64,000 nt of DNA from an uncultured Cellvibrionales bacterium (GTDB lineage: Bacteria > Pseudomonadota > Gammaproteobacteria > Pseudomonadales > Dasaniaceae). The stretch is taken from NCBI GenBank assembly GCA_913019905.1, contig CAJVZD010000011.1, positions 1 through 64,000 of the forward strand. Reading direction: 5' to 3'. Under the pieces are notes generated by a model. The model made no database searches. It had not been told where the DNA came from and saw only the letters and a list, made by a program, of their open reading frames with translations. Shown piece after piece: positions 1 through 64,000 of this stretch (within the stretch, counting starts at the first letter, position 1; each line of letters begins with the position of its first letter). The position numbers and the translations under genes are program-made.

Positions 1-2
1 TT

Positions 3-143
3 TCTCTCGACAGTCGCTTCGGCTTTGTGTCTTTAGCGAAACTAAACCAAGTTGCTGTGTTTGATACAAAATCCAAAAAAATCATTAAGCATCTTGAAAC
101 AGGAAATAGCCCTAAGCGTAGCCTGGTTATCGATCATGACTAG
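3..143 (+). CDS. C-terminal end of a beta-propeller (YVTN/NHL-like) protein, partial
   Basis: An open frame enters from the left edge and stops with TAG at 141-143, giving 46 residues. It contains QVAVFDTKSKKIIKHLETG followed by a small polar stretch. The pattern 'VAVFDT + charged turn + I + Lys/His + hydrophobic + G + N-x-P' is that of a blade of YVTN/lactonase-type beta-propellers, so this is probably the last blade of such a protein. The rest of the gene is outside the window. Function cannot be assigned from this fragment. Confidence 0.5.
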   Translation, partial: SLDSRFGFVSLAKLNQVAVFDTKSKKIIKHLETGNSPKRSLVIDHD

Positions 144-329
144 CGAGGAGTCGTCCAGAACTATCATTTTGAAAAGCATTTTTCTTTTGTAGGTCTGGTT
201 TTAACCCTGAAATACGGGGTTTTCCGTCACTTTTCATGTCAGTTGTTAATGCCACAGTAATTCCGATCTACAGAAAGTGAGCTGTTAGCTTTCGACTTTA
301 TTTTGACTCAAGATTTGAGAACAACATTT

Positions 330-1562
330 ATGAAAAACCAGTCTGTTTTGATCATTGCATTAAGCAGAGAAACGCTAACCGTTGCCAGATCCCTAGGTCG
401 TGCGGGTTTTCACGTCATTATAGGAAATAGTGGACCAGCATCGGTTATTGAGTCCTCCCGCTACTGTCACGAGGTATGGCGCCATCCTCCCATTGAAGAT
501 CATCTTATGCTGGAATCCGCGCTTATTGGATTTTTGGACCGTAGACCAGATATTCGATTCATTTTCCCAATCGGAGAGCGGGCTCCGGTAGCGATAAGTT
601 CAATGCAAAAGATTCTTGCACGAGACATTATTCTTGTGATGGTCCAACCTCCACTCCTTGACAATTGCCTGAATAAATCCGCAGCCAACGAGATGGCAGT
701 TAAGCTTGACTTCAATGTCCCCCAATTTTCCGAAGTTCAATCAATCGGCGAAATCCAGTCATTTATAGACAAGGCAGAGCTCCCGATAATTCTAAAACCC
801 TGCCGCTCGACAAAAAAGATTGTCGGTCGAAAAGCATACATCTTGTCGACTCAAGAAGAGTTTGAAACCGCTTTTCGCGAGTGGCCACCTGATCATACAC
901 ACCTTATCGTGCAGCAATATATCGAGGGCAACATCGAAGGCTGTGACTTCGTTGCGTCAGACGGAAAATTAGTGGGTTATTTTGAAGCCGAAAGTCTTAG
1001 AACAGACTTACCGGATGGTACGGGTTTCTCCGTTGAGTTGTGTTCGCTGCCGATATCACCGGATGTTTTGTCTGCCTGTAGGAATCTCGTTAGAACCTAC
1101 CGCTATTCGGGCGCTGGGTTGATGCAGTTTATTCGTTCAAAAAGAAATAACCGACTGTATTTTATCGAGATTAACCCCCGCCTATCAGCCGGAATTTCGC
1201 AAGCTGTAGCATGTGGGCAAAATTTTCCCTTACTAACGTTAAAAGCTTTTTCTCCGCAATTTAAGCATGAACTGGAAGAGGTGGACGAAAGTAATAGACT
1301 TTATCAAATCAACCAGAAAACCCACTGGCTACAAGGTGATATTGAGGGCTTATTAGCTCAACGATTCAATTTGTCGCTGAAAGAAAAACTGCGGTGGTTG
1401 TTTAAACTGCTAGTCTCCTTTGTTAGCGCTGATGGCCACATGAATTGGACACTGACAGACCCGCTTCCTAGCATCAAGATCTATTGGGGATTATGCCTAC
1501 GTCTGTTTAAGCGCTTGAGCATGCGAAGTAAATCAATACGCACGCCACAAAGTGATAATTAA
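330..1562 (+). CDS. ATP-grasp domain protein (carboxylate-amine ligase-like)
   Basis: The protein has 410 residues from ATG 330; an in-frame TTG at 303 is a less likely start. It opens with a Rossmann-like pre-ATP-grasp segment (VLIIALSRETLTVARSLGRA). A lysine-bearing ATP-binding part (LPIILKPCRS) follows, then the hinge IVQQYIEG and the metal-binding segment FIEINPRLSAG with the Glu and Asn typical of the ATP-grasp fold. Family members join a carboxylate to an amine or thiol using ATP through an acyl-phosphate. The substrates here are unknown. It converges with a second ATP-grasp gene, the two stops overlapping by 4 nt. The C-terminal ~90 residues are basic and hydrophobic, possibly membrane-peripheral. 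Confidence 0.75.
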   Translation: MKNQSVLIIALSRETLTVARSLGRAGFHVIIGNSGPASVIESSRYCHEVWRHPPIEDHLMLESALIGFLDRRPDIRFIFPIGERAPVAISSMQKILARDIILVMVQPPLLDNCLNKSAANEMAVKLDFNVPQFSEVQSIGEIQSFIDKAELPIILKPCRSTKKIVGRKAYILSTQEEFETAFREWPPDHTHLIVQQYIEGNIEGCDFVASDGKLVGYFEAESLRTDLPDGTGFSVELCSLPISPDVLSACRNLVRTYRYSGAGLMQFIRSKRNNRLYFIEINPRLSAGISQAVACGQNFPLLTLKAFSPQFKHELEEVDESNRLYQINQKTHWLQGDIEGLLAQRFNLSLKEKLRWLFKLLVSFVSADGHMNWTLTDPLPSIKIYWGLCLRLFKRLSMRSKSIRTPQSDN

Positions 1563-2773
1563 TATTTTTCATAAGAGGGAATATCCTCTACTGGCAGTGT
1601 TTTATCACTGAGCGACCTGCCGCCTCGCAGAGCTGTGGAGATTTCGTTATAAACACGCCACAACTCGGGTAATGGATCAGACAAATCAAAGTCGTACCAG
1701 GTTTTACTATATTTGATAGGATCACGTAGTGCTGAGAAGCCCTTTGCTCTCCATAGCTGAATCAGAGAGTAAGGTGTGCGACCTATGACATATCTGCACC
1801 GTAAGTCCGCGGGCAGCGCGGGAGCTCTCGTAACCTCCTGATGTAATGCGAGACTAACCGCCATGGCAGGAAAGTTAATACCGGCCCGTAGCCAGGCACC
1901 TGTTGTGCCCCAGAACCTGGGATTAATTTCTATAAGAGAAAATAATTTGTCCCGTGGATCTCTCTTAAATTCAAGCTGAATGGGCCCCGTCCAGTGCAGC
2001 GCTTCAACAATCTCTATTGCCTGTTGAGTCAATTCAGGAATCTCGATTGTCGTTAAAGTCGATGCCACTCCCCCTGAGATTGGGTACATCAGACGTCGCG
2101 CCTGAGTCGCGATACCGGCTATCTTCCCATCTTTAGCCACGACGCAGGCATCAAAGAGGGTGCCGGGAATGAATCGCTGAATCATCAGATCGGATAGTCT
2201 TTTGGTAAAACCGCTTAGCTCTGTTATTGCACTATTCAGTTCTGGCAGACTCTGTACACAACGTACTCCCCAGGAACCACTGTAGTTGCGCCGGTGCTTT
2301 ACGACTAAGGGGAAGCCAAATTTCGCGACGATATCTTCAATGTTTGTTGCCGCAGACAAAATGACTGAATCCGGATAATGAAAACCGAACTGATCACACA
2401 TCTCAACCGTTTGGATTTTATCCATGCCGATCGCGAACTGTACTTGCGACGGCATCAAGATATGAGTAAGAGACGATAGTTTTTCGGTATGTGGCAGCAG
2501 TGCTTCCAGCGAATTAACACTCGTGGGAAGTACGACGTCATAGTTTCCTTCCCTACATAAATTCAACACGGCTTGCGCATATGCGTCGGGATCTTTTCCC
2601 GCATCGGGCACCTTGTGCAGTCTTTTGCAGTGCTTGCTGTAAAGAGCTCGACTTAAGCGATCCTCGGGCCAAGCAACATGACACTCATGTCCCTGTAGTC
2701 CCGCACCTCTCAGTACAGCAATCTGCATGATATCAATTGGACTGGGAATCAGTATCCGTGCCAAATCATTCAC
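1559..2773 (-). CDS. ATP-grasp domain protein, second copy
   Basis: The protein has 404 residues from a GTG at 2773. A later in-frame ATG (residue 15) would remove the first beta strand, ARILIPSPIDI, so the GTG is preferred although the ribosome site is poor. The order is an N-terminal Rossmann-like part with VAWPEDRLSRAL and VVLPTSVNSLEALLPH, then the ATP-grasp part with FPLVVKHRRNYSGSWG, IQRFIPGTLFD and the metal-binding segment LIEINPRFWGTTGAWLRAG. The layout matches the convergent neighbour, so the two are probably distant paralogs. Substrate unknown; a role in peptide-like or lipid-headgroup ligation is only a guess. It may be co-transcribed with the GST gene 111 nt upstream. Confidence 0.75.
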   Translation of the reverse strand: MNDLARILIPSPIDIMQIAVLRGAGLQGHECHVAWPEDRLSRALYSKHCKRLHKVPDAGKDPDAYAQAVLNLCREGNYDVVLPTSVNSLEALLPHTEKLSSLTHILMPSQVQFAIGMDKIQTVEMCDQFGFHYPDSVILSAATNIEDIVAKFGFPLVVKHRRNYSGSWGVRCVQSLPELNSAITELSGFTKRLSDLMIQRFIPGTLFDACVVAKDGKIAGIATQARRLMYPISGGVASTLTTIEIPELTQQAIEIVEALHWTGPIQLEFKRDPRDKLFSLIEINPRFWGTTGAWLRAGINFPAMAVSLALHQEVTRAPALPADLRCRYVIGRTPYSLIQLWRAKGFSALRDPIKYSKTWYDFDLSDPLPELWRVYNEISTALRGGRSLSDKTLPVEDIPSYEKY

Positions 2774-2884
2774 ACCTGTTAAAAAGGGGAGAACACCACA
2801 TTAAGTTAGAGCTCCCTCTCCGTGAAAGAGGCAGGAAGTTATGCTGTAACTCCCTTACCATTCGCCATCACAAAAACTATTTTT

Positions 2885-3505
2885 TTAGACCGACGCTGCT
2901 ATACTGGGACGTTCTGCTATACGATCGTACAGCCCTTTTACATTCGTTAGACTCTCATCGAGTGGTTGACCTACTGTTCCACCAAACTCAAGAAAGGCGT
3001 ATAACATAATATCGGCTAGAGTGAAGCGGTCACCACAGACGAATTGTTTTCCTGCCAACTGTTTGTCTAACCATTCGAGTTTATCTTTTGACAACGCCTT
3101 AAGATCGGCGGCAGCATCGGGGCTCACTAACTTCATACGATTTTCAAACAATGGACGGCCTTCTGTGGCGCGAAAACCGTTTGCCATGGTTTCACAGATG
3201 CCTAAATCCAGGCGACGGACCCACATCCGCACTTCGGCTTTTTCTTCCGGCGTGACACCAATCAGCATGGTGCTGCCATTGGATTCGTCGAGGTATTCAC
3301 AAATAGCCGTAATCTCGGAAATAACCAGACCGCTGTCTAGTATCAACGCAGGCAATTGACCCGCTGGATTGAGCGTTGTGTAGCTTTCCTGCCGGTTTTC
3401 GCCGCCCATTAAGTCCACTTCCTGCCGCTCGACATCGAGGCCGCGTTCAGTGATAAAAATTTTAACAACTCTGGGGTTAGGTCCGATTGACTGTAATAAT
3501 TTCAT
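2885..3505 (-). CDS. Glutathione S-transferase family protein
   Basis: The protein has 206 residues, the normal length for a bacterial GST. The N-terminal thioredoxin-like domain (about 1-75) carries S-I-G-P-N-P-R near residues 6-12, the cis-Pro motif (AGQLPAL) and the glutathione-binding 'VISEITAICEYLDE' (Glu-Ser/Thr pocket). The C-terminal all-helical domain includes FTLADIMLYAFLEFG, the usual N-capping/hydrophobic staple region. The ATG at 3505 is preceded by AGAGAG at good spacing. Such cytosolic enzymes conjugate glutathione to electrophiles or act as glutathione-dependent reductases. The substrate is not predictable. Confidence 0.9.
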   Translation of the reverse strand: MKLLQSIGPNPRVVKIFITERGLDVERQEVDLMGGENRQESYTTLNPAGQLPALILDSGLVISEITAICEYLDESNGSTMLIGVTPEEKAEVRMWVRRLDLGICETMANGFRATEGRPLFENRMKLVSPDAAADLKALSKDKLEWLDKQLAGKQFVCGDRFTLADIMLYAFLEFGGTVGQPLDESLTNVKGLYDRIAERPSIAASV

Positions 3506-3719
3506 AATTTCTCTCTTATTTTATGTCAGTGATTACTATTGGTTCCGCTTATTAACTCGAGCGATGTCCTTTCTTTAATGTACTTATCAAAGGACGTTTT
3601 TTTGTATCCAGTCTTTCCATTGTATGTAACGACTTCAGCCGAGACAAATTAACTAATTTTTAGCTATGACCATTCCCGAAAACAATCTGCATGACTGTTC
3701 CTGAATAATTTACTTCATC

Positions 3720-5495
3720 TTAAAATGGCCAGACGACTGGCACCAACAATACGGTGGTTATACCCACGATAAACGTGAGCGGTAAACCGATACGCATGAA
3801 GTCGATGAAACGGTAATTACCGGGCCCGTAAACCATTAAGTTGGTCTGGTAACCAATAGGCGTAGCAAAGCAGGTGGATGCCGCAATCATTAGGGTGACA
3901 GCAAAGGGAATTAAATCGACATTTAATTGTTGGCTCGCGGCGACGGCAATGGGAAAAACCAGGACAGCGGCAGCGAGATTGGAGATCACCGCCGAAAAGA
4001 CCGCGGTTAATACGAACAGCGCAGCCACTGTTGCTGTTGGGGAGTCTGCAGCCAAACCGACCATGGCTTCGGCTATGGCAGTCGCCGCTCCCGTTTTATC
4101 CATGGCGCCGCCAAGTCCAATAGACGCGGCTATCACTAGCAGAATTTGCCAATCGATACTTTGTCGCGCTTCTTCTATACGTAAGCAACGGGTCGCTATC
4201 ATCAGCCCTGCTGCCAACAAGGAGGCTTTGAACATACTCAGGAAACCAATGCCGACCATTAATACCATAGCGATCAAGATGGCAGCCGCAACGTTACGCT
4301 GCTCATGACGTACCGGCCGCGAGTTTTCAATTTCGCTAACCAGTAAAAAATCTTTCGCGTATCGTTGCTCGCCGACAAACTGATCATGAGTTTCCAGTAA
4401 TAGCGTATCACCAGGTTCCAACTTGATGTCGCCGATCTTGCTCTTAATCGTTTCGCCATCGCGGGCGACGGCAAAAATTGCCGCACCGTACTTATTGCGA
4501 AAACCGCTGTCTCTAATCGTTTTACCGCGGCAGGGAAAACTGGGCGATATCACCACTTCGACCAGACAGCGAGCATTGATGCCACCCTGTAACTTGAACA
4601 CTTGTTTTTCGGCCACTTTAAGACCGTGGATATTTTTCAGATCAACAACAGACCGCACGTCACCGGCGAAGATTAGATGATCCCCTGCACATAACATCTC
4701 CTGCGGAGATACCGCTGTGATCAATCGTCCACCGCGATCAATTTCTACCAAAAACATGCCGGGCAATTGGCGCAGTCCGGCCTCTTCGATTGATTGTCCA
4801 GTTAGCGGGCTATCGGCTTCGACTTCCATCTCGACGACGTATTGACGAGCGTCTTCAAATCGTTCGTTCTTACCTTCCCTTTTTGGCAAAAGCCAACGAC
4901 TGAACCCAATAGTAAAGGCGATAACGATAATGACGCAGGGTACGCCTATCCAGGCAAGATCAAAAAGCGCCAGATTATTATGCGAGCCATAATCAGACAA
5001 CATACCATTGATCACCAAATTGGTGCTGCTTCCGACCAGAGTGCAGGTACCGCCAATGATGGCCGCGTAACTTAAGGGAATCATCAACTGCGATACCGAC
5101 AGATTATTACGTTTAGCCCAGTCGCTGACCGCGGGAACTAACATCGCAACCACGGGGGTATTATTGAGAATGGAGCTTAAACCGGCAACCGGTAACATAA
5201 GACGAAATTGAGCAACGGCGGTATTGCGAGGGCGACCCAAAAGCGTATTGGAGATCCAACCGACCACTCCTGTTTGCGCGAGTCCTCGTGCCACAATAAA
5301 CAGTACGGCTACGGTCGCCATCCCTTCGTTCGACATCCCGAGCAGAGCTTCAGTGGGTTCAATGACTCCCAGTAGTAGTAGCAGCGACAGACCACCTAAC
5401 AATACCGCATCAGCGGCGAAGCGTGAGAATATCAGTAGCCCGAAGCAAATGCCAATGACTGAAAGCGTTTGTATAGCTTCAAAACTTAGTGTCAT
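3720..5495 (-). CDS. SLC13/DASS-type anion transporter with two RCK_C (TrkA_C) domains
   Basis: The protein has 591 residues. Hydrophobic segments at each end surround two soluble repeats at about residues 215-290 and 305-385. These repeats read like RCK_C/TrkA_C modules (SPLTGQSIEEAGLRQ... and PCRGKTIRDSGFRNKYG..., each followed by L-x-x-GD-x-L-L/I). SSILNNTPVVAMLVP and AVISNLAAAVLVFPIAVAA match the paired SNT-like signature of the divalent anion:Na+ symporter superfamily. The family moves sulfate or di/tricarboxylates across the inner membrane; the substrate is not fixed by the sequence. The start ATG at 5495 has only a weak ribosome site. It stands alone between the GST and DHH genes. Confidence 0.88.
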   Translation of the reverse strand: MTLSFEAIQTLSVIGICFGLLIFSRFAADAVLLGGLSLLLLLGVIEPTEALLGMSNEGMATVAVLFIVARGLAQTGVVGWISNTLLGRPRNTAVAQFRLMLPVAGLSSILNNTPVVAMLVPAVSDWAKRNNLSVSQLMIPLSYAAIIGGTCTLVGSSTNLVINGMLSDYGSHNNLALFDLAWIGVPCVIIVIAFTIGFSRWLLPKREGKNERFEDARQYVVEMEVEADSPLTGQSIEEAGLRQLPGMFLVEIDRGGRLITAVSPQEMLCAGDHLIFAGDVRSVVDLKNIHGLKVAEKQVFKLQGGINARCLVEVVISPSFPCRGKTIRDSGFRNKYGAAIFAVARDGETIKSKIGDIKLEPGDTLLLETHDQFVGEQRYAKDFLLVSEIENSRPVRHEQRNVAAAILIAMVLMVGIGFLSMFKASLLAAGLMIATRCLRIEEARQSIDWQILLVIAASIGLGGAMDKTGAATAIAEAMVGLAADSPTATVAALFVLTAVFSAVISNLAAAVLVFPIAVAASQQLNVDLIPFAVTLMIAASTCFATPIGYQTNLMVYGPGNYRFIDFMRIGLPLTFIVGITTVLLVPVVWPF

Positions 5496-5677
5496 AAGTA
5501 GGTTCTTGTTGGAGACATTGATGCTGTCATAGTCAATTGCTTTTCGATTAGTTGAGAACTTCTCGGTGTTAACCGTGTATGTTTATCTATTCATTTATTT
5601 ATTCAGGAATCTAGCTACTAACAAGCTGCTTCAATTTTACAACTAAACAACGATACCTAAACGCCGTCACCAAATGA

Positions 5678-6646
5678 CTATTGTGAGGACCCGTAGAAAT
5701 CACTAAAAGTATCGATAAACAAGCTTAGTTGGTCGGCGGGTAAATCGTTAACGCCTGCCGCTGCCGATCGCCCTCCTCCCGTTGGAAATTGTCGGCATAA
5801 CTCGTCTGCGCCGGTTTTATTGTTCAAAGGCGCTCTGATGCTGATGAGATAGTTGCCATTAGCTTTTACGGTCAATACGGCATGCGCGCGATCGGGTGAG
5901 TTATTCGCCAGGTCGTTACTGTAAACGCCACTCACCCGCCGAGCCCAGGCTTCGTTGGGTAGTAAAAAGGCCGCAACAGATTTGTTAGCAAACTCCGCCT
6001 GCAAGTTCGACGCGGCAGCCATATCTGACACATAGCCGTTTTCCAGCTTTTCGAAGCTAGGTTTTGCCTCGTTAATAAACCCAAACGGACTAGCGTGCTC
6101 GCTTACTTCACGATACAAAGCTTCGGGCGTAAAATGCAGGTCTTCGAGATCCGAGCCATATCCATTGTAATTGATATAAATGCCCAAATTTTCCAGACTA
6201 CTCAATTGCTCATCTGCCAGACCGAGCGGTTTGGCCAAGGCTCTTGCGCTTGTTTTTAAATTGTCGCCGAAGGCGCCTGTGATTGCCCATTCAACGAATT
6301 GACCCTGCAGATGTTTATTCACCAAAATGCTGGTACACACATCGGCGGCGGTATTGATAAGAGTGGTTAATTGGGGTGAATCAGGTATGTCACCGGCAAA
6401 GTGATGGTCGACATAGAAAACGTCGGCCCCGGCCTCAAGCGCTTTCAATAAACCTGTGCGGTTTTTGTCCAGAGAAACATCGAGTACCGTGATCTTATCT
6501 TTAGCAGTGACGGTTAGCTTGTCCATCAACTGAATATCACGTTTGACACCCGTCACTAAAACACTGTCGACAGGCTCGGCGTTGCGTAGTTGCGTGAGCG
6601 CACAAATACCGTCGGCGTCACCATTAAAAAGATCGTATACAGCCAC
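5678..6646 (-). CDS. DHH family phosphoesterase
   Basis: The protein has 322 residues from a GTG at 6646, supported by AGGA eight bases upstream. Motif I is seen as NGDADGICA (residues 8-16), and the DHH motif as FYVDHH (Asp80-His81-His82). A C-terminal DHHA1-like part ends in FPTGGGRSAAAG, the glycine-rich substrate loop. These are metal-dependent phosphodiesterases of the RecJ/NrnA/Pde group. Whether this one acts on nanoRNA, cyclic dinucleotides or another substrate cannot be told. No RecJ OB domain is present. Its upstream region carries two tandem-repeat arrays. Confidence 0.85.
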   Translation of the reverse strand: MAVYDLFNGDADGICALTQLRNAEPVDSVLVTGVKRDIQLMDKLTVTAKDKITVLDVSLDKNRTGLLKALEAGADVFYVDHHFAGDIPDSPQLTTLINTAADVCTSILVNKHLQGQFVEWAITGAFGDNLKTSARALAKPLGLADEQLSSLENLGIYINYNGYGSDLEDLHFTPEALYREVSEHASPFGFINEAKPSFEKLENGYVSDMAAASNLQAEFANKSVAAFLLPNEAWARRVSGVYSNDLANNSPDRAHAVLTVKANGNYLISIRAPLNNKTGADELCRQFPTGGGRSAAAGVNDLPADQLSLFIDTFSDFYGSSQ

Positions 6647-6667
6647 TATGATTTTCCTGTCTTGTTG

Positions 6668-6695
6668 CCCTGTGAAAGTTACCCTATGAAAGTTG
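6668..6695. repeat. Two tandem copies of a 14-nt unit upstream of the DHH gene
   Basis: CCCTGTGAAAGTTA is followed directly by CCCTATGAAAGTTG. It lies 22 nt upstream of the GTG start of the DHH gene, within its leader or promoter. Confidence 0.7.
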
Positions 6696-6780
6696 CAGCC
6701 GCTAGTCTACCCCAGAATACAGACCGGGTGGAACATTAGAGGCGTTATAGGCCAATGTAACAAGGCAGTTTAGCTACAAA

Positions 6781-6871
6781 ATCTAGTCGTGCAATCTAGT
6801 CGTGCAATCTAGTCGTGCAATCCAGTCGTGCAATCTAGTCGTGCAATGAAGAAGTGTAATGTAGAAGTGCG
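6781..6871. repeat. 13-nt tandem repeat, five good plus two degenerate copies
   Basis: The unit ATCTAGTCGTGCA occurs at 6781, 6794, 6807, 6820 (one mismatch) and 6833 without gaps. Two decayed copies start at 6846 and 6859. A 13-nt period cannot encode a repeated peptide in one frame, and no gene covers it. There are no spacers, so this is not a CRISPR array. It lies upstream of the DHH gene and downstream of the ComEA-like gene. Confidence 0.93.
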
Positions 6872-6918
6872 AGCTAGCAATATAGTGAATAAGGAATTTG
6901 AACCCAATTGGGACGGGG

Positions 6919-6954
6919 TTCTGTTAAGACCGGCAATAGCCGGTCTTAACAGAA
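6919..6954. repeat. Perfect 16-bp inverted repeat, terminator-like hairpin
   Basis: Arms at 6919-6934 and 6939-6954 are perfectly complementary around the 4-nt loop AATA. The hairpin sits 22 nt past the stop of the ComEA-like gene, where a terminator is expected. No T-run follows on either strand, so classic Rho-independent termination is not certain. Confidence 0.75.
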
Positions 6955-6976
6955 CAGCGTAATTGTTGCTCAGTAG

Positions 6977-7258
6977 TTATTGGGTTTTGATTCGACTCCT
7001 ATTTTTGTTGATCAATGATTCCCCAATCCCTTTCACGCCTAACAGGTCGTCGGCCGACTTATACTGGCCGTTGGCTTTTCGATAGGCAATGATAGCCTTT
7101 GCTTTCGACTGACCAACACCGCTTAAACTCTCAGACAGCATTTCCGCATTCGCAGTGTTGATATTGACCGACGATAGCGGTGAAGTATCTTCCGCATACG
7201 ATAGAAAGGAAAAAAGGGACAAACATAGGGAAAAAATAAAAAAACGGATAAATCTCAT
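6977..7258 (-). CDS. ComEA family helix-hairpin-helix protein, exported
   Basis: The protein has 93 residues from ATG 7258, which has AGGAGAG at ideal spacing; a start further upstream at 7294 is therefore unlikely. A signal peptide (MRFIRFFIFSLCLSLFSF...YA) is followed by the ComEA core: VNINTANAEMLSESLSGVG, then AKAIIAYRKANG and LLGVKGIGESLINKNR, that is, paired helix-hairpin-helix motifs for DNA binding. Family proteins bind DNA in the periplasm during natural uptake; in many gammaproteobacteria a short ComEA-like protein occurs here after pyrF without a known function. No other competence gene is present in the window. Confidence 0.88.
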   Translation of the reverse strand: MRFIRFFIFSLCLSLFSFLSYAEDTSPLSSVNINTANAEMLSESLSGVGQSKAKAIIAYRKANGQYKSADDLLGVKGIGESLINKNRSRIKTQ

Positions 7259-7979
7259 GATAACTCTCCTTGTTTTATAACTCATAGAACGCAAGCTAGC
7301 GTTCTTCCATGGTGTGACTTGTGCGGCCTTTTTGAATCCAGATAGATGAAATCATAGCCTGAACCTCGAAATCTAGTACCTCGATATCTAAAACGTCGAA
7401 TTTAGTACCTAGAAATATAGTACCTAGAAATTCAAACCTACTCGGCTCTCTGGAACCTCAAAACTCCACATTCACTCGTCGAAAAAACACAATTCATTTG
7501 TGTCGTATAAGATCGACAGAGAAATAGTAGCACATTTTTTAAGCGCAGCAACTTATCAGGAGCTAATTCCACTTTGGCATGGGTCGAGCTATCATCTGCA
7601 ACCGACATTATGAATGAGTAAGCTGCCCACTTTCTCTATGAATAAATAGTCGATCCGGGAAATGCAGATCGCAATCAGTGTCAAACACTTAACTCTATGT
7701 ACCGTATTACCCGATCAAAAAATCCGATACCCGGCATTTTTATAGCCACATCATATTGATCCAGCCCTTCGGGGCATGCTGAAACGTTTACTCCATGCAA
7801 TGTTTTCGGTCAACGACGCGACAAAGGGATGTGTCACCATTGCCCAGTACGGCCAATGCGATCGCAAAAACACCAGAAAAACCAGGTTTTTTCGCCAGTA
7901 TTTTTAGCAGCGACGGACTGAAAAAGGCAGGGAAGACTTTTTCAATGCGTACTAAATGTCCTCGATCCGGGCGAAAGCC
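7259..7979. other. Intergenic region with repeat array, no gene seen
   Basis: This 721-nt stretch lies between the ComEA-like gene and pyrF. It contains a degenerate 15-nt repeat array at 7363-7436. An open frame at about 7795-8064 on the plus strand has no recognisable domain and runs antisense into the end of pyrF; I do not call it. Confidence 0.5.
7363..7436. repeat. 15-nt degenerate tandem repeat, five copies
   Basis: Units begin at 7363, 7378, 7393, 7407 and 7422. The consensus is ACCTCGAAATCTAGT, each copy with one to five changes and one copy a base shorter. It lies about 105 nt upstream of the ComEA-like start. No coding frame covers it. Confidence 0.8.
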
Positions 7980-8678
7980 TCAGCAATTTAATTCAGTATT
8001 GATCGCAGTCAGCGACTGCAGGGGCTGGGCATGCTGGGTGATTGGACGACCAATTACCAGATAACTGCTACCCGACGCTATGGCAGAACTCGGCGTGGCC
8101 ACCCGACGCTGGTCTCCTTGCGCTGCATCCAGTGGGCGAATACCCGGAGTGACTAATAAGAACTCCTTCCCCAATGCAGCACGTAGTGCCGTCGTTTCCT
8201 GTGCAGAACACACAACACCGTCTAAGCCGCATTGGTGAGTTAATGCGGCAAGACGTTCGACTTGCTGGAGAGGATCGCAATCCAGACCTACGTCAGACAG
8301 ATCTCCGCGCTCCATGCTGGTTAATACGGTCACCGCGATTAATAACGGTGCGGATGAGTTATTCGCCAACGCTTCTATGGCCGCCTCCATCATGCGCTGA
8401 CCGCCCGATGCATGGACGTTGACCATCCACACTCCCATGTCGGCAGCCGCTTTTACCGCGCCCGCAACGGTGTTGGGAATATCGTGAAATTTCAAATCAA
8501 GGAATACATCAAAACCCCGGTCCTGCAAGTTGCGCACGACCGTTGGCCCGCAATAGGTGAAAAGTTCTTTTCCCACTTTCAGTCGGCACATGGATGGGTC
8601 GAGCTGATCAGCCATCGCTTCAACGGAGGCTAAATCGGAGTAATCCATGGCGACGATAACGGGCGAACTAGTTGGCAT
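7980..8678 (-). CDS. pyrF: Orotidine 5'-phosphate decarboxylase
   Basis: The protein has 232 residues, the usual size for the group I enzyme of this clade. It decarboxylates OMP to UMP, the last step of de novo pyrimidine synthesis, in the cytosol. The catalytic D-x-K-x-x-D tetrad is visible as [10 protein letters not shown] (Asp61, Lys63, Asp66). Phosphate-binding parts are VTPGIRP and YLVIGRPIT near the C-terminus. Its place after lapA-lapB is the conserved gammaproteobacterial order. The gap to lapB contains repeats and a hairpin, so it may have its own promoter. Confidence 0.97.
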
Positions 8679-8750
8679 TTTTTTGAATCCTGCTTAGTAT
8701 TGATTTGAGAATTATCGTGGTGGGCACGACCTTGGATTTCGCGCTTTTCT

Positions 8751-8817
8751 TGTAAACATTACCTGTAAACATTGCCCTGTTACATTGACCTGGCAGCATT
8801 CCCAGTAAACATCACCC
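8751..8817. repeat. 13-14-nt degenerate tandem repeat, five copies
   Basis: Units start at 8751, 8764, 8778, 8791 and 8804. The consensus is TGTAAACATTGCCC, with the later copies more decayed. It lies 73 nt upstream of pyrF. Confidence 0.75.
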
Positions 8818-8847
8818 TGCAAAACCTAATCGTAAAAAACGTCCCCG

Positions 8848-8875
8848 GTAGCACATTTCAAAAAAAATGTGCTAC
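8848..8875. repeat. 11-bp perfect inverted repeat between lapB and pyrF
   Basis: GTAGCACATTT (8848-8858) and AAATGTGCTAC (8865-8875) pair around CAAAAA. It lies 57 nt past the lapB stop. The T-rich part is in the loop on the minus strand rather than after the stem, so it is not a classic terminator. Confidence 0.7.
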
Positions 8876-8932
8876 AACGGCTACTCGGCATGCCACAAGG
8901 ACAAGGCCAAGCCCGACCAAATCATTGAAACC

Positions 8933-10141
8933 TTAGTCGCCTTCTGCGCCTCGAATCGGCTTTATTTGGCCCCATTCTTTACAGCCAGGACATAACCAGT
9001 GCATATGTTTGCCAGAGAATCCGCAGTGCTGGCACTGATACTGGGCTTTGCTTAACATTAACTGTTTAATCAACATCTGCAGTAGACCCAAATTTCCCTT
9101 GGCTGGATCGGAACTGTAGCTCATATGCAATTCAACCAACTTAGCCAAGCCCCTCAAAGACGGACGGCGCTTTAATTCAGTGCCTAGAAAGCTCGCAGCA
9201 GCTTCATCGTCCTGCCTTGATTGTAAGTCTTCCACCAGAGCTAACATGATGGCGGAGGACGGATAGACCTTTAAACAATCAGCCAAATAATCGAAAAAAC
9301 CCTGATCATCTCCCATCTCATGATAAGTCGATTTTAACAACGGAAGGGTCTCGGTTACTAAAGAAATATCTTGGTTACGCACTTTGCGCAGCGCTTTGAT
9401 CGCCTTGTCATAGTGCTTGGTGGTATGTTCGATTTTTGCCATCAATAGCGACGCACGCACGCACTGAGGATCACAATTTAGGGCGTGTTTTAAATGGCTG
9501 CGGGCGGTGGTGAAATCCTTTGCCGCAATAGAAATCTCTGCTAATTCACAACAGTAGTGCGCCATGGTGACGACGATCGATTTGTCTTCCGGCGGCTTCG
9601 CTTTCAGCAGTGACTTTTTTGGGCGCAGCTGTTTGGCCGCGGCAATGGCTTTCTCCCACTCCTTTTCGTCTTGATAGATTTCTAACAAATGACGGCGGGC
9701 GATAGCCTGAAGTTCGGGCGCCTCAACTAATAAATCTTCGAGTAAACGTTCAGCCCTATCGAGTAAACCTGCACTGATAAAATCTCTAGCCAATTCCAGA
9801 TGTGCCCGATGTAAATGCTCCCGGGGTAAGCTGGGACGAGCTAATAAATTCTGGTGAATGCGAATGGCGCGTTCTACCTCACCTTTACGCCGCATTAGAT
9901 TGCCAATCGATATATGAGTTTCCAACGTTTCCGTGTTCACTTCCAGAGAGGAAATAAACGAATCCAGCTCTCCGTCGGGCCGGTCGCTGAGCAGGTAGTT
10001 TAAGCCTTTGTAATATTCGGGGTGAAATGTGGCGTCGGCACTTCCGGTGCCCGTTTTTATACCGGCACGGTGCCCTAACCACCAACCGATAGCGATAGAA
10101 CAAAATACCAATAAAAACAGCCATACGTCCACTGTGATCAT
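8933..10141 (-). CDS. lapB: Lipopolysaccharide assembly protein B (TPR + rubredoxin-like zinc domain)
   Basis: The protein has 402 residues. One N-terminal transmembrane anchor (VWLFLLVFCSIAIGWWLG) is followed by a string of TPR helices over about 70-350. A C-terminal rubredoxin-like zinc module has two CxxC pairs, CQHCG and CPGC. In E. coli, LapB (YciM) is an inner-membrane adaptor that promotes FtsH-dependent LpxC turnover and so balances LPS against phospholipid. Its ATG overlaps the lapA stop by 4 nt (10138-10141), so the two are translationally coupled. Confidence 0.95.
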   Translation of the reverse strand: MITVDVWLFLLVFCSIAIGWWLGHRAGIKTGTGSADATFHPEYYKGLNYLLSDRPDGELDSFISSLEVNTETLETHISIGNLMRRKGEVERAIRIHQNLLARPSLPREHLHRAHLELARDFISAGLLDRAERLLEDLLVEAPELQAIARRHLLEIYQDEKEWEKAIAAAKQLRPKKSLLKAKPPEDKSIVVTMAHYCCELAEISIAAKDFTTARSHLKHALNCDPQCVRASLLMAKIEHTTKHYDKAIKALRKVRNQDISLVTETLPLLKSTYHEMGDDQGFFDYLADCLKVYPSSAIMLALVEDLQSRQDDEAAASFLGTELKRRPSLRGLAKLVELHMSYSSDPAKGNLGLLQMLIKQLMLSKAQYQCQHCGFSGKHMHWLCPGCKEWGQIKPIRGAEGD

Positions 10142-10482
10142 GCCTTCGGCGTGACGGGTTCTTTATCCCCGGCTGTCAATGTCGGGGTAAACAAATCGGA
10201 ACTACGAAGTTTTTCCAACTCGGCCTCGCGCTTCTTTACTTTGCGATTCAATAAAACAATATCACTTTTCAGCCGCAGTATACCCACTACGCTAATCCCC
10301 ATACCAATAAAACCGCCGGCAGCAAATGCCAACAAAATCCATAGCGTTATTCGCTGCTCCGAAAATTGGATGACTAATAGGTCCAGAGGTGCGGTGGCCG
10401 TATTTTGAAGAGAAAACAAAATGCCCATTAGTAATACAATAAGAAACAGTAGTATTGCAGTGGCGCGTTTTAAGAGATGCAT
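10138..10482 (-). CDS. lapA: Lipopolysaccharide assembly protein A domain protein
   Basis: The protein has 114 residues with two transmembrane helices (ATAILLFLIVLLMGILFSLQ and LWILLAFAAGGFIGMGISVV) and a cytoplasmic tail with a short coiled coil (LLNRKVKKREAELEKL). This is the DUF1049/LapA layout. The ATG at 10482 has GGAG upstream. LapA works with LapB at the inner membrane in LPS assembly. A strong terminator after ihfB separates it from the ihfB transcript, so lapAB probably has its own promoter in the 305-nt gap. Confidence 0.93.
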   Translation of the reverse strand: MHLLKRATAILLFLIVLLMGILFSLQNTATAPLDLLVIQFSEQRITLWILLAFAAGGFIGMGISVVGILRLKSDIVLLNRKVKKREAELEKLRSSDLFTPTLTAGDKEPVTPKA

Positions 10483-10677
10483 CGGTCTACTCCACGGACG
10501 TCAATATAAATGTTCTAGTCAATAAGGTGGTATTTTAAGATTGCCATATTAGTAACAGAATAGCACTTGGCCTGTTATACAACCGAGATTAAGCTTTTAA
10601 CTCATTGTGCTCAATTATTCAAAAAAGAGAAACACGCAGACTATTGCCGATATGAGCCTATCTGAACTAGCGTTCAT

Positions 10678-10711
10678 AAAAAAACGGTAGGGCCATGGAC
10701 CATACCGTTTT
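10678..10711 (-). terminator. Rho-independent terminator of ihfB
   Basis: On the minus strand, AAAACGGTA pairs with TACCGTTTT across a 13-nt loop and is followed by seven T. It lies 77 nt past the ihfB stop. The rest of the ihfB-lapA gap shows no other feature. Confidence 0.85.
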
Positions 10712-10787
10712 CAATTGACCGTGTACCATCAGTTTTTCATCTAACGCGACTAAAGGTTTTCAACTTTAAATAAAAGCCTTTAACAAA

Positions 10788-11099
10788 TCAGCCTTGCGCT
10801 TGCTGCAAACTTTCTTGCAAGCTTTCGTTAACTCTTTCACGCATTTCCTTACCGGGCTTGAAATGAGGCACATACTTGCCACTCAATTCAACTTTCTCTC
10901 CAGTTTTTGGATTGCGGCCCTGTCGAGGCTCGCGGTAATGCAGAGAAAAACTGCCAAACCCTCGAATCTCAATACGCGCGCCTTCCGCCAAACTTTTAGA
11001 CATTTGCTCGATGATCGTCTTGACGGCTAACTCTACATCTTTTGCAGACAACTGTACTTGTCGCGATGCGATGCTTTCAATCAACTCAGATTTTGTCAT
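10788..11099 (-). CDS. ihfB: Integration host factor subunit beta
   Basis: The protein has 103 residues from ATG 11099, whose [11 protein letters not shown] is the standard N-terminus. An in-frame start at 11135 would add 12 unlikely residues. The DNABII fold is visible, including [27 protein letters not shown], where the beta-ribbon arm with R-x-x-R-x-G-R-N-P inserts a proline into the DNA minor groove. It forms a heterodimer with IhfA, bends DNA sharply and shapes the nucleoid and many promoters. It follows rpsA as in most gammaproteobacteria. The C-terminal tail is a little longer than in E. coli. Confidence 0.97.
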
Positions 11100-11174
11100 A
11101 ACCAGTAACCGTTTAATTCCCAGATCATTTAACAACTATGATTAAGGATAGCACTGGTTTTGTCTAAGCGCTAA

Positions 11175-11209
11175 TTATTGATGGAGAAAAAACTCACCCC
11201 CATCAATAA
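11175..11209. repeat. 10-bp inverted repeat between rpsA and ihfB
   Basis: TTATTGATGG (11175-11184) and CCATCAATAA (11200-11209) pair around a 15-nt loop. It lies just past the rpsA stop. No T-run follows, so it may be an attenuator or an RNA-stability hairpin between the two genes. Confidence 0.6.
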
Positions 11210-11235
11210 CTTAGGCCGATAATGGGGTTTAAGGA

Positions 11236-12909
11236 CTAGTCCTTATTTTCCATCTGTGCTTTTATCAAGTCGCCGATAGTGGCAGCAGGTGCTGGAGCAC
11301 TATCCTTCAGAGATTTAACCGCTTCTTTCTCGTCTGCCATGTCTTTCGCCTTAATAGAAAGTGCGATAGTACGGTTCTTGCGATCAACACTGATCACCTT
11401 CACCTCAACTTCTTCACCTTCTTTTAATACGTTACGAGCATCTTCGACTTTATCGCGACTAATTTCAGAAGCTTTCAAAGTACCTTCAACTTCACCGTCG
11501 AGGGTAATGATGGCAGCTTTAGCGTCAACTTCTTTAACCACACCTTTTACGATGCTGTTTTTGTCGTTTTCAGCAACATAGCTTGAGAACGGATCGTCTT
11601 CAAGTTGCTTAACACCTAAAGAGATACGCTCGCGCTCTGGATCAACAGACAGGATAACTGTCTCGATCTCATCACCCTTCTTGAATTGACGAACCGCATC
11701 TTCACCGGTTTCGTTCCAAGAAATATCAGACAAGTGGACAAGTCCGTCGATAGCGCCATCGAGACCAATAAAGATACCGAAGTCAGTAATAGACTTGATA
11801 GCGCCTTTGATCTTGTCGCCTTTCTGGTATTGACGGCTGAAAGCATCCCATGGATTTTCCATACACTGCTTAATACCGAGAGAAATACGACGACGTTCTT
11901 CGTCGATATCCAGAACCATCACTTCAACTTCGTCACCTAGGTTAACGATTTTTGAAGGGTGAATGTTCTTGTTGGTCCAATCCATTTCAGAAACGTGTAC
12001 AAGACCTTCAACACCTTCTTCAATTTCAGCGAAACAACCGTAGTCCGTCAGATTAGTAATAGTCGCCTTAACGCGAGTATTCTCTGGATAGCGAGCAGTT
12101 AATGCCAACCATGGATCTTCACCCAGTTGCTTAAGACCTAATGAAACGCGATTGCGCTCACGGTCAAACTTCAATACTTTAACGTCAATTTCTTCACCAA
12201 CATTAACGATTTCTGAAGGATGTTTAATACGCTTCCAAGCCATATCTGTAATGTGCAATAGACCGTCTACACCGCCCAGATCAACGAAAGCACCGTAATC
12301 AGTAAGGTTTTTAACAATACCTTTAACCGCTTGACCTTCTTCAAGCGTTGCTAATAATTCATCACGCTCCTGGCTGTTTGCATCTTCCATAACAGCACGA
12401 CGAGAAACAACAACGTTGTTACGTTTCTGGTCCAGCTTGATAACTTTAAATTCCAGCTCTTTACCTTCGAGGTGAGTTGTTTCGCGCACAGGGCGAACGT
12501 CAACCAAAGAACCGGGTAAGAACGCGCGGATAGAATTCACATCAACTGTGAAACCACCTTTGACTTTACCATTGATAATACCAATAACTGCTTCTTCTGC
12601 AGTGTAAGCAGCTTCAAGAACTTTCCAGGCTTCAGCACGCTTGGCTTTTTCGCGGGACAACTTCGTTGCACCCCAACCATCTTCAACGGCCTCCAGAGCA
12701 ACCTGAACTTCATCTCCAATTTCCAGTTTCAGTTCGCCACTGTCTGTAAGAAATTCTACTCGCGGGATTACGCCTTCTGATTTTAGACCTGCGTGAACGG
12801 TTACCCAATCACTATCAATATCGATGACAACACCGGTTACGATTGAACCTGGCTTCATGTCTACTGTATTTAAACTTTCTTCGAATAGTTCTGCAAAGCT
12901 TTCGCTCAT
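11236..12909 (-). CDS. rpsA: 30S ribosomal protein S1
   Basis: The protein has 557 residues, the same length as in E. coli. It contains six S1 (OB-fold) repeats; the later ones are plain as [40 protein letters not shown] and [20 protein letters not shown], each followed by V-x-V-x-D/F. It binds mRNA and brings it to the 30S subunit for initiation, especially on weak Shine-Dalgarno sites. The ATG at 12909 has AGGT upstream. It sits in the cmk-rpsA-ihfB order. A hairpin in its leader (12985-13005) could serve autoregulation, which is known for rpsA in gammaproteobacteria. Confidence 0.98.
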
Positions 12910-12984
12910 CTTTTAATACCTATTTTAAAGTTAGTAACTCGGGTCTTGTCTCATATAGAGAGGGAATAAGCCTGTCGTTACTCT

Positions 12985-13005
12985 CCCTGTATTCAGCTTA
13001 CAGGG
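12985..13005 (-). promoter_or_regulatory. rpsA: Hairpin in the rpsA leader
   Basis: CCCTGTA and TACAGGG form a 7-bp stem with a 7-nt loop, about 75 nt upstream of the rpsA ATG. E. coli rpsA is autoregulated through leader hairpins. That this one acts in the same way is inference. Confidence 0.4.
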
Positions 13006-13106
13006 GCCATTTACAAAAAATCCACACGTGGTGACAGCTGACGTCTCACCTCGAATGGAACTCGTTAACTATTTTTAAATCAATGACTTAGATAGTAAAA
13101 CTGCTT

Positions 13107-13817
13107 CTAGAACAGTTGCCGTTTAAGCCGATCAAACACTTGTTGAAAAACATCCTCAATGGATACTCCGGTGCTGTCTAGCAGTATTGCATCGTCTGCT
13201 GGTTTTAGCGGAGCAACGGCACGATTCATATCTCTATCATCGCGCTCTTTGATGTCTTCTAAAAGGGCCGCGAGATTAACACTTTCGCCCTTGTTAATCA
13301 ACTGCTTATGCCGCCTATTTGCGCGCTCTTCTGCAGAGGCCGTCAGGTAAATTTTTAGCGGTGCCGCAGGGAAAATCACAGTACCCATATCGCGGCCATC
13401 GGCGATTAAACCGGGTGCCTTGGCAAAGCCTCTTTGTAGATCTTTCAGAGCGTCCCGCACCCCGTTATAAACTGCCACTTTTGATGCTAATGTGCCGGTT
13501 GTTTCGGAACGGACCGCCACGCTAACATCTTCGGCGTCGAGTAATACACTCGACGGTTCGCCGGACTGTCCCGCACGAAACTCAACGTTCAAATTTGCTG
13601 CGAGTTTTGCTAACGCTGCTTCATCGGAAAAAGAAACGCTCTGTTTTTCTGCAGCGAGGCCGACGATACGATAAAGCGCACCGCTATCAAGCAAATGCCA
13701 ATCCAGTTCGCGCGCCAGCATTTGACACAGAGAACCCTTGCCAGACCCACTGGGACCATCGATGGTTACGATAGGTACGGCTGCGGAAGAAGATGAAGTA
13801 GAAGTAGAAGAACTCAT
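13107..13817 (-). CDS. cmk: Cytidylate kinase
   Basis: The protein has 236 residues. It transfers phosphate from ATP to CMP or dCMP. The P-loop GPSGSGKGS lies at 21-29, followed by the CMP-binding part LLDSGALYR, the R-S-x-x-T/V region, DGRDMGTVIFP and the lid with R-x-x-R-x-x-Q-L. The first 13 residues are a Ser/Thr run coded by repeated TCT/ACT triplets, absent from usual Cmk proteins; the alternative is a later, non-ATG start. It lies 7 nt after tyrA and upstream of rpsA. There is no aroA between tyrA and cmk, unlike in Pseudomonas. Confidence 0.96.
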   Translation of the reverse strand: MSSSTSTSSSSAAVPIVTIDGPSGSGKGSLCQMLARELDWHLLDSGALYRIVGLAAEKQSVSFSDEAALAKLAANLNVEFRAGQSGEPSSVLLDAEDVSVAVRSETTGTLASKVAVYNGVRDALKDLQRGFAKAPGLIADGRDMGTVIFPAAPLKIYLTASAEERANRRHKQLINKGESVNLAALLEDIKERDDRDMNRAVAPLKPADDAILLDSTGVSIEDVFQQVFDRLKRQLF

Positions 13818-13824
13818 AGACTAA

Positions 13825-14727
13825 TTATTCACTCGTAATGGTAGACAAGCTTTGTTTTTCCAACAGCTGCGAAAATTGATCACGGGCGGACTTCGCGCGC
13901 TCAAAGCTGGCCATGATTTTTTCACTATCCGACGTTTCAATGGCACCGCGAACCTCAGCTAGCTGTGCAGAGAAAATGTCGATCATCTTTAATATAGCGT
14001 CGCTATTAGCGAGGGATATGTCATGCCACATGGTAGGATCACTGGAGGCAATCCGGGTAAAGTCACGAAAGCCACCGGCCGCGTAACGGAAAATATCCTG
14101 CTGCTCTTTTTGACCCGCCAGTGCATCGACTAGGGTATAAGCCAATATATGGGGTAAATGGCTAGTCGCAGCCAGAACCTGATCATGGTCTGTGACCGGC
14201 ATTTCGACCACGTCGGCCTCGGTCGATTCCCACATGTCACGAACAACGGCGATCGCCTGTTTATCCGTTTGCGCATCCGGCGTTAAAATCACCCGATGAT
14301 TGACAAACAAATCTGCCTTGGCCGCTTCAACGCCACTCTTTTCTGAGCCGGCAATGGGATGACCCAAAACCAAATTAGGTGGCACCTTACCGCAGCACTC
14401 GACGGCCGCCGTCAGTAAGTTTCCCTTTACGCTGGCGACGTCGGTAATAATGGTTTGTTCGGACACGGTCTTCAATAGCTGCTTAATCATATCGGCGGCA
14501 ATTAATGTAGGTGTTGCCACCACAATGATATCCGCGCCGGCAATGGCTTCGGCGAGGTCTAGGCTATATCGATCAATAATGCCCAAATCAAGACCGGTTT
14601 TCAGCGATTTTTCACGCCGACCCCAGGCGACAACTTCTCCGGCAAAGCCATTGTCTTTAATTGCTTTAGCCAGAGAGCCACCGATCAACCCCAATGCTAA
14701 TATGGTCACACGATTTACTGTTGTCAT
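13825..14727 (-). CDS. tyrA: Prephenate dehydrogenase
   Basis: The protein has 300 residues. It oxidatively decarboxylates prephenate (or dehydrogenates arogenate) with NAD(P)+ on the way to tyrosine. The N-terminal Rossmann motif ALGLIGGSLA contains GxGxxG-like glycines (13-17). It is followed by VVATPT, DVASVKG, and the substrate loop LVLGHPIAGSEKSG with the conserved His and Ser. The C-terminal helical dimerisation domain holds ATSHLPHILAYTL and FRDFTRIA. No chorismate mutase, ACT or AroA domain is fused. It starts 6 nt after hisC, so it is probably translationally coupled. Confidence 0.96.
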   Translation of the reverse strand: MTTVNRVTILALGLIGGSLAKAIKDNGFAGEVVAWGRREKSLKTGLDLGIIDRYSLDLAEAIAGADIIVVATPTLIAADMIKQLLKTVSEQTIITDVASVKGNLLTAAVECCGKVPPNLVLGHPIAGSEKSGVEAAKADLFVNHRVILTPDAQTDKQAIAVVRDMWESTEADVVEMPVTDHDQVLAATSHLPHILAYTLVDALAGQKEQQDIFRYAAGGFRDFTRIASSDPTMWHDISLANSDAILKMIDIFSAQLAEVRGAIETSDSEKIMASFERAKSARDQFSQLLEKQSLSTITSE

Positions 14728-14733
14728 TATGGT

Positions 14734-15834
14734 TTAAAGTACCTTCTTAAGAGCATCGAGCAAAACGTTGTTCTCTTGCTCTAAACCAATAGACACGCGC
14801 AAGTGGTTGGGCATTTCATACACGCCGACGGGGCGCACAATAACGCCTTCGTGTAATAATTTTTGATAAATCTCATCGGCGTCCTGAGAAAACTCAACGG
14901 CAATAAAATTACCAGCCGAGGGAATAAAAGATAAGCCGAGTTCAGTAAAACCTCTTTCTAGCTGAGCCATACCCGCGCTGTTAACCCGACGCCCTTCGTC
15001 CAGATAGTCGCCGTCAGCTAAGACCGCGATTGCACCTGCCAGGGCCAGAGAATTAACATTAAACGGTGCACGGATTCGATTCAGCACATCGGTAATTTCA
15101 GGCGACGCGACACAATAACCCACTCTCAGTGCCGCTAAGCCGTAGGCTTTGGAAAAAGTTCGGGTCACTATTAAATTGGGATAATGTTTGAGTAAGGCAA
15201 TACCATCGACCGTTTCTTCGTCACCGTTGGTATATTCAATATAGGCCTCATCCAAAACAACGACGACATCTGCCGGGACTTTATCCAGAAAATCAACCAG
15301 ACTCGACTCACTCACTGTCGTGCCCGTTGGGTTATTGGGATTGGCGATGAAAAGTAGTTTGGTGTCGTCTGCGATGGCATCGGCCATGCTATGTAGGTCA
15401 TGCCCCCAGTTTTTTGCCTTGGTGACAATAGGGCGTGCACCACAGGCTTGCACCGCAATCCGATAAACAATAAACGCATGCTGTGAGTAAACCGCCGATT
15501 TTCCCGGCTCAAGATAAGCCCGCGCAACAAGATCTAGTACATCGTTCGATCCGTTTCCGAGGGTAATTTGCTCGGCATTCACCCCTAACTTATCTGACAG
15601 CGCTTTTTTTAGTTCAAAACCGCTGCTGTCAGGGTAACGGACAATGTCTTTTGAAGCCTCTTTAACTGCCTCTATCACCATCGGACTAGGCCCTAGCGGG
15701 TTTTCGTTACTCGCCAGCTTAACGATATGTTCAAGCCCCAGCTCGCGCTGTAACTCTTCTATCGGTTTGCCCGCCTGATAGGGATGTAGCCCCTGAATCC
15801 CCTTGTTTGCCAACGCTATATAATCGCAACTCAC
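14734..15834 (-). CDS. hisC: Histidinol-phosphate aminotransferase
   Basis: The protein has 366 residues from a GTG at 15834, chosen because GGAAGG lies at good spacing and the N-terminus then reads V(M)SCDYIALANKGIQGLHPYQ like known HisC. An ATG at 15897 would add 21 foreign residues. It is a fold-type I PLP enzyme that converts imidazole-acetol phosphate and glutamate to histidinol phosphate; paralogs in this locus may also transaminate aromatic keto acids. Seen are LASNENPLGPSP, YPDSSGFELKKAL, the NPNNPTGT loop, DEAYIEY and the PLP-lysine motif TFSKAYGLAALRVGY. It heads the hisC-tyrA-cmk run. Confidence 0.96.
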   Translation of the reverse strand: MSCDYIALANKGIQGLHPYQAGKPIEELQRELGLEHIVKLASNENPLGPSPMVIEAVKEASKDIVRYPDSSGFELKKALSDKLGVNAEQITLGNGSNDVLDLVARAYLEPGKSAVYSQHAFIVYRIAVQACGARPIVTKAKNWGHDLHSMADAIADDTKLLFIANPNNPTGTTVSESSLVDFLDKVPADVVVVLDEAYIEYTNGDEETVDGIALLKHYPNLIVTRTFSKAYGLAALRVGYCVASPEITDVLNRIRAPFNVNSLALAGAIAVLADGDYLDEGRRVNSAGMAQLERGFTELGLSFIPSAGNFIAVEFSQDADEIYQKLLHEGVIVRPVGVYEMPNHLRVSIGLEQENNVLLDALKKVL

Positions 15835-16034
15835 CTCAAACCCTTCCCGGTAATTGATAACGGGCGCAATTGTAAACCAATGTGACCGACGACACATCTA
15901 TTAGTAAAAAACTGTTTTTATTCAAGACAGCAAAAAACACGGTAGAACAAAAAGTAGAACAAAAAAGCGAAGAAGGTATACTAGCGCATTGATCCGTATT
16001 TCATCCTTAACCACTACTGTAGCCATGCAACCCT

Positions 16035-19000
16035 ATGAACAAATTATCAACCGATCTGATTCAAAAAAACGTCGGTAGCACCTACTTTACGCGGGGAGAA
16101 GAATATTACAATAACGGTCACGTCATAACGCTGGAAATCGAAGAGGAAGGTGATTCTCTCGCCGATTTTCACAGCGAAGTAGCAGGCAGTAAACGCAAAC
16201 CGTATAGTCAGGAGATCTACCTCGACTGGAGTGGCGACAAAAGTCTTGTCGAAGGTGAATGCAGCTGCCCAGTTGGCTATAACTGTAAACACGTGGCGGC
16301 GGCCTGTATTCAATATGTAACACAACGGAATGGCAGTGGCGAAGGAGTCCGGGGCGCCGCTACCGCAAAAGTCGATAATAGCTGTCTGCTGTGGATTGAT
16401 ACGTTTAACGATGTCTCGACGAATCACTCACCCAGCGACGCGATGAATCGCTTCCTGGTCTATTTTCTAAAACCCGCAGCCAATAAAACCGGTGGTTTGG
16501 CCGTCGACATTTGCCTGACCCGATTCGATAAACGAGGCTCACTTGAACAGGGCCGCCTGGTTACCACGACCAAACTCACCCAAAGCGATTCAACGGCATC
16601 ATATTTGCGAGCCCACGACCGCGAGATAGCGCAAATTATTGAAGCGGGCAATCAACTGTCTTTGCAGCGTAACCAATTAACCGGCAATCTGGGGTTTTTG
16701 GCGATTAGTAAAATGTTGCTGACCGAACGCTGTTTTTGGCTCGACTCCAATTCGACGTTACTACACCAATCCGAAGAGCGAATTCTGTCTACCCAGTGGC
16801 TTGCCGATGATAGTGGCAACTACACCCTGCAAGTTTCCGTCGAACACGGCGGCTCCTTGCTGCTTACAGATCCCCCTCTTTACCTTGACACAAAACGCGG
16901 GCAAGTCGGACCACTGAGCCAATCGGCTTTTAACACCGCGCAACTACAACAGTTACTGCAAACACCGACAGTGCCTGCCGCGCTGGTTGATGAGTTCAGC
17001 CATCGTTTAGCTGAAAAAATTCCCAGTACCGTACTGCCCCCCCCCCAATCTATCTCCGTTGAAGAAATCACCGCACAAAGTCCGATAGCGTGCCTCTATT
17101 TGTGCTCGAAAGGAAAAAGTAAAAACAACTATCATATTATGCGTATTAGATTCGCATACTGTGAACATCAACTGCCTTATTCCGCCGACAAAACGGATTA
17201 TAATTTAACCACCGATACCAAACTAATACGGATATGGCGCGATCTAGAGGCTGAACATAAGGCAATCGACCTGCTTAAAGAGCTGGGGTTTGAAGGTTCA
17301 CTCGACGAGGATGGCCACGACTACCTATTTATCAGTACCAATAACAAAAGCCCAACGGAAGGTGCCAGTCGCTGGTTCTCGTTCATCAATGAGTCAATCC
17401 CGCAACTGGAACAACTGGGTTGGCAAATAGACATTGCCGACAACTTTAAACTGGTTTTTCACGAAGCGGACCAATGGGAAGCCGAAATTGACCCGGTCGA
17501 CAGCGGAAATGACTGGTTTAATCTGAGCTTCACCATTGAAGTTAACAAAAAACCCTACGCACTGCTGCCGCTGGTCGCTCAGGTACTTGAATATTATGAA
17601 CCGCAAGACCTACCGGAAACCTTAACGCTGCGTTTGGACAACAATGAATTTTTAAGTATCGCTCGCGAGCGGCTGCACCCGATACTCGATACTCTGTACG
17701 AGCTCTTCGGCAGTAAAAGCCGGAAAAAGAATCAGGCCGTGGAGTCAAACTCCCTACGACTCTCGCGGTTTGATGCAGGTCGCCTGCAGGAACTCGACGA
17801 TCAGGGCGAGCAAAACCTGAACTGGCGTGGTGGCGAAGAACTTCGTCAACTAGGCAAAAAACTCCGCGACTTTAGCGGGATAAAACCCGTGCTTCCTCCC
17901 ACAGGGCTAACCGCTAGTCTGCGAACCTATCAGCAGGAAGGACTTAACTGGTTAAACTTTCTCGGCGAGTATGGGTTTTCCGGAATCCTGGCAGATGATA
18001 TGGGTCTTGGCAAAACCGTGCAGACGCTTGCCTATTTGCTGCTTGAAAAAAATCAGGGCCGAATGGTCAAACCCTGTCTCATCATTGCACCTACCAGTTT
18101 AATGAGTAACTGGCGTCGCGAGGCAGAACAATTTACACCTGAGCTTAAAGTATTGACCTTACAAGGCGCAGACAGGCACGAGCGCTTTCGGTTAATTCCC
18201 GAGCACGATCTCGTGCTAAGCACGTATCCCCTACTCCACCGCGATGAAGAATTATTGCTGGCCCACGACTACCACATCCTCGTATTGGACGAAGCCCAGA
18301 TGGTGAAAAACCCACTGTCCAAAGCCGCAAAAGCCATTCGTCATGTGAATTCCACACACCGTTTATGCCTGACGGGCACCCCCATGGAAAATCATCTCGG
18401 TGAATTGTGGGCTTTGTTCGACTTTCTCATGCCGGGATTTCTCGGCAGCTCGCGGCAATTTAAAACCCTCTTTCGCACACCGATCGAAAAACACGGCGCC
18501 ATGGAGTTACAACAACAATTGGTCAGTCGTATCTCGCCATTTATGCTGAGACGGGCCAAGTCTGATGTAGCCCAAGAGTTGCCGGAAAAAAATGAAATAA
18601 TGCTTTCGATTACCCTTCAGGATAAGCAGTCAAGCCTGTACGAAAGTATTCGCATGTCTATGGAGAGAAAAGTTCGGGAAGCGATTGCCAGCAAAGGTCT
18701 GGCACGAAGCCACATCACTATTCTGGATGCGCTTTTGAAACTACGTCAAACCTGCTGTGATCCACGCCTTTTGTCGCTCAGTCAGGCAAAAAACGTTAAG
18801 GAGTCGGCCAAACTTGAATGGTTAATGGAGGTATTGCCAGAAATGCTGGAGGAAGGTCGACGCATACTGATTTTTTCCCAATTTACCAAAATGTTAGCTT
18901 TGATAGAACAAGAAATCGAAAAACAAGGTATCAGCTTCAGTAAACTGACCGGTCAGACTCGACATCGTGATGAAGCTATCGAAAAATTTAAATCCGGTAA

Positions 19001-19319
19001 CGCCAACGTTTTCTTAATCAGCCTCAAAGCGGGTGGCGTTGGGCTTAATCTCACCGAAGCCGACACAGTGATTCACTACGACCCCTGGTGGAATCCGGCC
19101 GCTGAAAACCAGGCCACCGATCGTACTCATCGTATCGGACAAGATAAGACTGTGTTTGTTTACAAACTCATCACGGAAAACAGCGTCGAGGAGAAAATTT
19201 TGGCCATGCAAGAAAATAAACAAGCGCTGGCCCAGGGTATTTACGACAACAAACTCTCAGACGCGGAAGACTCCTTAACGGCGGAGGACTTACAACAACT
19301 TTTCGCGCCGATGCAATAG
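16035..19319 (+). CDS. Snf2-type helicase/ATPase with N-terminal SWIM zinc finger
   Basis: The protein has 1094 residues. A SWIM zinc finger lies near the N-terminus (Cys76, Cys78, Cys84, His86, in CSCPVGYNCKH). A long middle part has no obvious motif. A complete Snf2 motor fills the last ~450 residues: ADDMGLGKTVQ (Walker A, about 652-662), LDEAQMVKNP (motif II, about 750), LTGTPMENHLGELW, ILIFSQFTKML, FLISLKAGGVGLNL and the motif VI region ATDRTHRIGQ. Such bacterial RapA/HepA-like proteins move on DNA and may remodel protein-DNA complexes or the transcription machinery. It is divergent from hisC and has a weak ribosome site. Confidence 0.93.
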   Translation: MNKLSTDLIQKNVGSTYFTRGEEYYNNGHVITLEIEEEGDSLADFHSEVAGSKRKPYSQEIYLDWSGDKSLVEGECSCPVGYNCKHVAAACIQYVTQRNGSGEGVRGAATAKVDNSCLLWIDTFNDVSTNHSPSDAMNRFLVYFLKPAANKTGGLAVDICLTRFDKRGSLEQGRLVTTTKLTQSDSTASYLRAHDREIAQIIEAGNQLSLQRNQLTGNLGFLAISKMLLTERCFWLDSNSTLLHQSEERILSTQWLADDSGNYTLQVSVEHGGSLLLTDPPLYLDTKRGQVGPLSQSAFNTAQLQQLLQTPTVPAALVDEFSHRLAEKIPSTVLPPPQSISVEEITAQSPIACLYLCSKGKSKNNYHIMRIRFAYCEHQLPYSADKTDYNLTTDTKLIRIWRDLEAEHKAIDLLKELGFEGSLDEDGHDYLFISTNNKSPTEGASRWFSFINESIPQLEQLGWQIDIADNFKLVFHEADQWEAEIDPVDSGNDWFNLSFTIEVNKKPYALLPLVAQVLEYYEPQDLPETLTLRLDNNEFLSIARERLHPILDTLYELFGSKSRKKNQAVESNSLRLSRFDAGRLQELDDQGEQNLNWRGGEELRQLGKKLRDFSGIKPVLPPTGLTASLRTYQQEGLNWLNFLGEYGFSGILADDMGLGKTVQTLAYLLLEKNQGRMVKPCLIIAPTSLMSNWRREAEQFTPELKVLTLQGADRHERFRLIPEHDLVLSTYPLLHRDEELLLAHDYHILVLDEAQMVKNPLSKAAKAIRHVNSTHRLCLTGTPMENHLGELWALFDFLMPGFLGSSRQFKTLFRTPIEKHGAMELQQQLVSRISPFMLRRAKSDVAQELPEKNEIMLSITLQDKQSSLYESIRMSMERKVREAIASKGLARSHITILDALLKLRQTCCDPRLLSLSQAKNVKESAKLEWLMEVLPEMLEEGRRILIFSQFTKMLALIEQEIEKQGISFSKLTGQTRHRDEAIEKFKSGNANVFLISLKAGGVGLNLTEADTVIHYDPWWNPAAENQATDRTHRIGQDKTVFVYKLITENSVEEKILAMQENKQALAQGIYDNKLSDAEDSLTAEDLQQLFAPMQ

Positions 19320-19402
19320 AAATTAAGACATGTACGGCAGTGAAAAATAAGACAGCGTTAGTAGGCTCACAAACTTAGAAGGCTTTTCTGAGACGCGTAT
19401 GT

Positions 19403-19726
19403 TCAATAGTGCACAGCTAACCATATGGTTTCGATATCCGGAGAGGTCCACTCGACTTTATGCCGGGTATGTGCGGGTATATCAAGGTAATCGCCCTCGC
19501 CCATGCGGACCTTTTTTCCATCCTCGAAGGCGACAATCGCATCTCCTTTCAGCACAACAACCCATTCATTATCGTCTTGATCGTACCAACCTGTTGCCGG
19601 AGAACTGTGGCCCATAGAGGCGATTTTCTCAATTTTAAGACTATTTTTGGCGACCAGCTGCTCCACGACTTCTTTACTACCGGCGCTTACTGAAGATTGG
19701 TAAATATTTCCCGATTTCACAGTCAT
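19403..19726 (-). CDS. Single-domain cupin protein
   Basis: The protein has 107 residues. The two cupin motifs are seen as GWYDQDDNEWVVVLKGDAIVAF (acidic and aromatic ligand positions) and DYLDIPAHTRHKV, whose His pair fits a metal site. It is typical of small cytosolic cupins of unknown substrate, often annotated as 'cupin domain' or phosphoribosylaminoimidazole-type proteins. The start codon CAT/ATG at 19724-19726 lies inside the first unit of the tandem repeat that runs upstream, and the ribosome site CGGAAA is the repeat core. Confidence 0.85.
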   Translation of the reverse strand: MTVKSGNIYQSSVSAGSKEVVEQLVAKNSLKIEKIASMGHSSPATGWYDQDDNEWVVVLKGDAIVAFEDGKKVRMGEGDYLDIPAHTRHKVEWTSPDIETIWLAVHY

Positions 19727-20056
19727 ATAGTTTCCGTTATAAAATAGCCACTGAGTTTCCGTTATAAACAGTCACTGAGTTTCCGTTATAAACAGTCACT
19801 GAGTTTCAGTTATAAATGATCACTCATTTTCGGTTGTTAACAGTCGTTTAATTTCAGATGATAGATAATCATCAATTTTCCGAAAAAGATACGCGCATAG
19901 TTTTTGGTATAGATCGTCATATAATTTCTGGTATAGATCGCCATAGAATTTCCGATAAAGATAATTACTCCCTGCCTTATAGCTGACTATTTACCTTCCT
20001 TACAGACAATTATTTACTTCCCTTATAGATACTTAATTACTTTTCGTCATAGAATC
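19724..20056. repeat. Array of 14 degenerate 22-25-nt tandem repeats starting at the cupin start codon
   Basis: Units begin at 19724, 19749, 19773, 19797, 19821, 19845, 19870, 19894, 19918, 19942, 19966, 19988, 20011 and 20034. The core is TTTCCGTTATAAACAGT preceded by CACTGAG; units 2 and 3 are identical and divergence grows to the right. Read on the minus strand each early unit has GGAAACTCAGTG, a Shine-Dalgarno-like GGAA five bases before a GTG. This mirrors the cupin's own GGAAACTATATG. The 446-nt gap to the S33 hydrolase is almost filled by this array. Confidence 0.9.
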
Positions 20057-20172
20057 AGTGAGACTGACTGCTATTGTTAATAATGGGCTGAATTCTTCGG
20101 CAGTCACAGAACCGCCGATAGCTTGCATTTCGCTAAAAATATCACCTTACTATTTGAAGGAAAAAAGAGTCA

Positions 20173-21735
20173 ATGAATCAGTACTGGAAAAGGATTGTCT
20201 TCAGCTCATTGATGATGAATACCATTATCTCAACATCCACAATTGCTCAAGAACCAAACCATCTGAAAGATCCAAGCTATCAAATAGATCGGGCAGAAGA
20301 CAACACTCAAAAAAGCTATAGCAGCGAATCATGTTATACCTCAGGCCTGTCCCGTCAAGCTCAGTGTTACAGTCTGAAAAGACCTCTTTTTGTTGCCGAC
20401 GCCGACGGCGACTCCATAACACTGGGGGGTATTATCGCTCCAGCACAAGCGCCAACATCGCTAACGGACCCACTAATTATTCTTGTTGGCGGCCCCGGCC
20501 AAGGTGCAAGCGACATGACCGGCGCGCTTCTCCCGCTATTTAACAAAGTCAGAAACAAACGTGACATCGTTTTTTTTGATATTCGCGGCACCGGAAAATC
20601 ATCACCCCTAGCCTGCAGCCCTGAGAAAAAATTATCGCCGCTCACCCATGTATCTATCGAAGAAATGATCACACAGATAAAAATCTGCACCCAAGACAAG
20701 GCAAGGCAAATTACCAGTTATACGTCCATGACCGCCGTTGCAGACCTTGAATCTCTAAGAATGGCGTTGGGCGCGGAACGAATCAACCTATGGGGCGCAT
20801 CCTACGGCACAAGATTGGCCCAACTGTATATGCGCAGCCATCCTGAGCGAGTTAGAACGGCGGTACTGGATGGCCTCGTCCCCTTTAAACCGTCCTACAT
20901 CCAAACTCAGGATACCAACGCATTTGTTTCTTTAAAAACGCTTATCGAAGACTGTAAACAATCAATTGAGTGTAACAAAGCCTTCCCCGAATTTAATCCT
21001 ATCGAGCTGCTAGATAGATTGGGTGACCGGGAACCGATCCGATATCAGCACCCAGTAACAGGAGACGAAATAGTCACCGTGACAAGTCGCTCCGTCGTGG
21101 CGCAAACCTTGTTCAGCAATCTCTACAAGACCCAGTCCCGTGCTTTTATTCCGTGGATCTTAACCCAAGCCGTTGAGCACAATGAGTGGGGACCGATGGC
21201 AACTTTGGCAGTGGATAGCGGTGAATACCTTGGCGTCAAATCCCTTTACACAGGCGCCTATTTTAGCGTTGTATGCTCAGGAGAATTGCGCCGAAATCCT
21301 GCAGAACACAGACAAGCTGATGTGCGCTCTCCCGCCTACGCCTTTTCCAAAGGTGTGCCCAGAAAACAGTTAAAAACCTTATGTGACAATTGGCCCGTCA
21401 GCGATGTCGCCGAAGTCTTACCTGGGCCGACGAAGGCGGCCGAGGAGATACCCGTATTTTTAATTTCCGGTGCGCTCGATCCTATTACCCCCCCAGTCAT
21501 GGCCGACTCGATCATTGTCGAGTTTCCTAAAAGCCGACACCTCATCATTGAAAAAGGCGGGCATATTAATTCTGATCGACCCTGTATGCGCGACCTCATC
21601 TCTGATTTTTTAAGCGATCCAACCGATGCATTCAAGACAATCGATGGCAATAAAATTTGCGAGAATGAGGTTTTTAGTATGCCGTTTGTCACCAACACGC
21701 TAGGCGCTTTTGTCAGGGGCAATCGCAATGATTAG
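20173..21735 (+). CDS. Exported alpha/beta hydrolase, S33 (tripeptidyl/prolyl aminopeptidase-like)
   Basis: The protein has 520 residues. A short N-terminal signal peptide (KRIVFSSLMMNTIISTSTIAQ) is followed by an alpha/beta-hydrolase fold. The oxyanion motif is VGGPGQGA, the nucleophile elbow is LWGASYGTRLA (G-x-S-x-G), and the acid and histidine are near the end in SGALDPITPP and IEKGGHINSDRPC, as in the TAP-like C-terminal domain. Family members release N-terminal peptides or amino acids from short peptides in the periplasm. The ATG has AAGGA upstream. Its last 8 nt overlap the ABC ATPase gene, suggesting an operon with the exporter. Confidence 0.88.
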   Translation: MNQYWKRIVFSSLMMNTIISTSTIAQEPNHLKDPSYQIDRAEDNTQKSYSSESCYTSGLSRQAQCYSLKRPLFVADADGDSITLGGIIAPAQAPTSLTDPLIILVGGPGQGASDMTGALLPLFNKVRNKRDIVFFDIRGTGKSSPLACSPEKKLSPLTHVSIEEMITQIKICTQDKARQITSYTSMTAVADLESLRMALGAERINLWGASYGTRLAQLYMRSHPERVRTAVLDGLVPFKPSYIQTQDTNAFVSLKTLIEDCKQSIECNKAFPEFNPIELLDRLGDREPIRYQHPVTGDEIVTVTSRSVVAQTLFSNLYKTQSRAFIPWILTQAVEHNEWGPMATLAVDSGEYLGVKSLYTGAYFSVVCSGELRRNPAEHRQADVRSPAYAFSKGVPRKQLKTLCDNWPVSDVAEVLPGPTKAAEEIPVFLISGALDPITPPVMADSIIVEFPKSRHLIIEKGGHINSDRPCMRDLISDFLSDPTDAFKTIDGNKICENEVFSMPFVTNTLGAFVRGNRND

Positions 21736-22477
21736 AGTCCGCGGTTTACAAAAGTCTTTCGGGGACGTACAAGCCCTCAAGAATGTGGAATTCCACGTGA
21801 ATCGAGGAGAAATTGTCGCCCTTCTCGGAGGCAATGGTAGCGGTAAAAGTACCAGCATCAATATATTGACAGGCTTATTGAAACCCGATGAGGGTTCGGT
21901 GGACATCCAGGGCATTAATCCTTTCAATGATCCGATTGAGGCACGAAAGAAGATCGGAGTATTTCCCGATAAGCCTGGCCTGTTTAACTACCTAACAGTC
22001 AAAGAACACCTGGCATTTTTTGCCGCGCTACATGGTATGGAGGGAAAGAAAAAGCGAGAGGCAGTCGACCGAACTTTATCTATGCTGGGCATGGAAGATA
22101 TTGCTAATCGTATCAGCAAAGGTTTTAGTCATGGTCAGAGCGTAAAATTAGCTTTGGGCCGCGCTATGGTGCATTCACCAGATTATCTGATCATGGACGA
22201 ACCAACGAGAGGGCTGGACGTTTTCGCGGTAAGAAATGTAAGGGAAATATTACTGCGCCTGCGAGACAGCGGCACCGGAATTTTGTTTTCCAGCCATGTG
22301 ATGCAGGAAGTTGAATTACTAGCGAACCGGGTTGCGGTTATAGCCGATGGAGAAGTTCACACTGAGGGCCCGCCCCTCTCACTCATCGAAGAAACCCGTA
22401 CCAGTAATCTCGAAGACGCCTTTATCGCCATAGTCCGAAAATCATCGGCAGCCATTACAGACGGAAGACAAGAATGA
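21728..22477 (+). CDS. ABC transporter ATP-binding protein (NatA-like)
   Basis: The protein has 249 residues from ATG 21728, which has AGGGGC upstream; an in-frame TTG at 21710 is less likely. Walker A is LLGGNGSGKST, the Q-loop region FPDKPGLFNYLTVKEH, the signature FSHGQSVKLALGRA (a variant of LSGGQ), Walker B YLIMDEPTRGLDV and the H-loop ILFSSHVMQEVE. It is the cytosolic ATPase of an ABC-2 exporter with the permease that follows. The gene overlaps both neighbours (8 nt and 4 nt). Confidence 0.95.
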   Translation: MIRVRGLQKSFGDVQALKNVEFHVNRGEIVALLGGNGSGKSTSINILTGLLKPDEGSVDIQGINPFNDPIEARKKIGVFPDKPGLFNYLTVKEHLAFFAALHGMEGKKKREAVDRTLSMLGMEDIANRISKGFSHGQSVKLALGRAMVHSPDYLIMDEPTRGLDVFAVRNVREILLRLRDSGTGILFSSHVMQEVELLANRVAVIADGEVHTEGPPLSLIEETRTSNLEDAFIAIVRKSSAAITDGRQE

Positions 22478-23598
22478 CACTCATCAAAACGATAAAAGTA
22501 ATTCTCTTTAAAGAGCTGCTGGAAGTCGTACGCGATCGTCGCTCGCTCACCTCCGCCATATTGCTCAGCGTGTTGATGCCAGTCTTTATGTTAGCGGGTT
22601 ACTATTTCGCGGCACAGGAGGAGAAAAAGGCTCAAACCGCAGAAATTAGAATATCCGGCGCCCAAAATGCCCCCTCGTTAATCTCTTTTTTGGCGTCAAA
22701 GGGCTTAACACAGGGCGACGAAAGTGAATTAGAACTCATTATTCCAGAAGATTACCGTAACAAACTGTCCAGCGGCTATCGCGCTACAGTGACCATTCGA
22801 GGCGATATGTCTAGCAACAATACGGTCACTGCCCGGCTATTTGGGAATATTCAATTGTTTGCCTCACAAATCGCCGGGAGCCGCCTGGTCGCAAGAGGCG
22901 TATCACCCGTCGTTATGAATCCCATCAACGTCAATAAACAGGACACCGGAGAAGCCTCTTCCATTGCACGGTTTGTCGCGCCATTGTTTGTTTTTATGTT
23001 ACTGATGACACCGATCTATTCTGTGATGCCCGCCTGTATTGATTGCACCGCCGGCGAACGGGAACGCCACGGGCTGTATCCATTACTTTTGCAGCCCATT
23101 GCACCTATCAGTATTCCGATCGGCAAATGGCTTATGCTCATTACCGTTGGTATGTCCGGCTTACTGCTGGCCATCTGCTCAGGTTTTGTTGCTTATGACA
23201 ATATCGAGTTTAACGGTATGACTCTTGGTCTGAACCTAACTGTTGTGAGCGCTGCGCTTTTTTTACTCGTTGCGCTACCCACTATCGCTTTGTTGTCTGC
23301 CATGATGATGGGAGTGGCGACTTTCGCAAAAACCTTTAAAGAGGGCCAAACGTACGTCGGCCTGGCTACAATTTTCCCGGTTTTTATCGCAGGCGTTGGA
23401 TCGATCGCCGATGACAAGTACCAGGCGTTTTTACCCCTGTGGGCCGAGGCGACATTGTTGGGGAATGTGTTATCGGGCACTGAAACCCATTGGCTACCGT
23501 GGCTATTTACCGTTTTCTGTTATGGCCTGCTGATTAGTGCTTTCTTGTTCTGGATGAGCCGGTCGATTCAACGGCAAGCGCTGGAGTCTTCAAATTAA
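22474..23598 (+). CDS. ABC-2 type transporter permease (NatB-like)
   Basis: The protein has 374 residues. One helix near the N-terminus (ILLSVLMPVFMLAGYYFA) is followed by a large extracytoplasmic loop (about 50-160). A block of five or so helices follows (FVAPLFVFMLLMTPIYSVMPA to WLFTVFCYGLLISAFLFWM), with the CTAGERERHGLYPLLLQPI stretch typical of ABC-2/NatB permeases. It starts inside the stop of the ATPase gene (ATGA overlap). NatAB in Bacillus exports Na+; the substrate here is unknown, and the pairing with a secreted peptidase-like enzyme could mean peptide or antibiotic export. Confidence 0.92.
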   Translation: MTLIKTIKVILFKELLEVVRDRRSLTSAILLSVLMPVFMLAGYYFAAQEEKKAQTAEIRISGAQNAPSLISFLASKGLTQGDESELELIIPEDYRNKLSSGYRATVTIRGDMSSNNTVTARLFGNIQLFASQIAGSRLVARGVSPVVMNPINVNKQDTGEASSIARFVAPLFVFMLLMTPIYSVMPACIDCTAGERERHGLYPLLLQPIAPISIPIGKWLMLITVGMSGLLLAICSGFVAYDNIEFNGMTLGLNLTVVSAALFLLVALPTIALLSAMMMGVATFAKTFKEGQTYVGLATIFPVFIAGVGSIADDKYQAFLPLWAEATLLGNVLSGTETHWLPWLFTVFCYGLLISAFLFWMSRSIQRQALESSN

Positions 23599-23638
23599 CG
23601 CACGCCCTTAACGTAATCGGACAGTAGTCAGCTTAGCT

Positions 23639-23690
23639 GTGGGATACCCTTAGGAGGGCGTGGGGTTTCAACCGACTAAGGGCATCCCAC
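23639..23690. terminator. Inverted repeat after the ABC operon, possible bidirectional terminator
   Basis: GTGGGATACCCTTAG (23639-23653) and CTAAGGGCATCCCAC (23676-23690) match at 14 of 15 positions around a 22-nt loop. It lies between convergent genes (the ABC permease and the SDR gene), where a shared terminator is expected. No clear T-run follows. Confidence 0.5.
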
Positions 23691-23826
23691 ATCGAAGATG
23701 ACGGGGACCTGTGGTGCAGCTAAAGCCTTGCACTAAAGTGCATAGTTTTTACTAATGAGCTGCGGCAATAAAACGGCCCTAATTGCGAGCCGTTATCGTC
23801 GTTCTTCATTCGTAACGTGATGAATG

Positions 23827-24723
23827 TTATTCAGCCTCACCCTGCAGCATCATGGGCAAAGACATTGCGCCTTCATCAGCTTGAATCGTTGGGCTTTGCG
23901 CGGCCGCGTCATAGGCTTGATGTACCCGTTCGGCTTTAGCTTCCGACACAACTTTCCAATTGGGGTGAGTAAAAATATAAAGCGCATCTTGCTCCATACT
24001 CTCGACCACCCACTTACCCACCGTGTCGGGTGATACCCCAGCAGCCAGCGCCTCGGCAACCATACCTTCTGCATCATCGAGCATACCCGTTTGGTCGGTC
24101 ACAGCTTCTGCACCACCTGGATGATTTCGCCGACTATTAATAATTTGCGTGTTTACCCATCCAGGACAAAGAACTCCAACGCCGATACCTTGAGGTGCCA
24201 GCTCAGCATTCATGGATTCGCTATAACCGACCACTGCAAACTTGGTCGCCGCGTACGGGCCCATACCCGGAGCGCCTACTTGACCCGCCATTGATGCTGT
24301 ATTGATAATGTAACCGCCTTCACCGTGCTCTTTAATTAAGGGAACAAAAGTTTCACAACCGTAAACCACACCCATAAGGTTAACATCGACAGTCCATTTC
24401 CAATCTTCCAGTGAAATGGTTCCGGTTTCGCCGCCGCCGCCGCCAACGCCGGCATTGTTGACAATAACGTGAACTTTTCCAAATACTTCAATCGTTTTGT
24501 TGGCGGCGTTTCTGACAGCGTCAACATCGGAGACATCACAAACAACGCCTTCAACGCCACCATTGCTGTCGCGCAAGCTTGCTACAGCCTTTTCTAACGG
24601 CTCTTTTTCGATATCCGCCATCATGACCTTCATACCGCGCGCAGCAAAAGCCTTCGCGATACCAAGACCAATGCCACTTGCGGCACCCGTGACAAACGCG
24701 ACCTTTCCTTCAAACTCTTTCAT
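23827..24723 (-). CDS. Short-chain dehydrogenase/reductase
   Basis: The protein has 298 residues. This is a classical SDR: the cofactor motif VTGAASGIGLG (11-21) with Asp37 (MMADIEK) favouring NAD(H), VNNAG at 88-92, catalytic Ser144 and the YAATK motif (Tyr157, Lys161). The C-terminal ~60 residues extend the core. The substrate (an alcohol or ketone, possibly fatty or steroid-like) is not fixed. The ATG has AGGA at good spacing. It stands alone, convergent with the ABC operon. Confidence 0.9.
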   Translation of the reverse strand: MKEFEGKVAFVTGAASGIGLGIAKAFAARGMKVMMADIEKEPLEKAVASLRDSNGGVEGVVCDVSDVDAVRNAANKTIEVFGKVHVIVNNAGVGGGGGETGTISLEDWKWTVDVNLMGVVYGCETFVPLIKEHGEGGYIINTASMAGQVGAPGMGPYAATKFAVVGYSESMNAELAPQGIGVGVLCPGWVNTQIINSRRNHPGGAEAVTDQTGMLDDAEGMVAEALAAGVSPDTVGKWVVESMEQDALYIFTHPNWKVVSEAKAERVHQAYDAAAQSPTIQADEGAMSLPMMLQGEAE

Positions 24724-24969
24724 ACAGGATTCCTAATTGATATGTTCTAGAAATGTTCCAAAAACATTTTGTGCCAACATTCGAAAAACTAACTATACAC
24801 TATCAAGATCACGGAAAACTCGATACACCGATTATTAACTAAGTTGTAATCTACACGCTTATTCAAGCGTATTTCCGAAGGAAATCCAGACACAAAATCC
24901 CGTCGAGTGCCTACCAGATGACCCAAGTATTTGGTATTACACACTGATTTCATTATGACTAGGAGGCAC

Positions 24970-27549
24970 TTAACTGCCTGTATCCAACGCGCTGGCAATG
25001 ACTAATTGCAAATTCTGTGCATGTGCCGCGGTTTCAATATTAACGCTGCGTTTGCGTTTCTGCTCTTTTTGAATGGAGTTCAAGGCGTAAACGGCCATAT
25101 TTTGCGAGGGCGTATCGTAGCCGTTCTTTCCGTTAGTACCGACCATTGTCACCAGTCGATTGACGTATTCCATTTGCAAATTCTGTCGAAAACTATTCAC
25201 ATTACCGCGCCCTTCCGCCGCAAAGATTGCATCAGTTAATTCGGTAATGAACATCGACACATCATATTCATTTCCGTACAACCGCGTATCTGTTAATCGC
25301 TTCATCACGACCGGGTGCATAATGTGGTCCAGTACGTTCTTTTGAAGATTAAGAACCAGATCGTGTATTTTGGGATCTTCAGTGCCGCCCATGAAATTAA
25401 AACCTCGACGCTGCTGCGCAAGGTGACGATAAAGATCTTGCGGGGCAGAAAAAGATGTTGGTGAAAATACCTTGGCTTTCAGTACGGACATCGATTTTTT
25501 CTGTCGCTCCAGGGACACCGGCGTAAATGGAGCCGCAGCGCCAGGTTGCCCGGACATGCCCCGATCGACATAGACGCCTCCTATATAGCGGGAAATGACG
25601 GCCGCGGCTTGACGCCATTCAGTCATTAACATGCGATAGGCATCCAGGGTTTCCTGGTAAGACTTGCCTTTATCAGGATAGTGATCAACCATATCGTTCA
25701 TGGTCACTTTTACTAAATCGATACGATCGGCCGCATAAGTCACCGCGTCGGAACTCATATCATAGATGTTAACCCGCGGATCAATCGCTTTGCCCGGTGC
25801 ACGCATATCATCGGCGTCGTTACCAAAAGCTAACTGTGGCTCTGTCGACCTAACGAGTATCGATTGAAGACGGTTCTCTTCGGCAAGGTCATCATTCAGA
25901 TGGGACGAGTAACCGTACTCAATAGCCCAGACGTCATAAGGCCCAGGTTTTGTCGGGTAAAATTGCGTTTGCGTTTTCCCTCGCGGCGCGAAATTGACTG
26001 ATGGGTAATCCATCACCGAGCTGCTCAATCCCAGCTTCGCTACCACATCAGAGTCAAAAGCCTGTTCTGGCGACAACAGTTGGGTTGCTTTCATATTGTG
26101 ATTTAAGCCCAGGGTATGACCGAGTTCGTGTAATATCAGGTAATGTATCGCGTCGCTAGTTAATTGTTTTTCAAGATCGACACCAAGCCCCCCAACTTCA
26201 GCTGCCACCATACCAAATAGGGTGCTATTTTTTAGGCTCTGTCCGAGCATGCAATAACGACCCGAATCCAAGGTGTGCCCTAACAGCGATCGTTCTGATC
26301 CAGAAGATGACCCTGAAGATAATAATTGACGGGTGCGTTGGTATCGACTCAAAAAGGAATACTCCAACATCACATCTGCACCAATTATCTCGCCGGTGCG
26401 CGGATTCGAGAAACTCGGCCCATAGCCACCAAAAGGTGGATTGGGCGACGCCGTCCAGCGCAACACGTTATAGCGGATGTCTCCTGCATCCCAACTGGCG
26501 TCTTCCGGTTGCACTTTTACCACTATCGCATTTTTAAAACCGATGTTTTCAAAAACAGGATTCCAACTTAGCGCGGCGCTCTTAATAAGCTCCCTATATT
26601 CGAGCGGAGTGGTGTTTTCTATCCACCACGTGATGGGCGTCACCGGTTCCGATAACTCTGCTAGAGGGTCCTTTTTAACAAGATTCCAACGTTCGATAAA
26701 ATCTCGAAAAGGCGTTGCACTGAATGAGGTCAACTCGGTTGTCTCGGTGTAAAAATACCCAACGCGAGGGTCGTCGCGGCGGGGTTTGTAATTATTCACA
26801 GGCATTTCTATTAGGCTATGTAAAACGCGAATAGGAACGTTGCGGGCATCCGTAACATCATCTCCACCCAATACGGCCGGCGCTTCCTGACTGAACACGT
26901 ACTCAACTTCCAGATCTGTGTTTTGAGGATAACTGCGTACTCCAATAAACTTGCTTTTACTATCGGATAACTTGCCTAGGGTAAAGTTTGTTTTAGGATC
27001 GGCATCGGGATCAACAGGAGGTTTAATTTGTAAAAGCGCTTCTGTCAAAAACACTTTGTCTACATTGATTAGAATCTCACCAGTGGACTCATCTTCGGCA
27101 AGGATTTTTTCGACCGCCATTATACCTTTTGAAATATTCGCATCTGCTGCTTTTGACAAGGCGTTAGCTGGATCGAAGTAGTACGCTGTATTTTCACGAA
27201 CAAATTCGATTCTATCGAAATAGCGGCGCAGGGATAGGACCCCATTGTCAAGATACGCACCTCTAAAATACCCGGCTTCTACAGCGCCATTGGACGCATT
27301 TGCAAAATAGATGAACTCCTTGTCTAATTGCTCCTTCTTTATCAACATTAAGACTTCGCCGGTTTTGTTGTCCTGGAATAGGGTAAAAAGTCCTTCTTTC
27401 CGCAGACTATTCTCGGTCAGCTCAGCGACCGTTTTTTCCTTTTCTGGCTCGTCATCGCCCTTCTTGTCCTCCGCAAACATGACGGGAGTCTTAATTAGAA
27501 AACACACCAGCAGTAAATAATTTAAATAGAGGAATATACGGTTTTTCAT
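24970..27549 (-). CDS. Secreted zinc-dependent metalloprotease (DUF5117/DUF5118 type)
   Basis: The protein has 859 residues with a signal peptide (FLYLNYLLLVCFLIKTPVMFA). A long beta-rich N-terminal part (DUF5117/5118-like; ELTENSLRKEGLFTLFQDNKTGE) leads to the metzincin zinc site HELGHTLGLNHN (His474, Glu475, His478, His484) and a downstream Met-turn candidate SSVMDYPSVNFAP. The C-terminal third is helical. Such large gluzincin/metzincin-like proteins are periplasmic or outer-membrane associated and thought to degrade peptides; direct substrates are unknown. The ATG follows GGAAAG. It is monocistronic. Confidence 0.9.
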   Translation of the reverse strand: MKNRIFLYLNYLLLVCFLIKTPVMFAEDKKGDDEPEKEKTVAELTENSLRKEGLFTLFQDNKTGEVLMLIKKEQLDKEFIYFANASNGAVEAGYFRGAYLDNGVLSLRRYFDRIEFVRENTAYYFDPANALSKAADANISKGIMAVEKILAEDESTGEILINVDKVFLTEALLQIKPPVDPDADPKTNFTLGKLSDSKSKFIGVRSYPQNTDLEVEYVFSQEAPAVLGGDDVTDARNVPIRVLHSLIEMPVNNYKPRRDDPRVGYFYTETTELTSFSATPFRDFIERWNLVKKDPLAELSEPVTPITWWIENTTPLEYRELIKSAALSWNPVFENIGFKNAIVVKVQPEDASWDAGDIRYNVLRWTASPNPPFGGYGPSFSNPRTGEIIGADVMLEYSFLSRYQRTRQLLSSGSSSGSERSLLGHTLDSGRYCMLGQSLKNSTLFGMVAAEVGGLGVDLEKQLTSDAIHYLILHELGHTLGLNHNMKATQLLSPEQAFDSDVVAKLGLSSSVMDYPSVNFAPRGKTQTQFYPTKPGPYDVWAIEYGYSSHLNDDLAEENRLQSILVRSTEPQLAFGNDADDMRAPGKAIDPRVNIYDMSSDAVTYAADRIDLVKVTMNDMVDHYPDKGKSYQETLDAYRMLMTEWRQAAAVISRYIGGVYVDRGMSGQPGAAAPFTPVSLERQKKSMSVLKAKVFSPTSFSAPQDLYRHLAQQRRGFNFMGGTEDPKIHDLVLNLQKNVLDHIMHPVVMKRLTDTRLYGNEYDVSMFITELTDAIFAAEGRGNVNSFRQNLQMEYVNRLVTMVGTNGKNGYDTPSQNMAVYALNSIQKEQKRKRSVNIETAAHAQNLQLVIASALDTGS

Positions 27550-27727
27550 TTCAACTTTCCGCTCTTACGTTAATCTTGGTTTTTATTTTATCAGTTTATT
27601 TCCATTCGACGCCGACTACGCACGCTTACCACGCTCAATAGACCGTCCAATGGAAAACTTTTATCTGCATTATGCTACATCAGACTTGTCCAATAAAGCA
27701 CAATGATTTCTCAGTAATAACACTCGC

Positions 27728-28321
27728 TTATGCAAAAACCGGGTACAGTGATGTCAGCAGTAAAACGGCCATTGTGATGTTAAACGCGCGCAGACGAAGA
27801 TTACTGGTAAGAATGCGGCGAAGCTGCTGTCCCATAACAGTCCAAACACTGACCGATGGCAGATTGATTAACCCAAAAATCCCCGCCACAATAGCCACGG
27901 AAACAAAACTTCTCGACGGCGCATACACGCTGATAGCGGTAAGTGCCATGGTCCAGGCTTTTGGATTTATCCACTGAAACAATACCGCCTGTACAAAAGA
28001 AAACGGTGTCGACCTAACATTGCTATTGTCGATTGGATCTACTGCTGTTGCCATTTTAAAAGACAAATAGAGCAAGTATGTCACGCTGATTATTTTTAAA
28101 ATTTGGTAACTCGGCGGATAAATGTCGAAAAGCTGCATAAGTCCCACACCGACCATAACCACCATAAAAACAAAGCCCAAGCCCACTCCTAACATATGTG
28201 GTATGGTTCGACGAAAGCCAAAGTTGGCTCCCGAAGACATCAACATCAAATTGTTGGGCCCCGGCGTAATTGAAGAGACAAAGGCAAAGATCATTAAGGC
28301 AGTCAGAAGTTCATAGTTCAT
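27728..28321 (-). CDS. LysE/RhtB family amino-acid exporter
   Basis: The protein has 197 residues with about six transmembrane helices. The family signature is seen near the N-terminus: FVSSITPGPNNLMLMSSGANFGFRRTIPHMLG, with the conserved TPGPN. WINPKAWTMALTAISVY matches the second conserved block. It exports amino acids or their derivatives out of the cytoplasm. It is divergent from an Lrp/AsnC regulator, the usual control partner for such exporters, with 133 nt between the starts. Confidence 0.93.
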   Translation of the reverse strand: MNYELLTALMIFAFVSSITPGPNNLMLMSSGANFGFRRTIPHMLGVGLGFVFMVVMVGVGLMQLFDIYPPSYQILKIISVTYLLYLSFKMATAVDPIDNSNVRSTPFSFVQAVLFQWINPKAWTMALTAISVYAPSRSFVSVAIVAGIFGLINLPSVSVWTVMGQQLRRILTSNLRLRAFNITMAVLLLTSLYPVFA

Positions 28322-28454
28322 GATGTTATTCGTTTCGTTGCTATCGGAATAGTCCGACTGTTATCGCCGCCTATCGGCTTGGCTTGCAATTATAGTTACA
28401 TATTGGAGAATTTAACTTGCTTTATCAGTCTAATATTGAGTAAATTTGCAACTT

Positions 28455-28907
28455 ATGAATCGATTAGACAGAATTAGCGACAAAATATTGTCAGAGCTGG
28501 AATCTGACGGCCGAATTAGTAACCTGGAGCTTGCTTCGCGCGTGGGCCTCTCTCCGTCGGCGTGTCTAAGGCGAGTGCAGGAGCTAGAGCGTACCGGGAT
28601 CATAAAAGGTTATCGAGCTATACTAGACCACGGTAAATTAGGCATAGGCTGCATTGCTTATATTGCCGTTGGTTTGTCTGACCACACAAAGAAATCACAA
28701 GTTGCTTTTGAAAAAGCCATAGTACGTTCACCGGAAGTTCGGGAATGTCATAATGTCACCGGCTCTTATGAATATATGTTGCGGGTAGAGACTGCAGACT
28801 TAGCTGCATATAAGACTTTCCACACGGATGTATTAGGCACTTTGCCTCAGGTCAATTCAATCACAACCTATGTCGTTATGGATTCGGCAAAAGACGTTCG
28901 CTCATAG
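28455..28907 (+). CDS. Lrp/AsnC family transcriptional regulator
   Basis: The protein has 150 residues from ATG 28455; an in-frame TTG at 28446 is less likely. The N-terminal winged helix reads RISDKILSELESDGRISNLELASRVGLSPSACLRRVQELE. The C-terminal RAM/AsnC effector domain has the beta-alpha-beta pattern with VRECHNVTGSYEYMLRVET. It is expected to sense an amino acid and control the divergent LysE-type exporter, and itself, from the shared 133-nt region. The effector is not predictable. Confidence 0.93.
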   Translation: MNRLDRISDKILSELESDGRISNLELASRVGLSPSACLRRVQELERTGIIKGYRAILDHGKLGIGCIAYIAVGLSDHTKKSQVAFEKAIVRSPEVRECHNVTGSYEYMLRVETADLAAYKTFHTDVLGTLPQVNSITTYVVMDSAKDVRS

Positions 28908-29092
28908 CGAGTCGGCTGCCCCACTCTTTAGCAATACGAGCAAGCAGATTTTCACTACTAAGGACGATAAATTTAAGAGAGACGCTGAAGCCCTATCGGA
29001 ATCAACGACTTTACACAAATTATCAACAGCCAGTCTTTCGCCCATCGAATTCGACCGGTAATGTCATATGCCGTATTCAATCACTAGCCCGA

Positions 29093-29728
29093 TTAAATTA
29101 GACCATGATCTGTGAGCAGCGCCTCGAGCTTTTCAGCCGAAGTAAAATGATGGCCCAAAATGCCGAGATTATTGGCAGCCATAACGTTCTCCGGATGATC
29201 GTCCACGAAGATGCATTGTCCTGGAGCGATGTTCCATCGATCTATTGCGAGCTGATAAAACGCCGCATCTGGTTTGCGCATCTGCTCAATGCCGGACACG
29301 ACAATATCCTGAAATTTGTCCAAAAATCCGTAATCGTGCTGGACATCAGCCTGCGGGTGACTTTGCGGAGGCCATACCTGGGCAGGCCAATTGGTCAATG
29401 CGTACAGTGCTATATCGCGATCATGTAAACGGTGAAAAATGTCCACCGTATCCATCATGGGACCCAATACAAACTTAAACCAATCCTGACGAAAAATATC
29501 GACTTCATCACTTAATTCAGGGCGTTGCGCGAGGAAGGTTTTAAAGGCCGTATCCCACGACTCAAGGGTATTGTGTCCGTGATCCAAGATATCCCAAATG
29601 ATCCTACTATCGAAGAAATGATGGAAGGCAGCCTCACGACCAGAAAAGAAATGACGATAAACCGGGCGCGGATCAAAATCGATCAGCACATTGCCCAAAT
29701 CAAAAATCACGGTATCTCTATTTGACAC
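29093..29728 (-). CDS. HAD-superfamily hydrolase
   Basis: The protein has 211 residues from a GTG at 29728, with GGAG about 10 nt upstream. The HAD motifs are in order: VIFDLGNVLIDF (the first Asp is the nucleophile; the usual DxD second position is Gly-Asn, as in the YihX/epoxide hydrolase-like branch), ALTNWPAQ (motif II), and IFVDDHPENVMAANNLG (motif IV). A small helical cap lies between. It is probably a small-molecule phosphatase in the cytosol; the DLGNVL variant is common in YihX-type sugar-phosphate phosphatases. Confidence 0.88.
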   Translation of the reverse strand: MSNRDTVIFDLGNVLIDFDPRPVYRHFFSGREAAFHHFFDSRIIWDILDHGHNTLESWDTAFKTFLAQRPELSDEVDIFRQDWFKFVLGPMMDTVDIFHRLHDRDIALYALTNWPAQVWPPQSHPQADVQHDYGFLDKFQDIVVSGIEQMRKPDAAFYQLAIDRWNIAPGQCIFVDDHPENVMAANNLGILGHHFTSAEKLEALLTDHGLI

Positions 29729-30313
29729 TAAGCTGAATCTCCAAAATCACACACTTAAGCGTTAGCTTCAATTCAGTAAAAAAACCAACAACCTTATGTA
29801 GACGGCGGCCGCTTATTTAATAGCACCACGGCTACAAAGCGCCCTACCGATAAGAAAAAATATAGCATAGAGGATACTGGAAAAAATAAACAGAAATAAG
29901 CTGAGAATCTAATGGGTGCCGGTCCAAAAATGTCGGTTTAAGATTGGTGTTTCTATTACAGGCCAAGTCTTAACTCAGCAATCTAATGATGCGAACCGGA
30001 TATCAATACCCGCATTTGCAGGGCCTACAGCAGCTTGCCACGTCGATGCGTCGATGCGTCGAGCCGTAAAGATCGCGATGACATACTTGAAAAACAGCTG
30101 TTTCTGGATGAGCACTAATAGGTAGGAAATTGAAGTAAAACAAGAAAAAAGCATCAAGCGGGAACAGTCGTCGCACTAAAATACAGGCTAGCACTTAATC
30201 AACTACTGATAATAACTTGAGTTCGGGTCTTTTGCAGGAGAGATATTTCAGACAAAAAAAGGGGGAGAACATAAATGCTCTCCCCATTACCTAGCTAAAA
30301 GCCAAGTAAAAAC
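29729..30313. other. Intergenic region before the storage island
   Basis: This 585-nt stretch has no supported gene. It contains three copies of an 8-nt unit (CGTCGATG, CGTCGATG, CGTCGAGC) at 30041-30064, and the phasin terminator at its right end. Short open frames around 29975-30194 on the minus strand show no recognisable domain. Confidence 0.5.
30254..30285 (-). terminator. Rho-independent terminator of the PhaF-like phasin gene
   Basis: On the minus strand GGGGAGAGC...GTTCTCCCCC forms a stem (one imperfect pair) followed by TTTTTTT (the A-run at 30254-30260 on the plus strand). It lies about 30 nt past the stop at 30314. Confidence 0.85.
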
Positions 30314-31078
30314 TTAGTGAGTGACCTGGTCGGGATTTTCTACTGATTTTACTACTACTTCTTCTAAAACTGGTTTAGCAACGGCGGTTAGAACCGGTTT
30401 AACAGCCGCTTCAAGAACAGGAGGCTTAGCTGCCGTCTCTACAACAGGCTTAACTGTTTTTTTTTCTGTAGATTCTGCTGCTTTTACCGAAGGCTTCGCT
30501 GCTGCTTTTTTGGCCGCAGGCTTAGCTGCCGCTTTTTTCACCGCAGGCTTAGCCGCTGTCTTTTTAGCTGCCGCCTTTTTCACTGCAGGTTTAGCTGCCG
30601 CTTTTTTAGCTGCAGGTTTAGCTGCTGCTTTTTTAGCTGCAGGCTTAGCTGCTGCTTTTTTTGCCGCTGCTGGCTTAGCCGCTACGACGTCTTTTGCAAC
30701 TGGTTCCGCAGTGGCTTTCTTCGCTGCCTTAACAACAGGAGCCGCCTTAACGTCCTTTACTGTATCAGCTGAAGATTCGTCTTGCTGATAAGTAGCTCGT
30801 ACAGCTGCACTGCTTTCTTTAAACGCATCTTTGACAATTTCAGTGTTAGCTTGAAAAGAGGTTTTTACGCCTTCCCAAACGTCCTGATTATATTCACGCT
30901 GTAAGTCCAAAAAATTCTTAATGCCGCCCACTTGAGGCAATTTTCCAAAATAATCTTTATTCAACTCGACATACTGCTCGAAGTTGTCACGTTGCAGCTC
31001 AACAAGGCTGCGAAGACTGTTGGCGTTAATCTGGTATAAATTCTTACCTAATGCTGTTTGCTTCTGTAATAAGCTCAT
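30314..31078 (-). CDS. Phasin with histone H1-like Lys/Ala/Pro-rich tail (PhaF-like)
   Basis: The protein has 254 residues. The first ~105 residues are an amphipathic helical phasin domain (SLRSLVELQRDNFEQYVELN...LQREYNQDVWEGVKTSF), clearly paralogous to the 110-residue phasin at 36294. From about residue 110 a tail built of AAKPAAKK-type repeats follows, like the AAKP tail of Pseudomonas PhaF, which binds DNA and helps PHA granules segregate with the nucleoid. By analogy it would coat granules and tether them to DNA. The ATG has GAGGAGG upstream; transcription starts at a TATAAT promoter inside a 35-bp palindromic element. Confidence 0.9.
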   Translation of the reverse strand: MSLLQKQTALGKNLYQINANSLRSLVELQRDNFEQYVELNKDYFGKLPQVGGIKNFLDLQREYNQDVWEGVKTSFQANTEIVKDAFKESSAAVRATYQQDESSADTVKDVKAAPVVKAAKKATAEPVAKDVVAAKPAAAKKAAAKPAAKKAAAKPAAKKAAAKPAVKKAAAKKTAAKPAVKKAAAKPAAKKAAAKPSVKAAESTEKKTVKPVVETAAKPPVLEAAVKPVLTAVAKPVLEEVVVKSVENPDQVTH

Positions 31079-31096
31079 GATTGCCTCCTCTGGCTA

Positions 31097-31138
31097 TGTT
31101 GCACTGCGTCATTATATCGTGCACTGCAACAAAATCAA
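31097..31138 (-). promoter_or_regulatory. Phasin promoter with overlapping 35-bp palindromic operator (copy A)
   Basis: On the minus strand TTGATT (31133-31138) and TATAAT (31111-31116) are 16 nt apart. The 35-bp element 31097-31131 has arms TGTTGCAGTGC and GCAGTGCAACA around the -10 box. It matches the element upstream of the second phasin at 33 of 35 positions. TGC-rich palindromes are the known target type of PhaR; its binding here is inferred. Confidence 0.8.
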
Positions 31139-31405
31139 GCAGTGAAGTAATTTATTTTTGCTTAAACCGAAAAAAGTTATCCGCATGACAGTAAATTTGA
31201 TACTAAAATCTTTCGTTCATCGTCCTTTAATACCTTCCTAGCGAAAATGTTCCTTTTATTTCTTGACGAATCTTATCGTTTAGCTGATCTTTATAAATAG
31301 AAAGTACTTTTGGTCACAGGGTATAATAAAATTAAAACGACACCCGCAAGACCCGTATTCCAAAACCTCACCTTTTATTTTTACCGGCATTAATCGGAGA
31401 TCACA

Positions 31406-31798
31406 ATGAGCGATGATAAAGCAACGACCCCAACGGAGCTTTTCCAGGAATGGGTTACTCAATGGGAGCGATCCGTAGACAGTTTTTCCAACAAACTCAT
31501 GGGTACAGATGAGTTTACCCGAGCCATTAACTCAGTTCAGAATACTCAACTGCAAATGCAAAAGGTATTCGGCGATATGATGGCTAAGCACCTGGCAAAC
31601 ATAAACATGCCGAGCCGCGAAGATATACTCCGCCTTGAAGAAGACTTCCAGGAGATGAACGCCAGACTTGCACGAATGGAAGTACAACTCGAAAAAATTT
31701 CTGGTGCGACAAATGCCGTAAAATCACCAAAACCAAAAGGTCCGCCACGAACTAAGAAGCCACCGTCGGCAACAAAGGATACAGAAGCTAAACATTAA
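31406..31798 (+). CDS. phaE: PhaE-like PHA synthase subunit, unusually short
   Basis: The protein has 130 residues. The N-terminus has a W-x-x-x-W stretch (LFQEWVTQWERSVDSF). The middle has the PhaE-family pattern NMPSREDILRLEEDFQEMNAR leading into a coiled coil (ARMEVQLEKI). The tail is Lys/Pro-rich. Class III synthases need a PhaE partner that activates PhaC, but known PhaE proteins are about 350 residues, so this one keeps little more than the C-terminal linker-and-coil part. It is followed 34 nt later by phaC. The ATG has GGAG at good spacing. The alternative is a class IV PhaR-like subunit or a small granule protein. Confidence 0.7.
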   Translation: MSDDKATTPTELFQEWVTQWERSVDSFSNKLMGTDEFTRAINSVQNTQLQMQKVFGDMMAKHLANINMPSREDILRLEEDFQEMNARLARMEVQLEKISGATNAVKSPKPKGPPRTKKPPSATKDTEAKH

Positions 31799-31832
31799 TT
31801 TAGGACGTCCTTAATTTTAGAGACAAAACGAT

Positions 31833-32909
31833 ATGACAGGAAACGCAGGGAATTCATCGATCAAAGATCGCGTCAATCAACTCGTAGATAGGACAGTGCA
31901 GAGAAGTCGCAAGGGCTTTGATTATGTACGGGCCAGTAAAGCGTCGGTCGGCTTAACTCCGAAGGATCTTATTTACGATAAAGGCACCTTACAGCTTTAC
32001 CACTACCGCCCTATCGCAGATGAAATCTATCGAGTCCCGATCATTATAGTGATGGCGACGACGAATAAAGGCTACCTCTTTGATCTATTACCCGGACAAA
32101 GTATGGTGGAGTTTTTACTGAAAAACGGCTATGACGTTTACATGATTGACTGGAATCCCCCCACCTCAAAAGAAAAACATCTTGGGCTGGCGGATTACAC
32201 TCAGGATTTCATACCTAGCTGTATAGAAAAAGTACAGGCAGAGACCGGAGAAACCGACGTATCGATTCTCGGCTACTGTATGGGAGGCGTGCTGTCGGTT
32301 ATGTATGCAGCTACTCATACCGATGGTCCGTTAAAAAACCTGGTATGCCTAACCACGCCGATCAACTGGCACGAAATGGGTTTAATGACTCACTGGAACG
32401 ATGAACGTTACTTTGACGTGGATCGCCTGGTCGACACACTGGGTGTCATTCCAGGCGACTTTATAGGCTCCAGTTTTGAAATGCTGAGACCCGCACAAAA
32501 AATTGCCTCTCGAGTTAGAGTGTGGGAAAACATGTGGAACGATGAGTATGTAAAATCCTATCGCGCTTTCGACCGCTGGGGAAGCGAATACGTGCCACTG
32601 GCGGGAGAGTACTTTAGAGAAACTACCAAAGATCTAATGTGGCATAACAAATTGTTTCGAGGGGAGCTAGAAATAGCGGGAAAAAAAGCCGACCTAGCCA
32701 ATATTACCATTCCGATTATGCACACAATTGCGCTGCACGATCACATCGTGCCTCCTTCCGCCAGTAAACCACTGCTGGATCTTGTCTCTTCTGAAGACAA
32801 AGAGGAGTTAGTATTAAAGGGCGGCCACGTGAGTCTTATCGCCGGCCCCAATGCAGTCAAAAGAATGTGGCCCAGTGTTAACGCCTGGTTAGGAGAGCGT
32901 TCATCTTGA
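31833..32909 (+). CDS. phaC: Class III-type polyhydroxyalkanoate synthase subunit PhaC
   Basis: The protein has 358 residues, the class III length (class I/II are about 560-600). The lipase-like box GYCMGG carries Cys149. The acid is Asp303 (ALHDHIV) and the base His332 (KGGHVSL); the Allochromatium vinosum class III enzyme uses Cys149, Asp302 and His331, so the spacing agrees almost exactly. It polymerises (R)-3-hydroxyacyl-CoA, usually 3-hydroxybutyryl-CoA, on the granule surface. The order is phaE-phaC-GNAT, with a 4-nt overlap into the GNAT gene. No phaA or phaB is in the window, so monomers must be supplied from elsewhere. Confidence 0.95.
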   Translation: MTGNAGNSSIKDRVNQLVDRTVQRSRKGFDYVRASKASVGLTPKDLIYDKGTLQLYHYRPIADEIYRVPIIIVMATTNKGYLFDLLPGQSMVEFLLKNGYDVYMIDWNPPTSKEKHLGLADYTQDFIPSCIEKVQAETGETDVSILGYCMGGVLSVMYAATHTDGPLKNLVCLTTPINWHEMGLMTHWNDERYFDVDRLVDTLGVIPGDFIGSSFEMLRPAQKIASRVRVWENMWNDEYVKSYRAFDRWGSEYVPLAGEYFRETTKDLMWHNKLFRGELEIAGKKADLANITIPIMHTIALHDHIVPPSASKPLLDLVSSEDKEELVLKGGHVSLIAGPNAVKRMWPSVNAWLGERSS

Positions 32910-33496
32910 AAAATGATAATAATAGATACCCTCTAACGGGGAGCTGTAAGGACGGAGAAATAAAACTGGAGCTATTTTCGGCCGAACGGCGCGACGATAT
33001 GCTCGCGTTTGCGAAATTACTTCCAGAACATGATCTTCTCTTTTTGAAACGCAATATAACTGAACCAAAGGTCGTGGACGCCTGGATAAACTCCATTGAA
33101 GCTGGCGATACAGTCAGTATTATCGCCTGCCGCGACAAAAAAATTCTGGGTTGCACAGCCCTGCTCACCGACAAGTTTTCCTGGTCATCGCACGTCGGCG
33201 AAGTTAGGGTCCTGGTGGCATCTGAAATGAAGGAGCAAGGCTTGGGCCGACTACTCATTCAAGAGTGCTTTATCGTAGGCTTGCAGCTTGGCCTAGCCAA
33301 GCTTACCGCGCAGATGACGGCTGATCAGGAAGCCGCCATTACGGTGTTCGAAGATATGGGATTTAAAACGGAAGCGATGTTAAGAGATCATGTAATGGAC
33401 CAAAACGGCGAGAAACATGACATCATCACACTGAGCCATGATGTTGAGCAATTTCATGCTCAATTAGATATGTACGGGTTAAACCAGGCTTTTTGA
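32906..33496 (+). CDS. GNAT family N-acetyltransferase
   Basis: The protein has 196 residues from a TTG at 32906 that overlaps the phaC stop (TTGA). AGGAG lies 10 nt upstream, and no good ATG lies further down before the fold begins. The GNAT core is seen as VGEVRVLVASEMKEQGLGRLLIQE, the acetyl-CoA loop with Q/R-x-x-G-x-G/A, followed by AAITVFEDMGFKTEAMLRDHV. It acetylates a small molecule or a protein; the target is unknown. Co-translation with phaC suggests a role in acyl-CoA or granule physiology, but that is inference. A weak hairpin (33486-33494 with 33529-33537) surrounds the stop codon. Confidence 0.88.
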   Translation: MKNDNNRYPLTGSCKDGEIKLELFSAERRDDMLAFAKLLPEHDLLFLKRNITEPKVVDAWINSIEAGDTVSIIACRDKKILGCTALLTDKFSWSSHVGEVRVLVASEMKEQGLGRLLIQECFIVGLQLGLAKLTAQMTADQEAAITVFEDMGFKTEAMLRDHVMDQNGEKHDIITLSHDVEQFHAQLDMYGLNQAF

Positions 33497-33900
33497 AAAA
33501 CTGCAGGCGTCTTAGTTAGTCTGCACGGAAAAAGCCTTCTATGACTTTTCCCGTGCGTCGCTGCTAAAAAGCACTCGCACAAAAACGTGGCTTTGCTGGT
33601 ATTTTTTGCGCTAGCAGTGCCCATAACGGCCAATGATGACACATCCCTCTGTTACGTCATGAACCAGAAAACGATACGTAGAGCAAAAGTTTCAGCGTGC
33701 CCCGAAGAGGTGGATCACCGGGATATGGGCTATAAAAATACAACATATATGCAGCTAAACGTTTGAAATTGAATCGACCTGCATTTTTCGGGATCAGCTA
33801 ATTACCGCTGTCGATCGCTTAGGCCGAGCGACAGAGGCGCACGCCGTATTTTACGGTATCCCTTTCACTCCCTCTAGCCAGTCTTTTTAATTGGCCATTT
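33497..33900. other. Intergenic region between GNAT gene and phaR
   Basis: A 404-nt space between convergent genes. Apart from a weak inverted repeat at the left end I see no gene, promoter or repeat in it. Confidence 0.5.
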
Positions 33901-34368
33901 TTATTGGTCTTCTTTACTAGTCTTTTTATTGGTACTTTTCTTAGCTGCACCTGTGGTGGTCAGATTTGTCCAGAAATCCATATTCTGCTGTATTGCTTTG
34001 CGGACAAACGCCACTGGCTCGACTTCAGCTAATGATTTCATGCGCTTACGATGAATTTCTTGCTGCTGTATAAACGTCATTATACTTTGCTCAATATAAC
34101 GGCTCACTAAGCTCTGCATCGAATCCCCGTAAAAACGAATCAATTGCTCCATGACTCTATTAGTGAGAATCGGTTCGTGCCCCTCTCCTTCCTGCTCCGA
34201 AATAATTTGCAGCAATACACTTCGTGTCAAATTTTTATCCGTTTTAGAGTCAATAACGGTTATAGATTGACCGTCAACAATTTCTTTACGAATTTGCTCC
34301 ACGGTAACGTAGCTGCTTTGCTCAATGTCATAAAGCCTGCGATTGGGGTATTTTTTATAGTGTTTCAT
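33901..34368 (-). CDS. phaR: PHA synthesis repressor PhaR
   Basis: The protein has 155 residues from ATG 34368, chosen because MKHYKKYPNRRLYD is the family N-terminus. In-frame starts at 34383 (ATG) and 34395 (GTG) would add up to nine residues. The N-terminal PHB/PHA accumulation regulator DNA-binding domain covers KKYPNRRLYDIEQSSYVTVEQI to LLQIISEQE. It is followed by PHB_acc repeats (MEQLIRFYGDSMQSLVSRYIEQS) and a Lys-rich tail. PhaR binds free granules and DNA alternately, repressing phasin genes until polymer is present. It is divergent from the first WS/DGAT; TGC-rich boxes lie between them. Confidence 0.93.
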   Translation of the reverse strand: MKHYKKYPNRRLYDIEQSSYVTVEQIRKEIVDGQSITVIDSKTDKNLTRSVLLQIISEQEGEGHEPILTNRVMEQLIRFYGDSMQSLVSRYIEQSIMTFIQQQEIHRKRMKSLAEVEPVAFVRKAIQQNMDFWTNLTTTGAAKKSTNKKTSKEDQ

Positions 34369-34433
34369 CTTTAGTCCGCTCATGGGTCTGTGCACCAGAC
34401 TCTTTGAACGGAATTGTAACAGATTTCACTTTT

Positions 34434-34446
34434 TTGCGCTGCACAA
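34434..34446. promoter_or_regulatory. TGC-rich box, candidate PhaR site
   Basis: TTGCGCTGCACAA lies between phaR and the -35 box of the WS/DGAT promoter. It resembles the half sites of the phasin operators (TTGCAGTGCAC). Confidence 0.55.
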
Positions 34447-34455
34447 AAGTAATTA

Positions 34456-34483
34456 TTGACAAAAGAAATAATGTAAATATAAT
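34456..34483 (+). promoter_or_regulatory. Sigma-70 promoter of the first WS/DGAT gene
   Basis: TTGACA (34456-34461), a 16-nt spacer and TATAAT (34478-34483) are both consensus boxes. The transcript would have a leader of about 215 nt before the ATG at 34709. Candidate regulator boxes lie on each side. Confidence 0.75.
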
Positions 34484-34506
34484 ACGCGCCCGAATATCGA
34501 CGTAAT

Positions 34507-34522
34507 TGTTGCAGCGCACAAA
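34507..34522. promoter_or_regulatory. TGC-rich box downstream of the promoter, candidate PhaR site
   Basis: TTGTTGCAGCGCACAA lies about 18 nt past the likely transcription start, a position suited to a roadblock operator. A further related box, CGCGCTGCACTTA, is at 34658-34670. Confidence 0.55.
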
Positions 34523-34638
34523 TCACTATCTGTCGAACAATTAGGCATTCGTCGATCTGGAGCCACAGTTTGAAGACACATAGGCCGTGTCCAGTTCAAT
34601 AGTAAAAGCAACAAAACCAAGATTATTACCGCAAGATT

Positions 34639-34660
34639 CGCGATAACAAACGTTATCGCG
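34639..34660 (+). repeat. Perfect 9-bp hairpin in the WS/DGAT leader
   Basis: CGCGATAAC and GTTATCGCG pair around AAAC, about 50 nt upstream of the start codon. It directly precedes a TGC-rich box. It could be an RNA hairpin or a dyad for a regulator. Confidence 0.6.
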
Positions 34661-34708
34661 CTGCACTTAATTTATTCATCACTTTACAAACAACGGAGCG
34701 AAAAACGA

Positions 34709-36211
34709 ATGCAAAAGCTGGGTGCTTTAGATGGAAATTTCTTCTATACCGAAACGGACAAAACCCCAAATCATGTTTCTTCAGTACAACTCTTTGAATT
34801 GCCAAAGAAAACGAATGAAGAACAGTTTCTTAGTGGCCTGAAAGATTTTTATCAATCACGCATCCACCTTGTACCTTACTTAACCCGCATTCCCCGTTTT
34901 GTGCCCGGCAACATTGACCACCCCGTTTGGGTCAAAGACAAGCATTTCGATATCGAAAACCACATCATTCGAATTAATATGCCCGCACCTGGATCCTTTG
35001 AACAGCTCGAGCTAAAAGTCGCTGAAATTCACGCTGAACTCATGGACCGCAACAAGCCACTTTGGCAATTGTTTGTAATCACAGGATTAGAAGACAATAA
35101 AATCGCCTTCTACAACCAAGCTCACCACGCTTGCATTGATGGTATGGCAGGCCAGGCAGCAACCATGATTATGATGGATACCACGCCGGATCACCCTACG
35201 ATTGAAAAACCAGAAGCAAGCAATAAAAAAGAAGAGGGGATGGCAGAGCTGTTTCGCCTGAGCTTCGAGAACCTATTAAAGTTTCAAATTGATCTTCCCA
35301 GCCACACATTAGGCAGTATCGACGCGTCGGCACGCTTAACAAAACTTGCCTTGACGCCCGGCAAGCAAGTGAGTAAAACCTTTCGCTCGGCACCGAAGAC
35401 ACGCTTTAATCGTATGGTTGGCAAGAAAAGAACCTACGCAGCTGGAGACATGTCAGTAACAGAACTAAAAGCAATGGGCAAAGCCGCAAATTGTAAACTG
35501 AATGACATTTTTATGGCCGTCTGCGCCGGAGGCCTGCGTAGCTACATGGAAAGATCGGACGATCTTCCCCGCAGAACGCTTAAAGCTGCATGTCCGGTAT
35601 CTCTGCGTAAGCCGGGAGATACCAGCATGGAAAATCAAGTCACCATGATGACTGTTGGTCTCGCAACAGATATACGTGACCCACTATTGCGACTACGCTC
35701 AATCATCGATTCTTCGCTGCTCGGCAAGGAGATAGTCGCAGCGGTTTCAGAGGGCTACAACCCTAACGTTTCAATGTTCGGCTTGCCAGCACTTATCACC
35801 TCCGCATCAAAAGTTGCCGAGTTCTTTAACATGGCGAATGTTGCACCCACACCGTTTAACCTTGTTATTTCAAATGTACCTGGTCCGCGCGAAACACTCT
35901 ATTCGAACGGCGCAAGGATGCTCACCCATTATCCTGTCTCTATACCGGTACACAGCCAGGGCCTTAACATCACAGCCAGTAGTTATATTGATAGCTTGTA
36001 CTTCAGCGTCACAGCCTGTGCGCTTGCTGTACCTGATGCGGTGAGACTACGAGACGACATCATGACAGCATTCATTGAGCTGAAGAGCCTGCTCATTCCA
36101 AACCCAAATAAAGTGACGGACTTACAATCCAGGCAATCCGACATCGCTGTAGAGCCCGCTCCAGTTATAGAGGACTTGGATATCGAAGATGACTTGAAAA
36201 AGGCATCATAA
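34709..36211 (+). CDS. Wax ester synthase/diacylglycerol acyltransferase (WS/DGAT), copy 1
   Basis: The protein has 500 residues. It esterifies acyl-CoA to fatty alcohols or diacylglycerol at the inner membrane, making storage wax or triacylglycerol. The active-site HHACIDG lies at 139-145. Other family blocks are NKPLWQLF (115-122), the ND motif LNDIFMAVCAGGLR and the NVPGPRETLYSNGARMLTHYPVSI stretch. It belongs to the longer of the two subfamilies in the window, with copies 2 and 3. The ATG has CGGAG upstream. The acidic C-terminal ~35 residues are extra. It lies directly before the second phasin gene. Confidence 0.95.
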   Translation: MQKLGALDGNFFYTETDKTPNHVSSVQLFELPKKTNEEQFLSGLKDFYQSRIHLVPYLTRIPRFVPGNIDHPVWVKDKHFDIENHIIRINMPAPGSFEQLELKVAEIHAELMDRNKPLWQLFVITGLEDNKIAFYNQAHHACIDGMAGQAATMIMMDTTPDHPTIEKPEASNKKEEGMAELFRLSFENLLKFQIDLPSHTLGSIDASARLTKLALTPGKQVSKTFRSAPKTRFNRMVGKKRTYAAGDMSVTELKAMGKAANCKLNDIFMAVCAGGLRSYMERSDDLPRRTLKAACPVSLRKPGDTSMENQVTMMTVGLATDIRDPLLRLRSIIDSSLLGKEIVAAVSEGYNPNVSMFGLPALITSASKVAEFFNMANVAPTPFNLVISNVPGPRETLYSNGARMLTHYPVSIPVHSQGLNITASSYIDSLYFSVTACALAVPDAVRLRDDIMTAFIELKSLLIPNPNKVTDLQSRQSDIAVEPAPVIEDLDIEDDLKKAS

Positions 36212-36230
36212 TTTTATTTTCCCAATTATC

Positions 36231-36272
36231 TTGCATTTGTTGCAGTGCACTATATAATGACGCACTGCAACA
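36231..36272 (+). promoter_or_regulatory. Phasin promoter with overlapping 35-bp palindromic operator (copy B)
   Basis: TTGCAT (36231-36236), 16 nt, TATAAT (36253-36258). The element 36238-36272 has arms TGTTGCAGTGC and GCACTGCAACA, perfectly complementary 11-mers. It matches copy A upstream of the PhaF-like gene in sequence, in promoter spacing and in position of the -10 box. Probable PhaR operator. Confidence 0.82.
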
Positions 36273-36293
36273 TACACTTATAGGAGAGTTACA

Positions 36294-36626
36294 ATGAGCA
36301 TCATTGAAAAGCAAACAGAATTAGGTCGCACTTTATTTCAAATCAACACCAGCACTCTGCGCGAATACACTTCAATGCAGCGTGACAACATTGGCAAATA
36401 CGTTGAGCTAAACAAATCTTACGGCCAGAAATTGCCAGAAGTTAAATCAATCAGTGATTTTGTTTCTTTACAGCGCGACTACAATGCGTCAATCTGGAAC
36501 GGCCTAAAAGAGTCTGTATCCGAGCAAGCAACTCTTGTTAAAGGTGCGTTAGAAGAAACGGGCACTGCACTTAAGACAGCTTTCTCTAAAGCAGACGAAG
36601 CTGAAGTTGAAGCTGAAGCCGCTTAA
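36294..36626 (+). CDS. Phasin family protein, short
   Basis: The protein has 110 residues, almost wholly amphipathic helix with no signal peptide. It shares the pattern LREYTSMQRDNIGKYVELNKSY...SLQRDYNASIWNGLKESV with the first domain of the PhaF-like phasin but lacks the basic tail, ending instead in an acidic EAEVEAEAA. It is expected to coat PHA granules (or possibly neutral-lipid bodies) and limit their fusion. The ATG has TAGGAGAG at good spacing. It has its own strong, probably PhaR-controlled promoter and is followed by a very long hairpin. Confidence 0.9.
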   Translation: MSIIEKQTELGRTLFQINTSTLREYTSMQRDNIGKYVELNKSYGQKLPEVKSISDFVSLQRDYNASIWNGLKESVSEQATLVKGALEETGTALKTAFSKADEAEVEAEAA

Positions 36627-36669
36627 GTCAATCGCAGTTGAATAAACAACTGTCATTGCCTAAATAAGT

Positions 36670-36731
36670 CTTTTGCTGGAATTCATAGTCAGGTTTTTAT
36701 CAAAAAATCTGACTATGAATTCCAGCAAAAG
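36670..36731 (+). terminator. Perfect 23-bp inverted repeat after the phasin gene
   Basis: Arms at 36670-36692 and 36709-36731 are exactly complementary. The 16-nt loop can add six more pairs (one G-T and five T-A), so the stem may reach 29 bp. It lies 43 nt past the phasin stop and 22 nt before the hydrolase start. No T-run follows; as RNA it would protect the phasin mRNA 3' end or block read-through. Confidence 0.75.
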
Positions 36732-36753
36732 CAAGCGTCTATTTTAACTAAGG

Positions 36754-37563
36754 ATGCAAATTATCAACTCAAATCTTTTCGCCTTACTCGAAGCTCCTCG
36801 TGCATTAACAGATCTTGCCTCCCTCCCTTTATCTACACCTATTTTAAATCAAATCCCATCCGGTGACGGCCACGGAATCTTCGTTATTCCCGGCTTTGGC
36901 GCAAGTGATAGATCGACCTTCATTTTGCGACGTTTTCTACAAAGCAAAGGCTACCCATGTTCTGGCTGGGGAATGGGCAGGAATTTAGGTATCGAACGTA
37001 GCGGCGGCGTCAATCAGCTCAACGACAACTTCATGGAATTTCAGGAGAGAACGGGCGATAAAGTGAGCCTTATTGGCTGGAGCCTGGGTGGAATTCACGC
37101 GCGGCGAATAGCTCGGTTACACAGAGACTCAGTGCGGCAAGTCATCAGCTTGGGAAGCCCTATCAACGGAGCGCCCATTGATACCGGAGTATGGAAAGCT
37201 TACCAATACATTAACAAGCGCGTCGTCACCGCTGATCGAACCGAGCACGGCTCAACACGCCTATTCAAGAGCATCGAAATCCCCAGCACGTCCATTTACA
37301 GCAAGTCAGACGGCATTGTCCCGTGGCATCTATCGCTGGAAAAAGAGGCCTTACAAGCGGACAATATTGAGGTGGTAGCGAGTCATATCGGATTGGGAGT
37401 GAACGCCTCAGTCTTCTATATTATTGCCAATCGATTGGCATTGCCAGACGGCGAATGGAAACGTTTCAACGCAAATTTATGGCGGCATCGGCTGGCTTTG
37501 GCAGCGCTTAATCCGCTTGGTACAATCGTTCAATCTATAGATAAAATTTCGAGCCGAGACTAA
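36754..37563 (+). CDS. Alpha/beta hydrolase
   Basis: The protein has 269 residues with no signal peptide. The nucleophile elbow is LIGWSLGGIHAR (G-W-S-L-G). Before it VIPGFGASDRSTFILRRFL is the oxyanion-loop strand. The probable acid and His are in YSKSDGIVPWHLS and VVASHIGLGVN. It resembles small triacylglycerol-lipase/PGAP1-like esterases. In this setting it could hydrolyse wax, triacylglycerol or PHA oligomers; that is inference. AGG touches the ATG directly, so translation may be weak or the true start unusual. It is separated from the phasin gene by a long hairpin. Confidence 0.85.
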   Translation: MQIINSNLFALLEAPRALTDLASLPLSTPILNQIPSGDGHGIFVIPGFGASDRSTFILRRFLQSKGYPCSGWGMGRNLGIERSGGVNQLNDNFMEFQERTGDKVSLIGWSLGGIHARRIARLHRDSVRQVISLGSPINGAPIDTGVWKAYQYINKRVVTADRTEHGSTRLFKSIEIPSTSIYSKSDGIVPWHLSLEKEALQADNIEVVASHIGLGVNASVFYIIANRLALPDGEWKRFNANLWRHRLALAALNPLGTIVQSIDKISSRD

Positions 37564-37682
37564 TACTGGCTAGAGAAAAACTGGCAGAAATAACGATTCC
37601 ACCAGTTTGCTTCCACTCTACTCTGCACTAACTCAGCCCCGACCCTGCCTTAACTCTACATCGAAAAACTAGCCGCTGTGAC

Positions 37683-39152
37683 TTAGACTGACTTTCTCTT
37701 TTTATAGATTCTCTTCACATCGTGATCCGAATGATGATCGAGAATTGTATCCAGGCATTTACCCACTTTCGAACTGATTCTTATTTGCTCAAGGTTAGCC
37801 CATGTAGACCGCTCGCCTTCCGCTGCTAACTCTTCCATCTCCTTGAGGGTCAGATGACCTAACAGTTTTTGCGGATCAACAAAGCTAAATGAAGGTGCAA
37901 TATTTACGTCTCCGGTATAGTTTTGTGCGGCGACAGAATAAAACATATTCATTGCCTTGCTAACTCCGGGCCAGGGACTCAGGTAACGGCGGCTCAGCTC
38001 CTCTCCCGACCGAAGCGCTTCGCGCCCCGCGTGCCGCACCACATTTTTTATACTCTTAGGCGCAAACCAGTACTCGTCACCTTTTTGAATCATTAAGGCC
38101 AGCGGATTAGCCTGACTAACGATATAGTGATTAACTCCATATAATCTAGCCAATCGCTTAGCCGGTAAATCGTCGGTGACGGCGCCATCGACCCAACGCC
38201 TGTTGGGCAAATAGGGTTGAGCTTCACCGAAAACATTCTTTGCCATCAGCATAACAGGTGGAAAGACACCCGGAACCGCACAGGAAGCCAGGACAGCAGT
38301 ACGAATAAACACGTTAGGCGATGTTGTCGCATTCATCAAACGTGACGTTTGGTGTTGTTCAGCGGGAGCAATGGTTACATTAATCAAACGTCCGGTTTTT
38401 TCGTAGGCCTCTTGAAAAGTCATATCCGGTATTAATTCTTTCAGCATTTGATGGACATCGTTCACATCAACCTGCGGCCGCCTGATACCCAGACTTGCCT
38501 CTTCGAGCACTCTCTGGCCGGAACTCATCATGCCTTGATCGAGTAATATTTCCAACTCACTTTCCGTATGAGTCCCCAATACGCCAGCAAGCACCGATCC
38601 TGCACTAGAGCCCGAAATAACAGCCGGCATTAAATTGTGCGCTATCAGAGTCTTAACGACACCCGTATGAAAATGGCCGAGAGAACCGGCGCCACTCAGC
38701 ATCAGTGCTGACCGACCAAAACAATGACTGGCTCGCTCAAAAAAGTCGAGCTTCTCTTCAAAAGGAATTTCGTTTTCGGGCAGGGAAGAAATATGCTGCA
38801 AGCTCGTTACCAACTCATCGACATACTCTTCGATTAGAACCTTGGTTCCGAATTTGGCGCGCTCATACAATACCGACTTACCCATGCCGCCCATATTGCC
38901 ATGGATACCTTCGTTCAGCGCGAATAACAGTCCGATATCGTCACCGGCTTCCCGGAGAGAGCGAATTTCTTTCAAGCGAGTTTGAATATTGACGTAGTCA
39001 TAATCATCAGATTTTGACTTTTTTTTCCACTCCTTTCGTCCGGAAATATCATCATGCTCCAATGCATTCCTTTTCCACTCATCATAAGTGGCTGCGTTTT
39101 TCATCTTCTGCTCAATTTTCGTGAGTTCAACAGATAGTGATTGGACCAACAT
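37683..39152 (-). CDS. Patatin-like lipase with DUF3336 domain
   Basis: The protein has 489 residues. The N-terminal DUF3336-type helical domain spans about 1-130 (AATYDEWKRNALEHDDISG). The patatin domain follows: glycine-rich MLSGAGSLGHFHTGVVKTL, nucleophile GSSAGS (G-x-S-x-G) and the dyad Asp in VDGAVTDDLP. DUF3336-patatins include the yeast triacylglycerol lipases Tgl3-5, so it probably mobilises the neutral lipid made by the neighbouring WS/DGATs. The ATG has GGAG upstream. A TGC-rich box (39198-39210) overlaps its likely promoter. Confidence 0.9.
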   Translation of the reverse strand: MLVQSLSVELTKIEQKMKNAATYDEWKRNALEHDDISGRKEWKKKSKSDDYDYVNIQTRLKEIRSLREAGDDIGLLFALNEGIHGNMGGMGKSVLYERAKFGTKVLIEEYVDELVTSLQHISSLPENEIPFEEKLDFFERASHCFGRSALMLSGAGSLGHFHTGVVKTLIAHNLMPAVISGSSAGSVLAGVLGTHTESELEILLDQGMMSSGQRVLEEASLGIRRPQVDVNDVHQMLKELIPDMTFQEAYEKTGRLINVTIAPAEQHQTSRLMNATTSPNVFIRTAVLASCAVPGVFPPVMLMAKNVFGEAQPYLPNRRWVDGAVTDDLPAKRLARLYGVNHYIVSQANPLALMIQKGDEYWFAPKSIKNVVRHAGREALRSGEELSRRYLSPWPGVSKAMNMFYSVAAQNYTGDVNIAPSFSFVDPQKLLGHLTLKEMEELAAEGERSTWANLEQIRISSKVGKCLDTILDHHSDHDVKRIYKKRKSV

Positions 39153-39905
39153 GTTTTCTCCAGTCTCAGTTATGAATCTTTATTACCCTTGTTTTTCCGC
39201 ACTGCACAATCCAATTGAGTATTCATCAAAGGCACTTATACAGTCAAGATATTTATTCATCATTTATGACATTAAATCACTTACTTATCTGATTAACCCA
39301 CATCAGCCCCGTCAAAGAGACAGTAAAGAGGAAAGAACAACGAAAAACTATAACCTATTGTGTGCCCCACAGCACAGGTCCAACAGTGTGCGAAATTTGA
39401 AAAGGCGCACAAATAACGACCAACACAAAATCGTCAGTCCATAGCGATTTTTGTGTTTACCTTCGCAAGCCATTGATGCCTATAGATTTACCGTTTTGAA
39501 TCAACAATGGCACAGCTATTGCTAAATAGTTTCTAAAACAGTCTCAATGAAGCGTGGAAACTACCGGATTAGCAAAGTTATGCCGCCGCAAGCTTCAGTT
39601 ATAGGCATGCAAAATGAAATGACCTTACACATATTAACGAAATCTTTAAGGGTTATTAATTTCCCATTAACAATTTCATTAGATATTTGGTTTTGTCTAA
39701 CGAGTGCATAAGTTAGACATAAACCAAGCATATACAACCCGTAGCCAATGCATAAAGAACACCCGGAAAAATTGCTAATTGAAGCAATACAAACGGCAGG
39801 TCTTACACGATTGCCATGGAACAAACGTTTTCACGTAAACATTAACACTACCACCAACACTGACACTGACATATCGATTTCAAACCCACTTAAAGGAATA
39901 GTCAA
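39153..39905. other. Intergenic region between patatin gene and WS/DGAT copy 2
   Basis: A 753-nt, AT-rich space between divergent genes, holding both promoters. On the patatin side a likely -35/-10 pair reads TTGTGC, 18 nt, TAATAA on the minus strand. Partial TGC/GCAC boxes recur at about 39360-39420. No coding frame in it has a recognisable domain. Confidence 0.5.
39198..39210 (-). promoter_or_regulatory. TGC-rich box upstream of the patatin gene, candidate PhaR site
   Basis: CCGCACTGCACAA, read on the minus strand as TTGTGCAGTGCGG, shares TGCAGTGC with the phasin operators and overlaps a possible -35 box. A single half site, so weaker evidence than at the phasin genes. Confidence 0.45.
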
Positions 39906-41408
39906 TTGAAAAAACTCAGCGCCCTCGATGCAAACTTTCTCTACAGTGAAAGTCCGAAAACACCGAACCATATTTCTTCCGTTCAGATATTTAAACCGAC
40001 AAAGAATCAATCGATCGATGTATTTACCAAAGGGCTCAAAGAGCTTTTCAGATCGAGACTGCATCTAGTTCCTTATCTCACACATAAGCTAAAATTTACG
40101 CCGGGCAATATTGACCACCCCGTATGGATGGAAGATACCGAGTTTGATATTGACAACCATTTTTTTCGTATTGAACTCACAGCACCCGGGTCTTTTACTC
40201 AACTGGAAGAAAAGGTGGCGGAAATTCACTCTGAATTAATGGATAGATCAAAACCCTTGTGGAAAATTTTCATCATAACCGGACTCGAAGATGGAAAGTT
40301 TGCTTACTATAATCAAGCCCATCATGCCTGTCTTGACGGAATGGCAGCGCAAGCCGCGACTCAGACTTTGATGGACACCACCCCCAATCCAACGATCGTA
40401 ACCCCGGCTAGTGAACCCCGCACAAATGACGAAAACCTCACAGAACTTTTTCGTCTAAGCGCTGAGAACCTTTTCAAATTTCAGCTGGCTGTTCCGAAAA
40501 ATACGGTGAACTTTATGAATTCCCTTTTCCGACTATCCAAACGCGTCATCGATCCCGACAAGTCGTCCGGGAATCTGTTTTCGATTGCACCGCCAACACG
40601 GTTTAATCGTTCTGTTAGCAGGGAGCGTTCATACGCAGCCGGAAACATGTCAGTATTGGAAATGAAGGCAATGGCAAAACTCTCATGCTGTAAGTTGAAC
40701 GACATTTTCCTAGCAGTCTGTGCAGGAGGATTACAACGTTACATGCTTCGATTAAACGAACTTCCTTCTCGCTCACTCATCGCTGCATGTCCGGTATCAC
40801 TGCGCAAACCGGGAGACATTAGCATGGACAACCAAGTCACAATGATGGGCATTGCTTTAGCTACAGATCTTTCTGACCCTCTTTTGCGACTAAACGCGAT
40901 CACCCATTCATCGCGTACCGCGAAAGAACTTATCGCTGATGCCGCAGGCCTACAAAATACAGAAGTGTCGCTCTTTGGGCTACCGGCATTCATGACTTCA
41001 ATCTCCCGTATTGCCGAAACAATCGGCCTAGCGGATAGAATTCGCAGTCCAATGAACGTCCTTATATCCAATGTACCCGGCCCTCAAGAAACATTGTACT
41101 CCAACGGCGCAAAAATGCTCACTCACTATCCCGTCTCCATTCCAACGCACGGATTCGGATTGAATATTACCGGTACAAGCTACGTAAATGACTTTTGTTT
41201 TGCCATAACATCTTGCGCAAAAGCGGTACCGGATGCCACAATTATGCGAGACGATATTATGGATGCCTACGAAGAACTAAGGTCTGTACTGATACCAAAG
41301 TTCATCGTTGTCGAAAAGACAATAGCAGAGGAAGGATTTGCCGATGAACGCACTGATGCGGTTTCATTAGGTTCCACGTCAACGCAAGCCGAAGTCCGTG
41401 TTGCCTAG
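39906..41408 (+). CDS. Wax ester synthase/diacylglycerol acyltransferase (WS/DGAT), copy 2
   Basis: The protein has 500 residues from a TTG at 39906 with AAGGA seven bases upstream; the N-terminus MKKLSALDANFLYSE matches its paralogs, so the TTG is well supported. The active-site HHACLDG lies at 139-145, with SKPLWKIF, the ND motif LNDIFLAVCAGGLQ and NVPGPQETLYSNGAKMLTHYPVSI. It is closest to copies 1 and 3. It makes wax esters or triacylglycerol from acyl-CoA. It is convergent with the hsp20 gene. Confidence 0.94.
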   Translation: MKKLSALDANFLYSESPKTPNHISSVQIFKPTKNQSIDVFTKGLKELFRSRLHLVPYLTHKLKFTPGNIDHPVWMEDTEFDIDNHFFRIELTAPGSFTQLEEKVAEIHSELMDRSKPLWKIFIITGLEDGKFAYYNQAHHACLDGMAAQAATQTLMDTTPNPTIVTPASEPRTNDENLTELFRLSAENLFKFQLAVPKNTVNFMNSLFRLSKRVIDPDKSSGNLFSIAPPTRFNRSVSRERSYAAGNMSVLEMKAMAKLSCCKLNDIFLAVCAGGLQRYMLRLNELPSRSLIAACPVSLRKPGDISMDNQVTMMGIALATDLSDPLLRLNAITHSSRTAKELIADAAGLQNTEVSLFGLPAFMTSISRIAETIGLADRIRSPMNVLISNVPGPQETLYSNGAKMLTHYPVSIPTHGFGLNITGTSYVNDFCFAITSCAKAVPDATIMRDDIMDAYEELRSVLIPKFIVVEKTIAEEGFADERTDAVSLGSTSTQAEVRVA

Positions 41409-41438
41409 CCGGCCTGTGCATCTAACCACCTTAGCACT

Positions 41439-41471
41439 AGCCAGAGTACAGCCAGAGTAAAGCCAGAAGAA
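41439..41471. repeat. 11-nt tandem repeat, three copies
   Basis: AGCCAGAGTAC, AGCCAGAGTAA and AGCCAGAAGAA follow one another just past the WS/DGAT copy 2 stop. Confidence 0.65.
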
Positions 41472-41608
41472 GTCATGAGCCGACTCCATGTTGTGATAGT
41501 CAGCCATAACAACATTTTCGGCGTTGAAAGTAACCTCCGAACCGGCGCACCGCTGACGTTTTGTCAGAAATCGACGCCACTACCTTTAACTTGGAAAACG
41601 GATAGGTC

Positions 41609-41648
41609 AAAAATGAAGAGCTGCACGGCAGCGTCCAACTCTTCATTT
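41609..41648 (-). terminator. Rho-independent terminator of hsp20
   Basis: On the minus strand AAATGAAGAG pairs with CTCTTCATTT across an 18-nt loop and is followed by T-rich sequence. It starts 3 nt past the hsp20 stop. Confidence 0.75.
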
Positions 41649-41650
41649 CT

Positions 41651-42232
41651 TTAAGACGAAATGCTAATCCTTTTAACGTCTTTTTTCTCAGTAGCATGCC
41701 GAGGAATTTTCAGGATTAGCACCCCATCTTTCATTGTTGCCTTCAGGTCGTCAGCAGCAGCGTCTACCGGTAAAGACAGCGTTCTCTGAAACGAACCAAA
41801 GCTTCTTTCTACCCTATAGAAATGTTTATCTTTTTCCTCTTTGGCTTCCTCCTTCTGACCTTTGATGCTTAATACATCACCTTGCAGTTCAATAGACAGA
41901 TCTGATTCTGTTAATCCAGGCACATCCAGTGTCACTTCATATTGATCCTCGCTTCCCGATATATCAATCTGTGGGCGATATACATCGACCAGCCTATTTT
42001 CTGACAATCGACCTCCCGTAGTCATATTCCCAACTGACGGAAACCCATAACCACGAAAAACCTCATCAAAAAAGTTGTTCATCTCTCGATGAATTCGAGA
42101 CAAATTCCCAATACCATCCGATGAGGGAGTAACATCAGTACTTTTCCTCGTCACAGGGATATTTCCCTGCTGATGCACGCCCCCCTCCTCGTGCTTAAAC
42201 CAATTCCAGGGATTCAATTTTTCGAAATTCAT
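41651..42232 (-). CDS. Hsp20/alpha-crystallin family small heat-shock protein
   Basis: The protein has 193 residues. A polar N-terminal arm of about 85 residues is followed by the alpha-crystallin domain (YRPQIDISGSEDQYEVTLDVPGLTESDLSIELQ), ending in the conserved G-x-L motif (MKDGVLILKIPR) and a short tail. It is an ATP-independent holdase that keeps unfolded protein soluble. The ATG has TAGGAGG at good spacing. Hsp20 proteins are known to associate with PHA granules in several bacteria, so its place inside a storage island may be functional. Confidence 0.93.
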   Translation of the reverse strand: MNFEKLNPWNWFKHEEGGVHQQGNIPVTRKSTDVTPSSDGIGNLSRIHREMNNFFDEVFRGYGFPSVGNMTTGGRLSENRLVDVYRPQIDISGSEDQYEVTLDVPGLTESDLSIELQGDVLSIKGQKEEAKEEKDKHFYRVERSFGSFQRTLSLPVDAAADDLKATMKDGVLILKIPRHATEKKDVKRISISS

Positions 42233-42347
42233 ATCGATAACCTCCTAGTAATTTTCTAAAACCACTGCCATATATTAGTAATGAGAAAAACTGTTTTTAG
42301 TATTAACCTCTCATCAGTTATCCGCACTAACTCAGAGCGCTCTACCA

Positions 42348-42536
42348 TTAGACGGTAAAATTGACTGTTCGCCCATTACCGTTCAGCTGAGCAACTTCGT
42401 TCTTATCCCGGTCAAACTCATGATCTCCGTTGTGTTCATAATCAAATCTCCTGAATTTTTCCCAAATCACTTTCCGCTGAGAAATTACACCGGCAAAATA
42501 TTCGCTAGTAAAATCAATTTGAGGTTTCTTCAGCAT
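42348..42536 (-). CDS. Possible small hypothetical protein
   Basis: A 62-codon frame, polar and charged, ending in LNGNGRTVNFTV. It lies between the WS/DGAT copy 3 and hsp20 genes on the same strand. I recognise no domain, and the ribosome site (TTGA) is weak. It may not be a real gene. Confidence 0.3.
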   Translation of the reverse strand: MLKKPQIDFTSEYFAGVISQRKVIWEKFRRFDYEHNGDHEFDRDKNEVAQLNGNGRTVNFTV

Positions 42537-42541
42537 TTTTC

Positions 42542-42598
42542 AAGAATCATCTTTATAATAATTTGAAATATTAGAAATCATTTTAATAGATGATTCTT
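42542..42598. repeat. 11-bp inverted repeat between WS/DGAT copy 3 and the small frame
   Basis: AAGAATCATCT (42542-42552) and AGATGATTCTT (42588-42598) pair perfectly across 35 AT-rich bases. It lies 84 nt past the WS/DGAT copy 3 stop and could be its terminator. Confidence 0.6.
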
Positions 42599-42681
42599 CA
42601 TGCCTTCCAATTCAGTACAACAAATCTGAATTTCTCTGCACACGACTCACACGTCAGCATTCCTATAGCGTTAGAACTTAC

Positions 42682-44193
42682 TTACCGACTTCCTCCAACA
42701 GTAACATCAGCAGTCGGCGTAACGGTCGGCATTGGAATGACAGGCCGCGATATTTTCGCGCCACCCAACACAATCGTCGATTCGCTCGAAATTGTCGCTC
42801 TAGGAATTAGTGTAGAACGAAGCTCCTCCCAAGCCGCCAGAATATCGTCTCTAATAATCCCGGCATTCGGTACGGCTTTGGCGCAGGAGGTCACTGAAAA
42901 ACATAGCGTATTCACATAACTGCTGGCCGTAATATTTAGTCCCAAACCATGTGTTGGAATGGACACTGGGTAATGGGTTAGCATTTTTGCACCGTTGGAA
43001 TACAAGGTCTTCCGCGGGCCGGGAACATTGGAGATAATGAGATTGAAAGGGATCGGTAAGATCTCTGCTAGACGCAAGGTTTCGGACATCCGGTAGCTCG
43101 ACGTCAACCAAGCCGGAAACCCGGCTAACGAAATCTGTAAGTTCTGAAGCGCCGCAGTGTCGTTCGACACTTCCTTAGCGATTCTGGATGAATCAATTAT
43201 TGCATTCAATCGTAGTCGCGGATCTTCGATATCAGTTCCGAGGGCAACGCTCATAATCGATACTTTGTTATCCATGGAAACATCACCCGGCTGGCGCAAT
43301 GATACGGGGCATCCAGCCACCAGTGTTCGCGCCGGTAATTCATTCGTACGAAGCAAATACCGCCGTAAACCACCGGCACAGATGGCCAATAGCACATCGT
43401 TTAAGGTACCGTTACACATTTTTGCCATTCTTTTAAGATCCGCAACCGGTATATCACCGGCAGCGTAGGTGCGTTTTTTTTCAATACACCGGTTGAAACG
43501 AGTTTTCGGTGTGGCAGCGGGTATATAGTTAAACGGCATGTTCGGATCAAAAGCACGTTTGGCCATACGAAACGCCGAGCCCAAGATATTTAACGCCTGT
43601 ACGGGGCTGTCAATTTGGTAGTTTACAAGGTTATCAAAGCTTAACCGAAGTAGTTCAGACAGACTATCATCTTCAGTTGGTTTTTCCGTTGCCGGTTCTA
43701 TTGGTTGTGCTTTCGCCGTTGTATCCATCATAATCATCGTTGCAGCTTGACCAGCCATTCCATCCATTGCAGCGTGATGAGCTTGATTATAATAGGCGAT
43801 TTTTCCGCCCTCCAGACCCGAGATTAAAAATAGCTTCCATAGTGGTTTATCCCGGTCCATCAATTTCGCATGTATTTTGGCGACTGTCTCTTCCAATTGA
43901 CTAAAGCTCCCTGGCAGGGCTAGCTTTATGTGCTCAAAGTGATTGTTCAGATCGAAGTTTTTGTCTTTTACCCACACGGGATGATCGATATTACCCGGAG
44001 TAAATTTGAGCTTTCGAGTCAAGTACGGAACCAAATGAATGCGTTCCATGAAATAATATCTAAGACTACTAATGAATTCATCCAAACTACATTCATCCGG
44101 AAGTTCAAGTATCTGAACCGATGAAATGTTATTCGGTGTCCTTTCACTTTCAGAATAAAGAAAATTGGCATCCAGAGCCTTGAGCTTTTGCAT
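42682..44193 (-). CDS. Wax ester synthase/diacylglycerol acyltransferase (WS/DGAT), copy 3
   Basis: The protein has 503 residues. The active-site HHAAMDG lies at 139-145 (Ala-Met in place of the Cys-Ile/Leu of copies 1 and 2). DKPLWKLF, the ND motif LNDVLLAICAGGLR and NVPGPRKTLYSNGAKMLTHYPVSI are all present. The last ~35 residues are a low-complexity tail rich in Val, Ile, Pro and Thr, unlike its paralogs. The ATG has AGAGGAA upstream. Same reaction class as copies 1 and 2; the acyl or alcohol preference cannot be told from sequence. Confidence 0.94.
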   Translation of the reverse strand: MQKLKALDANFLYSESERTPNNISSVQILELPDECSLDEFISSLRYYFMERIHLVPYLTRKLKFTPGNIDHPVWVKDKNFDLNNHFEHIKLALPGSFSQLEETVAKIHAKLMDRDKPLWKLFLISGLEGGKIAYYNQAHHAAMDGMAGQAATMIMMDTTAKAQPIEPATEKPTEDDSLSELLRLSFDNLVNYQIDSPVQALNILGSAFRMAKRAFDPNMPFNYIPAATPKTRFNRCIEKKRTYAAGDIPVADLKRMAKMCNGTLNDVLLAICAGGLRRYLLRTNELPARTLVAGCPVSLRQPGDVSMDNKVSIMSVALGTDIEDPRLRLNAIIDSSRIAKEVSNDTAALQNLQISLAGFPAWLTSSYRMSETLRLAEILPIPFNLIISNVPGPRKTLYSNGAKMLTHYPVSIPTHGLGLNITASSYVNTLCFSVTSCAKAVPNAGIIRDDILAAWEELRSTLIPRATISSESTIVLGGAKISRPVIPMPTVTPTADVTVGGSR

Positions 44194-44850
44194 GTTCCTA
44201 TTCCTCTTAGGTTTGTGTTATGTGTTTTCGCGTAATTAATTACCTTCTGACGTGGGAATAAATTGGAATTATTTTGTACGTTTACTTTCAAGATTGAAAA
44301 GCCGATCGATAACCAATCTGTGAGTAATCGGAATAAGTCCAATCGCCTTACCTTGATTATTCTCCTTTTTAAATACAGTTATTTGATTAGTATCAACTAT
44401 TTGTGCAGTCAGGGTATGATCAGTTGTTTAATAGTAGCTTTTAGCTCTTCGCTTTGTTCCGAGCGATCAAAAGACCTTCGTCGAGAAGCCGGCAACCGTC
44501 CAATTTGTAAAAGGCAATACAGTCGAAATAAAAAACCAAAATACCGAGTACAGTTTTTGAATTCAATGCTGTCGAAAAAAATCACCACTGGAGATAGTTC
44601 TACTGCAGCATTCTCATTAGCGACGTTCTTCGTAGTTAACACAACTGACCCCGCAGCCAATAAATAAAGAATAGGACGGCATATAGAAATTTGGTGGGGT
44701 TTTAAGAAATAGTTTTCACGTCTTTTTCGAAATCAGAAACGAAGATTTTCAGCATGTTTAGTCTGCCTTGAACGCGAACAGAGGATTAGCCAGCGCGATT
44801 TATGCTCAACACTAATCTAAGCGACTCGTGCTTATTGACATCCTGGTTTC

Positions 44851-44871
44851 GAGTTTTGAGTTTTGAGTTTT
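44851..44871. repeat. 7-nt tandem repeat, three copies
   Basis: GAGTTTT is repeated three times without change, followed by a decayed copy. Confidence 0.7.
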
Positions 44872-44951
44872 GAATGAAGGCTCGAGTATTCTGCCTTGAA
44901 GTTGATGTCGAGCGTATAAGGAAATGCAACAATGAAAGACGGGAATTGAAA

Positions 44952-44993
44952 AAGACAAAAGAGAACGGTTTAATCACCGTCCTTTTTTGTCTT
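44952..44993 (-). terminator. Terminator after the acyl-CoA dehydrogenase pair
   Basis: AAGACAAAA...ACGGT pairs with ACCGT...TTTTGTCTT around TTAATC with a small internal loop. T-rich sequence lies on both sides, so it can act in either direction; it ends 37 nt past the stop at 45030. Confidence 0.75.
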
Positions 44994-45029
44994 AAAAGTT
45001 GACAAATACTAAGGCGAAATAGAGACTAA

Positions 45030-46172
45030 TTAAGCCGCTGCTCCCATGACCTTATCCGCCAATAAAGCTCTGTGATATTTTGCGTCTCCGTATAGAACTT
45101 GATTATGCATTTGCCGCTTAAAGAACAAGTGCACATAACATTCCCACGTAAAGCCTATACCTCCATGAAACTGCACGGCGCGACTGGATGAAAATACAGC
45201 CATCTCACCGGCCTGAGATTTAGCCATATGTGCAAACCCCATCGCATTATCCGGGTCCGTGTCATAGGCACATGCCGCGTTGTATGCAAGAGATTTCGAT
45301 CGATCAATATCCAGCATGACATTAACGAGAGGATGCTTCACTGCCTGAAAGAATCCCAGAGGACGATCAAACTGTACCCGAGTTTTTGCGTATTCAATGG
45401 TTGTTTGTAGCAACCATTCACCGGCTCCAACCATATCGGCTGAAACAATACTGAGAATGGCAGGCATCGCCTTATCAATTATTTCGTTGCCAGTTCCAGG
45501 AGCCGCCATTTCCGTCGCGCTAGCATTGGAAAAAACAACATGGGCTTGATCACGGGTCAGATCGATGATGCCGTCGGCAATCATTTCTACACCAGCAGCC
45601 TGTACATCAACCAGGTAAAGTCCGATGCCGGCGCTTGATTTCGCGCTGACCACAAGTTGCTCTACCTTGCCCGCGTCCTGAACAAAATAAGCTGTGCCAC
45701 TCAAGGAGCCGTCACTATTGACACCGACGTCTGTGTTTAATGAATCCCAACTACCGGCTTGATCTGTAATCGCCAGCGTAGTGGCTTTACCGGACGCGAT
45801 TTCACCGAGCGCCTGGGATGCAGCTTCTGACTGACAATTGTTTAAGACAAATGTTGCGTTAAATGTCGATAACATGGGTGACGGAAAAGCTGCCCTGCCC
45901 GCCTCTTCTGCCAAAGCTACTGCAGCAACCGCAGGCATACCAATGCCTCCGGCAGATTCAGGTACACAGACTGCGGTCCAACCCAAGTCTACGATTTGTT
46001 GCCATAGGTCTTTGTCCCAGACACTGTCGATACTGCGGTGAATATCCGGGTCAGTGGCAACCAGTCCGTGCAGTTTGTCTGCTGAACAGTTGTCGGTGAA
46101 AAATTTGCGCGCCGAATCACGGAGCATGGTTTCATCTTCGCCGAAGCCGAAGTTTTTTGGTTGTGTTGACAT
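45030..46172 (-). CDS. Acyl-CoA dehydrogenase, smaller partner of a pair
   Basis: The protein has 380 residues in the acyl-CoA dehydrogenase fold: N-terminal helices (DLWQQIVDLGWTAVCVPESAGGIGM), a middle beta domain, and a C-terminal helical domain with RVQFDRPLGFFQAVKHPLVNVMLD and the FAD-binding AVQFHGGIGFTWECYVHLFFKR. The usual EGT/ANE catalytic-Glu stretch is not seen near the C-terminus. It starts 14 nt after a second such gene; adjacent pairs like this often form heteromeric enzymes acting on bulky acyl-CoAs such as steroid side chains. Substrate inferred only in class. Confidence 0.9.
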   Translation of the reverse strand: MSTQPKNFGFGEDETMLRDSARKFFTDNCSADKLHGLVATDPDIHRSIDSVWDKDLWQQIVDLGWTAVCVPESAGGIGMPAVAAVALAEEAGRAAFPSPMLSTFNATFVLNNCQSEAASQALGEIASGKATTLAITDQAGSWDSLNTDVGVNSDGSLSGTAYFVQDAGKVEQLVVSAKSSAGIGLYLVDVQAAGVEMIADGIIDLTRDQAHVVFSNASATEMAAPGTGNEIIDKAMPAILSIVSADMVGAGEWLLQTTIEYAKTRVQFDRPLGFFQAVKHPLVNVMLDIDRSKSLAYNAACAYDTDPDNAMGFAHMAKSQAGEMAVFSSSRAVQFHGGIGFTWECYVHLFFKRQMHNQVLYGDAKYHRALLADKVMGAAA

Positions 46173-46186
46173 AATTATGCTCCCGC

Positions 46187-47431
46187 TTATTTAGACTTAG
46201 GTAGGCCAAGTACTCGCTCACCTAATATGTTTCGTTGAACTTCATTGGCACCCGCCGCGATGGTAACGCCGAAACTGTTCATATAGGCAAGAGGCCATTG
46301 TCCACCGGCTGGTGCACTTTCATCATTCACATAAAGTGTACTCGCCATACCTTCGATCTGATAAGCCAACTCTGCCATATCCTGATTGAGTTCTGTTGCT
46401 ACCAACTTGCCTTGTAAAGCAATTCTCATCGGGTGATCAACAAGGCTCGGCACGCCAGCGCGGCGTCCATTTTGACTCATCGCTTCACGGCGGATCATCA
46501 GCTTCATAATCTCATCCCGAATCACTGCATCGTCAGCCGCCGTCTTGCCGCTTCTTTTTTGTTTTTTAGCGAGGTCAACCAGAGACATCGCGTTACTTGT
46601 CGAGACACTCTCCCCTTCTTCCAAAGACATACCACCAGACGAAGGTGTTACCAGAGGGCCTGCTCCACGCTCATGGGCCAACGTTGTCATCGCAACAGCC
46701 CAGCCCTTGCCCACTTCGTCCAGTCGATAACGATCTTCTACGATGAAATCTTCGAATAAGACTTCATTGAATCCTGTCTCCCCAGTCAATTTTATCAACG
46801 GGCGAACAGTTACACCTTTGCCCAGAGCGGATTTGATCGGTACCACGAAGTAAGACAGGCCATTATATTTGTCGCTCTTATCCGTTCGACACAACAGAAT
46901 CATCCAATCGGCAAAATGGGCCAGAGAGGTCCATACTTTGTGCCCATTGATCACCCAGTTGTCCCCATCTCGTTCCGCAAAGGTTTGTTGATTCGCGAGG
47001 TCAGAGCCTGCACCAGGCTCACTGAAGCCCTGGCACCAAATATGCTCGCCCGACAATAAGCTAGGTAGTAATTCTGCTTTTACTTCATCCTGCGCATGGA
47101 AAAACACGGTCGGTGCTGCCATTCCCATGCCGATAATATTAGGCAGATAAGGCGTTTTCGCCTTTTGCATTTCCGCATTGGCAATTGCCTGGCAATTGGT
47201 TTTTCCACCCCCGCCTACTTCTTTGGGGTAATCACACCCGATCAAACCGGCATCATAAGCCGATTTTTGCCATTGCTTAAGCCATTTAAGAGCGTCGGGG
47301 TCGGAAAGTTCCAAAGCACCTTGAGGAATTTTTACCGTTGGCCGTCCCGGGTGGTTATCGGCTAGCCAGTCTTGGCAATAGGCACGGAATTCAGCCTGTT
47401 CAGGTGTATCCTTTTTTGCTGCGTCGGACAT
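46187..47431 (-). CDS. Acyl-CoA dehydrogenase, larger partner of a pair
   Basis: The protein has 414 residues. Seen are YPKEVGGGGKTN, the FAD/substrate block WCQGFSEPGAGSDLANQQT, GDNWVINGHKVWTS, and near the end ANEVQRNILGERVLGLP, where the Glu is at the catalytic position of many family members. It catalyses the first, FAD-dependent dehydrogenation of beta-oxidation in the cytosol. The ATG has AAGGAGGG at good spacing. With the next gene it probably forms an alpha/beta complex. A perfect 24-nt duplication lies 52 nt upstream. Confidence 0.92.
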   Translation of the reverse strand: MSDAAKKDTPEQAEFRAYCQDWLADNHPGRPTVKIPQGALELSDPDALKWLKQWQKSAYDAGLIGCDYPKEVGGGGKTNCQAIANAEMQKAKTPYLPNIIGMGMAAPTVFFHAQDEVKAELLPSLLSGEHIWCQGFSEPGAGSDLANQQTFAERDGDNWVINGHKVWTSLAHFADWMILLCRTDKSDKYNGLSYFVVPIKSALGKGVTVRPLIKLTGETGFNEVLFEDFIVEDRYRLDEVGKGWAVAMTTLAHERGAGPLVTPSSGGMSLEEGESVSTSNAMSLVDLAKKQKRSGKTAADDAVIRDEIMKLMIRREAMSQNGRRAGVPSLVDHPMRIALQGKLVATELNQDMAELAYQIEGMASTLYVNDESAPAGGQWPLAYMNSFGVTIAAGANEVQRNILGERVLGLPKSK

Positions 47432-47831
47432 AATGCCCTCCTTAATCGATTGAAAATCAGTTCTCTAAACTACGCTTTACATTCACTAAATGGTGGGCGG
47501 TTACACTCACTAAATGGTGGGCGGTTACACTAACTTGACTCTGCCCAATGCTCCCATAGCGTTTTTCAGGAGTGGGTTTGTACCCTATTTTGGATAAATT
47601 GCCAAGTTATTATGACTACTTTACTGCCATTAGTTCTGAATTGGCTGACCGCGAAATAATTGAATCCCAGTGAACATATAAGATGTTTGTTTTATATATA
47701 AGCCAGTACACGTCTGCTCTAGCGGCACCTTCAGACACTCAAATCTTTGATTTTTCAAAGCAATTGCTTACTTAGCCACCGTTAATACCCGGTGATCGCA
47801 GTCACCGAACGCATTGGAGTAATTCATTCGA
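47432..47831. other. Intergenic region upstream of the acyl-CoA dehydrogenase pair
   Basis: A 400-nt space with no gene. Besides the 24-nt tandem duplication I see nothing more in it. Confidence 0.5.
47484..47531. repeat. Perfect 24-nt tandem duplication
   Basis: The unit runs 47484-47507 and is repeated exactly at 47508-47531; its core is AATGGTGGGCGGTTACAC. It lies in the leader or promoter of the acyl-CoA dehydrogenase pair. Confidence 0.92.
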
Positions 47832-49058
47832 CTATAAGGAATTGCTAAAATCGGCGATGAGATCCTGCTGATCCTCTATGCCTACCGAAATACGGACCGT
47901 ATTATCAGAGATACCCATAGACGTTCGTCGCTCTGCCCCCATTTCATAAAAAATCGTATGGGCGACTGGAATACACAAGGTTCTATTATCGCCGAGATGG
48001 CTCGATAAAACGCAGCACTGTAAACGATTGAGAAATGCGAAGCAGTCATAGCCATCCACTAAATCGATACTTAATAGACTGCCGAAATCTGCGAATAAAT
48101 CACGTCCACGATCATGTTGCGGATGCGCTTCGAGGCCAGGATAATGAACTTTCTCGATTGCCGGATGCTCGTCAAAGAAGGTCGCCAATGCTTTAGCGTT
48201 AGTACAGGCTCGCGGCATTCTCAACTCCAGTGTTTCGGCCCCTAGTGCGATCCGGCTTGCCGAATCAGGTGCTAATGTTGCACCTGTATCTCGCAAGCCT
48301 TTCTTGCGAATTTGTAACAATCCCCATCGTCTATAATCGCCCTTTTTGTAATTATTCAAAATGTTTGGAAACCTCGACCAATCAAATAGTCCAGTTTCAG
48401 TCACAGCGCCACCGAGAACGTTCGCGTGGCCTGCAATACATTTGGTTAGAGAATTAATGACTAGACCCGCCTTTACATCTTTGGGAAGAAACAACAGTGG
48501 TGATGTCATGGTATTGTCAACGATATAAAGTAATTCTCTTTCTTCGCAGAATTTACCGATTCCCGCCAGATCGGCGATTTGAGTGCAGGGATTGGCAATG
48601 GTCTCTACAAAAACAGCTCGCGTATTTGGCAGAACAGCTTCTTCCACCGCCGATACATCGGTCCCGTCAACGAAACTTACTTGAATGCCAAATTGCGTCA
48701 AGGTATTAAAAAGACTGTTGGTATTACCAAACAAATATTGACTGGCAATCAGATGATCTCCTGAACGCAATAGAGAAAACATCGCTGCACTAATCGCTGC
48801 CATGCCGGTCGCAAAACAAACGGTTTCAAGCCCTTGCTCCATCAGTGTGATCTTTTCTTCAAGTGCTGTCGTTGTCGGATTATTCTGACGGCCATAGGAG
48901 TAGCCTTTTTCCTTTCCTTGAAATACCGCAGCCAACTCTTCAGCAGTTTGATAAGCATAAGCTACCGAATTATGAACAGGCTTATGTACGGAACCGTGTT
49001 CAATTGTTTTCTGTCGATCCAGATGCAGGATTTTTGTTGTAAAACCTTTAATATTCAT
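47832..49058 (-). CDS. Cys/Met metabolism PLP-dependent enzyme (cystathionine gamma-synthase family)
   Basis: The protein has 408 residues. Family blocks are KGYSYGRQNNPTTTALEEKI (PLP-phosphate and substrate contacts), CFATGMAAISAAMFSLL, the PLP-ring region VDNTMTSPLLFLP and the Schiff-base lysine in NSLTKCIAGHANVLGG. The C-terminal part has the LSSHLGDNRTL and ISVGIED ends. It could be cystathionine gamma-synthase, O-acylhomoserine sulfhydrylase or methionine gamma-lyase; LGDNRTL resembles the sulfhydrylase/synthase 'LGxxxTL' motif, but the choice is not certain. It stands alone. Confidence 0.88.
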   Translation of the reverse strand: MNIKGFTTKILHLDRQKTIEHGSVHKPVHNSVAYAYQTAEELAAVFQGKEKGYSYGRQNNPTTTALEEKITLMEQGLETVCFATGMAAISAAMFSLLRSGDHLIASQYLFGNTNSLFNTLTQFGIQVSFVDGTDVSAVEEAVLPNTRAVFVETIANPCTQIADLAGIGKFCEERELLYIVDNTMTSPLLFLPKDVKAGLVINSLTKCIAGHANVLGGAVTETGLFDWSRFPNILNNYKKGDYRRWGLLQIRKKGLRDTGATLAPDSASRIALGAETLELRMPRACTNAKALATFFDEHPAIEKVHYPGLEAHPQHDRGRDLFADFGSLLSIDLVDGYDCFAFLNRLQCCVLSSHLGDNRTLCIPVAHTIFYEMGAERRTSMGISDNTVRISVGIEDQQDLIADFSNSL

Positions 49059-49756
49059 TTTAGTGACTCTTTAAAAATAGATAGTAATGACGGATTAATG
49101 AATTCCTGTATTCTCAGTTGGCAGTTAATCGAAAAAATAGAGGTAGCTCACCCCATCGTTATTTTCGATACCACACATCTTGTGCCTACTTATCGATACC
49201 ATGGCCATAAATCGCTTACTGTTTTTTTTCGACAAGCACAGAGAAATATTGGAGCGCAAAAAGCTCAAGTATCACGTTTATTCCCCACAACGTTTCTACC
49301 GAATTATTTTCCGATTTCCATTCGTTATCTTTCACGGGCCGTAGCTACGAACGTCGCGGTTTGCACCGGGTATCAGATAATTAACAAAGATAATACAGCT
49401 TTAATATATCCGAGATCTGGTTCGCCACTCGGAAAAATAGAGGCAACAATACACTTAATCTCTTGAAGTGCTCCTCACAGCCAAAGGAATAGTGGCCTAA
49501 GATATTGAAAGATTTAACGGAGTGGAGCGAGTTTTTTAGGGACGCCTAGACGACGTACAATTTTCAACTCGCTCCGCACAGCATTCGCTGTCGGTTGGGC
49601 CACATAGTGGATTTTGGTTTATTTGGACATAGCGAGCTTTTCATGGCCAGAATCGTAACAGATGCCTCAATGGATTTGCAAGTCCCGAAAAAACATGAAC
49701 ACCTGTAACAGTTTTAATTTTCGAGTTGCTTTTTAAGAGTATTCTTCACAACTTAT
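49059..49756. other. Intergenic region with an inverted repeat
   Basis: A 698-nt stretch between two minus-strand genes. GGAGCGAGTT (49524-49533) and AACTCGCTCC (49566-49575) form a 10-bp stem with a 32-nt loop, a possible terminator of the diguanylate cyclase gene. A plus-strand frame through 48834-49466 has no known domain and is mostly antisense to the PLP enzyme; not called. Confidence 0.5.
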
Positions 49757-51823
49757 CTAAACTTCCGGGCCGGTAATGACTTCCACTGCAACCAGATTAT
49801 TTTCCATTGCCCCGGCCAGATCTTTTTCGAGATTTTCTTTTATATCATCATAGGGTTCCAGTATTTTATCGACAAAGTAGCCTCGGTTTCTGCCGTGGAC
49901 TTTGCCGAGATAAAGTGCCATATCGGCCAACTTAAGCGCTTTCGACCAATCAAATTCTTCTTCACTCAACTGGCCAAACGGCAGCGGAATGCCACCGACA
50001 GAGACAGTCACAGTAATAGTTTTATCACCAATGCAAATAGGCTTAGAACCAATAGCATCAAGAATTTTTTTTGTAATTAATTTCGCCTCGCTCGCTTCAA
50101 CATCTTTAGAAAACACCAAAAACTCTTCTCCTCCCCACCGAAGTATCATGTCCGTTTCCCGCATAATCATTTTTAAACGCCGCGAGATTTCGATAAGCAC
50201 GACATCACCGGCTGCGTGCCCATAGTTATCGTTCACCTGTTTAAAATTGTCGACATCAAGCAGTATCAAAGAATTCGGAGCACCGGGCATACTTGATCTG
50301 CGACCGACATCGGAGTTTCTTGACTTCATTAAATTTAAGAACGAACGTCTATTGAGAAGCCCAGTCAGGGGATCCGATATCGATTGGATTTGTAGTTTTG
50401 AGTTTGCGTCCTCCAGTTTTCTATTCGTTTTTTTTACTTTTTGATATAACAATATTGTAAGCAATAACACGATAACAATGAGAGTAGCTGCCAAGGCCGT
50501 CACTTTATGTTGAAGGTCTAGGTTTTCAATTTCAAAATCGTTGATTCGGTTCTCTATTTCAAGTGACTCAATTCGCTTTTTGCTTTGCACCGCATTGAAC
50601 TTTTCCTGCAATTCAGCAACAGATTTATCCCGATCCGATTTGTATAAACGCTCACTCACGATCATTTTTCGCGTGATAGCGTCGAAGGCCTCTTTATACA
50701 TACCTGCATGGTCATACAAGCGTGCCAAATCATTCAACGTCGATTCAACGTCGAGCAAGCTGTTCGACTCTTCAAATATCTCTATCGCGGCCACTACTTT
50801 TTCCGCCCCTTCAGTCACGAGCCCCCGACCGGCTAAAGCCATTCCTATGTTGGCATTGGCAGTCGCCACGTAGCTCTGCTCTCCTGCATTTATCGACGCG
50901 GCCAGTGCGTCGCGTCCATATTCTTCGCTACGCTGATAGTCTTCTTTGCGAAGAAAATAATCAGAAATATTGATTAAAGCTACCGCTACCGCATGAATAG
51001 AGTTAATTTCTCTACCGACATCCAGTGCTTTCAGGTAGGACTCGAATGCTTCGTCTATCCGGCCAATATCGTCATAGGCGTAACCTCGATTGAGGAACAA
51101 GGTTGCAATAAGGCTTTTGGAACCTATTTTTTTGGCTTCTTCAAAAGCAAGCTCATTGTATTCCAAGCCTTTTTGCGGGTCTTTCATACTCATATACAGC
51201 AGGCTAATATTGTTAAGCAACGCTGACTTTTTCCACCCTCGTCCGGTTGTTAGATGCTCAGTGTGATCCAGTGCCTTGAGATAGTGCTTTATGGAATCCT
51301 TAAAATCCCCTACGGAATTTTCGGCGGAAGCCAAATTGCTATACGCAAATTGCGCTATATCGTGCTCAACTATCGCCTCGGCCACTGCAACTGCCTGATT
51401 CAGCTTAGCAATGGCTTGATCAAATTTGCCCCGAGAAATAAGAATAGAGCCTTGGTTCGCAAGACCATCGGCTCGCGCTACCTCGTCGGAGTATTTAACT
51501 CCAATTGCCTCGAGCTCCAAGGCGATGTCCCACGCTGCCTCCTGTGCTCCCGAATCGCCGTAGGCGCGAACCAAAATGGACAAATATTTGCGCCGTAAGC
51601 TCACGGGCGAAGAAGCGTCGATAGATTCGGCAAGTACAGTCAATAAACCCAGTGCTTTCGCACTATCTTCATATCGAATTTCCTCTATTCGATTGAGTTC
51701 CGAATGAGCATCATCACTTGTCAGTCTTTCAGCCAACGCCAATGGCAACGTCACTGAAAGTGTGATGAATATGAACGCCTGCATCACGGACTTTTTAAAC
51801 TGCAGTATCAAATTTACTTTCAA
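49757..51823 (-). CDS. TPR-containing membrane diguanylate cyclase (GGDEF)
   Basis: The protein has 688 residues from a TTG at 51823 with GAGG seven bases upstream; the ATG at 51784 has no good site. A signal peptide (SVMQAFIFITLSVTLPLALA) and about eight TPR repeats form a periplasmic sensor (60-400). A coiled coil, one transmembrane helix (VTALAATLIVIVLLLTILLY) and a cytosolic GGDEF domain follow. The active site reads RWGGEEF and the I-site RETD sits five residues before it, so it should make c-di-GMP with product inhibition. The periplasmic ligand is unknown. Confidence 0.93.
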   Translation of the reverse strand: MKVNLILQFKKSVMQAFIFITLSVTLPLALAERLTSDDAHSELNRIEEIRYEDSAKALGLLTVLAESIDASSPVSLRRKYLSILVRAYGDSGAQEAAWDIALELEAIGVKYSDEVARADGLANQGSILISRGKFDQAIAKLNQAVAVAEAIVEHDIAQFAYSNLASAENSVGDFKDSIKHYLKALDHTEHLTTGRGWKKSALLNNISLLYMSMKDPQKGLEYNELAFEEAKKIGSKSLIATLFLNRGYAYDDIGRIDEAFESYLKALDVGREINSIHAVAVALINISDYFLRKEDYQRSEEYGRDALAASINAGEQSYVATANANIGMALAGRGLVTEGAEKVVAAIEIFEESNSLLDVESTLNDLARLYDHAGMYKEAFDAITRKMIVSERLYKSDRDKSVAELQEKFNAVQSKKRIESLEIENRINDFEIENLDLQHKVTALAATLIVIVLLLTILLYQKVKKTNRKLEDANSKLQIQSISDPLTGLLNRRSFLNLMKSRNSDVGRRSSMPGAPNSLILLDVDNFKQVNDNYGHAAGDVVLIEISRRLKMIMRETDMILRWGGEEFLVFSKDVEASEAKLITKKILDAIGSKPICIGDKTITVTVSVGGIPLPFGQLSEEEFDWSKALKLADMALYLGKVHGRNRGYFVDKILEPYDDIKENLEKDLAGAMENNLVAVEVITGPEV

Positions 51824-51909
51824 AAATCTGCCTCAAATTAATAGAGCTCAAATGGCTTACTTAATCATTGATCAAAAATGGTTTCCGTCGACTCAATACA
51901 TGAAATGAG

Positions 51910-52717
51910 TCATTGGATTATCTCGTTCGTAAACAAAGTAATAATTTCATCTATCTTTCCCCTCTCGTGCAATTTCTGAGCCTCTCGACGAAATTTTTCT
52001 ACGGTGCTAGATTGAGTGCTTTTACTTAACGCAAGGTACAGCGTACTTTGTTGATGCAGCGGCAAGCTGAAGACAAGAGTAGGACGTTCTACCTCCAAAA
52101 TTTTAAAATAGCGCATCCAACTATTTCATCAGTAAGCCTGGAGCTAACACCAAATCTACCCGACCGCTCATCAGCATCTTATACATTTGCTCAAATGTGG
52201 CCATTTCTACCAGGTTGTTGTCACTAACGTAAGCAATTGACTGGAAGTATTCTATCGAAGAACTACTATGCATTATTCCGACAGATAAGTCCGTTAAATC
52301 AGCCAAATTCGTCAGAGAAAAATGAAGGCTTCCTGGAATAGAATACACACCAATATCGATAGACGTGACTGGTACCAACCAGTGAAAATCAGACTCATGC
52401 TCTGGACTTCTAACAAGAGAAAAAATAAGGTCATTGGGTTCGGTAGAGACAATCAGTAATGATCGAGCCCATGGCATCATTTCTATCGTCGTCTGAACAT
52501 CGAGCTGGTCTAATAGAGCAAGTACTACTCGAGTCACAGCTCCATCAATATTACCTGCTTGATCGATATAGCTATAGGGCGGAAAGCTCTCTGTCACTAC
52601 GCAAATAAGCTCTTTGTCATCTGGCTGCCGGCAATCCTGGGAACTACCTGCAGAACCTTCGGCTGCAACCCAACAAAGACAAAAGCACAACAACCATTTC
52701 GAGTATGGAGCCAGCAT
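51910..52717 (-). pseudogene. Family 3 solute-binding protein, frameshifted
   Basis: Reading from ATG 52717, 198 codons give a signal peptide (WLLCFCLCWVAAEGSAG) and an SBP_bac_3 fold (CVVTESFPPYSYIDQAGNIDGAVTRVV, MMPWARSLL). The frame then stops at TAG 52121-52123 after LAPGLLMK. The remaining 68+ codons continue in another frame (51910-52125; MRYFKILEVERPTLVFSLPLH) and complete the usual ~260 residues. The break lies in GATGAAATAG, so a one-base gain or two-base loss in the A-run explains it. It may be a pseudogene or a sequencing error. The intact protein would be a periplasmic amino-acid-like sensor or binding protein; it lies upstream of the diguanylate cyclase gene. Confidence 0.85.
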
Positions 52718-53170
52718 TAGTAAACCTTATGGTTGCAATATTAGACACGATCCAGTGCAGCCCCATTGAATGCAATGCTTTACTCGGCCGGTTATTACGA
52801 GTCCATTTCCCCTAGTGTAATAGATATAAGAAAAAGGCGGCAATTGTCGAATTAAGCGGTTTTGTGCTTCTTCAAAGCATAGTATACATTTGAATAGAGC
52901 ACGAATTGCGAAAGGAAATGTACCCACAGGCAGGCAGAAACTACCGAGGGGTGTTAGGGTTTTAATAGACTGACACCATTGATGAGTCCGATCTACCACC
53001 AGATGATCTAAAACAGCAGCAGATCTAAAACAGATCCTCGAACCAGCGCGACAAATGCCCTATGTCTCTTTTTGATGCAGCAATAACAACTGAGCGACGT
53101 TTTAATGGAAGAACCGAAAAAAAGCGGATGAAACTACACCCGCACTTTTGGTGTTCCAACAAAACGGATG
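52718..53170. other. Intergenic region, no gene seen
   Basis: A 453-nt stretch between the broken solute-binding protein gene and the PEP mutase-family gene. A 90-codon minus-strand frame (52727-52999) has no known domain; it could be the remnant of a gene, but nothing supports a family. Confidence 0.45.
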
Positions 53171-54004
53171 TCACGACATCAGTTTGTTGATTTCGGCACC
53201 GGAAGCCATACTACCCATCCAGTTAAACGTTCCATTTTCAAGCATTTCTCTGCCCGCCTGAATTAGCGGGTTTACAGTAACCCAGTTTAATGCACCACCA
53301 ACACTGATCCGTTGAGCTCCCGCCTCCATCATTTCAGACACGCTTGCGGTGGCCAGAAATGGTGCTAACACATTAAATGGTTTATCTACTTCGCCAGTGA
53401 CTAATTTGAGTTGTTCAAGACTGTTGATACCTGGTGCATACAAAACGTTCGCTCCAGCAGCCGAATAAGCTTGCAAACGTTTGATCGTATCATCGATGTC
53501 ATTTTTACCGCGCAATAAGTTTTCAGCCCTTGCTGTCAGCTGAAACGGCATATCTAATGAAGCAACAACTTCAACTACGGCTTGTATCCTTTCGACAGCA
53601 CGTTCGAACTCGTATAAAACTTTTTTATCACGGTCAAAATCCTCAATCGAGCATCCGGCTACCCCTGTTTCAATCAATCTATGTACATTTTCCACGGCGA
53701 TCTGGGTTTTGTCAGAGAAACCATCTTCGAAATCAGCGTTGATAGGGATATCTGTGTTGGCCGCGAGCGCCGCACAGTGAGCAAGCTTTTCTTCGAGCGT
53801 GACCTCCCCGTCATTTCGACCTAAGGTGTAAGCGAGACCTGAACTGGTTGTTGCTAATGCTTTAAAACCCAGCCCTTGCAGAATTCGTGCGGAGCCTGTA
53901 TCCCAGGGATTGGGAATTAGGAAAGGTTCCTCGCGATGTAATAGAGAAAATTGCAGGCATTTATCTTTTTGACTAACTGATTGTGACGTACTTGGATTCG
54001 ACAT
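53171..54004 (-). CDS. Isocitrate lyase/PEP mutase family protein
   Basis: The protein has 277 residues from ATG 54004; a GTG at 54016 would add four residues. The TIM-barrel shows IPNPWDTGSARILQGLGFKALATTSSG, the metal-binding NADFEDGFSD and GCSIEDF, then LTARAEN and PFNVLAP. Family members cleave C-C bonds of carboxylates (2-methylisocitrate, oxaloacetate) or rearrange phosphonates. The K-K-C-G-H motif of true isocitrate lyase is absent, so it is a short 'PEP mutase/oxaloacetate decarboxylase-like' enzyme. Substrate unknown. Confidence 0.88.
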   Translation of the reverse strand: MSNPSTSQSVSQKDKCLQFSLLHREEPFLIPNPWDTGSARILQGLGFKALATTSSGLAYTLGRNDGEVTLEEKLAHCAALAANTDIPINADFEDGFSDKTQIAVENVHRLIETGVAGCSIEDFDRDKKVLYEFERAVERIQAVVEVVASLDMPFQLTARAENLLRGKNDIDDTIKRLQAYSAAGANVLYAPGINSLEQLKLVTGEVDKPFNVLAPFLATASVSEMMEAGAQRISVGGALNWVTVNPLIQAGREMLENGTFNWMGSMASGAEINKLMS

Positions 54005-54355
54005 TGATAGTTCCACTCGTTTAATTTACTAATTTCCTCAGCGACGTTGAATTACTGAGTTTGGCCAATTAAGCCTCATTTTGAAAGACGAGTTTACGCG
54101 AAACCTTGCGCACTATTAGCCATAAACGGACCTGGTTGTAGTGCGCATTAACACGAAGGCTGGTGGACCATCCCACGATCATTAGAAAATGGGGGATGCG
54201 CAAATAAACGACTTCGTTAATCCATGAGTATAATGACAGCTAACAAGGTAGCATCATGCTTACTTCACCGCTCCATTTCACCGCTGCGTTCTCGGACGTA
54301 TTCACCACAGACAGTGCTTTGAGCTGATCACAACTTTTCAAATGCCTCACCCTTG
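54005..54355. other. Intergenic region, no feature seen
   Basis: A 351-nt space between two minus-strand genes. I find no coding frame, clear terminator or repeat. Confidence 0.45.
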
Positions 54356-55780
54356 TTACGCTACAGATTCGTCTGCAAGCGCGTTGAGCTCATCATAACT
54401 TTCTTGAATACAGGTTCCGAAAAAGTCTGGATCAGGCATCATATCTCTACAGGAATTGACTGTAATTGTGATTTGCCCGCAGTAGCTAAACACGGGAAAA
54501 ATTAGACCCATACCATCAAAAATGGGCCCTAGACCAAATTGGGTTACGAGTTTTGCGCCGGCGGAATATAAAGGAACTTGCGGCCCTGGTACGTTGGTTA
54601 TGACGCAATTAAATCCAAAATTGACACGTTTGGCCAGACGCATTTCTGTGTATATTCGAGTAGCTAAAGCTGCTGTAGTTGCCGGGATAAACTGACTGAA
54701 ATCAGTCATTAGTTTCGCGCCTACCGCTTTCGTCATTTCTTTCGACGAGGAAGCAGCGTCGTGGACCGCCTGGAGCCGTTGCAACGAATCCTCGATATCT
54801 GTGCCCAATTTGACTGTCATCGCCGCCACTTGGTTGCCCAGCGCATTTTTACCCTCTTCTCCACGCACAGAGATGGGCGCCATCGCGATTAACGGTTCGG
54901 GAGGAAGCTCCTCTTTTGCGATAAGATATTTTCGCAGAGCGCCGCCAACGATAGTCAGGACTGCGTCGTTAACTGTTGCCCCCGGAACCATGGATTTTAT
55001 TCGTTTGATATCATCTAAATCGAAACTACGTCCTTCTACAACTCTATGGCTTGAAACAACGCCGCCAAATCGCGTTTTGGGGGCTTGAACACTGACCGAG
55101 AATTTCTTTTGCAATAGACCCTTCTGAAAACGTCCCATCGCAGGCACCGCACGGGCCATAACTTCTGCTAAACGAAAGGGTTGACTCAAATTATTGATAT
55201 TCGCACGGGTCACCAACTCAACGGCATTGGGCGTCGACTCTCCTTTCCAGACCTTGTCGGGCTCTGGAGGCGCTGGCGGAAACGGTTCGAGGCCGTGAAT
55301 AGCCTCGGTAATATCGGCACCAGACACGCCGTCTATGCAAGCGTGATGAATTTTAGACAATATGGCGTAACATCCCTTGGGCAAGCCGGGAACATCATCG
55401 AGACCCTCGATCACAGTAAATTCCCACAATGGTTTCGTCAGATCTAACGGTCTTGAGTGTAGCCGTGCCGCTTGAATACACAATTGGCGCCAATCACCAG
55501 GCTCGGGTAATCGAATGTGACGGGTGTGAAATTCAATATCAAAGTCTTTATCTTCGATCCAATAGGGGTGATCGAGATTAAAGGGCACCTCAACAAGCTT
55601 GCGTCGAAAGGTTGTCGCAAGATGTAATCGCTCTTCAATAAATCCAAGAATGTCCTTAAATCGTTGTTTTCCATCCTGAAGGTTCGACGGATCATATATT
55701 GCCAATGCACCAATATGCATCGGGCTCTTTGATGTTTCCCCATACAAAAACGAAGCGTCCTGTCCTGTTAATTGTTCCAT
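54356..55780 (-). CDS. Wax ester synthase/diacylglycerol acyltransferase (WS/DGAT), copy 4
   Basis: The protein has 474 residues. The active-site HHACIDG lies at 145-151. TKPLWEFT, the ND motif VNDAVLTIVGGALR and NVPGPQVPLYSAGAKLVTQFG are present. With copy 5 it forms a second subfamily: N-terminus MEQL-x-G-x-DASFLY, the phrase HPYW in place of HPVW, and GLGPI in place of HYPVSI. It should esterify acyl-CoA to alcohols or diacylglycerol. The ATG has AGGA upstream. It is divergent from the HTH regulator at 56261. Confidence 0.94.
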   Translation of the reverse strand: MEQLTGQDASFLYGETSKSPMHIGALAIYDPSNLQDGKQRFKDILGFIEERLHLATTFRRKLVEVPFNLDHPYWIEDKDFDIEFHTRHIRLPEPGDWRQLCIQAARLHSRPLDLTKPLWEFTVIEGLDDVPGLPKGCYAILSKIHHACIDGVSGADITEAIHGLEPFPPAPPEPDKVWKGESTPNAVELVTRANINNLSQPFRLAEVMARAVPAMGRFQKGLLQKKFSVSVQAPKTRFGGVVSSHRVVEGRSFDLDDIKRIKSMVPGATVNDAVLTIVGGALRKYLIAKEELPPEPLIAMAPISVRGEEGKNALGNQVAAMTVKLGTDIEDSLQRLQAVHDAASSSKEMTKAVGAKLMTDFSQFIPATTAALATRIYTEMRLAKRVNFGFNCVITNVPGPQVPLYSAGAKLVTQFGLGPIFDGMGLIFPVFSYCGQITITVNSCRDMMPDPDFFGTCIQESYDELNALADESVA

Positions 55781-56260
55781 AGTGAAATCCTGTTGTTATT
55801 CGATATAGATAGCTTGTCGTGATGTTTAGGTAAAACTTAGACTCGGAGTCCGTTAAGAATAGCACTGCTTTTCCGATAATGCTGCGGAGTAGTTGAGGCA
55901 TGCCTTTCCCTCGATGGCCATCGAGGCTTCGAAGCCGTGCCCAAACCCACTACGATGCATCACATAAAAAATCGGAACGAAAAAAGCCGAGGAATTTCCC
56001 AAGCTTAGATTAATCGCGGAACTCGAGCAGACCGATTGAACTTTAAGCAATCACACGAAAATACGCTACGAACGCCAACCAACCCGTCGGAAACATGACA
56101 AGCGCGTAACTGTTTGCAATCTGTGAAAAATAATCGTCATAGTATCAACTGTTGGCAGCCCCCTGATAGAGACTGATTATAACTGTCAATGCATCAAATC
56201 AGAGTTATAATAGATAGAGGTATAAGTCTCTTCCCTTATCTGGCCACGAGAAACCCTGTT
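55781..56260. other. Divergent intergenic region between WS/DGAT copy 4 and the HTH gene
   Basis: A 480-nt space that must hold both promoters. No strong boxes stand out, and no TGC-rich PhaR-like site is seen. Confidence 0.45.
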
Positions 56261-56899
56261 ATGAGTGATGACCGAAAACCTTCTGAAAAAAGAGACAACT
56301 CTTTGTTTAAGGCCTTTGCGAATTATACCGAGGCAATCACTACCAATCTTGCCGACGTCGTGAAAACGGGCTCTGCAGTGCCATTAATGTATTCAGACAA
56401 CTGGCTAAAAGACTTTCTGATGAAGTCTGCCGATCCCGAACGTCTACAGGCGATGGCCGATGCAGGTAAATTTCTAAAAGACGCGAGGGAAGTTTCCGGC
56501 CTAAATTTATTGGAACTTTCCGAAGCGCTCGGCCTTAAAAATGAAGACTTGTTACAGGAAGTAGAAGCGGGTCGTGCGACGCTACCCTTCGATATGATTT
56601 TGCGTATTGCTTCACTCGTCTCGCGACATGACCCGATCCCATTTATCATTAAATTCATGCGTACCTATAACCCCGCGCTAGAACAAAAGCTTGAAGCCTG
56701 GGGTCTCTTGCAACTTCCTAAACAATATGAAAGAGAACGCCGCTTCCTCAATTTGTTACGAAAGCACGACAGTATAAGGACAATGAGCGATGACGAATTT
56801 GAACGATTTATAGGCTATCAGGAAGAAGCTGTACGGTTTTCTTTAACGATTATGGACAGTGAAAAGTCAGCGAATAAAACGGAAAGCGAACAACCGTAA
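56261..56899 (+). CDS. XRE-type helix-turn-helix protein
   Basis: The protein has 212 residues from ATG 56261; an ATG at 56189 would add 24 odd residues. A Cro/CI-like HTH lies in the middle (LKDAREVSGLNLLELSEALGLKNEDLLQEVEAG), flanked by helical segments. The N-terminal part (FKAFANYTEAITTNLADVVKTG) and the C-terminal part (EQKLEAWGLLQLPKQYERER) are not of a family I know. Placed between two WS/DGAT genes and divergent from one, it is a candidate regulator of them. Confidence 0.8.
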   Translation: MSDDRKPSEKRDNSLFKAFANYTEAITTNLADVVKTGSAVPLMYSDNWLKDFLMKSADPERLQAMADAGKFLKDAREVSGLNLLELSEALGLKNEDLLQEVEAGRATLPFDMILRIASLVSRHDPIPFIIKFMRTYNPALEQKLEAWGLLQLPKQYERERRFLNLLRKHDSIRTMSDDEFERFIGYQEEAVRFSLTIMDSEKSANKTESEQP

Positions 56900-57125
56900 C
56901 CAGGATCGCAACCAGAGACCCTCATAGTGTCTCTACCTACCGACAAAATGCGCTGCTTCTTGCAAATATCTTACTAAAATTGAGTTAGGGGAATTCGGTC
57001 AAATTTACAGTTTATTACTTAATCCAGAAATTTAACCGAGAAACGTTCTGCACAGTTCTATCTGTGAAAAAATGCGAGGGGTTTTACGAAGTTAATATTA
57101 TGTGTTGTCGACTTACGGATTTTTT

Positions 57126-58553
57126 CTATTTCGCTCCGGGTCCAATTGATTCCGCCGCCGTTTTAAGCTCGTCAAAGGACTCTCTTAAGCACTGTGCGTA
57201 GAACTCGGGGTCAGCCATCATATCGCGGCAACAAACGAAAGAGAGATACAGCTTTCCACAATAACTCGCAACGGAATGAAACAACCCGGCGCCGTCAGCG
57301 ATAGGGCCCAAACTGTAGGTCCCGAGAAGCTTTGCGCCGGTGTAATATAACGGAACCTGAGGGCCGGGCACATTCGTTACAACCGTATTAAATACCGGTT
57401 TTGCGTAGTTGGCAACACCAAACGAACTGGTGAGTCTGGCGGCGGACGCAGCGAGATTTGAAGGAATAAACCGGGTGTAATCCGTCATGGTTTTTGCACC
57501 AATTGCGTGAGTTAACTCCTTCGCATCTTTTGTACTACTGCTAATATCGACGAGTCGCTCTAAGGGATGCTTGATATCCGTGCAAAGAGACACCATCATC
57601 TGCGACACTTGGTTTCCACCACTGAATGCCTGATCTTCCGTTCTGACATTGATTGGAACTATCGCGATAATCGGAAAATTAGGCAGCTCATCCTTAGATT
57701 CTAAATATTTACGTATAGCACCACTACAAATAGCTAACGCAACATCGTTAATCGTTAGTAATTCAATACTATTCTTTATTTTTCGAATGTCTTCAAATTC
57801 AAACTCCAAGCCATCAAAAACTCGATGAGGAGAGACTGTTTTATTAAACCGAGTGCGAACAACACGCGTAAAACGTTTCACCGACTCAGTATTTATTTTC
57901 CTTCCCAACCGGGTCATGCCTGGAATGGCTTTCTGCATGAATTGCAACATCTGCCAAGGCCTGGTCAAATTATTCCACTGCGCGCGGAGTAACAAGTCCA
58001 AATCTCCCGGTGCATTTTCTGATTTAACCGGTACTGCTTCCGGAATCACCACTTCTGGGCTGAGATCATGCACGGCCGTCGTAATACTCATACCGGAGAC
58101 ACCATCAATAGCGGCGTGATGTACCTTGGTGTATACCGCGTAACAACCTGCAGGATAACCCTCTACATTGTCCAAGCCTTCTATTACATACATTTCCCAC
58201 AAAGGGCGAGTTCGGTCGAGAGTTTTGGAGTGTAACCTGGCAAGAAGCCGGGTAAGTTGCTGCCAATCGCCGGGACTAGGTAAGGCGGATCGTCGTATAT
58301 GATATTCCGGATCGAAATCTCCATCGGCTTTCCAATACGGATGATCCAGTTGCCACGGTACGTTGACGAGTTTGTTCACCATTGATGGAACACTGCCTGC
58401 CCGAACTTTGGTATTCTCCAGAATCTGTTGAAAATTAACTTCCCCGCCCGGAGCTGTCGACGGGTCATAGATTGACAATCCCCCGATGTGTTGGGTTGCA
58501 TTGCCCGTCTCCGAATATAAGAATGAGGCATCTAGCCCACTAAGTTGTTCCAT
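57126..58553 (-). CDS. Wax ester synthase/diacylglycerol acyltransferase (WS/DGAT), copy 5
   Basis: The protein has 475 residues. The active-site HHAAIDG lies at 145-151. TRPLWEMY, the ND motif INDVALAICSGAIR and NVPGPQVPLYYTGAKLLGTYS are present. It is closest to copy 4. The ATG has AAGGA upstream. A perfect 14-bp palindrome (58621-58634) lies 67 nt upstream, at operator distance. It follows the HTH gene with convergent orientation. Confidence 0.94.
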   Translation of the reverse strand: MEQLSGLDASFLYSETGNATQHIGGLSIYDPSTAPGGEVNFQQILENTKVRAGSVPSMVNKLVNVPWQLDHPYWKADGDFDPEYHIRRSALPSPGDWQQLTRLLARLHSKTLDRTRPLWEMYVIEGLDNVEGYPAGCYAVYTKVHHAAIDGVSGMSITTAVHDLSPEVVIPEAVPVKSENAPGDLDLLLRAQWNNLTRPWQMLQFMQKAIPGMTRLGRKINTESVKRFTRVVRTRFNKTVSPHRVFDGLEFEFEDIRKIKNSIELLTINDVALAICSGAIRKYLESKDELPNFPIIAIVPINVRTEDQAFSGGNQVSQMMVSLCTDIKHPLERLVDISSSTKDAKELTHAIGAKTMTDYTRFIPSNLAASAARLTSSFGVANYAKPVFNTVVTNVPGPQVPLYYTGAKLLGTYSLGPIADGAGLFHSVASYCGKLYLSFVCCRDMMADPEFYAQCLRESFDELKTAAESIGPGAK

Positions 58554-59374
58554 TACAATCCTTTTTATATTCGGTTGGGTTTAATTCTTGTATAACAGCT
58601 TAAGTTGTTTACTTTAGCATCGATAACGTTATCGCCGAATATATTTTTCCACGGGGTTATTACGAACATTCCGCATTTCAGGAAGTGACAATGAATGACA
58701 GCAATTTAACGTAATTATCGACCAAAGGGGTGCGAACGACTTCTTCAGATCTATTTAACTAATTATGTTAACGAGGTCACTCACTTCATGAACCGAACAC
58801 ATCGCCCTCGTGACAATATTGCAATTATAGCAGGGTTTTAATGATGATCCATGGCTAGAAGTGACCTTTGCAGATAGCTAAAGAGCAATTAACTTTGTCA
58901 AATGCCAAGCTGACAGACCACTGTAGCTCCGTTACCGCGATCCATTCAGATCACCAAACCCGCCATATTTCACTGACCCATAAAGTTCGGAGATTTTAGC
59001 CTAAATCGGGACGCCGATCGGTAAGTCTCAGTTTGAATCCACCCCGATAGCAAATTAACTCGTTAATGTCAGCAACAGTCGCGTCACTAGCCACAGTGAA
59101 GTTCGTACTTGGCGCTGCTCTGTCTCTCGAAAATGGTCTGTCACATACCACGAAAGGGCTAAAGACCCGATACCCAAAAAGCATTGCGTCTATTGTTCGG
59201 ACAACGTGAGCGAAACTATGCTCTCTACAGAATAGCTGTACTAATAGATGACGGACCAAAGTAGCAGGCAATGTGCAGTAAATGTGCAAACAAAATGCAA
59301 GTAACAGCAAAAATGTGGTGTGCGTTACCGTTTAAAGATACTCTTAGAACTTAAAACTTTTTGACCATAAAATC
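58554..59374. other. Divergent intergenic region between WS/DGAT copy 5 and the histidine kinase
   Basis: An 821-nt stretch without a supported gene. It holds the palindrome described below and the promoters of both flanking genes. A 104-codon minus-strand frame (58996-59310) shows no domain and no ribosome site; not called. Confidence 0.5.
58621..58634. promoter_or_regulatory. Perfect 14-bp palindrome upstream of WS/DGAT copy 5
   Basis: CGATAACGTTATCG is its own reverse complement and lies 67 nt before the ATG. It has the form of a homodimer operator. The regulator is unknown. Its half site also occurs in the hairpin upstream of WS/DGAT copy 1, with different spacing. Confidence 0.5.
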
Positions 59375-60808
59375 ATGCGAATACAAAACAAATTATTTTT
59401 CAGTTGGTTGCTTAGCAGCGCTGTACTGATAGCTATTATGGTCGTCATCATGCGTTGGAGTGTCGATCGGGGCATGCTGGAATATGTAAATACTCGTGAA
59501 GCCAATTCGCTACTTCCTGCCATCGAAGCGCTGGGAAACGTTTACAGTCAACAGGGTAATTTACAACGTTTTCGAGATAACGCTCGAGGATTGAATCGGT
59601 TTATCGATAATAACCGTCGTCATTTGTCAAACAGACCGCCGCCTCGGCGCGAGCCCGGCATCCGTGAGGGCGGCCGCAATGGCAGACCTAATCCCCCGCG
59701 CGAGCCCCCGCCACGCCCCCGAGGCCCCCGAGGCCCCGTAGGGGACTATTCGCTATTTGACGAAAACATGGTGCTAATCGCTGGAAATTCCGATCAAAGC
59801 AATCAACTTCTTCTTGATGTAGTTAGCGGTGATCAAACCGTGGCCTGGCTAGGCATGAGAAAACGCAGGGAGGTCACCGATGATTATGAGCTAACATTTT
59901 TGGAAGATACGCAAGATATCTTACTGACTTCAAGTGTCATGCTGATTTTAATTTCCATCGCTTTTACTCTGCCACTCGCTCGGCATTTCGTTTCGCCTAT
60001 TCGTAAAATCGCAGACGTGATTCACTCCCTGACGTTAGGCCAATACGATTCAAGCTTAAGTACAAAACGCTCCGACGAATTTTCTCAATTAGCGGGTGAC
60101 ATTAACGAATTAACCGAAACCTTAAAAGAAAATGATTCTGTCAGAAAACGGTGGTTAGCAGATACGTCTCATGAATTGAGGACACCTTTGGCTATTTTAC
60201 AGGGCGAAATAGAAGCGATGGTCGATGGAATTCGGCCAATGGACAGGGCCCGCCTGCAATCCATCCATCAAGAAATCATTCATTTGAACCGGTTGGTGAA
60301 TGACCTGCAAGAACTCAGCAGCGCTGATATTGGGGGGCTTAGTTATCGCAAGGAAACTATTAACCTCTCAAGCCTTTTTCAGCAGCAAATCTCACATCAT
60401 CAAAGTACCACCCAAGACAAAAACATTACGCTAACACTCACCTGCCCCACTGAAATTATGTTCAAAGCGGATCCTCAACGTTTCAACCAATTGATGGACA
60501 ACTTGCTGAATAATGCCTGTAAATATACCGACAAAGGAGGAAGCATTGACATTAGTGTTCGGGTTGAACAAGAATCTATCCGTATTGCTCTGGAAGATAG
60601 CGCCCCGGGTGTTCCCGACCAGGCATTAGACAAATTATTTGATCACTTGTACCGAGTTGATAGTTCACGTAATCGCAATACCGGCGGCAGTGGTCTTGGA
60701 CTCGCTATTGCTAAACGTATTGTCGAGGCTCACCAAGGCACTATTTCCGCTACTCATTCACCGTTGGGAGGTTTGAAAGTTATTTTGAGCTTCCCTCTGT
60801 CGTACTAG
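59375..60808 (+). CDS. Sensor histidine kinase (BaeS-like), with Pro/Arg-rich periplasmic segment
   Basis: The protein has 477 residues. TM1 (SWLLSSAVLIAIMVVIM) and TM2 (LLTSSVMLILISIAFTLPLA) bracket a periplasmic domain of about 160 residues. That domain contains a Pro/Arg/Gly-rich run at about 85-125 (PPRREPG...PPREPPPRPRG) that is locally GC-rich. HAMP, HisKA (DTSHELRTPLAI, His266) and HATPase_c (N box NNACKYTDKGG, G box GGSGLGLAIAKRIV) follow. It autophosphorylates on His266 and passes phosphate to the regulator 51 nt downstream. BaeS senses envelope stress; the signal here is unknown. Confidence 0.94.
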   Translation: MRIQNKLFFSWLLSSAVLIAIMVVIMRWSVDRGMLEYVNTREANSLLPAIEALGNVYSQQGNLQRFRDNARGLNRFIDNNRRHLSNRPPPRREPGIREGGRNGRPNPPREPPPRPRGPRGPVGDYSLFDENMVLIAGNSDQSNQLLLDVVSGDQTVAWLGMRKRREVTDDYELTFLEDTQDILLTSSVMLILISIAFTLPLARHFVSPIRKIADVIHSLTLGQYDSSLSTKRSDEFSQLAGDINELTETLKENDSVRKRWLADTSHELRTPLAILQGEIEAMVDGIRPMDRARLQSIHQEIIHLNRLVNDLQELSSADIGGLSYRKETINLSSLFQQQISHHQSTTQDKNITLTLTCPTEIMFKADPQRFNQLMDNLLNNACKYTDKGGSIDISVRVEQESIRIALEDSAPGVPDQALDKLFDHLYRVDSSRNRNTGGSGLGLAIAKRIVEAHQGTISATHSPLGGLKVILSFPLSY

Positions 60809-60859
60809 ACTAAAGGTGGATAAATGCATCCTTTTTCGTATCCATAACAGGAATAGATC

Positions 60860-61540
60860 ATGCCTGAATCCGTACTAATCGTTGAAGATGAAAAAAAAAT
60901 TGCCGATTTACTCGCTGATTATTTTGTCAGTAGTGGCTATGAAGCTCATTGTATTCTTGACGGAACCCTGGTGGTTGAGGCGGTAAAATCATTACAACCT
61001 TCAGCGATTTTACTCGATGTGATGCTGCCCGGAAAAGATGGCATGACCCTATGCAAAGAAATCCGTGCGTTCAGCCAAGTACCTATTTTAATGGTAACGG
61101 CCCGAGTCGATGAAATCGATCGATTATTGGGGTTGGAACTGGGTGCCGATGATTATATATGTAAACCCTTTAGCCCGCGCGAAGTCGTGGCTCGGGTTAA
61201 GGCTATTTTAAGAAGACTGCAAAAAACTCAGCAGACAGAAAAGTCAAAGCTAACACTGGACGAAAAGAAGTACGTCGCCATCTACAAAAACACCGAGTTG
61301 AATCTTACCGCGGTCGAGTTTCAACTACTCAAACAGCTGGCCTCAGAACCTGGACGAATCTTTTCCCGTGATCAATTAATGAATCATATGTACAACGACC
61401 AACGTATAGTCAGTGACAGGACAATAGATAGCCACATCAAAAAGCTCCGGAAAAAGTTTGCTGAGCTTTTCCCCAACACCGATTTTATTTTCTCTCTGTA
61501 TGGCGTCGGTTACAAATACGACATATGTGAAAAAGAGTAA
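60860..61540 (+). CDS. Response regulator, OmpR/BaeR type
   Basis: The protein has 226 residues. The receiver domain has the acidic pair near the N-terminus (VEDEKKI), the phospho-acceptor Asp53 (LLDVMLPGKDG) and Lys in DDYICKPF. The C-terminal winged helix follows (NLTAVEFQLLKQLASEPGRIFSRDQLMNHMY, then DSHIKKLRKKF and YGVGYKY). The ATG has AGGAA upstream. It is the partner of the preceding kinase and should bind DNA as a phosphorylated dimer. Confidence 0.96.
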   Translation: MPESVLIVEDEKKIADLLADYFVSSGYEAHCILDGTLVVEAVKSLQPSAILLDVMLPGKDGMTLCKEIRAFSQVPILMVTARVDEIDRLLGLELGADDYICKPFSPREVVARVKAILRRLQKTQQTEKSKLTLDEKKYVAIYKNTELNLTAVEFQLLKQLASEPGRIFSRDQLMNHMYNDQRIVSDRTIDSHIKKLRKKFAELFPNTDFIFSLYGVGYKYDICEKE

Positions 61541-61690
61541 TCAACAGCGCTGGAATAGCAAACTGTTGTAGTTATTAGATAGAAAGAACGGCCAAGAAAA
61601 AGCCTTTTTGGGCAACGCAATGAAATGAAACAGCCTCTACAGAACACAATTATTTCAGCGCTGTAGAAGCAGCCGTCTATCATTTAGTAG

Positions 61691-62962
61691 TTATTCGACA
61701 ATGACACCCTTTGGCGCTTTTTGCTTCATATAGCCGAACATATAACCTGCTATGCGACGCATTTGAATTTCGTCGGATCCTTCAGTGATTCGGTAGCGGC
61801 GATGGTGACGATAGATATGCTCAAAGGGTTTATGTCTGGAATACCCCATCCCACCGTGGACTTGCATAGCCTGATCAGCGGCATCGCAACACAATCGATT
61901 AGCCTGATAATTACAGATCGAGACTTTATCTGATACATTAAAATTTCCGTAGGTATCCATTTGCCAAGCGGTTTTATGTATCAGCGCGCGCAACATTTCG
62001 GCGCGAGCTTGCAGCTCGACCAACGGGAATTGAATACCTTGATTCACCGATAAGGGTTTCCCAAATGGTTTTCGTTCTCCCGCGTAAGCAACAGATTCAT
62101 TAATACAAAACTGTGCTGCACCTAAACTCGATGCGGCCTGACGAATTCGATTTTCATTGAAAAAATGCTGAACAACTTGTAAGCCCCGCCCCTCTCCGCC
62201 AAAGATACTGGAATTAGGAACGACAACATCTGTTAGTGATACTCTCCCATGATCTGTTGGCATATTGAAAGTCCACAGCATCTCTTCCACTTTAAAGCCG
62301 TCGCTATTAGTGGGCACCAAAAATGCGGTTATGCCATGACCGTCACCGGCCTTGCCATCTGTTCTTGCCAGAATCATATCGTATTGTGCTTTGTGTATAC
62401 CGGTATTCCAGGTCTTTGCGCCGTTAATGCGCCAGTTATCCCCATCTCTTACGGCACTGGTTTCCATATGAGTTGCGTCGGAACCATGCTCAGGTTCAGT
62501 GATACCAAATGCGAAACCACGCTTACCTTCCAATAACAGAGGTATCCATTCTTCCTTTTGCGCATCGCTACCATAAGCCAGCATCAATAGAAGACCTACG
62601 TTGTTGGCAACAATAGAATGTTCATTCTGCAAATCGTTGTGCAGCCCGAGGCCTTTTGCAGCGAAATGTTCCCGAATAATCGCCATCCCCAAGTTCGTAC
62701 CGTCTTGCCCGCCGTGCTCCTTTGGCGCGGGATAACGATAATGTCCAGCGGCATCAGCTAGACGACTTGCCTGCCTGAGCAGTTGCTCCCATTCTTCGTT
62801 TGGTAAACCACCGCGATCCCAATCGGTGCGCGCATCTTCTCTTCGATGGTCAAAAAATCGGTTGTTATCGTCTTTGTGCTGTAGTGGCAAAATTTCATCT
62901 TCAATAAATTTATCCAGCACGACTAGATAGTCTGCTATTTCTTTTGGTATATCGAAATCCAC
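61691..62962 (-). CDS. Acyl-CoA dehydrogenase, third copy
   Basis: The protein has 423 residues from a GTG at 62962 with GAGGAG at good spacing. Seen are FAFGITEPEHGSDATHMET, GDNWRINGAKTWNTG, FGKPLSVNQGIQFPLVELQ, the FAD-contact QVHGGMGYSRHKPFEHIYR and the end RITEGSDEIQMRRIAG, with Glu at the catalytic position. The N-terminal ~50 residues are longer than in short-chain enzymes, as in the medium/long-chain and CaiA-like group. First step of beta-oxidation; chain length not predictable. It probably precedes or shares a unit with the thiolase-like gene. Confidence 0.92.
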   Translation of the reverse strand: MDFDIPKEIADYLVVLDKFIEDEILPLQHKDDNNRFFDHRREDARTDWDRGGLPNEEWEQLLRQASRLADAAGHYRYPAPKEHGGQDGTNLGMAIIREHFAAKGLGLHNDLQNEHSIVANNVGLLLMLAYGSDAQKEEWIPLLLEGKRGFAFGITEPEHGSDATHMETSAVRDGDNWRINGAKTWNTGIHKAQYDMILARTDGKAGDGHGITAFLVPTNSDGFKVEEMLWTFNMPTDHGRVSLTDVVVPNSSIFGGEGRGLQVVQHFFNENRIRQAASSLGAAQFCINESVAYAGERKPFGKPLSVNQGIQFPLVELQARAEMLRALIHKTAWQMDTYGNFNVSDKVSICNYQANRLCCDAADQAMQVHGGMGYSRHKPFEHIYRHHRRYRITEGSDEIQMRRIAGYMFGYMKQKAPKGVIVE

Positions 62963-63178
62963 AATATCACTCCTCAGTTTGGTTTCTTACTCGTACTTAT
63001 TATTGACTCCCGAAAAAAGTATCACAACAATGATGTACATCACATTAAAACTTTCAATTCTTAAGAAATGGTAAGTTTGAAAGCAGCCCAACTACCATGA
63101 CCGCGTTGTTTATCACCATTCTAATGGCATCTGAAATCACAAGCCGAAAAATCAATTCGAAGACTATTATCTCATTCT

Positions 63179-64000
63179 TTAATCTGGCGTAAATAAAGAA
63201 CTTCCGGCTACATAATTTACTGTTCCTCTGGTACCAACTCGTTCTGCACTAACGAAATCCGATAAAAACGCCTGGTCGTCAATCGTATTAGACATAAAGC
63301 GCTCTCCTTCGTCGGTGCGTCCTAACACAATCCCTTTATCCGGACTGCCATCGCGATCATATTTGACAGTATAAGCTTCGATCGTAGCAGAACCTTTCAC
63401 TTTTTCATTCACTATGCAAGCGTCCGTGTTCATCCCCAATGACGGTAAATCGGCAATAAGCCCGGCCTTAGGTGAATCCACATGGGGATCGGAAGACAGT
63501 ACTGCCGCGGCATGTTTAGTCAAATACCAGCCATTGCCTGTCACCAGTCCTTTTTCGGAGGTCTTGCCCCGTAGTTTGTTTACCAATGTTGCAAGGGAGT
63601 GGAGCGTGTACGCACTAGCGGGCCCGCCTGCATAGGGAAGGCCACCCGTCACCGTAAAACCGCGTTTATCGCTGATATCCAACCCGCTCATTGCACACGC
63701 CATCTCAACAGCGATCGGAAAGCAGGAGTAAAAATCGATATAATCCAATTCTTCTATCGATGTAGCGCTATTTTCCAGGCTACTAACCAGCGTATCTTTC
63801 ATCGACGGGCATTCAGCAAAATCAGGACGCTCACTTGCCCACCAAGCTTTCTCTTGGCTACTCGCTCCCCCCAGCCAATAGACCCACTTATCTTCTGGTA
63901 TGCCAAGTTTTCGGGCTTTTCCCGCGGACATCATAATCAATGTTGCTGCCTGTTCAGTATTGAGGACCGCATTTAGATACTTAGGATAGGGCCAGGCAAT
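63179..64000 (-). CDS. Thiolase-like protein (acetyl-CoA acetyltransferase family), 5' end outside the window
   Basis: The frame is open to the right edge and stops at 63179, so about 273 C-terminal residues are present. It reads AWPYPKYLNAVLNTEQAATL, then DFYSCFPIAVEMAC, the thiolase-like VTGGLPYAGGPASAYTLHSL and GLVTGNGWYLTKHAAAVLS. The end (IEAYTVKYDRDGSPDKGIVLGRT) fits the extra C-terminal domain of type-1 thiolase-like proteins. The Cys in DFYSCFP is the residue in the second thiolase-like half; the other half is outside. It probably acts in acyl-CoA breakdown with the dehydrogenase next to it. Confidence 0.88.
   Translation of the reverse strand: MAWPYPKYLNAVLNTEQAATLIMMSAGKARKLGIPEDKWVYWLGGASSQEKAWWASERPDFAECPSMKDTLVSSLENSATSIEELDYIDFYSCFPIAVEMACAMSGLDISDKRGFTVTGGLPYAGGPASAYTLHSLATLVNKLRGKTSEKGLVTGNGWYLTKHAAAVLSSDPHVDSPKAGLIADLPSLGMNTDACIVNEKVKGSATIEAYTVKYDRDGSPDKGIVLGRTDEGERFMSNTIDDQAFLSDFVSAERVGTRGTVNYVAGSSLFTPD

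Follow-up and report, generated by a model that had tools for sequence, protein, structure and literature searches.

A putative PhaR-controlled storage island in a Cellvibrionales bacterium, with a predicted GNAT acetyltransferase gene beside phaC

Results

Gene content of the island

The conserved core of the storage island is a pair of genes, phaC and that of a predicted GNAT acetyltransferase, and around this core genes for PHA and for neutral-lipid synthesis are grouped beyond chance. We lean towards reading the locus as a PhaR-controlled dual-storage island, in which the GNAT is predicted to tune the PHA synthase via acetylation. The stretch analysed, called here the window, is 64 kb long. 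A preliminary description had listed PHA and WS/DGAT genes within 14 kb, followed by more WS/DGATs and acyl-CoA dehydrogenases, and this inventory was borne out, as every gene it named was located at its given coordinates by a Pfam/NCBIfam profile search. The storage genes span 30.3–44.2 kb, and two further WS/DGATs and three acyl-CoA dehydrogenases lie downstream of 44.2 kb:

30314..31078, minus strand: phasin A, Phasin_2 (residues 5–95, 29.2 bits) with a Lys/Ala/Pro-rich histone-H1-like tail
31406..31798, plus strand: short (130-aa) synthase subunit resembling PhaE/PhaR(Bacillus) (PF09712, 24.5 bits; C-terminal PPRTKKP at residues 113–119)
31833..32909, plus strand: PhaC, class III-like PHA synthase (C149, D303, H332; TIGR01836, 320.8 bits)
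32906..33496, plus strand: predicted GNAT acetyltransferase, start overlapping the phaC stop by 4 nt
33901..34395, minus strand: PhaR, PHA-responsive repressor family (TIGR01848, 125.6 bits; PF07879, PF05233)
34709..36211, plus strand: WS/DGAT 1 (TIGR02946, 368.6 bits; cut-off 309.95)
36294..36626, plus strand: phasin B, Phasin_2 (26.2 bits)
36670..36731, no strand: terminator-like inverted repeat in the phasin B/hydrolase gap (29-nt arms, 97% complementary, 4 nt between)
36754..37563, plus strand: lipase-like alpha/beta hydrolase (ABH) with a GWSLG nucleophile elbow
37683..39152, minus strand: DUF3336-patatin lipase (Pfam/NCBIfam)
39906..41408, plus strand: WS/DGAT 2 (TIGR02946, 377.6 bits; cut-off 309.95)
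41651..42232, minus strand: Hsp20 small heat-shock protein (Pfam/NCBIfam)
42682..44193, minus strand: WS/DGAT 3 (Pfam only)
45030–46172, 46187–47431 and 61691–62962: three acyl-CoA dehydrogenases (Pfam/NCBIfam)
54356..55780, minus strand: WS/DGAT 4 (Pfam/NCBIfam; HHxxxDG)
57126..58553, minus strand: WS/DGAT 5 (Pfam/NCBIfam; HHxxxDG)

Both phasins scored above the Phasin_2 gathering threshold of 24.9 bits. WS_DGAT domains and an intact HHxxxDG motif were present in all five WS/DGATs; the first three are close paralogues (57–60%), and WS/DGAT 4 shares 55–56% identity with the WS/DGATs linked to phaE–phaC–GNAT in two other loci (L122, L123). The genome comprises 6.4 Mb in 177 contigs, with a contamination estimate of 5.1. 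The segment at 59.4–61.5 kb (HK/RR) matches DNA of three genomes of the same genus (G001, G003, G005) at 68–74%, which favours, and does not prove, that the contig belongs to the genome. The window holds five of the genome's nine WS/DGATs and its sole PhaC match, and the concentration of these genes therefore exceeds chance.

The phaC–GNAT pair

The GNAT gene that overlaps phaC is absent from the preliminary list. It was found paired with phaC in 26 of the 28 named loci whose PhaC is at least 43% identical, for 18 of 19 GNATs in three genome draws, and in 30/34 cases in a later family draw; the exceptions were L041, L049, L111 (WS-linked), L135, L136, L151 and L154. These counts rule out a random neighbour. 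The order phaE–phaC–GNAT was seen in records from Pseudomonadota, Chloroflexota and Eremiobacterota. In L109 phaE stands 2.5 kb apart from phaC, and in L133 no phaE was found. Lipase-like and phasin genes near phaE–phaC–GNAT are recurrent, optional companions elsewhere. The annotated Priestia and Rhizobium comparison stretches, in contrast, list no GNAT. A literature search, by titles and starts of abstracts and with subscription papers mostly outside its reach, found neither a phaC–GNAT operon nor a PHA–WS/DGAT island, and the word "GNAT" was absent from those papers that were word-searched for it.

The arrangement of the 14 kb as a whole is not conserved in the loci scanned. The PhaR, DUF3336-patatin and Hsp20 of the window had no ORF matches in loci L031–L063, L074–L079 and L104–L123, the range covered by the scan, so that conservation there is limited to the core with optional WS/DGAT, phasin and ABH genes. 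A search for conserved linkage of phaC, phasin and WS/DGAT had been suggested as a check; Phasin_2 genes do join the PhaC/WS/DGAT linkage in several lineages, but the conserved partner of phaC is the unlisted GNAT.

The PHA synthase and its small subunit

PhaC resembles class III (PhaC–PhaE) and class IV (PhaC–PhaR) synthases in its fold, its catalytic residues and the adjacent gene for a helical accessory subunit. It differs from them in scoring below the curated class III cut-off of TIGR01836 (365.3 bits), as do nine other GNAT-linked PhaCs (280.5–318.1 bits), so that all ten scored members of the clade miss it, while a Rhizobium control reached 387.9. The catalytic C149, D303 and H332 were invariant across 20 aligned PhaCs, and the lipase-like box [G/S]-[Y/F]-C-x-G-G was present in 50 of 53, the remaining three reading A-Y-C-x-G-G.

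The subunit narrowly misses the Pfam gathering score (PF09712, residues 3–90; 25.7 bits required). A second difference from the known classes is its length together with a C-terminal motif, P-x-R-T-K/R-x-P, which occurs in 45/48 short PhaEs of the first sets (43/46 listed, plus L046 and L062) and in 24 of the 30 members of a second family. None of six comparison PhaE/PhaR proteins (L057, L059, L061, L063, L086, L087) carries it, and outside PhaE only four further matches were seen among 5665 ORFs. The tail motif is also missing from L154, where there is no phaC. Since the K/R position reads R in many members, an acetylation site is disfavoured for this motif, and we prefer to regard it as a candidate docking site.

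The GNAT protein

The GNAT is a single domain of 196 aa with a GNAT fold. Its acetyl-CoA-binding loop, which in this superfamily we take to be [R/K/Q]-x-x-G-x-G, is preserved throughout: G112 and G114 were found in 50/50 sequences, as was R or K at position 109. In the fold search, among the matches listed, Pat/PatZ tied for the best structural match, and the Pat and PatZ structures reach the N-terminal strand of the model (from residue 1–8). RimL and RimJ, which acetylate protein N-termini, reach it too, along with a few further structures, PA3270 among them. SpeG, ArsN and the phosphinothricin enzymes, among the same listed matches, begin at residue 12–19. Pat-type protein lysine acetyltransferases are typically fused to a synthetase-like or regulatory domain, and in this they differ from the GNAT, which stands alone. 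We predict that the protein acts as an acetyltransferase on proteins in the manner of Pat. A second GNAT lies directly behind a WS/DGAT in three records (this genome, G642 and L037).

PhaR and operator-like sites

PhaR scored above the family cut-off (109.45 bits) and carries both PHB_acc domains. We looked for matches to the published PhaR consensus (PMC6201568), allowing at most one mismatch. Five PhaR-box-like places were found, two of them exact and the rest with one mismatch, giving 10 strand-hits against a mean of 0.71 in shuffles:

31117..31131: site 1, one mismatch, divergent phasin A/phaE promoter region
34432..34446: site 2, phaR/WS1 intergenic region, containing TGCGCTGCACAA at 34435–34446
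34507..34521: site 3, phaR/WS1 promoter region, 34510–34521 exact to the consensus
36238..36252: site 4, one mismatch, upstream of phasin B
39195..39209: site 5, one mismatch, divergent patatin/WS2 promoter region

The footprinted phaP4 site of B. diazoefficiens is identical in every letter to TGCGCTGCACAA. Site 4 sits within a 37-mer that is nearly identical to a 37-mer preceding phasin A. In its PhaR protein and its operators the island is like the PhaR/AniA/PhbF regulons of Bradyrhizobium, Sinorhizobium and Herbaspirillum, for which the operator is reported in phasin and phaR promoters (PMC6201568, PMC3206438, PMC12542648). Here, unlike there, sites also stand upstream of WS/DGAT and patatin genes; the word "wax" is absent from the main text of PMC10888616 and "lipid" from PMC12542648. 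Because matching sites precede both kinds of genes, the PHA and neutral-lipid sets are likely to be switched together. In other loci, the PhaR box ahead of phaE is weak.

Linkage of WS/DGAT and PHA genes

Linkage of this kind also occurs in other genomes. In a first sample, a WS/DGAT lay within 8 kb of a PhaC of the present type in 13 of the 15 genomes having such a PhaC, although nine of these 13 belong to one genus; in a second, 5 of the 17 placeable genomes had a WS/DGAT no more than 4 kb from the GNAT. Nearness of the two gene sets is thus recurrent yet optional. The alternative that two modules merely stand side by side, a PhaR-run PHA module and a functionally uncoupled WS/DGAT expansion, is rather improbable in our estimation. 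It agrees with the 12 of 17 placeable genomes in which linkage was missing, with the lack of any WS/DGAT in 4/19 and 14/34 GNAT-carrying genomes, and with the close relationship of WS1–3, as local duplication yields. Against it stand the PhaR-box-like sites that precede patatin/WS2 and, in the region common to phaR and WS1, also WS1, a linkage well above the chance level, which is about 0.2–1% for each genome of the first sample and 3% for the own genome, and the finding that none of 42 other PhaC-like genes was linked. The proposed single regulated programme gains support at the sequence level from the sites, but WS/DGAT is an optional neighbour. The preliminary description also raised mixed inclusions carrying shared phasins as a possibility.

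Discussion

We propose that PhaR binds the five promoter sites and represses both gene sets alike, and that PHA granules would titrate it off the DNA, as reported for its homologues. The encoded enzymes would make PHA and wax ester/TAG. The GNAT may be an active, acetyl-CoA-dependent lysine acetyltransferase, with the synthase complex as its target and PhaE as first candidate; the second GNAT behind a WS/DGAT is predicted to tune neutral-lipid synthesis likewise. A wider form of this model, which we put forward only tentatively, is that a Pat-like family provides common control of two chemically unrelated synthases, one clade going with the PHA synthase and another with WS/DGAT. The acetyl-CoA level would gate both stores through acetylation, at the granule surface, of the synthase complexes and foremost of PhaE, PhaR would switch both gene sets, and P-x-R-T-K/R-x-P would be the docking site.

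The GNAT could instead acetylate a small molecule, for instance a polyamine or an amino-acid-like compound, and so protect from or clear a by-product of storage, with no protein as substrate. Its relatives by sequence and fold do include SpeG, ArsN/phosphinothricin acetyltransferases and YncA, but this reading is opposed by the almost invariable company of a synthase gene, by the further association with a second, unrelated synthase that uses acyl-CoA and by the N-terminal strand shared with Pat, PatZ, RimL, RimJ and a few others. In Haloferax mediterranei, according to a review, the acetylation state of a class III PhaE affects PHA synthesis (PMC7137286), and for this reason we gave slightly more weight to the wider acetylation model and slightly less to a small-molecule substrate, which we consider unlikely. 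The H. mediterranei PhaE is archaeal, unlike the bacterial subunit of the window; neither haloarchaeal locus (L057, L058) has a GNAT of this family beside phaC, and the L057 PhaE lacks the tail motif. Slightly more doubtful still is a PhaC clade that does not act as a storage PHB synthase and whose product differs from ordinary PHA, for instance oligomers of a few 3-hydroxyacyl units or, together with WS/DGAT, mixed acyl esters. The scores below the class III cut-off would fit this, as would B. diazoefficiens, where PHB reportedly requires PhaC1 only and where blr2885 showed poor or no expression under the microaerobic conditions examined (PMC10888616); blr2885, adjoining phaP5 (blr2887), appears to be the counterpart locus. 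However, the catalytic residues are retained, the nearest solved structures are PHA synthases, and phasin and PhaR genes adjoin the only PhaC match of the genome.

Bacterial polyester and oil have mostly been treated as separate stores, in study and in engineering alike. The synthase–GNAT pair, repeatedly near WS/DGAT, phasin and lipase-like genes and in this island under shared operators of the PhaR type, is a concrete candidate for dividing acyl-CoA between the stores, and the GNAT could be the missing kind of enzyme for the PhaE acetylation that a review reports from one archaeon. The pair also offers a possible role for PhaC paralogues that seem idle in the laboratory, as may be the case for blr2885. 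Isolates such as Novosphingobium aromaticivorans DSM 12444, where PhaC and the GNAT are SARO_RS18630 and SARO_RS18635, make the idea testable. Rhodococcus jostii RHA1, too, has more than one WS/DGAT paralogue alongside PHA synthases in a single genome; its atf genes are described as widely distributed outside operons with other genes of TAG metabolism and its PHA genes occupy three separate loci (PMC2667194), unlike the grouping in the window.

The GNAT gene within the storage island

The preliminary description had listed the polyester and neutral-lipid genes of the island, all of which were confirmed by Pfam and NCBIfam. A GNAT gene absent from that list follows phaC, its start overlapping the phaC stop by 4 nt.

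Genes of the storage island, in gene order (coordinates of the window)
30314-31078, minus strand, phasin A
plus strand, short PhaE-like subunit
plus strand, PhaC
32906-33496, plus strand, GNAT
minus strand, PhaR
plus strand, WS/DGAT 1 (WS1)
plus strand, phasin B
plus strand, lipase-like alpha/beta hydrolase (ABH)
minus strand, DUF3336-patatin
plus strand, WS/DGAT 2 (WS2)
minus strand, Hsp20
minus strand, WS/DGAT 3
past WS/DGAT 3, two acyl-CoA dehydrogenases, WS/DGATs 4 and 5 and a third acyl-CoA dehydrogenase (Pfam/NCBIfam)

Five of the nine WS/DGAT genes in the genome (6.4 Mb in 177 contigs) fall inside the window, and the genome contains one PhaC match. Phasin A consists of a Phasin_2 domain and a long AAKPAAKK-type tail, which gave a weak match of 21.5 bits to a histone-H1-like model, under the cut-off of 80; this architecture is reminiscent of PhaF. 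At 36670-36731, separating phasin B from ABH, is an inverted repeat whose 29-nt arms are 97% complementary; it may end the WS1-phasin B unit.

Conservation of the phaC-GNAT pair

A scan of named genomes around PhaC relatives gave 33 loci. GNAT was found directly behind phaC in 26 of the 28 whose PhaC is 43-69% identical to that of the window, some of these loci being near relatives (L052, L055 and L060; L053 and L054), and in none of the five with 33-37% identity. The exceptions were L041, which has no GNAT, and L049, where GNAT is some 5 kb upstream and next to a WS/DGAT gene. The loci represent, among others, Pseudomonadales and further Gammaproteobacteria as well as Xenophilus, Chloroflexota (L047) and Eremiobacterota (L042). 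Novosphingobium aromaticivorans carries the phaE-phaC-GNAT module on its finished plasmid pNL2, where the products are annotated in turn as PhaE, an alpha/beta fold hydrolase and a GNAT protein and the genes are separated by a 1-nt gap and then a 1-nt overlap; among 72,556 plasmid records, 231 had a PhaC relative and one, pNL2, had the GNAT.

Whole-genome searches of partially overlapping draws detected GNAT in four out of 368 further genomes at class level (one match was weak and is excluded from later counts), four out of 389 at order level and 11 out of 397 at phylum level; 18 of the 19 strong GNATs lay behind phaC and one behind a WS/DGAT gene. A later-drawn family, in which 36 of the 298 genomes and 18 of the 96 genera carry GNAT, is presumably the sphingomonads, since its first two GNATs group with that of Novosphingobium (support 93/73). 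Its 34 new genomes had GNAT behind phaC in 30 cases; L154 has phaE and no phaC, and neither PhaC nor WS/DGAT was present within the fetched stretches of L135, L136 and L151. In the family of genome G699, only G699 itself carried GNAT (1/46). Pairwise identities of GNAT and PhaC covary (r 0.93, 46 loci), as shared descent would also give.

In L154 (9538-10438) GNAT directly follows phaE, whose product lacks the tail motif, an arrangement that would fit loss of phaC from the operon middle. The module on a contig of Corynebacterium sp. CNJ-954 (L046) has GNAT and PhaC nearest to Xenophilus, which would reflect either horizontal transfer or a contig of foreign origin. The module in two metagenome records under the title Klebsiella pneumoniae (L053, L055) has a GNAT nearly identical to that of Gammaproteobacteria-titled bins (L054, L060), and the Klebsiella titles look wrong.

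A second GNAT was found in the genome of the window (locus L074), directly behind a WS/DGAT gene on the same strand and 40% identical to the phaC-linked GNAT of the window. The corresponding pair of genome G642 (L111) is arranged alike and is 72% and 68% identical to the L074 pair; in L037 phaE-phaC-GNAT faces GNAT-WS/DGAT, and in L049 GNAT and WS/DGAT stand tail to tail. These WS/DGAT-linked GNATs form one clade (support 100/98).

PhaR-box-like sites and proposed regulation

The promoter regions of phasins A and B contain near-identical 37-mers. The site had already been spotted by eye when the published consensus was consulted; the consensus itself, TGCRNYGCASMA, is independent, coming from B. 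diazoefficiens footprints (excerpts of PMC6201568), and similar operators have been described for PhbF of Herbaspirillum and for R. sphaeroides (excerpts of PMC3206438 and PMC12542648). With one mismatch allowed, the window had 12 fully intergenic matches; ten lay within the island at five places, in the spacers phasin A/phaE, phaR/WS1 (two), WS1/phasin B and patatin/WS2. The total over the whole window is not raised. Shuffled island spacers (300 shuffles) gave a mean of 0.71 and a maximum of 7 matches. In the genus that supplies nine of the 13 genomes with WS/DGAT near the module PhaC, a Phasin_2 gene (Pfam check on L113 only) follows GNAT, preceded by an exact PhaR box in eight; the ninth slice was too short. 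Three of its loci (L118, L120, L121) bear TGCATCGCACAA, the site given for B. diazoefficiens phaP5 (blr2887) in the excerpts of PMC6201568; from this match we infer Bradyrhizobium as the genus and blr2885 as the GNAT-linked PhaC paralogue.

Free PhaR would likely repress the phasins, phaE-phaC-GNAT, phaR itself, WS1 and patatin/WS2. Nascent PHA, whose binding by PhaR homologues is reported (PMC12542648), would draw PhaR off, so that polyester enzymes, neutral-lipid enzymes and granule proteins would rise together. GNAT is predicted to sense acetyl-CoA and acetylate the synthase complex. The PhaE of Haloferax mediterranei is an acetylated protein, and PHA synthesis falls when it is deacetylated (excerpts of PMC7137286), a precedent for the effect but not for the enzyme.

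Linkage to WS/DGAT genes

Linkage of PHA and WS/DGAT genes recurred far above chance yet proved optional. WS/DGAT was present in 15 of 19 genomes with the module (our genome included), in 13 of them 1.8-8.0 kb from the module PhaC, and was within 10 kb of none of the 42 other PhaC-like genes of the same genomes. Nine of the 13 belong to one genus, so independent cases are fewer: this genus, a second genus, G699 and our genome, with L037, L041, L042, L044, L049 and L062 among the named loci. Gene order on one strand was phaC-GNAT-WS/DGAT-phasin in L062 and phaC-GNAT-phasin-SDR-WS/DGAT in L112. Among the 34 presumed sphingomonads, 20 had WS/DGAT: five less than 4 kb from GNAT, 12 with none within 10 kb (including G1355, with only 3.6 kb visible on one side, and G1336, by a weak, broken match) and three on contigs under 5 kb. 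PHA synthases, WS/DGATs and PhaR regulons all belong to known kinds; the titles and abstract openings listed by targeted searches of an open-access library describe neither a GNAT-bearing PHA synthase operon with a short motif-tailed PhaE nor its recurrent WS/DGAT pairing.

ABH was near the module in 24 of the 34 genomes. A P450-reductase fusion (Pfam) lies between WS/DGAT and phaE in L113 (2691-5990), with homologues in L114, L116, L119 and L123. A family of 144-205 aa proteins near ABH-phaE-phaC in 13 loci gave no Pfam match for the two members scanned (L050:24-467, L047:8348-8848) and is maybe a phasin of another kind. In some of the loci a PadR-type regulator also lies near ABH-phaE-phaC.
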